In this document: positions 1 through 50,919 of the stretch, one piece after another
Position numbering within the stretch: position 1 is the first letter of the stretch
How the letters are laid out: every line of letters begins with the position of its first letter
From: Cytophagales bacterium
Lineage (GTDB): Bacteria; Bacteroidota; Bacteroidia; Cytophagales; Spirosomataceae
Assembly: GCA_013298805.1 (NCBI GenBank)
Contig: JAAFIU010000007.1
Coordinates: forward strand, 1-50,919
Length of the DNA: 50,919 bases
Reading direction: 5' to 3'
Translations under genes and position numbers: made by a program
Notes under the pieces: generated by a model
Databases searched by the model: none
What the model saw: only the letters and a program-made list of their open reading frames with translations
What the model was told of the DNA's origin: nothing

Positions 1-589
1 AAAGAGAGGCTTTGTCTAAAGTAGCATCCACTTCCATTTGTAAGTCTTTGAAACCAATATTGGTTAATTCAACATCACAAGAAATAGTTACTTCTTCGCT
101 GACCATCACGCCACCAGCTTCAATGGCAGTGTTCCAAGTTAAGCCCCAATCAGATCGATTAATTTTTCCAGAAACGGTAAACCCAGCTCTTTCATTTCCC
201 CAAGGGTCATTGACAATTCCGCCAAAACCTACTTCCAACTTTACATTTTTAGTGATGCCTTTCATGGTTAATTCTCCCCATAATTCATGAACGCCTTCTT
301 TGTCTGATTTCCCGATGGTACTCGACACAAAAATGATTTGCTTGAATGTTTTTACATCAAAAAAATCTTCACTAATTAAATGAGCATCACGTTTAGAATC
401 ACCCGTTGAGATAGACGCAGGGTCAATCCAAATATCAATTTCTGCCGTTTTGAAGTCTTTTCCAGTCGTATAAATACTACCATCAAAAATTTTGAAACTC
501 CCTTTTACATGAGAAATCATCAAATGTCTTACCTTAAAAGCAATTTCAGTATGTGCTTGGTCGATTGACCATTTTGTTTGTTGTGTCAT
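1..589 (-). CDS. YceI family protein (partial, C-terminus beyond window)
   Basis: The reading frame runs from an ATG at 589 to the window edge with 196 codons and no stop, so the C-terminal end is missing. YceI proteins have a lipocalin-like barrel that binds polyisoprenoid-type lipids. The family look is clear: an N-terminal W-S-I-D-Q-A-H-T segment, then F-K-V-R-H-L-M-I-S-H-V-K-G-S-F, a G-K-I-N-R-S-D-W-G-L segment and a late V-T-I-S-C-D-V-E-L strand. There is no signal peptide, so it is probably cytoplasmic, as in many Bacteroidota paralogues. It is separated from the BON gene upstream by a strong hairpin and is probably transcribed on its own. The family call is firm; the ligand is unknown. 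Confidence 0.88.
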   Translation of the reverse strand, partial: MTQQTKWSIDQAHTEIAFKVRHLMISHVKGSFKIFDGSIYTTGKDFKTAEIDIWIDPASISTGDSKRDAHLISEDFFDVKTFKQIIFVSSTIGKSDKEGVHELWGELTMKGITKNVKLEVGFGGIVNDPWGNERAGFTVSGKINRSDWGLTWNTAIEAGGVMVSEEVTISCDVELTNIGFKDLQMEVDATLDKASL

Positions 590-683
590 TATTTTATTCT
601 GCCCGAAGGCGTTTAGAAGTTTTGTTAAATACTATGTTATAAAATCGGCAAAAACGTGGGTAGTGCTAAAAATATAATGCTGG

Positions 684-741
684 GAACAATGGGTTTTAAC
701 CAATTGACATCAAAAAATCAATGGGTTAAAACCCATTGTTC
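684..741 (-). terminator. 18-bp perfect hairpin downstream of BON gene
   Basis: Arms 684-701 and 724-741 are perfect inverted complements (GAACAATGGGTTTTAACC) around a 22-nt loop. It lies 58 bp past the stop of the BON gene and upstream of the YceI gene, both on the minus strand. No U-run follows, so it may act as a terminator, an mRNA-stabilising hairpin or a REP-like palindrome. Confidence 0.6.
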
Positions 742-798
742 TCTTTCAGGAGCAATACATTTATAGGACTGCCAAAACGTGCAAGGGTTTTCAATTCC

Positions 799-1467
799 CT
801 ACAACTCATCATATTCAATCTTTAAATTATTTTTTACTGACCAAACACCTGGAGCATTCCAAGCAATTCGTTCTGCTTCACTTTTTTGAAAAATTGAATT
901 AACATTTCCATTCAAGGTTACATTGTTTCCTTCCACATCAACGGCAATTTGTTTATCATCAATTGACCAATTGCGTAATAAAGCCAATTCAATTCCTTCT
1001 TTTTCAACTTCATCCTGCGAATCAGGTTTGATGATGATATAATTCATCACCCCTTTTACACCAGCCAAAGTATGAATTGTTTTTTTAGCCGCTTCTTTTT
1101 GGTAATTCCAATGAACTTCACCTTCAAGCGTCACCCAACCATCTTCAACTTTCACTTTCACTTTATCTTTGGGAACAGCCCAATTAGCAGCTAATGCACT
1201 TATAACTTCATTAGCAACCTCAACATCAGTCTTTTTCCAGGTTTGGGCAAACTGAATTTGAATCTGCTCGACCACCGCACTAACACCCAAAACGTTCTTG
1301 GCAGCATCTTCGGCCTCCATTTTTTTTGCGTAGCTATCAACAGTTCCCGTCAGAGTAACAATACCATCTTTTGCCGTTACCCCAATTTCTGCGGCATTCA
1401 ATAAAGGCTCCCATTTAATGGCATCTTGTACGTCTTTTTGCAAGCTTTCATTCGATTTCATAATCAT
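799..1467 (-). CDS. BON-domain protein with three BON repeats
   Basis: A 222-residue protein made of three successive BON domains, at roughly residues 8-75, 80-148 and 152-220. Each has the pattern D-x-x-V-T-L-x-G-x-V followed by a helix and V-x-G-V-x-x-V. BON domains bind phospholipid surfaces and occur in osmotic-shock proteins such as OsmY. No signal peptide or lipobox is visible, so it may be cytoplasmic or export is unrecognised. Start: ATG at 1467, or two codons later at 1461. A shared regulon promoter (1502-1570) lies about 35 bp upstream and fits a leader of about 30 nt. This suggests stress induction. The domain call is firm; the function is inferred. Confidence 0.92.
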   Translation of the reverse strand: MIMKSNESLQKDVQDAIKWEPLLNAAEIGVTAKDGIVTLTGTVDSYAKKMEAEDAAKNVLGVSAVVEQIQIQFAQTWKKTDVEVANEVISALAANWAVPKDKVKVKVEDGWVTLEGEVHWNYQKEAAKKTIHTLAGVKGVMNYIIIKPDSQDEVEKEGIELALLRNWSIDDKQIAVDVEGNNVTLNGNVNSIFQKSEAERIAWNAPGVWSVKNNLKIEYDEL

Positions 1468-1501
1468 ATATTTTAGGTTGTGGAGAATTCCCTCAACGTA
1501 A

Positions 1502-1570
1502 CAAAGTTGATACTCTTTCGATAAGTTTGTATTACAAAACTTTTGCTAAAACTTACAACATTCACACATT
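1502..1570 (-). promoter_or_regulatory. Shared regulon promoter, site A (before BON gene)
   Basis: Read on the minus strand: AATGTGTGAAT starts at 1570. The 14-mer GTGAATGTTGTAAG occupies 1565-1552. A second half-site ending in TTGTAAT at 1531 lies exactly 21 bp further on. After 22 bp comes AACTTTG (1508-1502) as a -7 box. Five other promoters in the window have the same layout. The binding protein is unknown. Confidence 0.72.
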
Positions 1571-1576
1571 TTTAGT

Positions 1577-2464
1577 TTAAATTTGGTTATTGGGTATTCT
1601 GATAATCAATGAATTAGGTTTTATATAAGCTTTTACTTCTTTGATTTTTCCCAAATATTCCCCGTCGATTTGAAAGTGAAATTTCTTGCGTGATTTTATA
1701 GTTAATTCATTCGTATGAAAAATTTCTATTTTACTTTCATCATATTTTTCGTGTGAAAATAACATTTTGAAAATTTCCAATAATGACCGCTTTTTAATAA
1801 TTACAACTTCAAATAAATCATCATCTAACCGTCCAATAGGATTGATTAATGCTCCCGTTCCATACATGGTAGCATTGGCGATGACAACCATAAAGGCAGT
1901 CTTATTTACTTTTTTATGCTCAACGTACATTTCAAGTTGCATTGGCGAATTTTTGAGCAAAACTTTAATGGATGCCAAGAAATAACCCCACATTCCACGA
2001 CAGCCACTTTGTTTAAATCTTTTCATCAAATAGGCATTTAAACCAATATCACTCAGGTGAATACATAATTGGTCATTAACCATTGTGGTATGAATTTGTA
2101 GGTTTTTTCCGTTGACGGTAATATCCAACGCTAATATTGGGTCATCTGAAATGCCTAATTCTTTTGCTAAACCATTGGCAGAACCCGCAGGTAAAATTCC
2201 TAATACTATTTTTGAACCAATGAGACATTCAGCGACTAACTTTACTGTGCCGTCACCACCAACTGCTATGACTTGGTCGGGTTTGAAAGTTGAAATCTTA
2301 GCTTTAATCAGTTCAACGGTTGTATTAGGAACAAGGGGAAATAATGCTACAATATGGGTTTTATGAGTAAAATATTCAGTAATGATTGCATCCCAATCAT
2401 TGGTATTACCTCCAGAAACGGAATTAATCACAAAAAATAATCTTTGTATATCTTTTGTATTCAT
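1577..2464 (-). CDS. Diacylglycerol/lipid kinase (DagK/YegS family)
   Basis: A 295-residue lipid kinase of the DAGK catalytic family. It carries the nucleotide-binding G-G-D-G-T motif at residues 69-73 (A-V-G-G-D-G-T-V-K), the L-P-A-G-S-A-N-G-L-A-K segment at about 91-101 where related enzymes have G-T-x-N-D/G, and a C-terminal F-Q-I-D-G-E. Family members phosphorylate diacylglycerol or other lipids at the inner membrane using ATP. The gene runs away from an App1-type phosphatidate phosphatase gene, only 78 bp separating the two starts, so opposing phosphatidate reactions are encoded side by side. Its stop lies 7 bp before regulon site A. The exact lipid substrate cannot be told from sequence. 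Confidence 0.9.
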   Translation of the reverse strand: MNTKDIQRLFFVINSVSGGNTNDWDAIITEYFTHKTHIVALFPLVPNTTVELIKAKISTFKPDQVIAVGGDGTVKLVAECLIGSKIVLGILPAGSANGLAKELGISDDPILALDITVNGKNLQIHTTMVNDQLCIHLSDIGLNAYLMKRFKQSGCRGMWGYFLASIKVLLKNSPMQLEMYVEHKKVNKTAFMVVIANATMYGTGALINPIGRLDDDLFEVVIIKKRSLLEIFKMLFSHEKYDESKIEIFHTNELTIKSRKKFHFQIDGEYLGKIKEVKAYIKPNSLIIRIPNNQI

Positions 2465-2542
2465 AGTTTTGAGAATGAATTGATGTCAGTTTAAAATGCC
2501 CACTTGTTATCTGAATGAATCACAAAAAAGCTTCAAAAAACT

Positions 2543-3535
2543 ATGAAAAAAACATCATACCAAGACAATTTCACTGTAAGAGTTTATCACGGTTATGGAC
2601 ACAAAGAAAATTTGGTGGTTTATGGTCATGTTTTGGCATTTAAGCCAGAGATAAAAAATAGATTTAGCAATAATGTTTTTTTGAATATCATTCACCTGAT
2701 TCAATTATTTTTTGTAAAACCCATTCCGAATGTAAAAGTCCAAATGACGTGGGGAAATCAGCAATTGTTCAGTAAAACGGCAAAAGACGGGTTCTTTAAG
2801 TTTGAATGGAAGTCGGAACATCCTGTTAATGCGGGTTGGCATCCAATTATTATTCATACGTTAAGTAAAAATGGGAAGATTACAGCAACAGGCGAAGGTA
2901 AAATTTTCGTGCCTCATTCCACCCAATACGGATTTATTTCCGATATTGATGATACCGTTTTGGTTTCTCATTCTGCCCGAACAGGTAAAAAATTAAGGGT
3001 AATGTTTACGAAAAACCCCAGAAGTAGAAAAACATTTGCCGATGTAGTTAAATACTACCAAATGCTATCGCTTGCCCAAACGACGCCTGATTTGCTCAAT
3101 CCATTTTTTTACGTGTCAAGTAGTGAGTGGAATTTATACGATGATTTGAATGAGTTTTTTAAGTTCAATGAATTACCCAAAGGAGCATTTTTATTGAATG
3201 AAATCAAGCAGTGGTATCAATTATTCAAAACTGGAACAACCGAGCATGAAGGAAAATTAATGAGAGTTTCCAGAATTTTAGAGGCTTTTCCGAAGCAAAG
3301 ATTTATTTTATTAGGGGATAATTCTCAAAAAGACCCAGAAATTTACGTAAGTATTGCCAACAAATATCCCCAAAGAGTTGTGGCTATTTATATCAGAAAT
3401 ATTAGTTTAGAAAAGGAAAAGCTAACCAACGAAACCTTTAAAAAACTAAAAAATAAGGATATTTATACTGTACAATTTCAACACACCGACGAAGCTATTT
3501 TACATTCAAAAAGTATTGGATTGATTGACTTTTAG
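2543..3535 (+). CDS. App1 family phosphatidate phosphatase (DUF2183)
   Basis: A 330-residue protein with an N-terminal beta-rich region (to about residue 125) and a HAD-like catalytic domain that opens with F-I-S-D-I-D-D-T-V-L. The D-x-D-x-T motif is Asp134, Asp136 and Thr138. Later conserved pieces are F-F-Y-V-S-S-S-E-W-N-L-Y-D-D and F-I-L-L-G-D-N-S-Q-K-D-P-E-I-Y, typical of the App1 catalytic domain. App1 of yeast is a Mg2+-dependent phosphatidate phosphatase; bacterial members are assigned by homology. No signal peptide. It is divergent from the lipid kinase gene and converges with the phosphoglycerate mutase gene, overlapping it by 4 bp. Confidence 0.88.
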   Translation: MKKTSYQDNFTVRVYHGYGHKENLVVYGHVLAFKPEIKNRFSNNVFLNIIHLIQLFFVKPIPNVKVQMTWGNQQLFSKTAKDGFFKFEWKSEHPVNAGWHPIIIHTLSKNGKITATGEGKIFVPHSTQYGFISDIDDTVLVSHSARTGKKLRVMFTKNPRSRKTFADVVKYYQMLSLAQTTPDLLNPFFYVSSSEWNLYDDLNEFFKFNELPKGAFLLNEIKQWYQLFKTGTTEHEGKLMRVSRILEAFPKQRFILLGDNSQKDPEIYVSIANKYPQRVVAIYIRNISLEKEKLTNETFKKLKNKDIYTVQFQHTDEAILHSKSIGLIDF

Positions 3536-4137
3536 GCTAAATATTCAGCACTTAATAATTTGAAATTATCTGAAAACTGATAAACTCTTGGAATACCCGT
3601 TTCAAGGTTTATCCCTGAGATAGCCTCGGGTGAAATATTCTCTAAATACATCATTAAAGCTCGTAAACTATTGCCATGAGCAACAATTAAGATGTTTTTA
3701 TTTTCCTTTAAATGGGGTTTGATGAAAGTTTTAAAGTAGGGAACAGTTCGGTTAAAAGTATCTTTGAGACTTTCACCGTTGGGAGGTTTAATCTCAAAAC
3801 TTCTTCGCCACAAATGCACTTGCTCAACGCCGTAAATTTGTTCAGTTTCTGATTTATTTAAGCCCTGTAAATCACCATAATTTCTTTCGTCTAATTGTTT
3901 TGACTCGACAATCGGTAAATCTTCGCCAATTTCTTTCAAGACAATTTTTAAGGTATGAATTGCTCTGATGAGGATAGAAGTAAAAACCATGTCAAATTGG
4001 TAAGGCTTTAATAATTTTCCTGCTCGATGGGCTTCTAATTCACCTTGTGGCGATAAATCCACATCGACTTCTCCCGTAAATCTATTTTCAAGATTCCAGA
4101 CAGATTGTCCGTGACGTAAAATGATGAGGGTTGACAT
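3532..4137 (-). CDS. gpmA: 2,3-bisphosphoglycerate-dependent phosphoglycerate mutase
   Basis: A 201-residue histidine phosphatase superfamily protein. The phosphorylated His9 sits in L-R-H-G-Q-S-V-W-N near the N-terminus. F-T-G-E-V-D-V-D-L-S, E84-R-N-Y-G-D-L-Q-G-L-N-K, W-R-R-S-F-E-I-K-P-P-N-G-E-S-L and the second histidine in V-A-H154-G-N-S-L-R-A are all diagnostic of dPGM. It interconverts 3- and 2-phosphoglycerate in glycolysis. It is shorter than E. coli GpmA (about 250 residues) but matches the compact Bacteroidota form. The gene converges with the App1 gene. An entire active-site set supports enzyme activity. Confidence 0.93.
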   Translation of the reverse strand: MSTLIILRHGQSVWNLENRFTGEVDVDLSPQGELEAHRAGKLLKPYQFDMVFTSILIRAIHTLKIVLKEIGEDLPIVESKQLDERNYGDLQGLNKSETEQIYGVEQVHLWRRSFEIKPPNGESLKDTFNRTVPYFKTFIKPHLKENKNILIVAHGNSLRALMMYLENISPEAISGINLETGIPRVYQFSDNFKLLSAEYLA

Positions 4138-4194
4138 AAAAGTGATGAATTATGAGAAATTTTGAAAAATAATGTACCTTATTTGATTTGCACA

Positions 4195-4239
4195 AACTTC
4201 CCGAAAGTTTAACCCACAATGGAATTGTTTCGGGAAGTT
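4195..4239 (-). terminator. Hairpin downstream of mgtA
   Basis: Arms 4195-4206 (AACTTCCCGAAA) and 4228-4239 are perfect inverted complements with a 21-nt loop. The hairpin starts 12 bp after the stop of the MgtA gene (4251), which runs on the minus strand. No long U-run follows. Confidence 0.65.
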
Positions 4240-4250
4240 CAGCGGAAAAT

Positions 4251-6776
4251 TCAAACATCACTTCTATATTTTCTAAAAAACCATACCTTCAATAAATCAG
4301 CAGTAATGATGTAGAATGTAACGATGGTAAGCATAGCTCCAAGCTGAAAAATTGGCAATGGTACTAAGCCTACTTCGTTGGCAACAAAAGGAACGTATGG
4401 CAACGCAACGGTTAAAACAAAACCCAAAATACTGAGAATGAACAAGTATTTACTGGGTTGGCTTTTGAAGAAATTTTTATGAGTTCGGATGATGAAAAGA
4501 ATAAATAATTCAGTCAAGATTGATTCTACGAACCAACTGGTTTGAAATGAGGCTTCTTTAACTTTCAATACGTATAAAAGCGTAAGAAAAGTAAGAACAT
4601 CAAACAGCGAACTGTGGATGCCAAAAATGACCATATAATTTCGGATAAATTTCAAGTCCCATTTTCCTGGTTTGGCTAATTGTTCATCATCAACATTATC
4701 AGATGCAATCGTTAAATATGGGAAATCAGTAATAAAATTGGTCAATAAAATTTGTTTGGGAAGCATGGGTAAAAATGGTAAAACCAAGGATGCAATGGCA
4801 ACGCTAAACATATTACCAAAGGTAGAACCCGTGTTGATAAATATGTATTTCAGCGTATTGGCAAAGGTTTTTCGACCTTCTTTGATACCATCCACTAAAA
4901 CCGACAAGTCCTTTTCCATCAATACAAAATCGGCTGCTTCACGGGCTACATCAACGGCATTTTCCACTGAAATCCCAATATCTGCTACATTAATAGCTGA
5001 CACATCATTGATGCCGTCACCCATGTATGCCACCGTAAAACTTTTGCGAAGTGCTTCAATTATTCGACCTTTTTGTTGAGGTTCAATTTCGGCAAAAATA
5101 TGGGTATGCTTAACCTTTTGTTCCAGAGCAATTTGACTAATATCGAAGAGTTCTTTGCCAGAAATAACAATTGGGTTTTCAATGCCAATGCTGATGCCAA
5201 TTGATTTTGCCACATTTCGGTTATCACCCGTAATGATTTTTAAACCCACATTCAGTCTTTTTAAGTCGTTGATAGTATCGATGATTCCAACTTTTATCGG
5301 GTCGGATAGAAGCACAAAACCAGCAAATGTCATGGCGGTTTCATCTTCTTTTTGGATAGCATTTTGACTGATATTTTTATAACAAATCGCTATAACTCTA
5401 ATGCCATTTACTCCGTAATTTTCAAATTGTGCCTCAATATCATTTTGATGTTTTTCATAAGATTCGATACTTCCGTCAGATAATTTTATTTGCGTACAAA
5501 TTTCAGCAATTTGGATAAATGCTCCTTTGCTTATCAGCATCTTTTCTGAAGCGGTATCAACGGCAATACTTAATCTTTTACGAATAAAATCATAAGGAAC
5601 TTCACCTATTTTTTCAGGTAAAGCATTGGAAATACTTAGTTTTTTTAGTGCTTCATCAATTGGATTTGCGTAACCCGACTCAAATTTGGCATTCCAGAAA
5701 GCGAGCATTTTTACAAATTCATTGTCTTCACCGCTATTGTCAACTACACCCTTTACATTAATTGCTCCTTCGGTAATTGTTCCTGTTTTATCGGTACAGA
5801 GCAGATTGACTTCGCCAAGATTTTGGATGGATGACAATTTTTTGACAATTACTTTTTTAGCCAACATTCTTTTTGCTCCTGCACTCATCGCAATAGTTGT
5901 GATGGCAGGTAATAATTCGGGAGCCATCCCAACCGCCAAAGCCAAAGCAAATAGGGCAGATTCAACTACACTTTTGTGGTTGAGTAAATTTACAGCCAAG
6001 ATAAAAGCGGATAAAATTAATGTGATTTTCATTAAAAAATACCCAAATTCTCTAATGCCTTTTTCAAAACTGGTTTCAATATTTTTGTTAGTACTTTGTA
6101 CAATACTTCCGAAAATAGTTTGGTCGCCCGTATTGATAACCAAGGCTTTAGCTGTTCCACTTACAATATTTGTCCCTTCCCAAATGCAATTGTTTCTTTG
6201 GGCTAATTCTGTTTTTTCATCTAAAATTCCAATTTCTTTGGCTACTGGATACGATTCTCCCGTCAAGCTGGCTTCATTCGCAAAAAGTTCGTTTGATTCT
6301 ATCAACAAACAATCCGCAGGAATCATATCGCCTGCTTTAAAGGTCAGAATATCACCCGAAACGATTTGATTGGCGGGTATTTCATGGACAATACCCTCTC
6401 GGACAACTGTACATTTTAGGGCAATCATTGACTGTAATTTCTCAACTACTCTTCCTGCATTTCGTTCTTGAAAAAAACTCAATAAACCCGTGGATAGTAC
6501 GATAAAGAGAATGATGATAACGTCTGAGTTATCGCCCAAAAATGCAGAAAGCACCACAGAGCCTATCAATAAAAGCATCAAAGGACTTTTGAATTGTCCC
6601 AAAAAAAGGAATAAGTCTTTCTCGAAATGCGTTTTTTGCTTTCGACTTACACCTGTATTTGCCAAGATGTCTTCGGCAGTTTTTTGTGATAAGCCATTGA
6701 GAGAACTATTCAGTTTTTGGACCCAATATTTTGAATCAAATTGCCAGAAATTATTAGTTTGAGTGGGTGTTTGCAT
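4251..6776 (-). CDS. mgtA: Magnesium-translocating P-type ATPase
   Basis: An 841-residue P3B-type ATPase, close to the usual MgtA length (about 900). Visible motifs are L-T-G-E-S (171-175, actuator), M-A-P-E-L-L-P (284-290, transmembrane ion-site region; MgtA-type M-x-P-E-x-L-P), D329-K-T-G-T (phosphorylated Asp) and M-G-D-G-I-N-D-V-S-A-I (hinge). Membrane segments lie at about 62-102, 248-300 and in a C-terminal cluster. It imports Mg2+ across the inner membrane at the cost of ATP. It is last in the minus-strand run SHOCT-MacA-ABC-permease-MgtA, with 85 bp between it and the permease stop, so it could be co-transcribed or have its own promoter. No Mg2+-sensing leader is evident. Confidence 0.93.
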   Translation of the reverse strand: MQTPTQTNNFWQFDSKYWVQKLNSSLNGLSQKTAEDILANTGVSRKQKTHFEKDLFLFLGQFKSPLMLLLIGSVVLSAFLGDNSDVIIILFIVLSTGLLSFFQERNAGRVVEKLQSMIALKCTVVREGIVHEIPANQIVSGDILTFKAGDMIPADCLLIESNELFANEASLTGESYPVAKEIGILDEKTELAQRNNCIWEGTNIVSGTAKALVINTGDQTIFGSIVQSTNKNIETSFEKGIREFGYFLMKITLILSAFILAVNLLNHKSVVESALFALALAVGMAPELLPAITTIAMSAGAKRMLAKKVIVKKLSSIQNLGEVNLLCTDKTGTITEGAINVKGVVDNSGEDNEFVKMLAFWNAKFESGYANPIDEALKKLSISNALPEKIGEVPYDFIRKRLSIAVDTASEKMLISKGAFIQIAEICTQIKLSDGSIESYEKHQNDIEAQFENYGVNGIRVIAICYKNISQNAIQKEDETAMTFAGFVLLSDPIKVGIIDTINDLKRLNVGLKIITGDNRNVAKSIGISIGIENPIVISGKELFDISQIALEQKVKHTHIFAEIEPQQKGRIIEALRKSFTVAYMGDGINDVSAINVADIGISVENAVDVAREAADFVLMEKDLSVLVDGIKEGRKTFANTLKYIFINTGSTFGNMFSVAIASLVLPFLPMLPKQILLTNFITDFPYLTIASDNVDDEQLAKPGKWDLKFIRNYMVIFGIHSSLFDVLTFLTLLYVLKVKEASFQTSWFVESILTELFILFIIRTHKNFFKSQPSKYLFILSILGFVLTVALPYVPFVANEVGLVPLPIFQLGAMLTIVTFYIITADLLKVWFFRKYRSDV

Positions 6777-6861
6777 GGTTGAGGGAAAGGGTTTTACAAA
6801 GAATAATTCATATATAAACGAAAATTTATCGTGCTACTATGATTTTTCTCATAAATATGGC

Positions 6862-8082
6862 TCATTCATACCTCAAAGCCTCAATCGGATTCAAATTGGC
6901 TGCTTTTCGGGCAGGATACCAGCCAAAAAATACTCCTATGACCGCTGAGAAAAAAAAGGAAAGCAAAACGGATGAAACTGAAATTGAAATGGGCCAACCG
7001 CCGAACTGAGCGACTAATCCTGAGGCAATTACGCCAATAAAAACTCCTATTAAACCTCCTAAAAAACTGATAAAAATAGCTTCAATCATAAATTGAATTA
7101 ATACGTCTTGACTGGTTGCCCCAACTGCTAAACGAATCCCGATTTCACGAGTTCGTTCTATCACCGAAACCAACATAATATTCATAATACCAATGCCACC
7201 CACCAATAATGAAATACTGGCGATACTGGCTAATAAAATCGTCAATACTTTAGAAACACTTCCGAAAATATTACTTAGGTCAGATTGAGTTCTTACGGTA
7301 AAATCATCTTCTTGAGAAGCCATCAATTTATGTCGTTCACGAAGAACCTGCGTAATTTCATTTCGGGCATCATCCATCAATTCTTCTGATTGTGCCGAGG
7401 CGATAATCATACTCAAATTGGTAGTTGAAAGCATTCTTTTTTGTACCGTTGAAAATGGAGCAAGAATCACATCGTCTTGGTCGGTGCCAAAAGCACTTTG
7501 TCCTTTTTTCTCTAAAACGCCAATAATTTTGAAAGGAATTCTATTGATACGAATGAGTTCGCCGATGGGATTATTCCCTTCCCCAAACAGATTTTTAACG
7601 ATTGTTTGTCCCACCACACAGACTTTAGCGGCACTTCTTTCATCACTTTCACTGAAACCACTTCCATTCTCAATAGTCATATTTCGGATTTGAAAATAGA
7701 TATTATACACGCCATAAACCATTGTATGCCAATTTTGTGATGATGCAATGATTTGTGAGCCACGCTGCACCACGGGAGAAATGAATTTCACATCCTCACA
7801 TCGTTGGGCAATAATATCAGCATCTTCTTTTTTGAGATTTTGTGAACTACCAGCTTCCAAATGTACACCGCCTTGCGAAATTGCCCCAGGCATAATCATC
7901 ACTGAGTTTGTGCCTAAACTTGAAATAGAAGCAGTAATATTTTGCTTTGAACCTTCGCCTATGGCAAGCATGGCGATTACTGAGGCAACTCCAATGATGA
8001 TTCCAAGCATTGTTAAAAACGTCCTGAGTTTGTTTTTGCTCAAAGAACGATACGCTATTTTTAATAGATTTGAAATTATCAT
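6862..8082 (-). CDS. MacB-like ABC transporter permease (FtsX/MacB_PCD)
   Basis: A 406-residue permease with one N-terminal membrane segment (about 20-42, after L-R-T-F-L-T-M-L-G-I-I-I-G-V-A-S-V), a large periplasmic domain of about 230 residues, and three C-terminal membrane segments starting near I-S-L-L-V-G-G-I-G-I-M-N-I-M-L-V-S-V-I-E-R-T-R-E-I-G-I-R. That is MacB topology with the ATPase as a separate protein. Its start overlaps the stop of the ATPase gene by 4 bp (ATGA), indicating translational coupling. With the MacA-like adaptor it should form an efflux or envelope-stress pump. No TolC-type outer-membrane gene is in the operon. Substrate unknown. Confidence 0.92.
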   Translation of the reverse strand: MIISNLLKIAYRSLSKNKLRTFLTMLGIIIGVASVIAMLAIGEGSKQNITASISSLGTNSVMIMPGAISQGGVHLEAGSSQNLKKEDADIIAQRCEDVKFISPVVQRGSQIIASSQNWHTMVYGVYNIYFQIRNMTIENGSGFSESDERSAAKVCVVGQTIVKNLFGEGNNPIGELIRINRIPFKIIGVLEKKGQSAFGTDQDDVILAPFSTVQKRMLSTTNLSMIIASAQSEELMDDARNEITQVLRERHKLMASQEDDFTVRTQSDLSNIFGSVSKVLTILLASIASISLLVGGIGIMNIMLVSVIERTREIGIRLAVGATSQDVLIQFMIEAIFISFLGGLIGVFIGVIASGLVAQFGGWPISISVSSVLLSFFFSAVIGVFFGWYPARKAANLNPIEALRYE

Positions 8083-8828
8083 ATCGTTTCGGTTTTTAAC
8101 TCTTCCATTTTTTTGAATTCTTCGGTGGCATTTTTTCGGTTGGCGACTTTGATGTTTGAAATGATTTTCCCGTCCTTGAAAAGAATGTTACTCAGAGCAA
8201 ATTGGGCAATGTCAGTTTCGTGCGTTACCATCACAATGGTACTTCCTTTTTCGTTGAGTTTTTGGAAAATTTCCATGATTTCATAACTCGTTCGGGTGTC
8301 TAAATTGCCCGTTGGTTCGTCAGCCATGATAACAACAGGATTATTTACTAAAGCACGAGCAATCGCAACTCTTTGTTGTTGTCCACCCGATAATTGATTG
8401 GGCATTGAATCAATTCTATCGGCTAATCCAACTGATTTCAAGGCTTCAAAAGCACGTTCTCGGCGGTCTTTATTGTTTACTGAACCGTCATAAAGCAATG
8501 GCAATTCTACATTTTCAATGGCTGATGTTCGTGCTAAAATATTGAATGATTGAAAAACAAAACCAATTTTTTTATTCCGAAGTCCCGCCAATTGGTCTTT
8601 ATTGAGGGTTTCAACATTGACTCCATCCAAAAAATATTCTCCCGAAGTTGGTAAATCAAGGCAACCAATAATATTCATAAAGGTTGATTTCCCCGAACCA
8701 CTTGCTCCCATAATTGCCACAAAATCCCCCTTATTTATTTCTACAGAAACACCACCTAAGGCATTTACTACATTATCGCCCATTGTATAAACCTTCGTTA
8801 AATTCTTGACTGAAATATGAGTTTCCAT
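8079..8828 (-). CDS. ABC transporter ATP-binding protein (MacB/LolD type)
   Basis: A 249-residue ATPase with Walker [10 protein letters not shown] at 41-49, the signature L-S-G-G-Q-Q-Q-R at 146-153, Walker [14 protein letters not shown] ending near 177 and a switch His in V-T-H-E-T. This is the MacB/LolD/FtsE-like clade that powers mechanotransmission-type transporters. It overlaps the permease gene by 4 bp and follows the MacA-like adaptor gene after 107 bp, so it works with both. Confidence 0.94.
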
Positions 8829-8935
8829 GGGGAGTTAATTGTGAGTTGTTAATTTTTGGTTATAGGTTCTGAATTTTGGGAAAATTGTTCTGAATGATTT
8901 GTGAGGTTTGTGTAAAATTCGTAATTCACAATTAA

Positions 8936-10141
8936 TCAACGTGTTTTTCTGGCAGGCATACTTGGCATGAATGGATTTTTGGTTGTAGTTTCAGCAGTTT
9001 TTTCTTTGCTGATGCCCAAAATAACGATATCATTAACTTTAAGATTTCCAGAAACTTCGGTAAAACTTCCATCAGTTATGCCTATCGTGACTTTATGTGG
9101 AATAATTGTTTCGTCTTGCTTAATCCAAAGAAACGCTTGATCACCTTCCGATAAACTTCCGATTCTTGCACTTTTGAATTGTATTTTTATTGAATCTGGC
9201 AGCGTTTTATCGTTTTCGTAATATTCGGCAGGAGGGATAAAATGGAAAGAGTTGGCAGGAACTTTCAGAATATTATTATGCTTTTGAACGATAATATTAA
9301 TGTTGGCGGTTAGTCCTGGCATCAGTTTTAAAGCTTTATTGGGAGCATTTATGATAACGGTATAGTTCACCACATTTTGAATAACATTGGGCAATAATCT
9401 GATTTGCAATATTTTACCACTAAAAGTCTCATTCGGAAAAGCATCAACCGTAAATGTTGCTTGCTGACCAACTTTTACTTCGCCAATATCGGCTTCATCA
9501 ACATTGGCTTGTACCTGCATTTTAGATAAATCATTGGCGATTGTAAAAAGGGTAGGCGTATTGAAACTCGCAATTACAGTCTGACCAACATCAACATTTC
9601 GAGAAATAATTTTGCCAGAAATCGGAGCGGTTATTTTGGCATATTTTAGATTTATTTTGGCTCTTCTCAACAATGAATTGGCTGATTTTACACTGCTTTG
9701 TGCTGATTTATAATTAGTTAGAGCTACGTCATAATCAGCACGGGGCAACACTAAAGAATCGTATAAAAGCTTGGTACGGTCGTATTCGGTTTTCATTTGA
9801 TGGACTTCCAATTGGGCTTTTTCCATCGAAGCCATTGCATCTTCTTTGGTAGCTGCCAAAAAAGTAGTGTCAATCATGGCAATTAACTGCCCTTTTTTCA
9901 CCACCGTATTCCAATCAGCGTACAGGCTCGAAATTACGCCCGAAACCTGCGTACCCACCTGCACGGTAGTATCAGCACTGATAGAACCCGTTGAGGTAAC
10001 TATCAGGCTGATGTCTCCACTCTGAACAGGCGAAGTCTTCCAAGAAATGGCTTGGGTCTGGTTTTTGGTATAAAAATAGTATCCGAGTACGGCGGCAATA
10101 ATGACCACAATCGACCAAATGATAATCTTGTTATTTTTCAT
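8936..10141 (-). CDS. MacA-like periplasmic adaptor (HlyD/RND-MFP family)
   Basis: From the ATG at 10141 this is a 401-residue adaptor. An N-terminal signal anchor (K-N-N-K-I-I-I-W-S-I-V-V-I-I-A-A-V-L-G) is followed by a lipoyl-like half (V-Q-V-G-T-Q-V-S-G-V-I), a long helical hairpin, the second lipoyl half (A-P-I-S-G-K-I-I-S-R-N-V-D-V-G-Q-T-V) and barrel/membrane-proximal domains. Family members link an inner-membrane pump to an outer-membrane channel. The frame is open upstream to 10270, but that extension lies inside the SHOCT gene and is not a plausible leader. The 10141 start sits 7 bp after the SHOCT stop. It ends with a Pro/Arg-rich tail. Co-transcribed with the ABC genes. Confidence 0.92.
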   Translation of the reverse strand: MKNNKIIIWSIVVIIAAVLGYYFYTKNQTQAISWKTSPVQSGDISLIVTSTGSISADTTVQVGTQVSGVISSLYADWNTVVKKGQLIAMIDTTFLAATKEDAMASMEKAQLEVHQMKTEYDRTKLLYDSLVLPRADYDVALTNYKSAQSSVKSANSLLRRAKINLKYAKITAPISGKIISRNVDVGQTVIASFNTPTLFTIANDLSKMQVQANVDEADIGEVKVGQQATFTVDAFPNETFSGKILQIRLLPNVIQNVVNYTVIINAPNKALKLMPGLTANINIIVQKHNNILKVPANSFHFIPPAEYYENDKTLPDSIKIQFKSARIGSLSEGDQAFLWIKQDETIIPHKVTIGITDGSFTEVSGNLKVNDIVILGISKEKTAETTTKNPFMPSMPARKTR

Positions 10142-10148
10142 TTTTGCC

Positions 10149-10364
10149 TCATTTCGTTTCAAGAATGCTTTTTTGGTCTTGGTATTCTTCCTTAGAAATA
10201 TGCCCAGATGCAAAACGTTTTTTGAGAATATCCAATGGAGAATCCCTCTTTTTATCTTGAAAAGGCACATACAAAGGGGTAGCGAATATCCAAAGCATCA
10301 TCACAAACCAAATGAACCACCAAATAAGGTGCATACCGTAGAAATTATAGCCGTTGTTAATCAT
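10149..10364 (-). CDS. Small membrane protein with SHOCT domain
   Basis: A 71-residue protein with one membrane segment (about residues 11-32, very rich in Trp, Phe and Met: H-L-I-W-W-F-I-W-F-V-M-M-L-W-I-F) and a C-terminal SHOCT domain. The SHOCT signature is P-L-D-I-L-K-K-R-F-A-S-G-H-I-S-K-E-E-Y. SHOCT tails are common short oligomerisation-like domains of unknown role. It is first in the operon with the MacA-like gene starting 7 bp after it. Regulon site B lies about 45 bp upstream of its ATG, so it is the entry point of the SHOCT-MacAB(-MgtA) transcript. It may be an accessory or regulator of the pump. Confidence 0.88.
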   Translation of the reverse strand: MINNGYNFYGMHLIWWFIWFVMMLWIFATPLYVPFQDKKRDSPLDILKKRFASGHISKEEYQDQKSILETK

Positions 10365-10409
10365 AGTTTTAGGTTTAAAGGTTTATTCCTAAAGAATTTT
10401 AAGACTTAA

Positions 10410-10477
10410 CAAAGGTGGGTGTCTTCAAGAGAAAAACGTTACATAAATCTGTAAATAGCTTACATTATTCACACATT
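10410..10477 (-). promoter_or_regulatory. Shared regulon promoter, site B (before SHOCT-MacAB operon)
   Basis: Minus strand: AATGTGTGAAT from 10477, 14-mer GTGAATAATGTAAG at 10472-10459, second half-site ending ATGTAAC at 10438 exactly 21 bp on, then a 21-bp gap and ACCTTTG at 10416-10410. Predicted transcription start is near 10403, about 40 nt before the SHOCT ATG. Confidence 0.78.
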
Positions 10478-10536
10478 AGGAACGTAGTGATTAGTGATTA
10501 GAAAATTTGTGAGATACTGGTTATTGACGGTCTTCG

Positions 10537-10602
10537 CTATCCCGTCTGACTATCGTCTGACTGACTCCAAGTATTAGGTCAGACGATAGTCAGACGAGAT
10601 AG
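10537..10602. terminator. 25-bp inverted repeat downstream of P2 ATPase gene
   Basis: Arms 10537-10561 and 10578-10602 pair with a single C/T difference (a G-U wobble in RNA) around a 16-nt loop. Each arm itself contains GTCTGAC twice, so alternative foldings are possible. It lies 37 bp past the stop of the P2-type ATPase gene (minus strand) and before the SHOCT promoter, so it plausibly insulates the two operons. No U-run on either side. Confidence 0.65.
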
Positions 10603-10638
10603 CCATACCATTCAAGAAATGGAAAACTCCTATTTAGT

Positions 10639-13143
10639 TTATTTCTTAAATTTCCTAATAAAGAGTTTAGCGAATTCGTACCAAATAACCGCTGTGAAAC
10701 CGACCAAGACACAAAGCCCTAATTGTGATGGGTTTAACTGCTCAAATTTGAAGAATTTTGTGAGAGGTTTTACATATAAAATCATGGCTGACATCAAAAC
10801 TGTGAGTCCAATGATTAAAATAACAAGATTATTTTTATAGGTTAAAGTAGTAAAAATTGAATAGTAGAATGAGCGATTTACCAATACCAAAAATATATTA
10901 GAAGTTATTAAAGTTGTGAACACCATTGTACGAGTTAGTCCTTCATCATGACCATTTTGAACAGAATATTGGTACATAAATAAAGTACCAACAGTAATGA
11001 TTAAGCCCTGTAAAATGCTAAACGAGAGTTCTTTCCAACTAAAAAAGCTGGTAGTGAATGGTCGAGGTTTTTCGGTCATCGCATTTTTCTCTAAGGGTTC
11101 ATTTTCGTATAAAATGGAACAGGTTGGTCCCATGATGATTTCTAAGAAAATAATATGAACTGGCGAGAAAATATTAGGATAAACCCAACCCAAAGCAAGC
11201 GGAATAAATACCGTAAGAATGATAGGAATGTGAATAGAAATGACAAAACGGAATGCTTTTTTGAGGTTGGCATAGATTCGTCTGCCCGCCGCTACGGCAT
11301 TGACCATTTTTGATAAATCATCATTCACCAAAATCAGAGAAGCGGCTTCTTTGGCAATGGCTGTTCCTTTTTTACCCATCGCAATGCCAATATGAGCAGA
11401 TTTGAGGGCAGGGCCGTCATTTACGCCATCGCCTGTCATCGCTACAATTTGATTATTGGCTTTAAGAGCATTAACAATTTTTAGTTTTGCTTCGGGAAAC
11501 ATTCGGGTAAAAATTTGAAATTCCATCACTTTTGCTTTCAAATCTGCCTCTGATAATTTCATTAATTCATCACCAGTAATACTTTTTTCATAACCCCTAA
11601 AACCAACTTGTTGAGCAATTGCGGTGGTGGTTTCGGCATTGTCGCCCGTAATGATTTTCACATCGATACCCGCTTTATAAAATTTCTCTAAAACGGCATG
11701 AATATTTTTCTTCGGAGGGTCATTAAAGGCAATAATTCCTTTAAAAACAAACTTGAAATCTTGTTGGTTTTCGGGAAAATTATCACCCGAAAAATCAGCT
11801 TCACCAACCGCTAAAACTCGATAACCTTCTGCGGATAAGGATTTAATCTGGTCATTTATTTCTTTCTTTTCGGTTTCGGATAATTCACAAATTGCCATAA
11901 TTGCCTCGGCGGCTCCTTTGGCAGCAATGATTCTGTTCTTAGATTTATCTTCAAAAATATGCGTCATCATTGGTGGTTTTCCACTCAATGGATATTCGTG
12001 AATCATTTTGAAATTTGGCCTTTCATCATCCTTAAAAACTTGCTCATACGACTTGTGTAATGCCGTTTCCATAGGGTCAAATGGAATAGGTTCGCTCGCA
12101 AAAGTGGCAATTTTAATCAATTGCTTTTCGTCTTCGGTATTTACGTTTTCAATGTTGGTTATTTTCTTAGAACTTAACACAAAAATTCTCTCCAAGCTCA
12201 TTTTGTTTTCGGTAATTGTACCCGTTTTATCCGTGCATATAACGGTTGCACTTCCCAATGTTTCAACGGTTTTCATTTGTTTTACCACAATTCCTTTCTT
12301 CATCAATCGCCACGCACCCACAGCCATAAAAGTGGTAAATGCCACAGGGATTTCTTCGGGTAAAATACTCATGGCTAAAGTTAAAGCCTTCAATAAACTA
12401 TCCAGAAGGCTTCGAGAATGAAAATAATTAATGCCCCAAACTATTAAAAAAACAACCGCACCAATGATGACCATATTTTTTACAAAATGGTTAATTTGGA
12501 GTTCCAAAGGTGTTTTTTCTTCTTCAATATTAGCTAAACTTTTACCGATTTTCCCTAATTTTGTTTCAGCAGCAATGGCAGTTATGGTGGCAATTGCCAA
12601 GCCACTCGCAACAGCAGTTCCTTGAAAAACGAGATTATTTTCTTGAGAATTATCTTTAAAAACCGCTAAAGATTCTCCCGTTAAAATGGATTCATTTACA
12701 GAAAAATCATTGGAATGCACAATTATTCCATCGGCAGCAATAGAAGTTCCTTCTTCAATCATCAAGCTATCTCCAACCACTAAATCGGTGCTATTTATTT
12801 CAATTACTTCGCCATTTCTTATGACTTTGCATTTGGGTTGCGTAAATTCTTTCAGTTTTTCGAGGGCATTTCTACTTCTTGAATCTTGAAAAAGAGTTAA
12901 AACGGCTTCCAACAAAATGGCTGTTGCTAAAAAAATACCATCAGCTACGTCGCCAATTACAAAATAGATAGTAGAAGCCAACAACAGCAAAATAACCATT
13001 GGCTCTTTTGCAATGCTTTTGAGGGCATTCCAAAAACCACTTTCTTTTTTATAGTTAGTTTGGTTGCTTCCGTATTGTTTTCGTGAGGCAATAACTTGCT
13101 GATTGCTCAGTCCCTGAATGTTAAAATTGCTTTGTGTCATCAT
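10639..13143 (-). CDS. P2-type cation-transporting P-ATPase
   Basis: An 834-residue pump with L-T-G-E-S (154-158), a P-E-E-I-P motif in transmembrane segment 4 (262-266), D305-K-T-G-T, and M-T-G-D-G-V-N-D-G-P-A-L-K. These place it with the Ca2+/Na+-type (P2) ATPases. P-E-E-[IF]-P instead of the P-E-G-L-P of classical Ca2+ pumps is seen in a bacterial subgroup whose ion is less certain. About ten membrane segments are visible. The start follows the L,D-transpeptidase stop by 2 bp, so it is the third gene of the minus-strand L,D-transpeptidase operon. Function as an ion pump is firm; Ca2+ as substrate is inference. Confidence 0.9.
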   Translation of the reverse strand: MMTQSNFNIQGLSNQQVIASRKQYGSNQTNYKKESGFWNALKSIAKEPMVILLLLASTIYFVIGDVADGIFLATAILLEAVLTLFQDSRSRNALEKLKEFTQPKCKVIRNGEVIEINSTDLVVGDSLMIEEGTSIAADGIIVHSNDFSVNESILTGESLAVFKDNSQENNLVFQGTAVASGLAIATITAIAAETKLGKIGKSLANIEEEKTPLELQINHFVKNMVIIGAVVFLIVWGINYFHSRSLLDSLLKALTLAMSILPEEIPVAFTTFMAVGAWRLMKKGIVVKQMKTVETLGSATVICTDKTGTITENKMSLERIFVLSSKKITNIENVNTEDEKQLIKIATFASEPIPFDPMETALHKSYEQVFKDDERPNFKMIHEYPLSGKPPMMTHIFEDKSKNRIIAAKGAAEAIMAICELSETEKKEINDQIKSLSAEGYRVLAVGEADFSGDNFPENQQDFKFVFKGIIAFNDPPKKNIHAVLEKFYKAGIDVKIITGDNAETTTAIAQQVGFRGYEKSITGDELMKLSEADLKAKVMEFQIFTRMFPEAKLKIVNALKANNQIVAMTGDGVNDGPALKSAHIGIAMGKKGTAIAKEAASLILVNDDLSKMVNAVAAGRRIYANLKKAFRFVISIHIPIILTVFIPLALGWVYPNIFSPVHIIFLEIIMGPTCSILYENEPLEKNAMTEKPRPFTTSFFSWKELSFSILQGLIITVGTLFMYQYSVQNGHDEGLTRTMVFTTLITSNIFLVLVNRSFYYSIFTTLTYKNNLVILIIGLTVLMSAMILYVKPLTKFFKFEQLNPSQLGLCVLVGFTAVIWYEFAKLFIRKFKK

Positions 13144-13145
13144 AA

Positions 13146-14867
13146 TTAATCGTCACCAAAAACTTCTTTGGCAAGTTGTGTGTCTAAATGATAGAGGTCA
13201 TTTCTGAAATTTAATTGTCCGTTTGAATCCACCCAAGCCGTAAAATAGGCAATATAAACGGGAACGGTTGGATTTAAACGAATGCCCGTTTGTGTATCAG
13301 TTTGTAAAATTTCGTTAACTTTTTCTGGATTCCAGTTTGGGGAATTTCTCAGAAGATAATTTGCCAATTTCAAGGGATTTTCTACCCGAATACACCCGTG
13401 ACTAAACGCTCTTTGGGATTCAGAAAATAAATGTTTTGAAGGTGTATCGTGCAAATAGATATGGTAATTATTGGGAAACATAAATTTCATTTTGCCCAAG
13501 GCATTAATATTGCCAGGTTTTTGCCGAAAGTTGAATGGCAAATTATTTGAGGTATATTTATTCCAATTGATTTCATTAGGATTTAATTCTTTATCTCCCA
13601 AAAAAACCTCCATATCGTTGTTTTTCAAGAAATTAGGATTTCTTTTGAGATGACTTAGGATTTCATTTTTAGCTATACTCATCGGAACTCCCCAATACGG
13701 ATTAAGGATAATTTGCGACATATTGCCTTTGAAAATACTCGTTTTTCGAGCCGTTTGTCCTACCACCACATTGGTTTCCCAAACTTGTTTTTGATTTTCA
13801 AAAATGTGTAATCTAAACTCTGGAATATTGATTAGCAGGTAATTATCCTCCATTTCAACGGGAATCCAACGCAAGCGTTCTAAATTCACCATCATTTGCT
13901 TGATTCTAAATTCAATGGGTTTGTTCAGTTCCGTTACTGTTTGGACATTTATTTTACCACTTTCTACCAAGCCCATTCTTTTCTGAAATTGCTTCACAGC
14001 AACGACTAAAGAATCGGTAAAATCAATGGTTTCATCATTAATTTTCAAATCTCCCATCAAGACTAAATGCTGTTTAACCTTCAATAAAACAGAGTCTTTT
14101 GAGCCAAGTATAAATTCTTTTTTTGAGGTATTAATAACAGGAAATCCTCCTTTGCGTTGAATGGCCCGGTACTGAATCAATTTATCTTTCAATCGAATAT
14201 AATACTGATTTACAGGCTCTTGCACACGTTCACACTTTGCCGAAGACACCAAAGAATCTAATAAAATTTGATAATTTTTCTGTTTTCGAGGAATAAACCA
14301 TTCTAAATCAAAGGTTTTCTTGCTTGTTCCGCCGTAAACTTTTTGGGCAAATCGAAAATAGGTTGAAGTCAGTAATAATTCTAATTGTTGAACTTGCTTT
14401 TTATTAGAAAGGAACTGCTTTTCGTTGGCATTTAAGAAAATTATTAACGAGTCTAAGTCATTATTTTTTAAACTTTTATCTTCAAAAACTTGCAGGTAGT
14501 TTTGGAGTCGGGCATGAAATGTACTTACTGCACAAGTTACCCCTCTTTGATTGAACCAAGCATATTGAAAGTTTCTATGCCCATAAAAGGTCTGAACTTC
14601 GTGTTGTACACTATCTGAAACTGCATATTTTTTATAAAATGAATCTAAAACCGTACTATCAAGCACCAATTCAGAAAAATTTTTAGAAGAATAAAGGGTA
14701 GAATCTGGGATTATATTGGGTGGTTTTTCGCTTTTATTTTGGCAATCTGCAAACGTCAAAACTATTAAAAACAATCCTAAAAAACGGTATGATTTTGAGG
14801 TTTGCAGAATGCGATTAAGCACCGCAATAAGGATTATTTCAACTATGAATATACAATAAACTTCCAT
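13146..14867 (-). CDS. L,D-transpeptidase (YcbB-like, YkuD domain)
   Basis: A large L,D-transpeptidase of about 573 residues from the ATG at 14867. A GTG at 14822 would give a shorter 26-residue signal sequence ending A-D-C, but the -1 Asp makes that lipobox atypical. After a linker come a scaffold region, a peptidoglycan-binding-like stretch ([17 protein letters not shown]) and a C-terminal YkuD domain with [13 protein letters not shown] and catalytic S-H-G-C-I-R-V. YcbB-type enzymes make 3-3 peptidoglycan cross-links in the periplasm. The frame is open to 14945 but that extension lies inside the preceding gene. The ATG choice overlaps the upstream gene by 29 bp. Confidence 0.9.
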
Positions 14868-15462
14868 TGGCGAGTACAGGCACAACCTGCGGTATAAGGG
14901 CTTGTGGGAGAGCTGGACAGCCAAAACTGCGACCAAGTCGTCCAAATTGTTTTACAAAAGTTGTACTTACATAATTTGCCCCGTGAATGATAATTTCACG
15001 ACGGCGGGCGTTATCGTTAATGCCTTTTTGTAATCCATTTAATAATAATGCCAAACCATGTTTGGGGCTTTGAATGGGATTGCCAACCAAATAAAAACCT
15101 AAGCTACTTTGATGAGATTCTAAATCGTTGGAAAAAGAATGAGCGATATTATCTCCCGATTTTTTTCCGTGGGCAACCAAAGAGGAAAATAACAACTTTT
15201 TCTTGGCAATGTCAATCACAAAAAACCTTTCGGTGGTTGAAGGCAAAGCAAAGTCAACGATGGTGATAATGGGCTTAGCAGGATGAAATTCTTGATAACC
15301 TAAAAAGGATTTTTTAAAAGCCTCATAATTGACAACTCCGTTTAAATGGCAGTCTGCGTAAAGCGTTTTTATGTCATCTTTTTCATCAATCACTTTTGGT
15401 ATTGATGTTCTTACAGGACTAAAATTGATAAATAATGCAAGGATATGAATGAGTAATTGCAT
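14839..15462 (-). CDS. Murein L,D-transpeptidase catalytic-domain family protein (YkuD_2)
   Basis: A 207-residue protein with an N-terminal hydrophobic signal sequence (about 1-20) and a YkuD_2-type catalytic domain. It has [27 protein letters not shown]160-G-A-N-Y-V and R-S-F-G-C182-P-A-L-P, the presumed catalytic His and Cys. It likely acts on peptidoglycan stem peptides in the periplasm. First gene of the operon with the YcbB-like enzyme and the P2 ATPase. An ACCTTTG -7-like box sits at 15559-15553 upstream, but without the operator seen at the regulon promoters. Confidence 0.87.
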
Positions 15463-15599
15463 AATTGAAGATTGGGGTTTATACTATTTCATAGATAACA
15501 CTATAAATTACCAATTCATTGCATATACCTCAAAATCAATATTTTATTTTGACAAAGGTGCTTCGTTTAGAGGTTTTTATTACAACAGGACGAAAATTG

Positions 15600-16040
15600 C
15601 ATTTCTCAAACTATTTGTGTAGTTTTTGATAGCTTCCAATGTCAATGTAACCTTTTCTGTGTCTGTGATACTTATAAAGTGTTATTTTCGATGTACGGTC
15701 GCAAGCCCCTTATTGGGCCTAAAGTAAGATATTATAGCGTAAGTTTCTGTAATTCAACAAGTTGTCTTCAATATTTTTCATTTAATTTATTTCATAAACC
15801 ACTCATTGTCAACTACTTAACTTTCTTCAATTGTATTCAACTTTTCCCTCCCTCTTTTCTTATTAAATCCCTTCACTTGTACCCCAGCAAAAGTTAATAT
15901 TTTGTAGAAAGTTCTTCGACTTCCAATTTGAAAAGTCTTCAAAATTTGGGTTGTAGATTGTTTTTCAGCATCGTAGAGTTCTTTCACTTATTCCGCAATT
16001 TCTTGATAAGCTGGTTACAAGCCCTCGGGACGACCAACGT
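15600..16040. other. Non-coding stretch with possible recombinase debris
   Basis: No intact gene. On the minus strand, roughly 16015-15855 translates as a stop-interrupted segment (V-K-E-L-Y-D-A-E-K-Q-S, then R-R-T-F-Y-K-I-L) that resembles the C-terminal helix-turn-helix of a serine recombinase. The match is from memory and weak. The rest shows nothing recognisable. Confidence 0.3.
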
Positions 16041-16155
16041 TTGAGTGCATCAAAAAGTGTGGGGTAATCATGCCTCCAACTTGATTTCAAAAGGTTCATT
16101 TAAAAGTTTTGTTGCCCTAAAATTGAGATATTTCTTTATAAATTCTCCTTCACAA

Positions 16156-16287
16156 TGAGTGCATTAAAAAGTGTGTGGCAAGTTTTTATAGGCTGTGAGA
16201 AATTAGAAATTAAGCAGTTCAGTTGACTACCTAACAATGATACACAAAATTTTAATTTAGCTTGCCACACACTTTTTGATGGACTCC
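16156..16287. mobile_element. MITE-like element with about 21-bp terminal inverted repeats
   Basis: GTGCATTAAAAAGTGTGTGG and continuing CAAG at about 16159-16182 is mirrored by CTTGCCACACACTTTTT at 16261-16277 plus GATGGACTC. That is a 17-bp perfect core (16166-16182 against 16261-16277), extended with one or two mismatches at each outer end. The interior of about 80 bp has no gene. A third copy of the outer sequence (GAGTGCATCAAAAAGTGTG) lies at 16043-16061 in the same direction as the left arm, suggesting a nested or partly deleted insertion. Confidence 0.55.
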
Positions 16288-16392
16288 AAATTTATGGGAT
16301 TCTTAGCATTTGATCTGTGAACCAAAATCACTTGTATAAATGTATTCAGAACAACTTTTTAGTTTAGAATCCTTCTTCTATTAATTGTTATT

Positions 16393-17352
16393 TTATGGGC
16401 ATCTGATTCCCTTATTAAAATAATAGCGAAGCTTAAAGTTTGAAGTCCAATAGGCATCGTTCCCGACATTACCACGTTCAGGTATAGGATTGGGGTATCC
16501 AATGGTTGGGGGTAAGCTTTTGGCGGTTCCATTGTAAGTTGAAAAACCTTGACGATTACTGATCATATTAAAACTCTCCATTCTACTTTCGCCCGTTCTG
16601 GCATCAAATACTTCCGTACTTCTGTTTTCAAAAGGAATATTATCAGCTTGGTAAGGCATTGAGATAATATCGTCTAAAGCGTCCGAAAATGTTATTCGGT
16701 AGCAAATTTCTGCAACAAAATCCAGTCTTTGACTAAGTTTTTTCCTGATTCCAAAGCCTAATGGGATACTTAACCCAAGCGATGGGTTTATATTTGAAAC
16801 GTTTACATTTACCCAATCTCCCAATTGATTATTTGTTTTATCAAACTTATCCCGTACTTGTGGGGAACTACTGTATAGTGCTACCCCAGCTAATAAATAC
16901 GGCATTACGTCTGGTCTATTTCGCCTACGGTTACTAAAACCGTTCTTCAAGTTTAGCATCCCTATTACTGATGCTTCTTTAAGATCGTTTTTGAAGTGTA
17001 AATTTCTTAAAAACTGTAAATCAAAAGCATCAGATTGAGGGTTTGCAGCCATATTTTTACTGGTATATGTAAAATCGTCTGCTGAAATCCTAATCCAAGA
17101 AAATCCAAGCCTTGCAGAAAGAAAAGGGGAGAATTGATAGATGATGTTAGATGAAAAGTTCCATCTCACGGTAGAAATATACGAATATAAATTATTACTG
17201 GGATGTATATCGCCCAAGTAACTGGCCGTACCAGAGCCAATTTCAACAGCTATGTTTTTATCAAAACGTTCTTGTGTAGGTGTTAGATTTCGTCGTTGAG
17301 CGTAAGGACTCAGTTGATAAAGAAACAAAAGAAGGAAAAGATATTTTTTCAT
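16393..17352 (-). CDS. DUF6089-like outer-membrane beta-barrel (PorG-like)
   Basis: A 319-residue protein with a signal peptide (M-K-K-Y-L-F-L-L-L-F-L-Y-Q-L-S, cleavage near A-Q) and alternating strands typical of a small outer-membrane barrel. Close to the N-terminus is V-E-I-G-S-G-T-A-S-Y-L-G-D-I-H, which resembles the G-x-x-x-Y-x-G-D-L segment of DUF6089/PorG proteins. PorG is a T9SS component, but DUF6089 barrels are numerous and many are not PorG. The gene follows the giant T9SS substrate gene on the same strand, separated by a hairpin, so it may be a dedicated partner for its secretion or anchoring. The last residue cluster is Y-F-N-K-G-I-R-C-P. The barrel call is firm; the role is inferred. 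Confidence 0.75.
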   Translation of the reverse strand: MKKYLFLLLFLYQLSPYAQRRNLTPTQERFDKNIAVEIGSGTASYLGDIHPSNNLYSYISTVRWNFSSNIIYQFSPFLSARLGFSWIRISADDFTYTSKNMAANPQSDAFDLQFLRNLHFKNDLKEASVIGMLNLKNGFSNRRRNRPDVMPYLLAGVALYSSSPQVRDKFDKTNNQLGDWVNVNVSNINPSLGLSIPLGFGIRKKLSQRLDFVAEICYRITFSDALDDIISMPYQADNIPFENRSTEVFDARTGESRMESFNMISNRQGFSTYNGTAKSLPPTIGYPNPIPERGNVGNDAYWTSNFKLRYYFNKGIRCP

Positions 17353-17363
17353 ATTTTTTAAAT

Positions 17364-17414
17364 GTTAATTACTCAATAAGTCACCTTTTCAGATTCACTT
17401 ATTGAGTAATTAAC
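17364..17414 (-). terminator. 18-bp perfect hairpin after the giant adhesin gene
   Basis: Arms 17364-17381 and 17397-17414 are exact inverted complements (GTTAATTACTCAATAAGT) around a 15-nt loop. It lies 12 bp past the stop at 17426 and before the DUF6089 gene, on the minus strand. Read-through to the barrel gene would be partial. Confidence 0.8.
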
Positions 17415-17425
17415 AAAATTTTATT

Positions 17426-20400
17426 TTAGTATTTAGAAGCCACCTTTACAACACAGCGATTACCTTTATCGTCGTAAATGATTACAAAACCTGTACTATG
17501 CAATGGTGTATTGATACTGATACTGTATAGACCTGTTTCCTTTTGAATATAGTTATGGGTAATTTCGTCCCCTAACACGTTGTAAATTTTGATTTCTTTC
17601 GCTTCAATATTTTTGAAATATAGATTAAAGTCTGAAAATCTCTGCAATGGATTCGGGAAAACGGTACATTCTATTAAATTACCAAACTCAACTTGTTTAG
17701 CGTCAAATATTTTACGAGTTCCATCTTTATCAATGTAGATAATTCTGTAACAATTTATCCCCCCCATCGGGAAGTTGTCAATAAACTCATAAGCACTACC
17801 TGTACCATTGGCTCTTACTTGCCCAATTTGCTCAAAGTGAACGCAGTCCTTACTTCTCTCTACTATAAAGTAATCGCTTCGCACCTCAAGGTCAGTATTC
17901 CAAATAACGCTTGCAGATTTCTCGTCTCTTTTTTTAACATCATACACTACATTTGTGGCATATTTATTGGCAGTTGCTCCAATTTCTGCGGTTTGTAACA
18001 GGTTAAACTGTAAGTAAAAGCTTTCTGGAGTAAATGTACTACCCGTGATATTCTTATAAAGTACCTCGCTTCTTCCAAGTACAAAATTGTCATTATCCTC
18101 AAATCCACAGTTTTCCCGAACACCTTTATAATGAACAATATTAAAATCATTAATCGTCAGTGAAGGTAAGTTGCTCGCTTTTTTATAATCGTTGAATTCA
18201 GTATTCAAATAGTATAACCTTACCGAAACCCCAAGATCCAAAGTATCCTTCACTGAACTTTTTATGTCAAAGTAGCGACTCATCAGCTTCGTTCCTAATA
18301 AGGTTGTCGGAATATTATTAGCACCATTTCCGTAGTGTCTAATTTTTAGCGTAACCTTACCTAAATTCTGTCCGTTAGGGTTTATCGAAGCATATAATCT
18401 TCCGTATTTGTCGTAAAGATTATACCACTTATTACCTTTCACTGTATCCGCAATCGCTTCAAAGCAATCAATACTACCCACTACAAATAATGCAGGGTCT
18501 TCATCATCTTCATCATGCTTAGCCACAATACCGCCTACCGTATCAAATCTACCATCACCGTCACCAAAAATGGTATCGTCCGTTGGTGTATTTTCTTTTC
18601 CACCAATATCGTTATTTGGATTTTTATCAAATCGGCTATCAATATCATTATAAGCGACAATTTTCCCGGCTTTATCAAGTGTAGTTTTGAATATTTCAGC
18701 TTTGTTGACATAAGCTCCAATTTGTGTGGTAGGTTTTATCTTTACAATAATTTCAAATTTTGTACTATCACCCCCAGCCAAACTGTCAATACGAGTTACT
18801 GCATTCGTATCAATTAAAATAACCACTTTATTAACAGTGAAAATAGTATCAATTGAAGAAATCCAACGTTGGTTCAAATTTGTGGATTTTATCAAGGTAG
18901 TTCCCTTCGGTAGATAATCTACAACTTCAATGTTGTATGCTTTACGAGACTTACATTGATTGAAAACAGCAATTTCAAATCTAACCGAGTCATTCGGCAT
19001 GTAAACCGCCGTTACTGGATTTGAAATGAGTTTTTTGCGTAAAGCTAAGTCGTAACAATTATCTTTTGGCAATATAACACGGAATAAGGCCGGGTCTTCA
19101 TCGTCTTCATCGTGCTTAGGATTAATGCCGCCCACAATGTCGAATCTACCATCCCCAAATATTTCATCATCAGTAAGCGAATTTTCTTTTCCACCAATGT
19201 CGTTATTGGGATTTTTATCAAAACGACTATCATTATCGCTAAAGATTGCAGATTTTCCTATCTTATCAAGTGAAGCTTCGAAAATCTCCGCCTTATTGAT
19301 GAACGTCCCCACTGGAGTTGAAGGTTTTATCTTTAGCAAAATCACAAATTTTGTACTATCTCCCCCTGCTAAGCTATCAATTCTGGTTACTGCATTGGTG
19401 TCAATAGAAATAATTGCTTTGTTAGCATTGAACAAGGTATCAATCGACGAAGTCCATCGCTGATTAATGTTCGTATTCTTAATCAACGAAGTACCTTTTG
19501 GAAGGTAGTCAACTACATCAATATTGTAAACTTTACTGTTTTTACATTGATTAAAAACGCTAATTTCGAATCTCACTGAATCACTGGCTAAATATTGCTC
19601 TTGCATCAATGGATTTGTAATTATCAAACGCTTTCTCAGTGCTAAGTCAATACAATTATTGCCAGATACCGTGATAAGAACTGGGTCTTCATCATCTTCA
19701 TCATGTTTAGGATCGACACCACCAATTACATCATATCTGCCATCACCGTCACCAAAGATGGCGTTGTCCGTTGGAGAATTTTCTTTACCACCAATGTCAT
19801 TATTCGGGTTTTTGTCAAAACGGCTATCAATGTCTGATGTAACATGATTTTTACCAAACTTATCCAAGTCAGTCCCAAAAATTTCAGCTTTGTTAACTAA
19901 ATTACCAATTTGAGTATTTGCATTAATGCGAAGCGAAATTTTTAAGGTTACACTATCTTTGGCGGATAAACTGTCAATTCTACTCACGGCATTAATATCA
20001 CTTTGCTTCCATTGATTACTGATACCTTCAAAAGTCATACCTTGAGGAATGTAATCAACCACATCAATATTATAGGCCTTCAAGTCACCTTGATTGAAAA
20101 TGGTCACATTGAAAGTAACTAAATCATTTGGCTTGTAGGTCCTGTTCGTATCAGCAACGGTTTTTCGTAATGCAAGGTCAAAAACGGCTGGCGTACAATT
20201 ATTAACCACAATACTAACCGAAACTCTTTCACTTTCGCAACCATTGGGCGAAAATTGACTGATGAAATAAGTCTTTTTACCAAGTGAATTTGCATTTGGT
20301 ACCGAAATCGGTGAGCCATTGCTATCATACCATTGTAATCTATTCTCTTTGTCAAAGCTGATATTTGTTAATGGAAGAGTACTTCCCATACAGACAAATA

Positions 20401-23400
20401 TCTCGCCTGAAACAGTTGGCGGTTGAATAACTTTTCCTTCAACCAATACTACATTTTTTACATCTGTACACCCATAGTAATCTCTTACTGTTAAAGTATA
20501 AGCTCCCGCACTTAGGCCGGTGAAAATATTATTAGTTTGGAAAGTAGTTCCATCAATTGAATAGCTGTATGCTGAAGTACCGCCCGTAGCAGTTAAACTA
20601 ATTTGTCCCGAAGAATTTGCTTTACACGTTAAGTTTGTTGGTGTTGCTACCAATGTCAGTAGATTCGGTTCGGTTAAAGTAGTATTTACCGTTGCAGAAC
20701 AAGAATTTGCATCTTTTACCGTCAAGGTATAAGCTCCCGCACTTAGGCCGCTGAAAACATTACTGCTTTGGAAAGTAGTCCCGTTAATTGAATAAGAATA
20801 ATTGGTTGTTCCGCCTGTCGCTGTTAAACTAATTTGACCCAAAGAATTTGCTTTACAAGTTAAATTCTTTGGCGTTGCCGAAACACTCAAAAGAGCAGGT
20901 TCTATCAATGTTGCATTTACCGTTGCAGAACAAGAATTTGCATCTTTTACCGTCAAGGTATAAGCTCCCGCACTTAGGCCGCTGAAAACATTACTGCTTT
21001 GGAAAGTAGTCCCGTTAATTGAATAAGAATAATTGGTTGTTCCGCCTGTCGCTGTTAAACTAATTTGACCCAAAGAATTTGCTTTACAAGTTAAATTCGT
21101 TGGCGTTGCCGAAACACTCAAAAGAGCAGGTTCTATCAATGTTGCATTTACCGTTGCAGAACAAGAATTTGCATCTTTTACCGACAAGGTATAAGCACCT
21201 GCACTTAGTCCAGTGAAAATATTACTACTTTGGAAAGTAGTCCCGTTAATTGAATAAGAATAATTGGTTGTACCGCCTGTCGCTGTTAAACTAATTTGAC
21301 CCAAAGAATTTGATTTACACGTTAAATTCGTTGGCGTTGCGGTTAGACTTAATAGCGCAGGTTCAGTTAAAGTCGCATTGACCTTTGCAGTACAAGCATT
21401 AGCATCTTTTACTGTCAAGGTATAAGCTCCCGCACTTAGGCCGCTGAAAACATTACTGCTTTGGAAAGTAGTCCCGTTAATTGAATAAGAATAATTGGTT
21501 GTACCGCCTGTCGCCGTTAAACTAATTTGACCCAAAGAATTTGCATTACAGGTTAAATTCGTTGGAGTTGCTACTAAAGACAGTACATTTGGTTCGGTCA
21601 ATGTAGCATTGACAGTTACAGTACAAGCATTAGCATCTTTTACCGTCAAGGTATAAGCACCTGCACTTAGGCCAGTGAAGATATTACTGCTTTGGAAAGT
21701 AGTCCCGTTAATTGAATAAGAATAATTGGTTGTACCGCCTGTCGCTGTTAAACTAATTTGACCCAAAGAATTGGCTTTACAGGTTAAGTTTGTTGATGTT
21801 GCTACCAATGTCAATACATTCGGTTCAGTTAAAGTTGCATTTACGGTTGCGATACAAGCATTAGCATCTTTTACCGTCAAGGTATAAGCACCTGCACTTA
21901 GGCCGCTAAAAACATTACTGCTTTGGAAAGTAGTCCCGTTAATTGAATAAGAATAATTGGTTGTACCGCCTGTCGCTGTTAAACTAATTTGACCCAAAGA
22001 ATTTGCTTTACACGTTAAATTCGTTGGCGTTGCTACTAAAGACAGTACATTCGGTTCGGTTAAAGTAGTATTTACCGTTGCAGAGCAAGCATTAGCATCT
22101 TTTACCGTCAAGGTGTAAGTTCCCGCACTAAGTCCCGAGAAGATACTACTTGTTTGGAAAGTAGTGCCATCAATTGAATAGCTGTACGGTGAAGTACCAC
22201 CTGTAGCTGTTAAACTAATTTGTCCCGAAGAATTTGCTTTACAAGTTAAGTTTGTTGGTGTTGCTACTAAAGTCAGCACATTTGGTTCAGTCAAAGTAGT
22301 ATTTACCGTTGCGATACAAGCATTAGCGTCTTTTACCGTCAAGGTGTAAGCTCCCGCACTAAGTCCCGAGAAGATACTACTTGTTTGGAAAGTAGTGCCA
22401 TCAATTGAATAGCTGTACGCTGAAGTACCACCTGTAGCTGTTAAACTAATTTGTCCCGAAGAATTTGCTTTACAAGTTAAGTTTGTTGGTGTTGCTACTA
22501 AAGTCAGCACATTCGGTTCAGTTAAAGTTGCATTTACGGTTGCGATACAAGCATTAGCATCTTTGACCGTCAAGGTATAAGCTCCCGCACTTAGTCCCGA
22601 GAAGATATTACTTGTTCGGAAAGTCGTTCCATCAATCGAATAGCTGTACGCTGAAGTACCACCCGTAGCCGTTAAACTAATTTGACCCAAAGAATTGGCT
22701 TTACAAGTTAAGTTTGTTGGCGTAGCCGAAAGACTCAAAAGAGCAGGTTCAGTCAAAGTAGTATTTACCGTTGCAGAACAAGCATTGGCATCTTTTACTG
22801 TTAAGGTATAAGCTCCCGCACTAAGTCCCGAGAAAACATTACTTGTTTGGAAGGTCGTTCCATCAATCGAATAGCTGTACGCTGAAGTACCACCCGTAGC
22901 CGTTAGACTAATTTGTCCCGAAGAATTGGCTTTACAAGTTAAATTGGTTGGCGTTGCCGAAACACTCAAAAGAGCAGGTTCGGTTAAAGTTGCATTCACC
23001 GTTGCAGTACAAGCATTGGCATCTTTTACGGTCAAAGTGTAATTTCCCACACTGAGTCCCGAGAATATACTACTTGTTTGGAAAGTTGTTCCATCAATCG
23101 AGTAGCTGTACGCTGAAGTACCACCCGTAGCCGTTAGACTAATTTGTCCCGAAGAATTGGCTTTACAAGTTAAGTTTGTTGGCGTAGCCGAAAGACTCAA
23201 AAGAGCAGGTTCGGTTAAAGTTGCATTCACCGTTGCAGTACAAGCATTGGCATCTTTTACGGTCAAAGTGTAATTTCCCACACTGAGTCCCGAGAATATA
23301 CTACTTGTTTGGAAAGTTGTTCCATCAATCGAGTAGCTGTACGCTGAAGTTCCGCCCGTAGCCGTTAAACTAATTTGACCCAAAGAATTTGCTTTACACG

Positions 23401-26400
23401 TTAAGTTTGTTGGTGTTGCCGCAAGACTCAAAAGAGCAGGTTCAGTTAAAGTCGCATTGACCGTTGCGGTACAAGCATTAGCATCTTTTACCGTCAAGGT
23501 ATAAGCACCTGCACTTAGGCCAGTGAAGATATTACTGCTTTGGAAAGTAGTGCCGTTAATTGAAAAAGAATAATTGGTTGTACCACCAGTAGCCGTTAAA
23601 CTAATTTGTCCCGTTGCGTTGGCCTTACAAGTTAAATTGGTTGGCGTTGCCGAAACACTCAAAAGAGCAGGTTCTGCCAATGTTGCATTTACCGTAGCAG
23701 AACAAGAATTTGCATCTTTTACCGTCAAGGTATAAGCACCTGCACTTAGGCCGCTGAAAACATTACTGCTTTGGAAAGTAGTCCCGTTAATTGAATAAGA
23801 ATAATTGGTTGTACCGCCTGTCGCTGTTAAACTAATTTGACCCAAAGAATTTGCATTACACGTTAAATTCGTTGGCGTTGCTACTAAAGACAGTACATTT
23901 GGTTCGGTCAATGTAGCATTGACAGTTACAGTACAAGCATTTGCATCTTTTACCGTCAAGGTGTAAGCTCCCGCACTTAGGTTCGAAAAGATATTACTTG
24001 TTTGGAAAGTAGTTCCATCAATCGAGTAGCTATATGCTGAAGTTCCACCCGTAGCCGTTAAACTAATTTGACCCGAAGAATTTGCGTTACAAGTCAGATT
24101 CGTTGGTGTTGCCGTTAGAACGATATTTGATACCGTAACTGTAATTGTATTGGAGTTATTACTTATACATCCGTTTTCACTACACGTGGCATAGTAACTT
24201 GTAGTACTTGTTGGAGATACATTCAAAGGACTTCCAGTGCCAACCTGAGTATTTGTCGAGGCATTTTTCCAGCTTATTGTTCCAGTGCAATCCGAAGTTA
24301 AACTGATGTCAGTATTCGCTCCTCTACAAATAGTTGTTGAACCAGACACAATTGGTGTACTTGGTGTTGGATTGACCGTGATAGTTATAGAAGTTCTATC
24401 TGTTTCACAAGAAATAAGTGGACTTGAACCAACTACTGTATATATCCGAGCCGAGTAATAAGTCTGAGTTGAATTGATAACAGGTGTGTTGTATATTTCA
24501 TTTCTTGTTCCTGTTGTTGGTGAAAGCAGACTCAAACTTGTAGCAGAATTGTACCAATTAAATGTACCTAAATTTGAAGTACTATTTGCGGTAAGTCGCA
24601 CCGAACCACTTCCACAAATACTCATCGAAGAGGCTACAATTGTTGGCTGAGCTGATAGTCCGTAAGGGTCATAGACGGTAATTATATTAGAAGTTTTTGT
24701 ACAAAACTCTGACACAACAGTAACCGTATAATCTCCAGCAGCTGAAGCATCATACGTAGAATTATTAGCACCAGATATTGGACTTCCATTCAGATTCCAT
24801 TGATAGGAATAAGACCCAATTCCTCCGACTGGAGTTGATGTCAAAGTCGTAAATTTATTTATTTGTCCCATCCCACAAAAATAACTATTCCCAGAAATAG
24901 ATACCGAAAGTGGCGGGGTAACCTCAACCTTTCCTATGCCTAAGTTTATACATCCAAACTGAGATGTTACAGTGGCTGTAATTACGGTAATTTGTGTTGA
25001 AGTTGAGACATTATTTAAAACTCCACTGATCGAAGTGGCACTTCCTGAGGCAGGTAACCCCGTCAAATTTGAAGTATTATCTCTGCTCCAAGTGTAACTC
25101 GTTGTTCCCGCAACGGATTTTCCATCCGAAATATTCAAGGTCACATTGTCACCACTACACATATTTACTACATCTGGTGTCACAACACCTCGAGGCGTCG
25201 GATTTACAGTGATCGTAAATGACTTAGAGTTGCCTATACAAGTAAGTCCGTTATTTGAGTATGATGGTGTTACAGTAATGGTACTTGAAACAGATGTTGA
25301 TCCATTATTTATTACCGAAAATGCTCCAATATCCCCAGTTCCGCTAAGTGCTAAACCAATACTTGAGTTACTATTAGACCAAGAATATACAGATCCTGCC
25401 ACGGTTCCTGCAAAACTTATTGCATTAGTAGTTGCACCATTACATAAAGACTGATTGGAAATATTATTTACAGTAGGGGTAGGGTTTACGGTTATGGTAA
25501 AACTCTCAGAGGTATTTGTACAAGTTACACCGCCGTTCGTAAAATTAGGAGTAACAGTAATTGTTGCTAAAATTGGAGAATTAGTAACATTAGTTGCTGT
25601 AAATGATGCAATATTCCCCGATCCACTCGCTGACAAACCAATACTTGCATTGGTGTTGGTCCAATCATACGATGTCCCTGGAACAGCACCCGAAAAATTA
25701 ACAGTTGTCGTTGCTGTGCCATTACACAAAATTTGCTCAGCAATTGGATTTACCGTTGGAATTGGATTAACAGAGATGGTAAAACTTTTTGAAGAACCTG
25801 TACAAGTCAAACCATCATTGTTGAAAATTGGAACAACCGTTATGGTTCCAATATTTACAGCTGTACTGGAATTAGTTGCAGTAAAGGCAGCTATATTACC
25901 TGTTCCGCTTTCGTTTAATCCAATACTTGTATTTGAGTTATTCCATGAATAAACAGTACCGTTAACATTTCCTGAAAAAATTATAGGGGTCGTTGATGAC
26001 CCGTGGCATAGTGTTTTATCAGAAACTGTGTTTACTGTAGGGATTGGATTCACAGTAATGGTAAGGCTTTGGGGACTACCAGTACAAGTCACTCCACCGT
26101 TACTAAAAGTAGGAGTCACACTAACTGTCCCTGATATAGGGGCATTCGTGGCATTAGTTGCGGTAAAAGCAACAATATCTCCAGAACCACTTGCAGATAG
26201 TCCTATGCTCGTGTTTGTATTTGTCCAAGAATAGGTTGTGCCTGACACTGCACCAGAAAAATTTATTGCTGTGGTATTTGACCCATTACAAATGGTTTGA
26301 TTTGAGACTATATTAACCGAAGGGGTAGGGTTAACCGTTACCGTAAAATTTTGTGAAGAACCAGTACAAGTAACACTATTGTTGGTAAAGGTTGGTATCA

Positions 26401-28555
26401 CTGTAATAGTGCCTGAAATTGGCGTATTGCTCGAATTTGTTACAGTAAAAGTAGCGATACTTCCTGTGCCACTTGAAGCTAAACCAATATTTGAATTGGT
26501 ATTAGTCCAAGCATAAACAGTTCCCAAGACTGCACCCGTAAAATTCACAGCGGTTGAATTAGCACCATTGCAAAGTGTTTGGCTTGAAATAGTGTTTACA
26601 GCTGGAATGGGGTTAACCGTAATGGTAAAACTTTGTGGTGAGCCACTGCATGTTAACCCATTATTTGTATAAGATGGAGTAACGGTAATCGTTGATAAAA
26701 TTGGCGAACTTGTCGCATTAGTAGCTGTGAAACCAGCAATATTTCCTGTCCCATTGGCAGTCAATCCAATATTTATGTTTGAATTTGTCCAAGCATAAGT
26801 GGTCCCTGTTACTGTCCCTACAAAATATACATCAGTGGTTGAGATTCCATTGCAAATAGTTTGGTTACTGATTGTGTTAACTGTTGGAGTTGGATTAACC
26901 ACAATCGTAAATATTTGGGATGCTCCAGTACAAGTAATCCCATTGTTAGTATAAGTTGGCGTCACGACGATGGTAGCCGAAATAGGTAGAGTACCTGAAT
27001 TAGTTGCACTGAAACTTGAAATATCCCCAGAACCACTTGCTGCTAAGCCAATACTTGTATTGGAGTTAGTCCAAGAATAAAGAGTTCCTGCAACCGCACC
27101 AGAAAAATTAACCGCCGTAGTGTTTGACCCGTTGCATAAAGTTTGATTGGGAATTGATACAACTGTTGGAGTCGGATTTACAGAAATTGTAAATGTTTGT
27201 GATGTGCCAGTACAAGTTAGCCCATTATTTGCGAATGAAGGAGTAACAGTTATGCTACCCGAAATAGGTATGATTCCTGAATTGGTAGCACTAAATGAAG
27301 CAATATTACCAGTCCCACTTGAGGCTAAACCAATGCTGGTGTTGGTGTTGACCCAAGAATATACTGTACTCGGCACTGTGCCTGAAAAACTCACGGCTGT
27401 TGTGGCTTCACCGTTACAGAGTGCCTGATTCATTGTTAAAGCAACATTCGGAATTGGGTTTACCGTAATGGTAAAACTTTTAGGAGTTCCGGTACATGTA
27501 GTTCCATTATTTGTAAAAGTGGGTGTTACTGTGATGGTACCTGAAATGGGAGCTGTTCCCGAGTTCGTAACAGTAAAAGAGGCTATATCACCTGTACCTG
27601 AGGCTGCTAATCCAATCCCAGTATTTGTATTAGTCCAAGAATACACCGCTCCAGTTGTTGCTCCTGTGAAGGCAATCGCAGCACTTGCCGACCCCTTACA
27701 TAAGGTTTGATCAACAATTGTATTTACACTTGGAACAGGATTAACTGTAACAATTGAGGTTGATGACGAACTTTTACAAGTCAATGCTGCAATTTCGCAA
27801 TTTGCATAATAAGTTGTTGTAACACTCGGTGTAACGGTTGTTGGAGTCAAGGGTGATGTCAGGGTGGCATCTGAGTACCAATTGATTACTCCCGTGGCAC
27901 AAGTTCCAGATAAGGTTGTACTTTCTCCTAAACAAATGGTAGGAGAGGTCGTTACTGGAGATGCCGGATTAGCCGTTATGGTAACAGTAAGACTTTTTAA
28001 GCATCCTCGGGCATCGGTAACATCTACCGTGTACGTCCCCGCAGCTAAACCATTAAAAGTATTTCCCCCCCAGGTTCCGCCATTGATTCGAAAACTGTAA
28101 GGTGACGTTCCCCCACTACCAGAAACCGAAATCGTTCCGGTATTACCAATGATACAATTATTTTGATTTACTAATGTTATGGCTAAATCAGGTACTGAAT
28201 TAACGGACACATTGTTTGTTAAAGTACATCCGTTAGCATCCTGAACACTTATGGAATAAGCCCCTGATGATAAGTTATAAAATGTATTTGAAGATCCATA
28301 AGCACCACCATTTAAATTGTAACTTAGAGGAGCAGTACCACCCGAACCAGAAAGTTTAATAATACCATTATTACCTGAAGTACAATCATTAGTGGTTTCA
28401 GAATTAAGTACTAATGGATCATTTTGAGTAACTGTTACACTCTGTGTATTTCCGCATCCCTTGCTGTCTTTTACAGTAATGTTATAGGTTCCTGCATTAA
28501 CACCAGAAAAAATATTTCCTGCTTGAAAAGTTGTACCATTATCTTTAGAATAAGT
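17426..28555 (-). CDS. Giant SprB-repeat surface protein, C-terminal part after in-frame stop (T9SS substrate)
   Basis: This is the same reading frame as the gene at 28556-32650, cut off by a single TAA at 28556-28558. Without that stop the product would have 5,074 positions. The 3,709-codon part has no credible start of its own: the nearest option is a GTG at 28210 inside a repeat, without a signal peptide. Order from the N-terminal side: SprB-type units, about ten PKD-like units of 94 residues, further Ig-like and SprB-like segments, 16 SprB repeats of 77 residues, three DUF11-type units each ending in an acidic D-S-R-F-D-K-N-P-N-N-D and H-D-E-D-D-E-D-P stretch, a spacer, and a type A T9SS sorting domain (V-F-P-N-P near its start). 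SprB is a gliding adhesin in Flavobacterium. If the stop is real, this part would be untranslated unless suppressed. Confidence 0.85.
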   Translation of the reverse strand, partial: TYSKDNGTTFQAGNIFSGVNAGTYNITVKDSKGCGNTQSVTVTQNDPLVLNSETTNDCTSGNNGIIKLSGSGGTAPLSYNLNGGAYGSSNTFYNLSSGAYSISVQDANGCTLTNNVSVNSVPDLAITLVNQNNCIIGNTGTISVSGSGGTSPYSFRINGGTWGGNTFNGLAAGTYTVDVTDARGCLKSLTVTITANPASPVTTSPTICLGESTTLSGTCATGVINWYSDATLTSPLTPTTVTPSVTTTYYANCEIAALTCKSSSSTSIVTVNPVPSVNTIVDQTLCKGSASAAIAFTGATTGAVYSWTNTNTGIGLAASGTGDIASFTVTNSGTAPISGTITVTPTFTNNGTTCTGTPKSFTITVNPIPNVALTMNQALCNGEATTAVSFSGTVPSTVYSWVNTNTSIGLASSGTGNIASFSATNSGIIPISGSITVTPSFANNGLTCTGTSQTFTISVNPTPTVVSIPNQTLCNGSNTTAVNFSGAVAGTLYSWTNSNTSIGLAASGSGDISSFSATNSGTLPISATIVVTPTYTNNGITCTGASQIFTIVVNPTPTVNTISNQTICNGISTTDVYFVGTVTGTTYAWTNSNINIGLTANGTGNIAGFTATNATSSPILSTITVTPSYTNNGLTCSGSPQSFTITVNPIPAVNTISSQTLCNGANSTAVNFTGAVLGTVYAWTNTNSNIGLASSGTGSIATFTVTNSSNTPISGTITVIPTFTNNSVTCTGSSQNFTVTVNPTPSVNIVSNQTICNGSNTTAINFSGAVSGTTYSWTNTNTSIGLSASGSGDIVAFTATNATNAPISGTVSVTPTFSNGGVTCTGSPQSLTITVNPIPTVNTVSDKTLCHGSSTTPIIFSGNVNGTVYSWNNSNTSIGLNESGTGNIAAFTATNSSTAVNIGTITVVPIFNNDGLTCTGSSKSFTISVNPIPTVNPIAEQILCNGTATTTVNFSGAVPGTSYDWTNTNASIGLSASGSGNIASFTATNVTNSPILATITVTPNFTNGGVTCTNTSESFTITVNPTPTVNNISNQSLCNGATTNAISFAGTVAGSVYSWSNSNSSIGLALSGTGDIGAFSVINNGSTSVSSTITVTPSYSNNGLTCIGNSKSFTITVNPTPRGVVTPDVVNMCSGDNVTLNISDGKSVAGTTSYTWSRDNTSNLTGLPASGSATSISGVLNNVSTSTQITVITATVTSQFGCINLGIGKVEVTPPLSVSISGNSYFCGMGQINKFTTLTSTPVGGIGSYSYQWNLNGSPISGANNSTYDASAAGDYTVTVVSEFCTKTSNIITVYDPYGLSAQPTIVASSMSICGSGSVRLTANSTSNLGTFNWYNSATSLSLLSPTTGTRNEIYNTPVINSTQTYYSARIYTVVGSSPLISCETDRTSITITVNPTPSTPIVSGSTTICRGANTDISLTSDCTGTISWKNASTNTQVGTGSPLNVSPTSTTSYYATCSENGCISNNSNTITVTVSNIVLTATPTNLTCNANSSGQISLTATGGTSAYSYSIDGTTFQTSNIFSNLSAGAYTLTVKDANACTVTVNATLTEPNVLSLVATPTNLTCNANSLGQISLTATGGTTNYSYSINGTTFQSSNVFSGLSAGAYTLTVKDANSCSATVNATLAEPALLSVSATPTNLTCKANATGQISLTATGGTTNYSFSINGTTFQSSNIFTGLSAGAYTLTVKDANACTATVNATLTEPALLSLAATPTNLTCKANSLGQISLTATGGTSAYSYSIDGTTFQTSSIFSGLSVGNYTLTVKDANACTATVNATLTEPALLSLSATPTNLTCKANSSGQISLTATGGTSAYSYSIDGTTFQTSSIFSGLSVGNYTLTVKDANACTATVNATLTEPALLSVSATPTNLTCKANSSGQISLTATGGTSAYSYSIDGTTFQTSNVFSGLSAGAYTLTVKDANACSATVNTTLTEPALLSLSATPTNLTCKANSLGQISLTATGGTSAYSYSIDGTTFRTSNIFSGLSAGAYTLTVKDANACIATVNATLTEPNVLTLVATPTNLTCKANSSGQISLTATGGTSAYSYSIDGTTFQTSSIFSGLSAGAYTLTVKDANACIATVNTTLTEPNVLTLVATPTNLTCKANSSGQISLTATGGTSPYSYSIDGTTFQTSSIFSGLSAGTYTLTVKDANACSATVNTTLTEPNVLSLVATPTNLTCKANSLGQISLTATGGTTNYSYSINGTTFQSSNVFSGLSAGAYTLTVKDANACIATVNATLTEPNVLTLVATSTNLTCKANSLGQISLTATGGTTNYSYSINGTTFQSSNIFTGLSAGAYTLTVKDANACTVTVNATLTEPNVLSLVATPTNLTCNANSLGQISLTATGGTTNYSYSINGTTFQSSNVFSGLSAGAYTLTVKDANACTAKVNATLTEPALLSLTATPTNLTCKSNSLGQISLTATGGTTNYSYSINGTTFQSSNIFTGLSAGAYTLSVKDANSCSATVNATLIEPALLSVSATPTNLTCKANSLGQISLTATGGTTNYSYSINGTTFQSSNVFSGLSAGAYTLTVKDANSCSATVNATLIEPALLSVSATPKNLTCKANSLGQISLTATGGTTNYSYSINGTTFQSSNVFSGLSAGAYTLTVKDANSCSATVNTTLTEPNLLTLVATPTNLTCKANSSGQISLTATGGTSAYSYSIDGTTFQTNNIFTGLSAGAYTLTVRDYYGCTDVKNVVLVEGKVIQPPTVSGEIFVCMGSTLPLTNISFDKENRLQWYDSNGSPISVPNANSLGKKTYFISQFSPNGCESERVSVSIVVNNCTPAVFDLALRKTVADTNRTYKPNDLVTFNVTIFNQGDLKAYNIDVVDYIPQGMTFEGISNQWKQSDINAVSRIDSLSAKDSVTLKISLRINANTQIGNLVNKAEIFGTDLDKFGKNHVTSDIDSRFDKNPNNDIGGKENSPTDNAIFGDGDGRYDVIGGVDPKHDEDDEDPVLITVSGNNCIDLALRKRLIITNPLMQEQYLASDSVRFEISVFNQCKNSKVYNIDVVDYLPKGTSLIKNTNINQRWTSSIDTLFNANKAIISIDTNAVTRIDSLAGGDSTKFVILLKIKPSTPVGTFINKAEIFEASLDKIGKSAIFSDNDSRFDKNPNNDIGGKENSLTDDEIFGDGRFDIVGGINPKHDEDDEDPALFRVILPKDNCYDLALRKKLISNPVTAVYMPNDSVRFEIAVFNQCKSRKAYNIEVVDYLPKGTTLIKSTNLNQRWISSIDTIFTVNKVVILIDTNAVTRIDSLAGGDSTKFEIIVKIKPTTQIGAYVNKAEIFKTTLDKAGKIVAYNDIDSRFDKNPNNDIGGKENTPTDDTIFGDGDGRFDTVGGIVAKHDEDDEDPALFVVGSIDCFEAIADTVKGNKWYNLYDKYGRLYASINPNGQNLGKVTLKIRHYGNGANNIPTTLLGTKLMSRYFDIKSSVKDTLDLGVSVRLYYLNTEFNDYKKASNLPSLTINDFNIVHYKGVRENCGFEDNDNFVLGRSEVLYKNITGSTFTPESFYLQFNLLQTAEIGATANKYATNVVYDVKKRDEKSASVIWNTDLEVRSDYFIVERSKDCVHFEQIGQVRANGTGSAYEFIDNFPMGGINCYRIIYIDKDGTRKIFDAKQVEFGNLIECTVFPNPLQRFSDFNLYFKNIEAKEIKIYNVLGDEITHNYIQKETGLYSISINTPLHSTGFVIIYDDKGNRCVVKVASKY
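18480..20200 (-). repeat. Three tandem DUF11-type units (about 590-600 bp each)
   Basis: Three copies encode D-L-A-L-R-K, a V-x-F-x-V-x-V-F-N-Q strand, Y-N-I-D-V-V-D-Y-[IL]-P-[QK]-G and an acidic tail containing D-K-N-P-N-N-D-I-G-G-K-E-N and H-D-E-D-D-E-D-P. The acidic tails could bind Ca2+ (inference). Confidence 0.85.
20437..24126 (-). repeat. Sixteen tandem 231-bp SprB repeats
   Basis: Sixteen units of 77 codons, each with A-T-P-T-N-L-T-C, G-Q-I-S-L-T-A-T-G-G-T, F-x-x-L-S-A-G-x-Y-T-L-T-V-K-D-A and C-x-A-T-V-N-A-T-L-T-E-P. The spacing of 231 bp was measured at successive units (20710, 20941, 21172). Two sub-types alternate: S-A-Y-S-Y-S-I-D-G and T-N-Y-S-Y-S-I-N-G. The nucleotide sequence is nearly identical over long stretches, pointing to recent unequal exchange or gene conversion. 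Confidence 0.93.
25204..27745 (-). repeat. About nine 282-bp PKD-like repeats plus one divergent unit
   Basis: Nine units of 94 codons, each running N-P-x-P-x-V, Q-T-L-C-N-G, Y-S-W-T-N-[ST]-N-x-x-I-G-L, G-x-G-x-I-x-x-F and T-I-T-V-T-P-x-[FY]-x-N-N-G-x-T-C-[TS]-G. A divergent tenth copy follows on the C-terminal side. Spacing of 282 bp was measured between neighbouring units. Copies are less alike than the SprB block, so this array is older. Confidence 0.9.
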
Positions 28556-31500
28556 TTATGAGGGCGTACCACCACTGGTGTTTGCAATAATCGTTCCTTT
28601 ACCCAGTCCTGCACAGGTAATATTTCCTGCAGTTACACTTAAAGTTGGATTTTGATTTACAATCACCGCAACAGTTACTCTACTCGTTTCACAACCATTT
28701 AAAATTTGAGAAACGTAATAATTAGTTGTCCCTACTGTCGTGGACGTTGGAGTTGGTGCAACAGTTGTTGCGATTCCTCCTGTGGCAACATTATACCATA
28801 GTACAGTAGCTCCAGATGAACCCGTTGCTGAAAGTTGCGAAGTTGCATTTCCTTGACAATATTCAACTGAACTCGCCAGTGGTACAGCAGGTGTAGGATT
28901 AACGGTAATTGTTAGATTGGCGGATGAGCTTTTACAACCCGCACTGCTCACACAAGCTACGTAATAAATGGTTGTAATTGTTGGACTAACTGGATTTGTC
29001 ACAACGGTCGTTAGTGCAGCATCATTATACCAAGTTACTGTTCCTGTACTACAAGTTGCTGTTAAAGTTGAGGTTTGTCCTGAACAAATGGTAGTTGGGC
29101 TCGCTGATACCAAGGTTGGTGCCGTTGGTGTTGGATTTACAGTTACAGTCACATTATCAGAAGGGCTTTTACACCCTAAACTGCTAACGCACGAAACATA
29201 ATAAATAGTTGTTGAAGTTGGACTCACAGAGTTTGATACAACTGTAGTCAAGGTTGCGTTACTGTACCATGTGACTGTTCCCGTAGCACAAGTGGCAGAA
29301 AGTGTTGAGTTTTGTCCTAAACAAATAGTTGATAGGTTTGCCGTTGCTCCAGTCGGAACTGTGGGTGTTGGATTTACGGTCACGGTAATATTTCCCGATG
29401 TACTTTTACAACCTGCACTGCTTACGCATGAGACATAATAAGTAGTCGATACAGTTGGACTAACAGGGTTTATTACAGCCGTATTTAAAGATGCATTAGT
29501 ATACCAAGTTGCCGTTCCAGTGGCACAAGTAGCAGATAAAGTCGAGTTCTGACCTGAACAAATGTTTGCTGGACTTGCTGATATGGATGTTGGTACAGAA
29601 GGTGTTGAGTTGACAGTTATAGTAACGTTTTCTGAAATACTTTTACAACCAGCACCACTCACACAAGCAACATAATAGGTCGTTGTTACTGTTGGGCTTA
29701 CAGGACTTGAAATTATGTTTGTCAAAGCAGCATCACTGTACCAAGTAACTGTTCCTGTAGCACAAGTTGCAGCAAGTGTTGAGCTTTGTCCTGAGCAAAT
29801 CGTACTTTGGCTGGCGGAGACTGCCGTGGGTGCTGATGGAGTGGGATTAACCGTCACCATCGCACTTGAAGAAATACTTTTACACCCTGTACTACTTAAA
29901 CAAGCAACGTAATAAGTAGTTGTAGTGGTTGGACTCGCCGGGCTTGGACTTGAAATTATGGTTGTCAATGAAGCATCACTGTACCACGTAACTGTTCCAG
30001 TGGCACAAGTGGCTGAAAGGGTTGAGCTTTGTCCTGAGCAAATCGTACTTGGACTGGCAGATACTGCCGTTGGTGCTGATGGAGTGGGATTAACCGTGAC
30101 CATAGCACTTGAAGAAATACTTTTACACCCTGCACTACTTAAACAAGCAACGTAATAAGTAGTTGTTGTGGTTGGACTCGCTGGACTTGGGCTTGAAATT
30201 ATAGTTGTCAATGCCGCATCACTGTACCAAGTGGTTGTTCCCGTGGCACAAGTTGCTGAAAGTGTTGAGCTTTGTCCTGAACAAATCGTACTTGGACTGG
30301 CAGATACTGCCGTTGGTGCTGATGGAGTGGGATTGACCGTCACCGTCGCACTTGAAGACGTACTTTTACACCCAGTACTACTCACACAGGCAACGTAATA
30401 AGTAGTTGTTGTGGTTGGACTCGCAGGGCTTGGGCTTGAAATTATGGTTGTCAATGAAGCATCACTGTACCACGTAGTTGTTCCCGTGGCACAGGTTGCC
30501 GTAAGCGTTGAACTTTGTCCTGAACAAATCGTACTTGGATTAGCTGAGACTACAGTTGGTACAGTTGGAGTGGAATTGACTGTTACAGTTGTACTTGAAG
30601 ATGTACTTTTACATCCTTGACTACTTACACAGGCAACATAATAAGTTGTTGTTGACGATGGAGTAACTGTATTTGATATAATTGATGTTAAGCTCGCATT
30701 ACTGTACCACGTAGTTGTTCCAGTTGCACAAGTTGCTGAAAGTGTGGCACTTAGACCAGAACAAATTGTTGATTGACTTGCTGAAACTGCTGTTGGAGCA
30801 GAAGGTGTAGCATTCACCGTCACGGTTACACTTCCAGAACTACTTTTACAAACTCCGCCACTCACACAAGATACATAATAAGTCGTTGTCGATGAAGGAC
30901 TTACTGGGCTTGTAACTGTGCTTGTTAATGTGGCATCACTGTACCAAGTAACCGTTCCAGTAGCACAAGATGCTGACAGCGTTGAACTTTGACCAGAACA
31001 TATTGTAGATGGACTCGCTGAGATTGCTGTTGGTGTTGCTGGAGTTATGTTTGTTGTTGAAACAGTTACAGATGTAACTGCTGTACACCCATTAGCATCT
31101 GTTGCAGTAATTGTGTATGTTCCAGCGGTAAGACTATTAAATGTACCCGATGGAGTTTGTGTACCCACGCTTGGAGAAATAGAGTAACTAATGGCCCCTG
31201 TACCACCAGATGCTGAAATGACTATTTTACCATTGTTATTCCCTGAACAGGTTGCATTCGTTACCGTTGGGCTTCCGAAAGTAATAGCTGTTGGCTGACT
31301 AATTATAATTGAGTTAAACTTTGTACAAATATTATCTTTTACATAAAAAGTGTATGTTCCAGCGGTTAGACCAGAAAACACATTACTTGCTTGAAAGTTA
31401 GTGCCATCTCTACTATATGTTGCTGTTCCTGAAGGAGTACCTGTGTAGTTAATAGTAGCAGTAGATGTTCCACCGTTACACGTTATGGGCGTAAAACTTG

Positions 31501-32650
31501 CATTTAGACCAGTTAAGCTACAACATCCTATAGAAGCGGTTCCTGAATTTGCTGGAAAATTAACAGTAGTTGCTCTGTTAGAATAGTTGGTAATAACAAT
31601 TACATAAACTTTCCCAACCGTTACAGAGGCTATAGAAAGTGGTACATTTGCAGAAGTAGTATAGTCGCATGAGAGTGGTGCTGATTGTGTTGCTGTACAA
31701 GCATCAGATACTGTATTTACAGGGCCCCAAACGGCACCATCAACATCAACTCCTGCTGTATTTCCAATTGCAAAAGAAACGGAACCACTTGTTAAAGGAA
31801 TGAAATAAAACCAAGATTGATTTGGTCGAGTTCTTAAACATCCCCAGTTTGTGGTTGCTGAGCCACCATCGACGTTATTATTGACTAATGCTGGAAAAGT
31901 GGTATTACTACACAACTGTGCATCACTCGATGAAGCCATTGAAGAACAAGATGCCGCTGGCGTATTGGCTGCAATTTTTGCACCCTTTGAAATAGGTAGT
32001 TGGACATTATTCTTACTCACGACTCGAACCGTTACTGGCTTCCATGCACTTACACAACCTGTTTCTGGTTCTTCATATCTTACATAATAAGTTTGAGAAT
32101 CTACAGTAGGTTTTATTAATGTTTCATTGCCAATTCCGCTTTCATGTTTCCACCGAAGTGGAGTAGTACCGATTGACTTTATTCCAATAAAAAATGGCTC
32201 ATAAGATGTAACCTCGTAATCAGCAGGAGTAGAAGGTAAGCCCTTGAATTTTTGTGGGTTAACTGTAACAGTTATTATATTTGAGGGATTACTCTCAACA
32301 TTACCATCTTTGCAAACAGCGTAATAATTTGTTGTTAATTTGGGAGAAACAGATAAACTATTTCCCTTACCAACAACTTTATTATCAGTAGTTTTCCACT
32401 CAATGTTTCCAGGATGTAGCCCATCAATGCGAATATTTGCTTGAGAACCTAAACAAATATTTGTAGTACCGTGTATTTTTGGAGTAAAGGACTTGATGTT
32501 TTGGACATTCACCACTTCATCATAATTTGTGTGTCTCAAATCTTTGGTTTGAGATTTGGTCAATGTGCTCGATACAAACCAAAAAATAGAAACGAATATT
32601 AATTTTAAATTAATGTTTAAACTTTGGTTAGATGTGCAGGGTTTTAGCAT
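28556..32650 (-). CDS. Giant SprB-repeat surface protein, N-terminal part ending at in-frame TAA
   Basis: A 1,364-residue product with a signal peptide (hydrophobic about residues 14-32, after a Lys/Asn-rich start), two early Ig-like segments, a jelly-roll-like region around residues 235-375 (with S-W-F-Y-F-I-P-L-T-S-G-S-V), SprB-type units (F-S-G-L-T-A-G-T-Y-T-F-Y-V-K-D), then about nine Ig-like repeats of 81 residues plus a divergent tenth. It ends inside an SprB unit at G-G-T-P-S just where the consensus has a Tyr. Directly after the TAA the frame continues with T-Y-S-K-D-N-G-T-T-F. As it stands the product lacks the T9SS sorting domain and could be exported to the periplasm but not anchored on the surface. 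Confidence 0.88.
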   Translation of the reverse strand: MLKPCTSNQSLNINLKLIFVSIFWFVSSTLTKSQTKDLRHTNYDEVVNVQNIKSFTPKIHGTTNICLGSQANIRIDGLHPGNIEWKTTDNKVVGKGNSLSVSPKLTTNYYAVCKDGNVESNPSNIITVTVNPQKFKGLPSTPADYEVTSYEPFFIGIKSIGTTPLRWKHESGIGNETLIKPTVDSQTYYVRYEEPETGCVSAWKPVTVRVVSKNNVQLPISKGAKIAANTPAASCSSMASSSDAQLCSNTTFPALVNNNVDGGSATTNWGCLRTRPNQSWFYFIPLTSGSVSFAIGNTAGVDVDGAVWGPVNTVSDACTATQSAPLSCDYTTSANVPLSIASVTVGKVYVIVITNYSNRATTVNFPANSGTASIGCCSLTGLNASFTPITCNGGTSTATINYTGTPSGTATYSRDGTNFQASNVFSGLTAGTYTFYVKDNICTKFNSIIISQPTAITFGSPTVTNATCSGNNNGKIVISASGGTGAISYSISPSVGTQTPSGTFNSLTAGTYTITATDANGCTAVTSVTVSTTNITPATPTAISASPSTICSGQSSTLSASCATGTVTWYSDATLTSTVTSPVSPSSTTTYYVSCVSGGVCKSSSGSVTVTVNATPSAPTAVSASQSTICSGLSATLSATCATGTTTWYSNASLTSIISNTVTPSSTTTYYVACVSSQGCKSTSSSTTVTVNSTPTVPTVVSANPSTICSGQSSTLTATCATGTTTWYSDASLTTIISSPSPASPTTTTTYYVACVSSTGCKSTSSSATVTVNPTPSAPTAVSASPSTICSGQSSTLSATCATGTTTWYSDAALTTIISSPSPASPTTTTTYYVACLSSAGCKSISSSAMVTVNPTPSAPTAVSASPSTICSGQSSTLSATCATGTVTWYSDASLTTIISSPSPASPTTTTTYYVACLSSTGCKSISSSAMVTVNPTPSAPTAVSASQSTICSGQSSTLAATCATGTVTWYSDAALTNIISSPVSPTVTTTYYVACVSGAGCKSISENVTITVNSTPSVPTSISASPANICSGQNSTLSATCATGTATWYTNASLNTAVINPVSPTVSTTYYVSCVSSAGCKSTSGNITVTVNPTPTVPTGATANLSTICLGQNSTLSATCATGTVTWYSNATLTTVVSNSVSPTSTTIYYVSCVSSLGCKSPSDNVTVTVNPTPTAPTLVSASPTTICSGQTSTLTATCSTGTVTWYNDAALTTVVTNPVSPTITTIYYVACVSSAGCKSSSANLTITVNPTPAVPLASSVEYCQGNATSQLSATGSSGATVLWYNVATGGIATTVAPTPTSTTVGTTNYYVSQILNGCETSRVTVAVIVNQNPTLSVTAGNITCAGLGKGTIIANTSGGTPS
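28900..31045 (-). repeat. About nine 243-bp Ig-like repeats
   Basis: Nine units of 81 codons: N-P-T-P-[ST]-x-P-T-x-x-S-A-[SN]-x-S-T-I-C-S-G-Q, L-[ST]-A-T-C-A-T-G-T-[VT]-T-W-Y-S-[DN]-A-x-L-T and T-T-Y-Y-V-[AS]-C-[VL]-S-S. Spacing of 243 bp is exact over several neighbours. A tenth, divergent unit ends near 28680 and resembles the repeats of the protein at 49015-50919. Confidence 0.9.
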
Positions 32651-33033
32651 TTTACAATTTTATTTAGTTATAAAGTAATATCAAAGAATAGAGCGTCTTC
32701 AGTCATCAAATTAGATGGAGTAGAGCTATAAATGAGCATCAAAAAGTGAGAATTTACGAATTCTATATTTTTACAAATTAAACAGCAAAATTCTTTCCAA
32801 ATACCCCTCTTTCATCACTAATTTTATTTATTTATTTATTTAGAAATGACGATAATATATAAAAAAAGACACTCATTTATAGACTTATTTTTTGTTAAGT
32901 GTTCAATTGAAAAATACATACAAATTTGACCCACCAGCAGCCAACCACTCTAAAAGTGTTATTTGGTAGCTGTAAATACGTAGTTTGTGTTCGGCATTTG
33001 ACTTTATCATATAGGTCTCTGCCTTAAAGACTT
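32651..33033. other. Upstream region of giant gene with short ATTT repeat
   Basis: No gene. 32821-32842 is a run of ATTT units. This is the presumed leader and promoter region of the giant adhesin gene, but no regulon operator is present and no clear -7/-33 pair could be assigned. Confidence 0.5.
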
Positions 33034-33340
33034 ATGGCAAATCAGCGAATCCAAATGTATCAAGTCAAACGCATTCATTTAACTTACCTGTAGCCAAGAA
33101 GAGCAAGCAAATGATTGCTCAAGTCTTGGATATTTCCCACATTACTCTTGATAACTACCTTCAGAAGTTATCAAGTTTTCATGCGGCTTTAACTACCTAT
33201 CTTCTTTGGACAGAAGAGCAACTACAAAATCTTTTAAATATTCCCGCAACCCCTGTATCAGTGGTCGGAAATGCATGAGGCATTATACAATTTATTTCCC
33301 ACTTCTTGACTGTGAATTAGACCGTATTCAATTGATAGCC
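33034..33340 (+). pseudogene. Decayed IS21-type transposase (istA) N-terminal remnant
   Basis: An ATG at 33034 opens M-A-N-Q-R-I-Q-M-Y-Q-V-K-R-I and stops after 19 codons. A neighbouring frame then carries K-K-S-K-Q-M-I-A-Q-V-L-D-I-S-H-I-T-L-D-N-Y-L and T-E-E-Q-L-Q-N-L-L to about 33281. This matches the helix-turn-helix start of IS21 IstA proteins, with a frameshift and loss of the catalytic part. Recognition is from memory of the family. Confidence 0.6.
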
Positions 33341-33371
33341 GACGGCGAACTTCGCTAAATCAATCCAATTC

Positions 33372-33897
33372 ATGGCAATATTAGATGAATTGAGTCTTTT
33401 CAGTGAAGTACTTCAAGGGATTGAAGATATTATAACCTTAGCTTTAAAGTCGCACCAAACGTGTCATTTGTTAATTGTGGACGATTCTGATAGACTTACG
33501 TTCACTTCATTGGAAGAACTCCGAGCAATATACGATGAGTATCAATTTGGCTTGATATTGATGGGAATGCCAGGAAGAGAAAAACGACTGTCAAGGTATG
33601 CACAATTGTATTCAAGAATTGGTTTTTCCACGAATTTAAGCCCATTAATAAGAAAAAATGAAGTTTTTTATTTGAACAAAAATAGCAGGGATTAGGTCGT
33701 CGTTTGTTAAAAATACCTTTGAAGATGTCGAAGAGATGAATGAGGTTATCAAAATTTCGCTTAGAAACTTCAGGCTTATTATCCGAATATTTGACTAATT
33801 GCAGCGGCTTATGCAAATTAATAATCTGACAACTCTTACTAAAGAATTGGTAGAGGCTGCCAATAATTACTTGGTCATTGGTGATTTTTATAGATAA
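33372..33897 (+). pseudogene. Decayed TniB/TnsC-like transposon AAA ATPase
   Basis: The first 107 codons have a Walker B-like L-L-I-V-D-D-S-D-R-L and the sensor segment L-I-L-M-G-M-P-G-R-E-K-R-L-S-R-Y-A-Q-L-Y-S-R-I-G-F, characteristic of ATPases paired with Mu/Tn7-like DDE transposases. After a stop at 33695 the match continues in other frames (L-R-N-F-R-L-I-I-R-I-F, then T-K-E-L-V-E-A-A-N-N-Y-L-V-I-G) to about 33897. The Walker A half is missing. It is a broken remnant and adjoins the IstA remnant, so two different elements have decayed here. Confidence 0.65.
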
Positions 33898-34242
33898 AAT
33901 ATCACTAAAAATTACGGTAAAATGGAGTTGAGATTAGTCAAAATTAACACTAAATTCATAGCTAATAATATGCAAATAGCACTGAAAATTTACAGCAAAA
34001 TTGGACTAATAGTGACAACTAAAGAGGTACAAGAACACATTATTTTGTGCCAATGTATCATCCAAAATGCAATTGTGTTTTGAAATTAACTGTATTTATC
34101 AGATTTACTCTCAAAGGTGGAACAAAAGGAAGAAATTGAGGAGAAAAATTATCAGCCAACTTGTAAAGTTCTTTATCTATGATGCTTCCCCGGGAAAATA
34201 TCTTAGCCACGAAAAGGAATTGCACAGGGATAAAAAAGGGGT

Positions 34243-34767
34243 TTATTCCTTTAAAGTACCTTGAACAGATGAAGGCATGAGCGATTTTGAATTACTTAAT
34301 TTAAACTTTTCGATGTGTTCAATCAAACGGTATAATTCTACTAAGGCATCAAGATGATAACGCCAACGTAAAGGCTGATAATAAACCGAAGCGTAGGTCA
34401 ATCCAAAATGTTCTTCATAAAAGGTGGTGAAGAATTTAAACTGAAAAGGTGATTTTTCAATGTCTTTGTTGACTTCTTCAGTGATGAGTTGATGAAAGGA
34501 AGCAACAATCGCTTTCTTGTCTAAAGCATTGAGGTATTCCAAAACCATCTGGACTTCATCTATTTTCCAACGGCTCGCATTCTTGATTTTCTCATAGAAT
34601 GCCACATTGGTTAATTCTTGCGTAGTGGACAAACGCTCTTTTAAATAAAACATTAAATGCGTTTTTTTAACCCTATTTACTTTGAAATAAGTGAGTAAAT
34701 CCACCTGTAAGGTTGCCATGATTGCTCGGTACTTTTCAATCAATACTATCTTTTGATGCGTATTCAT
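34243..34767 (-). CDS. Hypothetical protein of 174 residues
   Basis: I do not recognise the family. It is a soluble, Lys/Glu-rich, mostly alpha-helical protein with no signal peptide or membrane segment. The start M-N-T-H-Q-K-I-V-L-I-E-K-Y-R-A-I-M is followed by K-K-T-H-L-M-F-Y-L-K-E-R-L and F-K-F-F-T-T-F-Y-E-E-H-F-G-L-T-Y-A-S-V-Y-Y. It stands alone between transposon debris and a non-coding stretch, so it could be accessory cargo. Codon use looks like its neighbours. The ORF is long and helical enough to be a real gene, but this is unproven. Confidence 0.6.
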   Translation of the reverse strand: MNTHQKIVLIEKYRAIMATLQVDLLTYFKVNRVKKTHLMFYLKERLSTTQELTNVAFYEKIKNASRWKIDEVQMVLEYLNALDKKAIVASFHQLITEEVNKDIEKSPFQFKFFTTFYEEHFGLTYASVYYQPLRWRYHLDALVELYRLIEHIEKFKLSNSKSLMPSSVQGTLKE

Positions 34768-35246
34768 CCCTGATGTTTTAAATTGCTATATCTATCTTTT
34801 TGCAAAATAACAACAATTTGTGATTTATAATATTGGTGAAGTTTATTTATTTCGGGTTTATCCCAAAAAATGTTTGATATGTTTGATATGTTTTATATTG
34901 TCTTGGTTTGGGAAACTATTTTATTAAATAAATTATCAAAGTACTTTAAAATAAAGGCCATGAGATAAATGAGGAAGACTTTGAATACATTTCTCCAGCA
35001 CCGTTTGAGCATATCAACCGATTTGGAAAGTAAATTTCAAAGCGGCAGCCGCTACGAATGAAATCAAATTGGAGGTTAATGGATTAAGGACTTTGAGAAA
35101 TCCAAGAAATGATACCATTAACTAACTGTTTCGTTTGAGAAGTTTAATTATCGACTATTTGTAATGAAAACATCATTAAGGTTGAATATACTTGCACAAT
35201 TCTTGAAAATACATTCATAATTATCACAAGTGGTCAGACAATTACA
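34768..35246. other. Non-coding stretch, nothing recognised
   Basis: AT-rich sequence without a credible ORF. A short direct repeat TTTGATATG occurs near 34871-34890. No promoter, RNA gene or element could be assigned before site C. Confidence 0.4.
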
Positions 35247-35315
35247 AATGTGTGAATAATGTAACTTTTTCTAAATATTTTGTAACACTTTTCAAGTATT
35301 TAATTCGCACCTTTG
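35247..35315 (+). promoter_or_regulatory. Shared regulon promoter, site C (before candidate small RNA)
   Basis: AATGTGTGAAT at 35247-35257; 14-mer GTGAATAATGTAAC at 35252-35265; second half-site ending TTGTAAC at 35286, exactly 21 bp on; 22-bp gap; ACCTTTG at 35309-35315. Predicted start of transcription near 35322. The nearest downstream gene starts 330 bp away, past a terminator. Confidence 0.78.
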
Positions 35316-35321
35316 TATCAT

Positions 35322-35517
35322 ACCGAATGAGAAAAAAATCAAAACTTCTTCATTCTTAGACATTTTAAAAATCTGTTTAATTGCTTTATGATATTTTGGA
35401 ATACGAGGAGAATCTTCCCTATTTCAAACCCTTAAAGATGAAAAATAAATTAGTGGTTAGGTGTTGCTTACATAGGGTAGTCTCTTAATATATCTTGAGA
35501 TTACCCTACTGTTTTTT
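35322..35517 (+). ncRNA. Candidate regulon small RNA or attenuated leader
   Basis: Between promoter site C and a terminator hairpin with a T-run lie about 195 nt without a substantial ORF. The only short frames are 10 codons from 35328 and 16 codons at 35438-35488. The latter starts M-K-N-K-L-V-V-R and its stop lies in the loop of the terminator hairpin, as in attenuator leader peptides. Either a free small RNA of about 195 nt or a leader controlling the genes from 35652 onward would fit. Transcription is not shown by sequence alone. Confidence 0.5.
35473..35517 (+). terminator. Intrinsic terminator or attenuator
   Basis: TAGGGTAGTCTC at 35473-35484 pairs with GAGATTACCCTA at 35497-35508 with one mismatch, loop of 12 nt, followed by CTG and six T residues (35512-35517). 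This is the clearest Rho-independent-type terminator in the plus-strand block. Confidence 0.78.
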
Positions 35518-35651
35518 CTAACCATTTCTGTTGCATTTCTTTCATTTCAAATCCAAACCACTTTCTCAAAAATGCGTCTTTCTTAACTTTCTATTTTGAG
35601 AGATAAGTTAAATAATCTCGGCATAACTCAAACTTGAATAAACTCACTACC

Positions 35652-35860
35652 ATGAAAACAATTGAAGAATTGAATCAAAAAATTTTGAACAAAACAATGG
35701 ATATGAAAAAAAAGTATCCAGAATTATCAAAATATATTGAAGAAATGCCAATCACGATTCCAAACCTTGAAAACCCTGAAATTACGCTCAAAATCTTCAA
35801 GAATATTATGATTCTTTGGACGAAATGTTGAAAAAGTACACATTAAACCATATTAAGTAA
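35652..35860 (+). pseudogene. Small acidic/helical protein, frameshifted
   Basis: From the ATG at 35652 the frame reads M-K-T-I-E-E-L-N-Q-K-I-L, then Y-P-E-L-S-K-Y-I-E-E-M-P-I-T-I-P and N-P-E-I-T-L-K, and stops at 35831 after an odd Trp/Cys tail. One more A in the A-run at 35790-35793 would restore N-L-Q-E-Y-Y-D-S-L-D-E-M-L-K-K-Y and a stop at 35858-35860 (about 69-70 residues). That continuation fits the rest much better and resembles small uncharacterised Bacteroidota proteins I recall. So this is a one-base deletion, either real or a sequencing error. The function is unknown. It precedes the stress-associated protein gene. Confidence 0.65.
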
Positions 35861-35949
35861 CTTTTTCGTCTAAGTTCAAAAGGATTAAGACTAAATTCAC
35901 CGAAGCGTCGGTCGCCATCTTATTATTTACAAGTTACCAAAATCAAATC

Positions 35950-36348
35950 ATGAAAATTTCAAAAAATTTAGGAATCTGGATGAATCATTCAGTAGCACAC
36001 CTTATGGCTTTGTCAGATGATTACATCGAAACCCTCATTATTGAACACGAACACAAGGATGCTACCATTCATAGAAATGAAAATGTACTACACAATATGG
36101 AGCAACATCAACAAGCAGAATTTTACAAGAAAATTGCCGAGGTAATTAAAAATTATCAAGACGTAATTCTGTTTGGGCCAACCGATGCGAAACTCGAATT
36201 GTCTAATATTTTGATTGCCGACCATCATTTTGATAAAATCAGTATCAATATTGAAAATGCGGATAAAATGACTGAAAACCAAGAACACGCCTTTGTAAAG
36301 GACTATTTTGCCACGCATTTGTATGCGGTAAATCATTCAAATGTGTGA
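35950..36348 (+). CDS. Small stress-associated protein (host-attachment/eRF1-like family, tentative)
   Basis: A 132-residue soluble protein. It starts N-L-G-I-W-M-N-H-S-V-A-H-L-M, has a central H-N-M-E-Q-H-Q-Q-A-E-F-Y-K-K-I-A-E-V-I-K and then D-V-I-L-F-G-P-T-D-A-K-L-E-L, and closes with K-M-T-E-N-Q-E-H-A-F-V-K-D-Y-F. This layout resembles small Bacteroidota proteins distantly related to the host-attachment or eRF1-domain fold; that relation is tentative. It sits inside the stress block. Its last codons and stop (AAT GTG TGA) are part of regulon site D for the next operon. Confidence 0.72.
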   Translation: MKISKNLGIWMNHSVAHLMALSDDYIETLIIEHEHKDATIHRNENVLHNMEQHQQAEFYKKIAEVIKNYQDVILFGPTDAKLELSNILIADHHFDKISINIENADKMTENQEHAFVKDYFATHLYAVNHSNV

Positions 36349-36408
36349 ATGTTGTAAACATTATCGTGAATAATATAACACTTTGAAATTTGATATTTAA
36401 CACCTTTG
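36340..36408 (+). promoter_or_regulatory. Shared regulon promoter, site D (before small basic protein-GH130-GT operon)
   Basis: AATGTGTGAAT at 36340-36350; 14-mer GTGAATGTTGTAAA at 36345-36358; second site GTGAATAATATAAC at 36366-36379, the best-preserved full second copy and exactly 21 bp on; 22-bp gap; ACCTTTG at 36402-36408. Predicted start near 36415, about 20 nt before the ATG at 36436. Confidence 0.8.
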
Positions 36409-36435
36409 TTAAGTAGATTCTAAACAAATATCAGG

Positions 36436-36570
36436 ATGTCGAAAGAAAAAGATAAACAGGAAAAAACGGGCAAAAAAGCCCCAGTATTGAGCCTCAAAGA
36501 AAAAAGAACTGCCAAAGCAACCAAACGTAGTGAGAAAAATGACGAAGGAAAATTTACGCCGAAGTCATAA
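36436..36570 (+). CDS. Small lysine-rich protein (44 residues)
   Basis: A short frame from ATG 36436 to TAA 36568-36570. It reads M-S-K-E-K-D-K-Q-E-K-T-G-K-K-A-P, then L-S-L-K-E-K-R-T-A-K-A-T-K-R and ends F-T-P-K-S. It is strongly basic, without hydrophobic core, likely disordered and possibly nucleic-acid-binding. Similar tiny Lys-rich proteins are common in Bacteroidota stress loci, as I recall. It is placed directly after regulon site D and 8 bp before the GH130 gene, so it is the first gene of that operon. Function unknown. Confidence 0.7.
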   Translation: MSKEKDKQEKTGKKAPVLSLKEKRTAKATKRSEKNDEGKFTPKS

Positions 36571-36578
36571 ATAAAATT

Positions 36579-37649
36579 ATGATAGATTTAAAAAGAGAAG
36601 GCGTTTTGCTCAACAAAACCATTCTTGATTTTGAAAATGAGGGGGTATTAAACCCTGCGGTAATAAAAATTGATAACGATGTTCACCTTTTTTATCGAGC
36701 CGTAAGCATAGGAAATCATTCAAGTATTGGGTATTGTAAATTGAATGGGCCACTTGAAGTTGTTGAACGTTTAGACAAACCGTTACTTTTTCCTGAGTTT
36801 GATTACGAATCGCAGGGTTTGGAAGACCCACGAATTGTAAAAATTGAAGACACTTTTTATTTGACTTATACCGCCTACGATGGGCTAAATGCTTTGGGAG
36901 CATTGGCAACTTCAAAGGATTTGAAAATTTGGGATAAAAAAGGACTTATCGTTCCGCTTTTAACTTATTCTGAATTTTCTTATCTCTCAGAAGGTAAAGG
37001 GAGTTTGAACGAGAAATATCTTAGATACAACGAACACGAACGAATTTTTGAAAATCACAGTAAAACAGCTTTATTGTGGGATAAAAATTTAATATTCTTC
37101 CCAAGGAAAATAGAGGGTAAATTCTATTTTATGCACCGTATAAAGCCTGATATTCAGATTGTTGTAGGTGTAGAAAAATTGGAAGAATTAACGCCAATAT
37201 TCTGGCAAAACTATTTTCTAAACTTTAAAGATTATATTGTATTGTCCCCAAAATACGACCATGAAGTTAGTTACATCGGTGGTGGTTGTCCGCCCATCGA
37301 AACTGCATTTGGCTGGTTATTGATTTATCACGGAGTACATGATAGCGTCAAAGGTTTTGTTTATTCTGCCTGTGCCGCCCTGCTTGATTTACAAAATCCT
37401 GCAAAAGAACTTTCACGCTTACCATATCCTTTATTCATACCCGAATACAGTTGGGAATTGAAGGGAGAAGTAAACAATGTTTGCTTTCCGACTGGTACTG
37501 CTTTGTTTGATGACACCTTTTATATCTACTACGGAGCCGCCGACGAACGCATTGCCGTAGTTTCAATGAGCCTATCTGAATTATTAAAAGAGCTATTGCT
37601 TAATATTAAAAATGATGAAAAACGAAATAATGTTAAACCACCACAATAA
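36579..37649 (+). CDS. GH130 family glycosidase/phosphorylase
   Basis: A 356-residue five-bladed beta-propeller type enzyme. It has N-P-A-V-I-K-I-D-N-D-V-H-L-F-Y-R-A near the start, G-L-E-D-P-R-I-V near residue 80, F-F-P-R-K-I, F-Y-F-M-H-R-I-K-P-D-I-Q-I and G-G-G-C-P-P-I-E-T-A-F-G-W-L-L-I-Y-H-G-V, all typical of GH130. Known GH130 members phosphorolyse or hydrolyse beta-mannosides; the sugar here is not determined. No signal peptide, so it is cytoplasmic. It overlaps the glycosyltransferase gene by 38 bp, pointing to coupled translation and a joint role in making and turning over an intracellular or surface glycan. Under site D control. Confidence 0.9.
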   Translation: MIDLKREGVLLNKTILDFENEGVLNPAVIKIDNDVHLFYRAVSIGNHSSIGYCKLNGPLEVVERLDKPLLFPEFDYESQGLEDPRIVKIEDTFYLTYTAYDGLNALGALATSKDLKIWDKKGLIVPLLTYSEFSYLSEGKGSLNEKYLRYNEHERIFENHSKTALLWDKNLIFFPRKIEGKFYFMHRIKPDIQIVVGVEKLEELTPIFWQNYFLNFKDYIVLSPKYDHEVSYIGGGCPPIETAFGWLLIYHGVHDSVKGFVYSACAALLDLQNPAKELSRLPYPLFIPEYSWELKGEVNNVCFPTGTALFDDTFYIYYGAADERIAVVSMSLSELLKELLLNIKNDEKRNNVKPPQ

Positions 37650-39969
37650 TGTATTGTTGGCTGAACCTCAAAGAGTTATATTAAATAAAAGAGAAGTTTT
37701 TACCGTAGCGGATGCTAAGCTTCCAGAGATTATTTTCATTACTTCCTACCCCCCCCGTGAATGTGGAATTGCCACTTACTCACAAGATTTAATTGAATCT
37801 TTACAAAATAAATTTAGTCATTCCTTTAGAATTAGTGTATGCCCGATTGAGTCAGAAAATGAACAACATCAATACAGTGCCGATGTAAAATATACACTCA
37901 ATATTGATAAACCAAAGTCATTTTCACGTTTAGCAGAAACCATCAATGAAGATGCTGAAATTGATATGGTGATGGTTCAGCACGAATTTGGTTTGTTCAG
38001 AAATAGAGAAAATGATTTTATCCAATTTCTGAATCTTCTCATCAAACCTGTCAGCCTTGTTTTTCATACAGTTCTGCCCGAACCCAATGCTTTCCTGAAA
38101 TTTAAGGTTCAACAAATTGCTGATGTTTGCGAGTCAATTGTAGTCATGACAAAATTTGCCAAAGAAATTCTCGTAAAAACATATAGTATTGAAAGTGAGA
38201 AAATTACGGTTATACCTCATGGAACGCATTTAGTACCGCATTCAGATAGAAAACTCTTGAAAGAGAAATATCAATTAGCAGGGAAAACCGTTTTTTCCAC
38301 TTTTGGTTTATTGAGTTCTGGAAAATGTATTGAAACAACTTTACAGGCTTTGCCCGCCATAATTGAAAATAATTCGGAAGTAATGTTTTTGATTATTGGC
38401 AAAACGCATCCGTCGGTTGTGAAAGAAGAAGGTGAAAAATACCGAGATTATTTAAAATCATTGGTTGACGAATTAAACCTCTCAAATCACGTTCAATTCG
38501 TCAACGAATTTTTACCATTACCAAAGCTTTTAGAATATTTGCAGTTATCTGATATTTACCTTTTCACATCAAAAGACCCAAATCAAGCTGTTAGTGGCAC
38601 TTTTTCTTATGCTATTAGTTGTGGTTGTGCCATTGTGTCAACGCCCATTCCGCACGCAAGGGAAGTTTTGAAAAATGATGCAGGTATCATTATTGACTTT
38701 GAAAATTCGATACAATTAGCCAATGCAGTCAATGCTTTGCTTAATGAAGAGGAGTTAAGAAACAAGGTCAGCATGAAAGGTTTGCATCGAATTGTTCCAT
38801 CGGCTTGGGAAAATGCAGCAATTGCTCACGCCATTCTATTTGAAAATATGAGCGAAGGAAAAATTTCTCTGAACTATAAAATCCCCGTTATTAATCTCGA
38901 CCATGTGAAGCGATTAACAACAGATTTTGCCATGATTCAATTTTCAATCATCAATCAGCCCGATATTGACTCAGGTTATACGTTGGATGATAACGCTCGG
39001 GCAATGGTGGCGATGTGCCAACATTACGAGCTTCACCAAGATGATGATGATTTGAATTATATCGACCTTTATCTCAATTTCATTGAATTTTGTCTTCAAC
39101 CCGAAGGTTATTTTTTGAATTACGTCGATGAAGAAAAGGAATTTACCGAACAGAATTATCAAACCAATCTTGCCGATTCAAACGGACGGGCTATTTGGGC
39201 ATTAGGGTTCTTGATTTCGCTATCGGATATTTTACCAGAACAGATTGTGAATAAAGCCCAAACGATTATGCAAAATGCGTTATCGAAGGTGCAAAACATT
39301 TACTCTACTCGTGCCATTGCCTTCATTATCAAGGGATTATATTATAGAAATTTAAAAAATCATGGTATTCAAGATGTGGCACTTATCAAAGAATTAGCCA
39401 ATCGTTTGGTACAAATGTACCGCCATGAATCGGATAAAAATTGGGCTTGGTTTGAAAGTTATCTGACCTACGGAAACAGTATTTTACCCGAAGCCATGTT
39501 GTGTGCATGGATGGCAACCGACGAAACTGTTTATAAAGAAATAGCCAAGTCATCATTTGATTTTTTATTGATGAAAATCTTCAAAGAAAATCGTATCAAA
39601 GTGATTTCAAATAAAGGATGGTCGCACAAAGGAGAAGATAATGACCAACACATATTGGGTGGAGAACAACCTATTGACATTGCTTACACCATTCTTGCTT
39701 TGGCAAAATTTCATGACGTTTTTAAAGATGAAGAATACAAAAACAAAATGAAAGTGGCTTTTGACTGGTTTCTGGGCAATAATCATATTCATCAAATCAT
39801 CTATAATCCTTGTACGGGTGGCTGTTACGATGGTTTGGAAGAAAGTTATATCAATCTAAATCAAGGAGCAGAATCGACCGTTAGTTATTTGATGGCGAGA
39901 CTCACTATTGAGAAAAAGTTTAAGTTAAAACGCAAAAGAACAACTAATAATGTGCTACAAAATGTGTGA
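37612..39969 (+). CDS. GT4 glycosyltransferase with C-terminal alpha-helical (toroid-like) domain
   Basis: A 785-residue two-part protein. Residues about 30-410 form a GT-B fold of the GT4 type: S-Y-P-P-R-E-C-G-I-A-T-Y-S near the start, V-M-V-Q-H-E-F-G, V-I-P-H-G-T, F-S-T-F-G-L-L-S-S-G-K, and a donor-site region with D-I-Y-L-F-T-S-K-D-P-N-Q-A-V-S-G-T-F-S-Y-A and S-T-P-I-P-H-A-R-E. Residues about 430-770 look like an all-helical barrel with Y-T-L-D-D-N-A-R-A, G-R-A-I-W-A-L-G-F and W-A-W-F-E-S-Y-L-T-Y-G-N, similar to glycosidase-like toroids. The sugar and acceptor are unknown. Its last two codons and stop (AAT GTG TGA) belong to regulon site E. Confidence 0.88.
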   Translation: MMKNEIMLNHHNNVLLAEPQRVILNKREVFTVADAKLPEIIFITSYPPRECGIATYSQDLIESLQNKFSHSFRISVCPIESENEQHQYSADVKYTLNIDKPKSFSRLAETINEDAEIDMVMVQHEFGLFRNRENDFIQFLNLLIKPVSLVFHTVLPEPNAFLKFKVQQIADVCESIVVMTKFAKEILVKTYSIESEKITVIPHGTHLVPHSDRKLLKEKYQLAGKTVFSTFGLLSSGKCIETTLQALPAIIENNSEVMFLIIGKTHPSVVKEEGEKYRDYLKSLVDELNLSNHVQFVNEFLPLPKLLEYLQLSDIYLFTSKDPNQAVSGTFSYAISCGCAIVSTPIPHAREVLKNDAGIIIDFENSIQLANAVNALLNEEELRNKVSMKGLHRIVPSAWENAAIAHAILFENMSEGKISLNYKIPVINLDHVKRLTTDFAMIQFSIINQPDIDSGYTLDDNARAMVAMCQHYELHQDDDDLNYIDLYLNFIEFCLQPEGYFLNYVDEEKEFTEQNYQTNLADSNGRAIWALGFLISLSDILPEQIVNKAQTIMQNALSKVQNIYSTRAIAFIIKGLYYRNLKNHGIQDVALIKELANRLVQMYRHESDKNWAWFESYLTYGNSILPEAMLCAWMATDETVYKEIAKSSFDFLLMKIFKENRIKVISNKGWSHKGEDNDQHILGGEQPIDIAYTILALAKFHDVFKDEEYKNKMKVAFDWFLGNNHIHQIIYNPCTGGCYDGLEESYINLNQGAESTVSYLMARLTIEKKFKLKRKRTTNNVLQNV

Positions 39970-40029
39970 ATAAAGTAAGTTTTTGCCAAAATTATATAAC
40001 ACAGAATCAGCACTTAGCAGTGACCTTTA
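39961..40029 (+). promoter_or_regulatory. Shared regulon promoter, site E (before lipoprotein-YtxH genes)
   Basis: AATGTGTGAAT at 39961-39971; 14-mer GTGAATAAAGTAAG at 39966-39979; second half-site ending ATATAAC at 40000, exactly 21 bp on; 22-bp gap; ACCTTTA at 40023-40029. Predicted start near 40036, about 34 nt before the ATG at 40070. Confidence 0.76.
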
Positions 40030-40069
40030 CACAGTAATAATTTCATTACGAATTAATCAAATCTATCTT

Positions 40070-40501
40070 ATGAAAAAAGTAATTAAGAGTTTATCGAAAA
40101 TTAGTTTAATGTTTTTTGTATTAATGATTGTATCATTTTCATGTACAAAGAAAATAGCATTTATGACTTCGCCCATTGTGCCTGCCGCCCGAGGTGATGT
40201 TCAAGTGAAAAAAGATAATAATAAAAACTATGTGATTGATGTTCATTTGTCTGAATTGGCAGAAGTTAGCCGACTTTCTCCACCCAAACAAACGTATGTC
40301 GTTTGGATAATTACAGAAGAAAACATTACCCGAAATATTGGACAAATTAACAGCAAAACGGGAATGTTATCCAAACAATTAAGAGCATCTTTCGAGACCG
40401 TTTCTTCATTCAAACCAATCAAAGTTTTTATTACGGCTGAAGATGATGCCAGTATTCTTGCACCATCGGGACAAATAATTCTAACAACAGATAGTTTTTA
40501 G
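40070..40501 (+). CDS. Putative lipoprotein
   Basis: From the ATG at 40070 a 143-residue product with a lipoprotein signal: M-K-K-V-I-K-S-L-S-K, a hydrophobic core, then V-S-F-S-C with the Cys as lipid anchor near residue 25. The mature part is a small beta-rich domain with Y-V-V-W-I-I-T-E-E-N, N-I-G-Q-I-N-S-K-T-G and V-F-I-T-A-E-D-D. The pattern resembles anti-sigma/extracellular beta domains of unknown function. The frame is open upstream to 39983 but that would delete the promoter spacing and the signal peptide. Start choice follows site E. Function unknown. Confidence 0.8.
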   Translation: MKKVIKSLSKISLMFFVLMIVSFSCTKKIAFMTSPIVPAARGDVQVKKDNNKNYVIDVHLSELAEVSRLSPPKQTYVVWIITEENITRNIGQINSKTGMLSKQLRASFETVSSFKPIKVFITAEDDASILAPSGQIILTTDSF

Positions 40502-40526
40502 AAAAACCATTACTTACAATAATATC

Positions 40527-40805
40527 ATGAAATCAGGAAAAATGTTTTTGGGAATCCTCGCAAGTTTTGCGGGAGGAGCAATATTGGGTATTCTACTTGC
40601 CCCAGAAAAAGGGTCAAGAACACGAAGAAATATCTTGGACTCTGGCGAAGATTACGCCGATGATTTAATGTATAAAATGGAGGCTCTTGTGAATGGATTA
40701 ACCAAAAAATACGACAGAGCAATACAAGAAGCAAGCCATTTTGTGACAGATGGGGTAAAGAAAAATGAATTTTTGAAGAGTTTTGAAAAAGATGGGAAAC
40801 AGTAA
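40527..40805 (+). CDS. YtxH domain protein
   Basis: A 92-residue protein with the YtxH hallmark: one N-terminal membrane segment with small residues (L-G-I-L-A-S-F-A-G-G-A-I-L-G-I-L-L-A-P-E-K-G-S-R-T-R-R), followed by a helical charged tail. YtxH proteins are induced by general stress in Bacillus; their molecular role is unknown. It lies 25 bp after the lipoprotein gene, so the two are likely one transcript from site E. A terminator-like hairpin follows. Confidence 0.88.
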   Translation: MKSGKMFLGILASFAGGAILGILLAPEKGSRTRRNILDSGEDYADDLMYKMEALVNGLTKKYDRAIQEASHFVTDGVKKNEFLKSFEKDGKQ

Positions 40806-40835
40806 ATTTCATCTTCGATAAGATTTTTAACTATG

Positions 40836-40886
40836 AAAATGCTTCCTGCATTCTGATATCATTTCGGAGTTTACGGGAAGCATTTT
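40836..40886 (+). terminator. Hairpin between YtxH and universal stress protein genes
   Basis: AAAATGCTTCC at 40836-40846 pairs perfectly with GGAAGCATTTT at 40876-40886, which is followed by ATTT. The loop is long (29 nt). Partial termination before the stress protein gene is likely. Confidence 0.65.
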
Positions 40887-40902
40887 ATTTAAAACCCAAA
40901 AT

Positions 40903-41736
40903 ATGAAAAAGATACTATTCCCAACCGATTTTAGTGATAATGCCCTTCATGCTTCGCTTTATGCTGCTATGTTGGCAAATCGCTTAGACGCCGAAATTGT
41001 AATACTTAATGTATATTCAATGCCTATTTTTACAGAATTTCAAGTTCCTTATAGCGATGAAAACTTTTATTTGTACGGAAAAAAAGAAGCTGAGGATAAT
41101 TTGAAAGAGTTTGTTACAAAATTTATTCAAAAAACCCATTTTTCAAAAAAACAAATAAATGAGTTGATTCGATATGGTGATACCGCCGATAATATAGTTG
41201 AGACTGCCAACAATATTCATGCAGATATGATTGTGATTGGAACGAAAGGGGCATCCAATATTCTGGATAAATGGCTTGGTACAAACGCTCAAAAAGTAAT
41301 GGAAAATGCTAAATGTCCCGTTTGGATAATTCCGAATGAAACAGAAATAAATTTTCCCAAAACTATCCTTTATGCGGCTGATTTTAAAGAAGATGAAGAG
41401 GATGCGATGAACAAAATTTTAACAATTGCTAAACCTTTGGAGGCAACTTGCAAGGTCATTCATATCCATGAATACGTAGAAATGAATATTAACCATGAAG
41501 TTCAACACATGGTAAGTAGTTTAGAAGATACGTTTGAAGATGACGATGTTACATTCAAAAATCTAAATCGTGGAGATGTAGTAAAAGGTCTTGAAACGTA
41601 TCTAAGTACAACAAAACCTGATGTTTTGGCAATGGCAATACATGAAAAATCCTTACTCAATAAAATATTTATTACCAGCGTTTCTGAGCATTTTGTTTAT
41701 GAAGGGAAACTGCCAATGCTTACATTTAGAAAGTAG
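40903..41736 (+). CDS. Universal stress protein with two UspA domains
   Basis: A 277-residue tandem UspA protein. The first domain (about 1-142) has K-I-L-F-P-T-D-F-S, D-M-I-V-I-G-T-K-G-A-S and a closing C-P-V-W-I-I-P. The G-T-K-G-A-S loop with following Gly fits the ATP-binding subtype. The second domain (about 150-277) has T-I-L-Y-A-A-D-F-K and ends L-P-M-L-T-F-R-K but its binding loop is degenerate. It is cytoplasmic and acts in stress survival through an unknown mechanism. It follows the YtxH gene after a hairpin; no copy of the regulon operator stands directly in front, so expression may come from read-through. Confidence 0.92.
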   Translation: MKKILFPTDFSDNALHASLYAAMLANRLDAEIVILNVYSMPIFTEFQVPYSDENFYLYGKKEAEDNLKEFVTKFIQKTHFSKKQINELIRYGDTADNIVETANNIHADMIVIGTKGASNILDKWLGTNAQKVMENAKCPVWIIPNETEINFPKTILYAADFKEDEEDAMNKILTIAKPLEATCKVIHIHEYVEMNINHEVQHMVSSLEDTFEDDDVTFKNLNRGDVVKGLETYLSTTKPDVLAMAIHEKSLLNKIFITSVSEHFVYEGKLPMLTFRK

Positions 41737-41800
41737 TCATTTGTCAACTTATTCAATTTTAGACGAATGAATGTATCGAAATTATATATTTTGGGGAAAA

Positions 41801-41841
41801 GTAATTACTTTTGATAAGTAAACCTTATCGGAAGTAATTAT
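41801..41841. repeat. Imperfect palindrome in front of the recombinase gene
   Basis: 41801-41818 and 41824-41841 are inverted complements at 15 of 18 positions around the 5-nt centre TAAAC; the innermost GATAAG/CTTATC is perfect. It sits 13 bp before the recombinase ATG. It could be an operator or a recombination core site. Confidence 0.5.
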
Positions 41842-41853
41842 TTTTACTGAAAT

Positions 41854-42822
41854 ATGAAATCTAATTTAAAAATTACACATACTACGGTTTCAAATCAATC
41901 TATTGCATTACCAAACGAGTTGAAAGAAAAACTCAACGAATATGGTAGATTAGGATTAGAAGGTGCGCATAATACACAGCGTGCCTATAAAGCAGATTTG
42001 AAACATTTTAATGAATGGTGCGAAATTAACGGTCAAATTGCCTTACCAGCTTCACCAGAAACTTTGGCAGGGTATGTTTCGCATTTGGCAGACACTTGTA
42101 AATGGGCAACTATTAATCGAAGATTGGCGGCAATTTCAAAATTACATCAATTGCAAAACTTAGAAACCCCAACGCAAAACCGAATTTTCAGAACTGTCAT
42201 GGAAGGGATTAAGCGAGCAAAGGGAATTAGACAAAAGCAAGCTCCTGCCTTTAAACTCAATAAATTAAAGTCAATTTTTCGAGAAATAGATACGGAGACT
42301 AACACAAAATTAAGAGATAAGGCCTTATTACTTTTAGGTTTTACGGGGGCATTTCGTCGTTCAGAATTGGTTGCTCTGAATGTTGAAGATTTAACATTTA
42401 CAGAAGATGGATTAATTGTATCAATGAAAAAATCGAAGACTAATCAATATGGTGATTACGAAGAAAAAGCCATTTTTTACAGTCCAGAAGCCATTTTATG
42501 CCCAATAAGAACACTTCAATCGTGGATTCAAAGATTGGGAAAAAGTACAGATTCTCTTTTTGTAAGAGTACGAAAAGGGGATAAAATTACGATGGATAGA
42601 TTGACAGATAAAAGCGTAAATGATTTAGTTAAATCATACTTTGGCGATGAATTTTCGGCACATTCCCTGAGGGCATCATTTATCACCATAGCTAAAATAA
42701 ATGGAGCCGATGATTCAGAAATTATGCGACAATCAAAGCACAAGACTTCCGCCATGATACAGCGTTACACGAGAATTGAAGACATAAAACAACACAATGC
42801 CGCCATGAAATTGGGTTTATGA
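41854..42822 (+). CDS. Tyrosine-type recombinase/integrase
   Basis: A 322-residue recombinase. The N-terminal SAM-like core-binding domain (about 20-115) has N-T-Q-R-A-Y-K-A-D-L-K-H-F-N-E-W-C. The catalytic domain has Arg168 in F-T-G-A-F-R-R-S-E-L, His270 and Arg273 in H-S-L-R-A-S-F, His296 in S-K-H-K-T-S and the nucleophile Tyr305 in Q-R-Y-T-R. All catalytic residues are present. No excisionase, phage or ICE genes accompany it, so it may be a lone chromosomal integrase. The stretch upstream has an imperfect palindrome at 41801-41841. Confidence 0.92.
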   Translation: MKSNLKITHTTVSNQSIALPNELKEKLNEYGRLGLEGAHNTQRAYKADLKHFNEWCEINGQIALPASPETLAGYVSHLADTCKWATINRRLAAISKLHQLQNLETPTQNRIFRTVMEGIKRAKGIRQKQAPAFKLNKLKSIFREIDTETNTKLRDKALLLLGFTGAFRRSELVALNVEDLTFTEDGLIVSMKKSKTNQYGDYEEKAIFYSPEAILCPIRTLQSWIQRLGKSTDSLFVRVRKGDKITMDRLTDKSVNDLVKSYFGDEFSAHSLRASFITIAKINGADDSEIMRQSKHKTSAMIQRYTRIEDIKQHNAAMKLGL

Positions 42823-42981
42823 ACGCCTTTAGGATTAATTATTTAAGGCACTTTACAGATTTCCCATTGTTTATCCAAATCTCAAGGCATTCGTATTGCA
42901 TCGACCAGAAAAGAAAAGTTAGGCTTTATTAACAAACCATTAGTCGATTAATTATGTATTCGCTCCTTAATAGTTTAATTT

Positions 42982-43039
42982 TCAGTGTTTTCATCAATAG
43001 CGAGAGATTTAAATCCCTTGCTATTGATGAAAACACTGA
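42982..43039. terminator. 20-bp perfect bidirectional hairpin
   Basis: Arms 42982-43001 and 43020-43039 are exact inverted complements (TCAGTGTTTTCATCAATAGC) around an 18-nt loop. It lies between the convergent ends of the recombinase gene and the hybrid kinase gene. Confidence 0.8.
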
Positions 43040-43082
43040 TTCACAAATTTATAGCGTCCAAAGTATATTTCTTAGCTAAGCC

Positions 43083-46000
43083 CTAATTAACAATTTTAGA
43101 GTTTTGAATCATAACCAATTCTTCGTTCAATTCTTCGCAAGCCTGCCCACAAGCGTTTTCAAGTTCTGCTACTAAATCATTGATTTCATAGGCTAATTCT
43201 TGAGATTTAGCATATTCTTGTATTTGCTTCGCTATTTTTTCGTAATCTGGATTAAACCCTACAATCGAAAATGAAGGAATCATTTTATGAACAGTATTAC
43301 CCAGCATTCCCCAATCTTTATCTTGCAAACTCTGTTTCATCGTCAAAATCAAGTGTGGCGTTTGTTCCAAATACAAGGTAATCATTTCCATCATTAAAGC
43401 GGGATCAGATTTTGTTCGTTGATTCAAATAACTGAGGTCTGTATATCGTACTTTTTCAATTTCTGCCTTTTTTAAGGATACAACTTTTTTGACTAAACTA
43501 ATAATTTTACTGTATAATAATCGCTCATCTACGGGTTTAGCGATATAGTCATTCATGCCAACCGCCCTACATTTTGCCACGTCCACGGTGGTAACATCTG
43601 CCGTGAGGGCAAGGATTGGAATATCGGACTTCAATACATTTCGGATATATTCCGTTGCTTCAAAACCATTCATTTCGGGCATTTGCAAATCCATCAAAAC
43701 AATATCGTAGATCTTGGTTTGCATTCGTTCAACAGCCAATTTACCGTTGGCGGCAATGTCCCGTTCAAAGCCAAAATCGTCCAAAAGTGTCTTCATCAAT
43801 AATTGATTGAGAGGCATATCTTCCACAACCAACACTTTTATATTTTTAATTTCCTTATCCAATTTAGCCATTTCAATCACTTCTTCGAGATTCCCTTCTG
43901 TTTTCTTAAAATCCAAGATAAAGCTAAACGTAGAACCTTCTCCAAGAGTACTTTCTACTTCAATACTACCCTCTTGACGCTCAATGAGCTGTTTTACGAT
44001 AGCGAGACCCAAACCTGTGCCACCGTATAACCTCGAAGTTCCGCTTGATGCTTGCTGAAAATTCTCAAAAATTCGACCCATTTTATCTTCCGTTATGCCA
44101 ATCCCTGTGTCCTTAATATAAAATCCAATCTTCACTTTTTCATCATCATTATTCAACAAAACAACTTTTACGGTGATACTTCCATCGGAGGTAAACTTAA
44201 CGGAATTACTCACCAAATTCATAATTATTTGGTGTAATCGCACGGGGTCTCCTGCTATAAATTCTGGAATTTCAGGGTCATATTCAGTAATTAATGCTAA
44301 GTTTTTTTCTTGAATTTTGGGTTCAAAAATATGTAACATAGCGGCAATAGATACCCTCAATTTAAAGGGGGTGGATTCAAAACTCATTTTACCTGCATCC
44401 ACTTTTGCCAAATCCAAAATGTCATTAATCAATACAATGAGGGCATCGCCACTAATTTTTATTGCCGACAGATATTCCTTTTGTTTGGCTGATAAATCCG
44501 TTTTCAGAATCACCTTTGTAAAACCTATAATCGCATTCATCGGTGTACGAATTTCATGACTCATATTCGACAGAAATTGTTGTTTTGCCTTCACCGCATT
44601 CACCGCTAATTCAGTTGCAATTTCAGCTTTTCCCTGGGCTTCTTCGGCAAATATTTTTGAGTCAACGAGTTCCTTTTTAATTCTTTTTTGGTCTGTAACA
44701 TCCCGAGCCACAATCACAACGCCCTTCACGTTGCCGTGTTCATCGTTATAAACAGAACCATTAAAAAGCACATCGGTGAGTTTATGGTCTTTCATTGTGA
44801 GGGGAAAATCTTTGACAAAACCCTTGGCAAAAACCTCCAAATATACCTCATGGGCTTTTTGTGGGTCAGTAAAATAATCTTTAAAATATGTGTCGATGAG
44901 TGCTTCACGGCTACTGCCCGTTATATGAGTGAGTGCCTCGTTCATATCCGTAATTTTTCCTTCGTTATTTATCGTTACCAAGGGGTCAAGGCTGGCTTCA
45001 ATCAAAATTCTGGAATAATTGGCAATCAATAATTCGGCAGCCCGTTTTTCTTTTTCATCGTTCTGGAAAGCCAATTCAATATTGGCAATGCCTAATTCAT
45101 CGGCACGCTTTTCCTTTTCATCATTTTGGAACGCTAATTCAATATTAGCAATGCTCAATTCATCGGCTCGTTTTTCCTTTTCATCATTTTGGAAAGCTAA
45201 TTCAATATTGGCAATGCTCAATTCCTCGGCCCGTTTTTCCTTTTCATCATTTTGGAAAGCTAATTCAATATTGGCAATGCTCAATTCCTCGGCCCGTTTT
45301 TCCTTTTCATCATTTTGGAAAGCTAATTCAATATTGGCAATGCCTAATTCGGTTGCTCGTTTTTCTTTTTCATTATTCTGGAAAGCCAGTTCAATATTAG
45401 CGATGCTCAATTCTTCGGCTCGTTTTTCTTTTTCATTATTTTGGAAAGCTAATTCAATATTGGCAATGCCTAATTCGGTTGCTCGTTTTTCTTTTTCATT
45501 ATTCTGGAAAGCCAGTTCAATATTAGCGATGCTCAATTCTTCGGCTCGTTTTTCTTTTTCATTATTCTGGAAAGCCAATTCAATATTAGCGATGCTCAAT
45601 TCTTCGGCTCGTTTTTCTTTTTCATTATTCTGGAAAGCCAATTCAATATTAGCAATACTCAATTCTTCGGCTCGTTTTTCTTTTTCATTATTCTGGAAAG
45701 CCAGTTCAATATTAGCAATGCTCAATTCTTCGGCTCGTTTTTCTTTTTCGTTATTCTGGAAAAGGAGTTCTTCATTCGCAATGATAAGTTCTGCCGCACG
45801 TTTTTCCTTTTCTTTATTTTGAAAGAGTAGTTCTTTATTAGCAATAATTAACTCATCTGCCCGTTTTTCTTTTTCATCATCTTGAAAAGCCAATTCAATA
45901 TTGGCGATGTTCAATTCTTCGGCTCGTTTTTCTTTTTCATCATCCTGAAAAGCCAGTTCAATATTAGCAATCCCCAATTCTTCAGCTCTTTTGCCTTTTT

Positions 46001-46487
46001 CTACTTTTTGAAAAATCAATTCAGATTTAGCATTTTCCAAATCAATTGATAATCTTTTTTGGTTTTCAGAACTCAGATTTCTTAATTTAACTTGCTCTGT
46101 TATTTCCGTAAAAACCACAATTGTACTCAATATTTGACCATTTCGCTCTCTAAATGGTTGATATGAACAGTTAAAAAAGCGAATTTCATCAACGGCGTTT
46201 CTGGAAATTTCCATTTCGTGTTCATGAATATAAAACGGATTTCCTTTTTTAATTACCCCTTCAATAAGTTCTTTCAAACCTTGGTTGATAAGTTCGGGGA
46301 ATGATTCATAAAGTGATGTGCCAAGTATGTCGGTTTGCCTTCCGATGAGTTTTAGATAAAAATCATTGGCAAAATCAATGATAGAATCTTGCCCACGGAA
46401 GATGCACATCGCCACGGGTGCTTGCACAAAAGCATTGTACAAATCTTCTGCATTTTTTAGTGGAAATTCACTAATTCCTTTGTTCAT
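43083..46487 (-). CDS. Hybrid sensor histidine kinase (PAS - helical repeat rod - PAS - HisKA - HATPase - REC - Hpt)
   Basis: About 1,134 residues from the ATG at 46487 (an ATG 11 codons upstream at 46520 is possible). Order: an N-terminal PAS domain; a rod of 15 full 21-residue repeats plus one partial; a second PAS domain (N-N-E-G-K-I-T-D-M-N-E-A, ending V-A-R-D-V-T-D-Q); HisKA with F-L-S-N-M-S-H-E-I-R-T-P; HATPase with N-L-V-S-N-S-V-K-F, D-T-G-I-G-I and G-T-G-L-G-L-A-I; a receiver with L-V-V-E-D and I-V-L-M-D-L-Q-M-P; and an Hpt domain with V-H-K-M-I-P-S-F. No membrane segment, so a cytosolic sensor of a small molecule or redox signal. It has its own copy of the regulon promoter (site F). 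The cognate DNA-binding regulator is not in the window. Confidence 0.92.
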   Translation of the reverse strand: MNKGISEFPLKNAEDLYNAFVQAPVAMCIFRGQDSIIDFANDFYLKLIGRQTDILGTSLYESFPELINQGLKELIEGVIKKGNPFYIHEHEMEISRNAVDEIRFFNCSYQPFRERNGQILSTIVVFTEITEQVKLRNLSSENQKRLSIDLENAKSELIFQKVEKGKRAEELGIANIELAFQDDEKEKRAEELNIANIELAFQDDEKEKRADELIIANKELLFQNKEKEKRAAELIIANEELLFQNNEKEKRAEELSIANIELAFQNNEKEKRAEELSIANIELAFQNNEKEKRAEELSIANIELAFQNNEKEKRAEELSIANIELAFQNNEKEKRATELGIANIELAFQNNEKEKRAEELSIANIELAFQNNEKEKRATELGIANIELAFQNDEKEKRAEELSIANIELAFQNDEKEKRAEELSIANIELAFQNDEKEKRADELSIANIELAFQNDEKEKRADELGIANIELAFQNDEKEKRAAELLIANYSRILIEASLDPLVTINNEGKITDMNEALTHITGSSREALIDTYFKDYFTDPQKAHEVYLEVFAKGFVKDFPLTMKDHKLTDVLFNGSVYNDEHGNVKGVVIVARDVTDQKRIKKELVDSKIFAEEAQGKAEIATELAVNAVKAKQQFLSNMSHEIRTPMNAIIGFTKVILKTDLSAKQKEYLSAIKISGDALIVLINDILDLAKVDAGKMSFESTPFKLRVSIAAMLHIFEPKIQEKNLALITEYDPEIPEFIAGDPVRLHQIIMNLVSNSVKFTSDGSITVKVVLLNNDDEKVKIGFYIKDTGIGITEDKMGRIFENFQQASSGTSRLYGGTGLGLAIVKQLIERQEGSIEVESTLGEGSTFSFILDFKKTEGNLEEVIEMAKLDKEIKNIKVLVVEDMPLNQLLMKTLLDDFGFERDIAANGKLAVERMQTKIYDIVLMDLQMPEMNGFEATEYIRNVLKSDIPILALTADVTTVDVAKCRAVGMNDYIAKPVDERLLYSKIISLVKKVVSLKKAEIEKVRYTDLSYLNQRTKSDPALMMEMITLYLEQTPHLILTMKQSLQDKDWGMLGNTVHKMIPSFSIVGFNPDYEKIAKQIQEYAKSQELAYEINDLVAELENACGQACEELNEELVMIQNSKIVN
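45030..45995 (-). repeat. 63-bp tandem repeat coding a 21-residue helical unit
   Basis: Fifteen full units and a partial sixteenth of E-K-E-K-R-A-E-E-L-S-I-A-N-I-E-L-A-F-Q-N-N with small variations. Twenty-one residues are three heptads. Units near the middle are nearly identical in DNA, and a 126-bp double unit is itself repeated (near 45341 and 45467), a sign of recent copy-number change. Confidence 0.93.
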
Positions 46488-46629
46488 AATTAAGTATGCA
46501 AATAAAAATGGGCTATTCAATAATCATTTAACATACTGATTTTCAACATATTAGCTAATTATAAAATCAAAAAAAAGGCAAATTGTGTATAAAACTTTTT
46601 ATCCGTTTGTTGATTAATTTTCAATGCAG

Positions 46630-46694
46630 TAAAGGTGAGGTCATTTGTGGAAAGTTTGTTATATAATTATCATTTAAGTTTATATAATTCACAG
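46630..46694 (-). promoter_or_regulatory. Shared regulon promoter, site F (before hybrid kinase)
   Basis: Minus strand: CTGTGAAT from 46694; 14-mer GTGAATTATATAAA at 46692-46679; second site GATAATTATATAAC at 46671-46658, exactly 21 bp on; 21-bp gap; ACCTTTA at 46636-46630. The leader to the ATG at 46487 would be about 135 nt. This copy lacks the AATGT extension and is the most divergent. Confidence 0.62.
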
Positions 46695-46699
46695 TTTTT

Positions 46700-46968
46700 G
46701 GGAGGGGGATTAAATATATTTTTGGTAAGTAGAAGCAAATAGTTAGTTAAAACTATATAATTATGCTACGATGATAAAATTTTAATTTAAACGATTCTAA
46801 AAGACATAGTTTTAGTCGGGGATACCCTGTCGAAAAAGAAAGTTTAAACAAGTTCATTATTTTAACACGATATATAAAATAGAAATACAACTAATTTTAA
46901 AAATCGAGTGCCATAAAATCGAACGGTGTGAATTATACGTATAAATTCTAAGAAAGTTTTTCACTGAC
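46700..46968. other. Non-coding stretch
   Basis: AT-rich, with no ORF. TTATACGTATAA at 46933-46944 is a perfect 12-bp palindrome without an obvious partner gene. Nothing else recognised. Confidence 0.4.
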
Positions 46969-46970
46969 TT

Positions 46971-47109
46971 CCTAAAACACAATTCGTATTACCCCTTCAC
47001 CCATCAATCACTTGGGTTGTTCCCATAATGTATTGACTATTAATAAAACAATTTAGAAGAGTTCTGCATATCGTTCCAAAGGAATTGATGCATCAAATTG
47101 TGTTTTAGG
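46971..47109 (-). pseudogene. Fragment of a short-chain dehydrogenase flanked by 14-bp inverted repeats
   Basis: CCTAAAACACAATT at 46971-46984 is mirrored by AATTGTGTTTTAGG at 47096-47109. Between them, on the minus strand, one frame reads F-D-A-S-I-P-L-E-R-Y-A-E-L-F and another, after a stop, reads S-Q-Y-I-M-G-T-T-Q-V-I-D-G. These match the conserved C-terminal part of short-chain dehydrogenases (P-L-x-R-Y-A, then Y-I-T-G-T-T-x-x-V-D-G-G). It is a decayed gene end, possibly carried by a small element. Identification is by eye. Confidence 0.45.
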
Positions 47110-47155
47110 AGTGTATCAATATAAAATCACAAAGATTTCATTCACATACTACTTA

Positions 47156-48220
47156 TCAATCTGCTGAATACCACTTCTTTTTAAACCAAAACGCTACTCT
47201 AACCAATAATATTAAAGCAGGCACTTCCACCAAAGGGCCAATAACCCCAGCAAAAGCTTGTCCGCTGTTAATCCCAAAAATGCCGATGGCTACCGCAATG
47301 GCCAATTCAAAATTATTACCAGTTGCGGAGAATGAGATAGCTGTATTTCTGGAATAATCTGCTCCCATTTTCTTACCAATCACAAAACTTACCAAAAACA
47401 TTATGATAAAATATATCACCAATGGAATGGATATTCTCAAGACATCTAAAGGTATTTGGACAATTAATTTTCCTTTCAAACTGAACATCAAAACAATTGT
47501 AAAAAGTAAAGCAATAAGTGTAATAGGTGAGATTAACGGAACGTACTTATTATTAAACCATTCAATTCCTTTCCATTTAATTAAAAAATAGCGACTGATG
47601 ACACCCGCAAAAAATGGAATACCCAAATAAATTAAAACACTCTCGGCAATTTGTCCGATGGTAATGTTTACTTCCATACTTTTTATGCCAAAATATGGAG
47701 GTAAAACCGTGATAAAAAGATAAGCATAAAAGCTATAAAAGAGGATTTGAAAAACACTATTCAAGGCCACTAAACCTGCGGCATATTCTCGATTTCCTTC
47801 CGCCAATTCATTCCAAACAATAACCATTGCGATACAACGAGCAATTCCAATTAAAATTAATCCAACCATGTATTCCGGTTGATTATGGAAGAAAATAATG
47901 GCTAAAAGGAACATTAATATTGGCCCGATTATCCAGTTTAATAATAGCGAAACACTTAATATTTTGGTGTTTTTAAAGACTTCTCCTATATTTTCAAAAC
48001 GCACTTTTGCCAAAGGTGGGTACATCATTAGTATTAAACCGACAGCTAATGGAATGTTGGTAGTCCCACTCGAAAATGAGTTGATAAATTGGGAAGATTC
48101 TGGAACAAAATAGCCGATACCTACACCAATAAACATGGCTAAAAAAATCCAAAAAGTTAAATATTGGTCTAAGAAATTTAGTTTCTTACGCTGTGTGGGG
48201 TTACAATTAATGGCACTCAT
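47156..48220 (-). CDS. acr3: ACR3 family arsenite efflux transporter
   Basis: A 354-residue membrane protein with ten predicted segments. Diagnostic features are the conserved Cys129 in [13 protein letters not shown], followed by [18 protein letters not shown], and a late [16 protein letters not shown] segment. ACR3 exports As(III) (some also Sb(III)) using the proton gradient. It follows an ArsR-type regulator gene by 27 bp on the same strand, forming a compact arsR-acr3 operon. No arsC reductase or arsA ATPase is in the window. Confidence 0.94.
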
Positions 48221-48247
48221 AAATGATTGGTTTACTACTTTAAAAAT

Positions 48248-48580
48248 TTATTGACAAATTTTGTTGGTCTTTCCGATGGATGATAAAATACCGTCTAAAT
48301 ATTCTCTTAATATTTTAATAGTCTTTTCGTCAATGCAATAGCAAATAGATTTCCCTTCAATATTTCCTTTAATAATTCCTGCATTTTTTAATTCCTTCAA
48401 GTGTTGAGATACAGTTGGTTGTGCCAATGGCAACTCGTTCACAATATCACTACAAATACAATCATCCACCGAGAGTAAATAGTCTATAATTGCTACTCTG
48501 GCTGGGTGAGCAAGTGCTTTAAATATGTTTGCTAACTCATTTTGATGAACAGAAAAGTGTTCGGTTTTTGTAATTCCCAT
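48248..48580 (-). CDS. arsR: ArsR family transcriptional regulator
   Basis: A 110-residue winged-helix repressor from the ATG at 48580; the frame is open to a TTG at 48601, which is less likely because it would run into the operator palindrome. It has A-L-A-H-P-A-R-V-A-I-I-D-Y-L-L, the metalloid-site-like D-D-C-I-C-S-D-I-V with two cysteines, and the recognition helix Q-P-T-V-S-Q-H-L-K-E-L. ArsR/SmtB members release DNA on binding As(III) or metals. It heads the operon with the ACR3 gene, so autoregulation and arsenite response are likely. Confidence 0.92.
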   Translation of the reverse strand: MGITKTEHFSVHQNELANIFKALAHPARVAIIDYLLSVDDCICSDIVNELPLAQPTVSQHLKELKNAGIIKGNIEGKSICYCIDEKTIKILREYLDGILSSIGKTNKICQ

Positions 48581-48599
48581 TTTTAGATTATTAGATTGC

Positions 48600-48613
48600 A
48601 ATATTACGATATT
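48600..48613. promoter_or_regulatory. Putative ArsR operator
   Basis: AATATTACGATATT: arms AATAT and ATATT are inverted complements around TACG. It lies 20-33 bp upstream of the arsR ATG, where an autorepressor would block transcription. Confidence 0.55.
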
Positions 48614-48625
48614 AAAGTGGGATAA

Positions 48626-48650
48626 AAAAGAGCATGAGTTATGCTCTTTT
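48626..48650 (-). terminator. Intrinsic terminator upstream of arsR
   Basis: AAAAGAGCAT (48626-48635) and ATGCTCTTTT (48641-48650) pair perfectly over a 5-nt loop. On the minus strand the stem runs into a T-run (TTTTTTA), so it would stop transcripts coming from the right before they enter arsR. Confidence 0.75.
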
Positions 48651-48965
48651 AATTTTCTTTTGACATTTCAATAAGATAAAACCGTTTAGCCAATTGACCG
48701 ATTCTCCAAAAATTTAAAAAGTAACTACTCTTCATTGCTTTATATTATGGTAGATTAAGCAAGTATTAATCGAAATTTGACTCAAAACTACACCAATTAC
48801 AGAATTTAGAAACATCGACATTTCAGAACCGTAATAAAATGGATGAAACGAGTAAAAGTCTAATTACTTTTAGTTTTTACAGAAGCATTTCTTCGGTCAT
48901 GATATTAGTGGCATTTCATATTGAAGATTTATGGAAAGCTAAAAATTTCTGTAACTCAACAAAAT
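48651..48965. other. Non-coding stretch
   Basis: No credible ORF and no repeat to the other parts of the window. Nothing recognised. Confidence 0.4.
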
Positions 48966-49008
48966 TAGCATAAATGGTTAAAATTCTAAATTCTAACCAT
49001 TTACGCTA
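48966..49008 (-). terminator. Hairpin after the second repeat protein
   Basis: TAGCATAAATGGTTA (48966-48980) pairs with TAACCATTTACGCTA (48994-49008) with one mismatch. It lies 7 bp past the stop at 49015 on the minus strand and is followed by ATTTTG. Confidence 0.75.
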
Positions 49009-49014
49009 AATTCA

Positions 49015-50919
49015 TTAAAGTCCAATGCTGAGTTTTGAACTTCCCGTATTAAATTTAATTTGTCCCAAACTTCTATATTCAATTTTTTTAGCAATGGCTG
49101 CTGTATTTATGGTTACAATATGAGTGCTATCAATCACCACAATATCTGTACCCAGTGGAACTCTATTGAGATTCCATGTTGAAGCAGACTCCCAATCGCC
49201 AGTGGTAATACTGATTATTACATTTTCATTGCTGACATTCACCGTAGGTGTAGCAACACGATTACTTTTACAAGCAGATACACCTGAACCGCTTTCACAA
49301 CTTACATAGTAGCCAACATTCCCCATTACACTTGGCGTAACATAAAATGGATTTCCTGATGAAATTTGTGTTCCCCCATTCGCTTCTGAATACCACTTTG
49401 CGATACCAGTTGAGCAGATTGCTTGAAAATTTACAGAACTACCAAGACTGATTTCCGTTGAACTTACCGTCACATTTGTTGGAATATTAGGTAAAGCATT
49501 GATATTCAACACAATACTATCTCTGACACTTTCGCAAGTGGTAACATCATCTTTTTGGGATACATAGTAAACTTGCATTCCAACTGTAGTGGTAGTTGGC
49601 GTTGGAGCAGTTGAAACTCCTGTTCCGCCTGTTTTGGTTGTGTACCAAAGTAATGATTTCCCTGTACTTGCAGTTGCTGTTAAAATACTTGACGTGGCAT
49701 TCTGACAATAATTCAAGGGTGATATTACCGTTGGTTTGGTTGGCAAAGCATTGATATTTACCACAATACTATCTCTGACACTTTCGCAAGTGCTAACATC
49801 ATCTTTTTGGGATACAGAGTAAACTTGTATTCCAACGGTTGCGGTACTTGGCGTTGGAGCAGTTGAAACTCCTGTTCCACCTGTTTTGGTTGTGTACCAA
49901 AGTAATGATTTGCCTGTACTTGCGGTGGCTGTTAAAATACTTGACGTGGCATTCTGACAATAATTCAAGGGTGATATTACCGTTGGTTTGCTTGGCAAAG
50001 CATTGATATTTACCACAATACTATCTCTGACACTTTCGCAAGTGCTAACATCATCTTTTTGGGATACATAGTAAACTTGTATTCCAACGGTTGCGGTACT
50101 TGGCGTTGGAGCAGTTGAAACTCCTGTTCCGCCTGTTTTGGTTGTGTACCAAAGTAATGATTTGCCTGTACTTGCAGTTGCTGTTAAAATACTTGACGTA
50201 GCATTCTGACAATAATTCAAGGGTGATATTACCGTTGGTTTGCTTGGCAAAGCATTGATATTCACCACGATACTATCTCTGACACTTTCGCAAGTGCTAA
50301 CATCATCTTTTTGGGATACAGAGTAAACTTGTATTCCAACGGTTGCGGTACTTGGCGTTGGAGCAGTTGAAACTCCTGTTCCGCCTGTTTTGGTTGTGTA
50401 CCAAAGTAATGATTTCCCTGTACTTGCAGTTGCTGTTAAAATACTTGACGTAGAATTCTGACAATAATTTAAAGGCGATATTACCGTTGGTTTGGTAGGC
50501 AAAGCATTGATATTCACCACAATACTATCTCTGACACTTTCGCAAGTGCTAACATCATCTTTTTGGGATACATAGTAAACTTGTATTCCAACGGTTGCGG
50601 TACTTGGCGTTGGAGCTGTTGAAACTCCTGTTCCGCCTGTTTTGGTTGTGTACCAAAGTAATGATTTTCCTGTACTTGCGGTAGCCGTTAAAATACTTGA
50701 CGTAGCATTCTGACAATAATTCAAGGGTGAAACTACCGTTGGTTTGGTTGGTAAAGCATTGATATTCACCACAATACTATCTCTGATACTTTCGCAAGTG
50801 CTAACATCATCTTTTTGGGATACATAGTAAACTTGTATTCCAACGGTTGCGGTACTTGGCGTTGGAGCTGTTGAAACTCCTGTTCCGCCTGTTTTGGTTG
50901 TGTACCAAAGTAATGATTT
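49015..50919 (-). CDS. Ig-like repeat surface protein (partial, N-terminus beyond window)
   Basis: The frame is open from the right edge to the stop at 49015: 634 residues, all without a start. Five complete and one partial Ig-like repeats of 84 residues are followed by a divergent Ig-like unit (W-Y-S-E-A-N-G-G, then G-Y-Y-V-S-C-E-S) and a C-terminal domain with T-G-D-W-E-S-A-S-T-W-N-L-N-R-V-P and I-D-S-T-H-I-V-T-I-N. That closing domain is common in Bacteroidota extracellular proteins. No T9SS sorting domain follows, so it ends unusually, perhaps truncated. The GTG at 50772 is inside a repeat and is not the start. The repeats are related to the last Ig-like unit of the giant protein. Confidence 0.85.
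   Translation of the reverse strand, partial: KSLLWYTTKTGGTGVSTAPTPSTATVGIQVYYVSQKDDVSTCESIRDSIVVNINALPTKPTVVSPLNYCQNATSSILTATASTGKSLLWYTTKTGGTGVSTAPTPSTATVGIQVYYVSQKDDVSTCESVRDSIVVNINALPTKPTVISPLNYCQNSTSSILTATASTGKSLLWYTTKTGGTGVSTAPTPSTATVGIQVYSVSQKDDVSTCESVRDSIVVNINALPSKPTVISPLNYCQNATSSILTATASTGKSLLWYTTKTGGTGVSTAPTPSTATVGIQVYYVSQKDDVSTCESVRDSIVVNINALPSKPTVISPLNYCQNATSSILTATASTGKSLLWYTTKTGGTGVSTAPTPSTATVGIQVYSVSQKDDVSTCESVRDSIVVNINALPTKPTVISPLNYCQNATSSILTATASTGKSLLWYTTKTGGTGVSTAPTPTTTTVGMQVYYVSQKDDVTTCESVRDSIVLNINALPNIPTNVTVSSTEISLGSSVNFQAICSTGIAKWYSEANGGTQISSGNPFYVTPSVMGNVGYYVSCESGSGVSACKSNRVATPTVNVSNENVIISITTGDWESASTWNLNRVPLGTDIVVIDSTHIVTINTAAIAKKIEYRSLGQIKFNTGSSKLSIGL
49497..50919 (-). 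repeat. 252-bp tandem Ig-like repeats
   Basis: The phrase encoding N-I-N-A-L-P-[TS]-K-P-T-V recurs at 49749, 50001, 50253, 50505 and 50757 at exactly 252 bp. Units differ by only a few bases. The array continues past the window edge. Confidence 0.95.

Follow-up and report, generated by a model that had tools for sequence, protein, structure and literature searches.

Tandem direct-repeat promoters in a Cytophagales bacterium and a small AraC-family protein as their probable activator

At araI1-araI2, the sites of Escherichia coli AraC, and likewise at the Pm promoter for XylS, direct half-sites follow each other at 21 bp; the one nearer the promoter covers the -35 region, and the distal one is the stronger. 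MarA, SoxS and Rob are small activators of the same family that control multi-gene stress regulons and bind as monomers, to one asymmetric box each. Direct repeats are also read by response regulators: LytTR sites consist of 9-bp repeats about 12 bp apart, that is, with a period of 21–22 bp, and OmpR/PhoB sites consist of repeats of 10–11 bp. CsbD, OsmY-like BON proteins, Dps-like ferritins, YtxH and Usp belong to the general stress regulons governed by RpoS in E. coli and by SigB in Bacillus; Bacteroidota are not known to have either sigma factor.

The window analysed here, a stretch of 50,919 nucleotides from a Cytophagales bacterium, contains six sites, A to F, which a sequence-only reading had brought together as promoters of one regulon. 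We recovered all six where that reading had placed them, A, B and F on the minus strand and C, D and E on the plus strand (Table 1), along with the 21-bp step between half-sites and then a distance to ACCTTTG, ACCTTTA or AACTTTG of 22 bp, or of 21 bp in B and F; the longer identical stretch AATGTGTGAAT is found in A to E and is absent from F (five of six). The proposed 14-mer GTGAATnWTRTAAV fails at E, where GTGAATAAAGTAAG violates the fixed T. The shorter pattern GTGAATNNNRTAA-N17-RTAA has six matches in the window, exactly the six sites, against a mean of 0.01 and a maximum of 1 in 100 dinucleotide-preserving shuffles. Across the genome as scanned (4.87 Mb in 461 contigs, 86.6% complete), it has 12 matches versus 2 for the reversed control, and the stricter GTGAATNNTRTAA-N16-TRTAA, which does not catch site E, has 9 versus 0. 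A weight matrix built from 167 sites at 80 other loci (L120–L199; Arcicella rosea included, the genome studied here left out) ranks the six sites 1 to 6 in the window, with scores of 29.7–49.5; the next matches score 10.0 (35184, minus strand) and -0.5, and the best score on the reversed window is -1.3.

Table 1 Predicted operators, -7 boxes and candidate target genes of promoters A to F in the window
Feature	Position	Strand	Basis and remarks
Operator A	1532..1565	-	tandem half-sites GTGAATGTTGTAA ... TTGTAA, 21 bp apart; pattern match; matrix 43.5
-7 box, promoter A	1502..1509	-	CAACTTTG; from sequence, placed by the TAnnTTTG rule (PMC9723704)
Target A: three-BON protein, OsmY-like, 222 aa	799..1467	-	Pfam BON 3.9e-44; start codon 65 bp past site
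Operator B	10439..10472	-	pattern match; matrix 44.6
-7 box, promoter B	10410..10417	-	CACCTTTG; from sequence
Target B: HlyD/MacA-type adaptor	8936..10270	-	heads gene row; family matches
ABC ATPase, row behind target B	8079-8828		operon inferred from strand and spacing
MacB-like permease, row behind target B	6862-8082		putative operon, on the same basis
P-type ATPase, row behind target B	4251-6776		putative operon, on the same basis
Operator C	35252..35285	+	pattern match; matrix 49.5, highest in the window
-7 box, promoter C	35308..35315	+	CACCTTTG; from sequence
Probable first gene, promoter C: 65-aa ORF	35634..35831	+	no Pfam family found
Next gene, promoter C: 132-aa LGIWMxHSxAHLM-type protein	35950..36348	+	no Pfam family found
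Operator D	36345..36378	+	full GTGAATnnTRTAA form in both half-sites; pattern match; matrix 37.0
-7 box, promoter D	36401..36408	+	CACCTTTG; from sequence
Possible first gene, promoter D: short ORF, 44 aa	36436..36570	+	
Target D: GH130-type glycosidase/phosphorylase	36579..37649	+	Pfam 1.4e-47
Glycosyltransferase after target D	37612-39969		
Operator E	39966..39999	+	pattern match; matrix 37.3
-7 box, promoter E	40022..40029	+	GACCTTTA; from sequence
Target E: 143-aa protein, lipoprotein-like by eye	40070..40501	+	start codon 70 bp past site
YtxH-like gene after target E	40527-40805		YtxH 4.6e-13
Usp gene after YtxH-like gene	40903-41736		
Operator F	46659..46692	-	pattern match; matrix 29.7, weakest of the six
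-7 box, promoter F	46630..46637	-	CACCTTTA; from sequence
Target F: hybrid histidine kinase (PAS, HisKA, HATPase_c, receiver)	43083..46520	-	Pfam

The protein most broadly common to site-bearing islands is an AraC-family regulator of 186–187 aa that begins MKLYIKYMVSxRCK and is present in 9 of 11 genomes. No copy was found within the window; a different contig of the same genome (G000:C299) carries two close copies. Among 59 relatives, this genome included, 17 have exact sites, and 16 of these encode the regulator at no less than 247 bits, as do 5 of the 42 without exact sites (G018, G024, G042, G047 and G054). A set of 198 genomes from the phylum yields 36 forward matches versus 3 reversed; 15 of these genomes have exact sites and 16 have the regulator at 286 bits or more, with an overlap of 8. 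The respective p values, 2.8e-9 (Fisher) and 1.2e-6, are rough because both thresholds were chosen after the scores had been seen and the genomes are related. The 80 loci picked by the protein alone contain 99 exact sites versus 0 for the reversed pattern. When one mismatch is tolerated, the count is 168 versus 2, and at least one such site is present in 59 of the 80 loci, the flanks of the other 21 having none. A site with up to one mismatch lies 40–250 bp upstream of the regulator gene itself in 29 of 78 loci (reversed control with up to two mismatches, 0 of 80).

The sequence-only reading had favoured a response regulator of OmpR or LytTR type. This finds no support, given that the site-linked protein belongs to the AraC family and that LytTR genes occur irrespective of the sites: the family, with its subfamilies pooled, is present in 32 of 35 genomes, with sites or without, and the site-free G002 and G007 have 42 and 45 matches, respectively. 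A LytTR-type response regulator acting on the tandem repeats, with the AraC gene then merely one of its targets, was attractive by the 21-bp period, and would suit the hybrid histidine kinase at target F and the frequency of receiver-domain proteins at the loci (14 of 128 control open reading frames and 4 of 136 first genes, in samples described below). We dropped it because the presence of the family, taken as a whole, does not track the sites, and consider it very unlikely; furthermore, inspection by eye of the clusters common to at least three island genomes, most of them unscanned, recognised no LytTR protein.

The geometry of the sites is strict. In the 80 protein-chosen loci, a half-site period of 21 bp gives 99 matches, whereas each of 23 other spacings tested gives 0–3 (2 for a period of 11 and 0 for 22). 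With up to one mismatch allowed, TTTG starts 25 or 26 bp past the site in 118 of 168 sites, and only 4 of 221 sites fall inside open reading frames of at least 100 aa. These results support promoters of a single regulon with a fixed operator-to-promoter geometry, and the earlier placing of the second half-site at the position of a -33 box. Such a pair of direct half-sites, close to -35 and at a constant spacing, is expected of an AraC-type operator. Conservation of the direct repeats reaches to about -73 and, in the logo, that of the distal box extends to TGTG. A CRP/FNR-type or other dimeric regulator might instead treat the distal box TGTGAATNATRTAAC as a palindrome, though an imperfect one (TGTGA-N6-TAAC), in keeping with the reach of conservation to TGTG and with the likeness of the box to the CRP consensus; the proximal box, however, lacks TGTGA, and the repeats are direct with a single fixed period. 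We rejected the palindrome given the asymmetric conservation in the logo, and regard such a regulator as even more improbable than one of the LytTR type.

The -7 boxes bear on a further alternative, a special sigma factor that would read the boxes directly, which would account for the strict distance from box to presumed start. According to PMC9723704, the sigma-A box of Flavobacterium psychrophilum is TAnnTTTG at -12 to -5, and the -7 element found here is close to it. The boxes come near the standard sigma-A element, and most sites have their TTTG at either of two positions. Direct repeats conserved so far upstream do not resemble a sigma-factor pattern, and we give this alternative, which the sequence-only reading had raised, the least credence of all.

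The lone exact site of G037 looks like chance because there is no TTTG at the right place; the single exact site of G040 (9 Mb) lies 50 bp from the regulator start but points away; and in G042, which lacks an exact site, a CsbD gene is preceded at about 80 bp by a site with one mismatch. Site-by-site inspection covered the phylum genomes that have an exact site and no close regulator. Among these, the sites of G069 and G074 look genuine, with the correct -7 box and regulon-like targets, while the best homologue reaches 137–142 bits, no higher than in the site-free G064. The exact sites of G147 and G148 are inside open reading frames, those of G175 and G214 lack the -7 box, and that of G226 is doubtful (the box is present and the target resembles, by eye, one in G004). 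The regulator, which is carried by Arcicella rosea (L124:10001-10558), Emticicia, Lacihabitans and several Flavobacterium species, co-occurs with the sites in what we take, from organism names, to be Cytophagales, Flavobacteriales, Bacteroidales and Chitinophagales. Two further records with the regulator, one from Ignavibacteria and one from Melioribacteraceae, showed no site even when one mismatch was allowed.

Assignment of the regulator to the AraC/XylS family rests on PF12833 and PF00165, both above cut-off in 4 of 4 regulators scanned (HTH_18 E values of 5e-16 to 9e-15). In the structure model, residues about 64 to 180 match the domains of AraC, MarA, SoxS and Rns with Z of 8.1–14.1 among the matches listed. 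Residues 1–65 are arranged as E-H-E-E-H-E, the ferredoxin-like fold of HMA domains, and match GolB, CopZ, MerP and Atx1 (Z 7.0–7.9, rmsd 2.1–2.6, 59–65 residues); AcuB and aspartate kinase, with other ferredoxin-like domains, also reach Z 7.3, and Z below 8 can mean a mere common arrangement. The alignment comprises 74 of the 80 named regulators, leaving out two with stops and four partial ones. In place of the CxxC of HMA domains, all 67 named members (of 80) that are exactly 186 aa long without stops have S10-x-x-C13, and PF00403 (HMA) was not matched in any of three regulon-linked members tested; paralogues with MVCxRC gave an HMA match in 3 of 3 tested, with E values of 9e-5 to 2e-3, slightly short of the Pfam cut-off. 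The SxxC mark is not strict: the site-bearing G028 has CxxC, a G003/G004 variant and G050 have NxxC, and G018, G024, G047 and G054 have an SxxC regulator yet no exact sites. Among the first 30 loci, all nine relatives whose best copy is of the MVC type are without exact sites. The predicted fold of the N-terminal domain is heavy-metal-domain-like, the first CxxC cysteine having been lost in most members; the domain may sense redox state or only make dimer contacts.

The first genes behind the sites most often encode Ice_binding (18 of 136), CsbD (13), OmpA (10) and BON (6) proteins, with GH130 at 4 of the 136 sampled sites; recurrent targets are CsbD, BON/OsmY-like, ferritin/Dps-like, YtxH, Usp and ice-binding-like proteins. 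This tally took first genes within 150 bp and up to 700 aa, excluded regulators (137 genes, then 136 once one more regulator was dropped) and omitted L124, L126, L158 and L176, copies of islands already taken. For the control, 137 open reading frames were sampled from the same loci, later operon genes included, and 128 were kept (eight regulators and one other protein out, two AraC-domain members in), with the top 25 families counted; given that they were all of at least 100 aa, the control could hardly hold CsbD (60–75 aa). Within 400 bp upstream, a site with up to one mismatch is present for 16 of 29 CsbD-like, 7 of 10 BON/OsmY-like and 11 of 29 cupin-like genes, identified with profiles built from letter-pattern members, compared to 55 of 400 random open reading frames of at least 60 aa, a background that itself contains targets. 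The presence of CsbD as such was rejected as a marker of the regulon: 24 of 59 relatives have the family, and many of these lack the regulator.

In the window, the target A protein matches the OsmY model at 1.3e-24 and 87 bits, under the model's cut-off of 174, and is found (E≤1e-30) in 6 of 59 genomes, each with sites and regulator. The 65-aa open reading frame behind C shares 47% identity across 51 aa with the first gene (10876-11100) of the L194 site; its assignment to the promoter is uncertain because it lies about 350 bp from the site. Relatives of the LGIWMxHSxAHLM-type protein are first genes behind sites in L046, L164 and L173 (the latter two linked by eye), and target E homologues are found in site-bearing islands of G005, G029 and G034. 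No DNA-binding family is among the Pfam matches listed for target F.

Judged by their families, the genes appear typical of general and envelope stress, suggesting a stress role. The AraC-type protein might bind the sites but mainly repress, or the genes might have another role, such as in remodelling of the envelope or attachment to surfaces, as the many OmpA, beta-barrel or ice-binding-like targets would suit. We hold this to be unlikely, albeit well within consideration: replacement of the -33 element by the proximal half-site suits an activator, and the recurrence of the CsbD, BON/OsmY-like, ferritin/Dps-like, YtxH and Usp families argues against a non-stress function.

We put at roughly 85% the probability that a single activator-controlled regulon has the six sites as its operators and the small AraC-family protein as its activator. 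Two AraC-type DNA-binding domains would occupy the two direct repeats, which, being 21 bp apart, would lie on one side of the helix; of the two half-sites, the one farther from the promoter has the longer conserved flank and appears to be the stronger. The proximal half-site would take up the -33 region, the sigma-A promoter having only the -7 box CACCTTTG, so that activation would be of class II, with transcription dependent on the activator being in place. The regulator probably also switches on its own gene in many genomes, forming a positive feedback loop. What the data establish are the motif with its constant spacing and its place in promoters, its association and linkage with the regulator, the occurrence of sites ahead of the regulator gene and the predicted AraC fold; from these we infer binding to DNA, a role in activation and not repression, a stress function and the signal. 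More tentatively, and at somewhat less than even odds, Bacteroidota would mount a general-stress-like response via this autoregulated activator, its N-terminal heavy-metal-domain fold serving as a metal-free sensor with one conserved cysteine. If this is correct, a catalogue of operators can be drawn up for any genome, transcription starts are predictable to the base, and the regulon is testable at once, via one motif and one protein, in named species; the operator would be strict enough for annotating targets of unknown function. The portion of the literature available to us holds no account of the motif or the regulator, nor of a general-stress master regulator of Bacteroidota, and the main text of PMC9723704 contains 'AraC' and 'CsbD' 0 times each.

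The candidate regulator resembles AraC at araI1-araI2 and XylS at Pm in its DNA-binding domain and in the half-site geometry, and differs from them in having a heavy-metal-domain-like predicted N-terminus instead of a sugar-binding domain, in the many promoters genome-wide, and in the Bacteroidota sigma-A with its -7 box. The fold of its model matches MarA (Z 12.9) and SoxS (Z 11.9), whereas the tandem boxes and the additional N-terminal domain set it apart from MarA, SoxS and Rob. The MVCxRC (CxxC) paralogues of Bacteroidota share its length and architecture, in contrast to which the regulon-linked members are mostly SxxC and, in the three tested, gave no HMA match. With the RpoS and SigB regulons, the putative regulon has the same target classes in common, but here it is apparently a transcription factor on a sigma-A promoter, rather than an alternative sigma factor, that controls them.

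The six operators that the sequence-only reading had placed in the window were all found as described. Its 14-mer holds in general, with one fixed T broken in site E, and its longer prefix stands except that site F is without AATGT. The loose pattern GTGAATNNNRTAA-N17-RTAA matches the window at exactly these six sites, A-F (mean 0.01 matches in 100 dinucleotide shuffles). When the window is scored with a weight matrix derived from 167 sites at 80 other loci, the same six rank first to sixth (29.7-49.5); the seventh match scores 10.0 and the next -0.5, the best in the reversed window being -1.3. That seventh, weaker match, a short way upstream of site C and on the strand opposite to it, may be a divergent or decayed operator.

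The window belongs to contig C416 in a genome of 4.87 Mb and 461 contigs. The whole-genome scan called for earlier gave 12 matches to the loose pattern against 2 for the reversed control, and 9 against 0 for the strict pattern (N16-TRTAA, which misses site E), sites outside the window lying on contigs C242, C267, and C299. Because half of the loose matches fall in this one window, the regulon targets are clustered.

A search of 59 genomes (this one included) with the strict pattern gave 88 matches, spread over 17 of them; the control gave 0. Numbered from the G of GTGAAT, the logo of 59 unique sites reads AA..gTGTGAATnATRTAA, followed by AATTATRTAAYACTTT 21 bp later and CACCTTTG at +56 to +63, the fixed letters of the pattern being conserved by construction. 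Among half-site gaps of 6 to 29 scanned at 80 loci found via the regulator protein, period 21 occurs 99 times and every other period 0-3 times (reversed control, 0). At up to one mismatch, only 4 of 221 sites at 96 loci lie inside ORFs of at least 100 aa. An ORF in the same direction follows within 600 bp in 199 of the 221 (median distance 71 bp; 50-89 bp in 133 of the 199), the 22 sites without one on the right strand including site C. Among 168 sites, the TTTG of the promoter box starts 26 bp past the site in 93 and 25 bp past it in 25. In F. psychrophilum, the -7 box is mapped at -12 to -5 (PMC9723704); if the same applies here, the half-site centers would fall at about -59 and -38.

Clustering of 345 ORFs from the site-bearing islands of 11 genomes showed that the broadest family, present in nine of them, is a 186-187 aa protein with AraC domains (Pfam). 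At 247 bits or more, this protein occurs in 21 of the 59 genomes, namely, in 16 of the 17 with sites vs 5 of the 42 without (Fisher 2.8e-9, with a post hoc threshold and related genomes). Of two genomes of the same genus, one (99% complete) lacks sites and carries regulator copies that are all distant (at most 201 bits), and the other (84% complete) has neither. The idea that the six sites are promoters of one regulon is supported; the regulator class, previously suggested as OmpR or LytTR type, is corrected to AraC.

In 198 genomes spread across the phylum, the regulator (at least 286 bits, a post hoc threshold) was detected in 16 and an exact site in 15, with both in 8 (p 1.2e-6); exact sites numbered 36 vs 3 for the reversed pattern. 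Among the seven genomes with sites only, two have them in genes, two are without a box, and one is doubtful. The remaining two, G069 and G074 (loci L208-L210), carry convincing sites with a -7 box and regulon-like targets together with only a distant regulator homolog, of the CxxC type in G074, and form the chief evidence against pairing site and regulator one to one.

The linkage of the regulator gene and the sites is tight. The gap to the nearest site is 0 bp in three genomes (G034, G029, and G000, our own) and 3 bp in G001 (site at the 3' end of the gene), 50 bp in G040, where the sole exact site in 9 Mb is oriented away from the regulator gene, and 138 bp, upstream, in G005; the remaining sites are on other contigs or at distances of up to 25 kb. 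At up to one mismatch, 59 of 80 loci picked through the regulator protein alone contain at least one site, and in 9 of the 80 the operator of the next gene starts at the regulator stop codon, the TGA of GTGAAT. In 29 of the 78 loci with enough upstream DNA, a site (again at up to one mismatch) precedes the start of the regulator gene by 40-250 bp (by 85-94 bp in 23 of the 29; control, 0), so the regulator is likely autoregulated there.

The AlphaFold2 model of the regulator (74 sequences; mean pLDDT 89, pTM 0.69) resembles AraC-type domains over residues ~64 to 180 (Z 8.1-14.1) and, over residues 1-65, heavy-metal (HMA) domains (Z 7.0-7.9), with other ferredoxin-like domains about equally similar. 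HMA is recognized by sequence in CxxC paralogs and in none of three core regulator members tested. Of CxxC, all 67 named members with a length of exactly 186 aa have kept the second Cys and have Ser in place of the first. Reading this position in the best regulator copy of 30 relatives gave MVS or MIS in 12 and NxxC in 2 of 14 readable site-bearing genomes, and MVC in 9 and MVS in 4 of 13 readable site-free ones; two site-bearing copies and one site-free copy were unreadable, and G028, among the unread copies, has CxxC. Where sites are single or doubtful, six more genomes could be read, five with MVC and one with MVS. Given the single conserved cysteine, a thiol switch in the N-terminal domain is a testable guess.

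Features in the window and at the regulator gene
Feature	Location	Strand	Description
Target A	window		three-BON OsmY-like protein
Target B	window		MacA/MacB-type exporter, P-type ATPase
Target C	window		small proteins
Target D	window		GH130, glycosyltransferase
Target E	window		small protein, YtxH, Usp
Target F	43083-46520	-	hybrid histidine kinase
Weak motif match	35184	-	seventh in matrix ranking
Very large ORF	17426-28210	-	3594 aa
Very large ORF	28556-32650	-	Ig_7 (CHU_C-associated) array
Very large ORF	49015-50772	-	Ig_7 (CHU_C-associated) array
Tyrosine recombinase/phage-integrase-like gene	41854-42822	+	between operon E Usp gene and promoter F kinase
Stop-codon/operator overlap	G000:C299:13244		regulator's last codon opens operator of following gene
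Stop-codon/operator overlap	L120, L124, L126, L130, L139, L144, L176, L178, L197		at regulator 3' end

The target F kinase contains a long near-identical repeat run (EKEKRAEELSIANIELAFQN) between PAS domains, perhaps a signaling coil. In the 136 genes that stand first behind a site, taken from islands L042-L060 and loci L120-L199, the commonest Pfam family is Ice-binding-like (PF11999; 18), followed by CsbD (13), OmpA (10), BON (6), and cupin (6). In 128 control ORFs from the same loci, a set that leaves out proteins as short as CsbD, OmpA occurs 3 times and cupin 2 times, with Ice_binding and BON outside the top 25 families listed. A site lies within 400 bp upstream of 16/29 CsbD-like, 7/10 BON/OsmY-like, and 11/29 cupin-like genes vs 55/400 random ORFs. 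One-off first genes encode ferritin/Dps-type (L162), YtxH (L166), Usp (L058), and YceI (L172) proteins. Six of the 59 genomes encode relatives of the window BON protein (E<=1e-30), and each of these six has both sites and regulator. CsbD by itself, found in 24 of the 59, is not tied to the regulator. These gene classes are reminiscent of the RpoS and SigB regulons, so we read the site-bearing genes as a putative general-stress-like regulon.

In the most likely mechanism, a pair of AraC-type domains would occupy the 21-bp tandem repeat and bring in polymerase as AraC does at araI1/araI2, with the proximal domain covering the -33 region in a sigma-A promoter that has no -33 element of its own. 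A regulator that activates its own gene would give a switch-like response.
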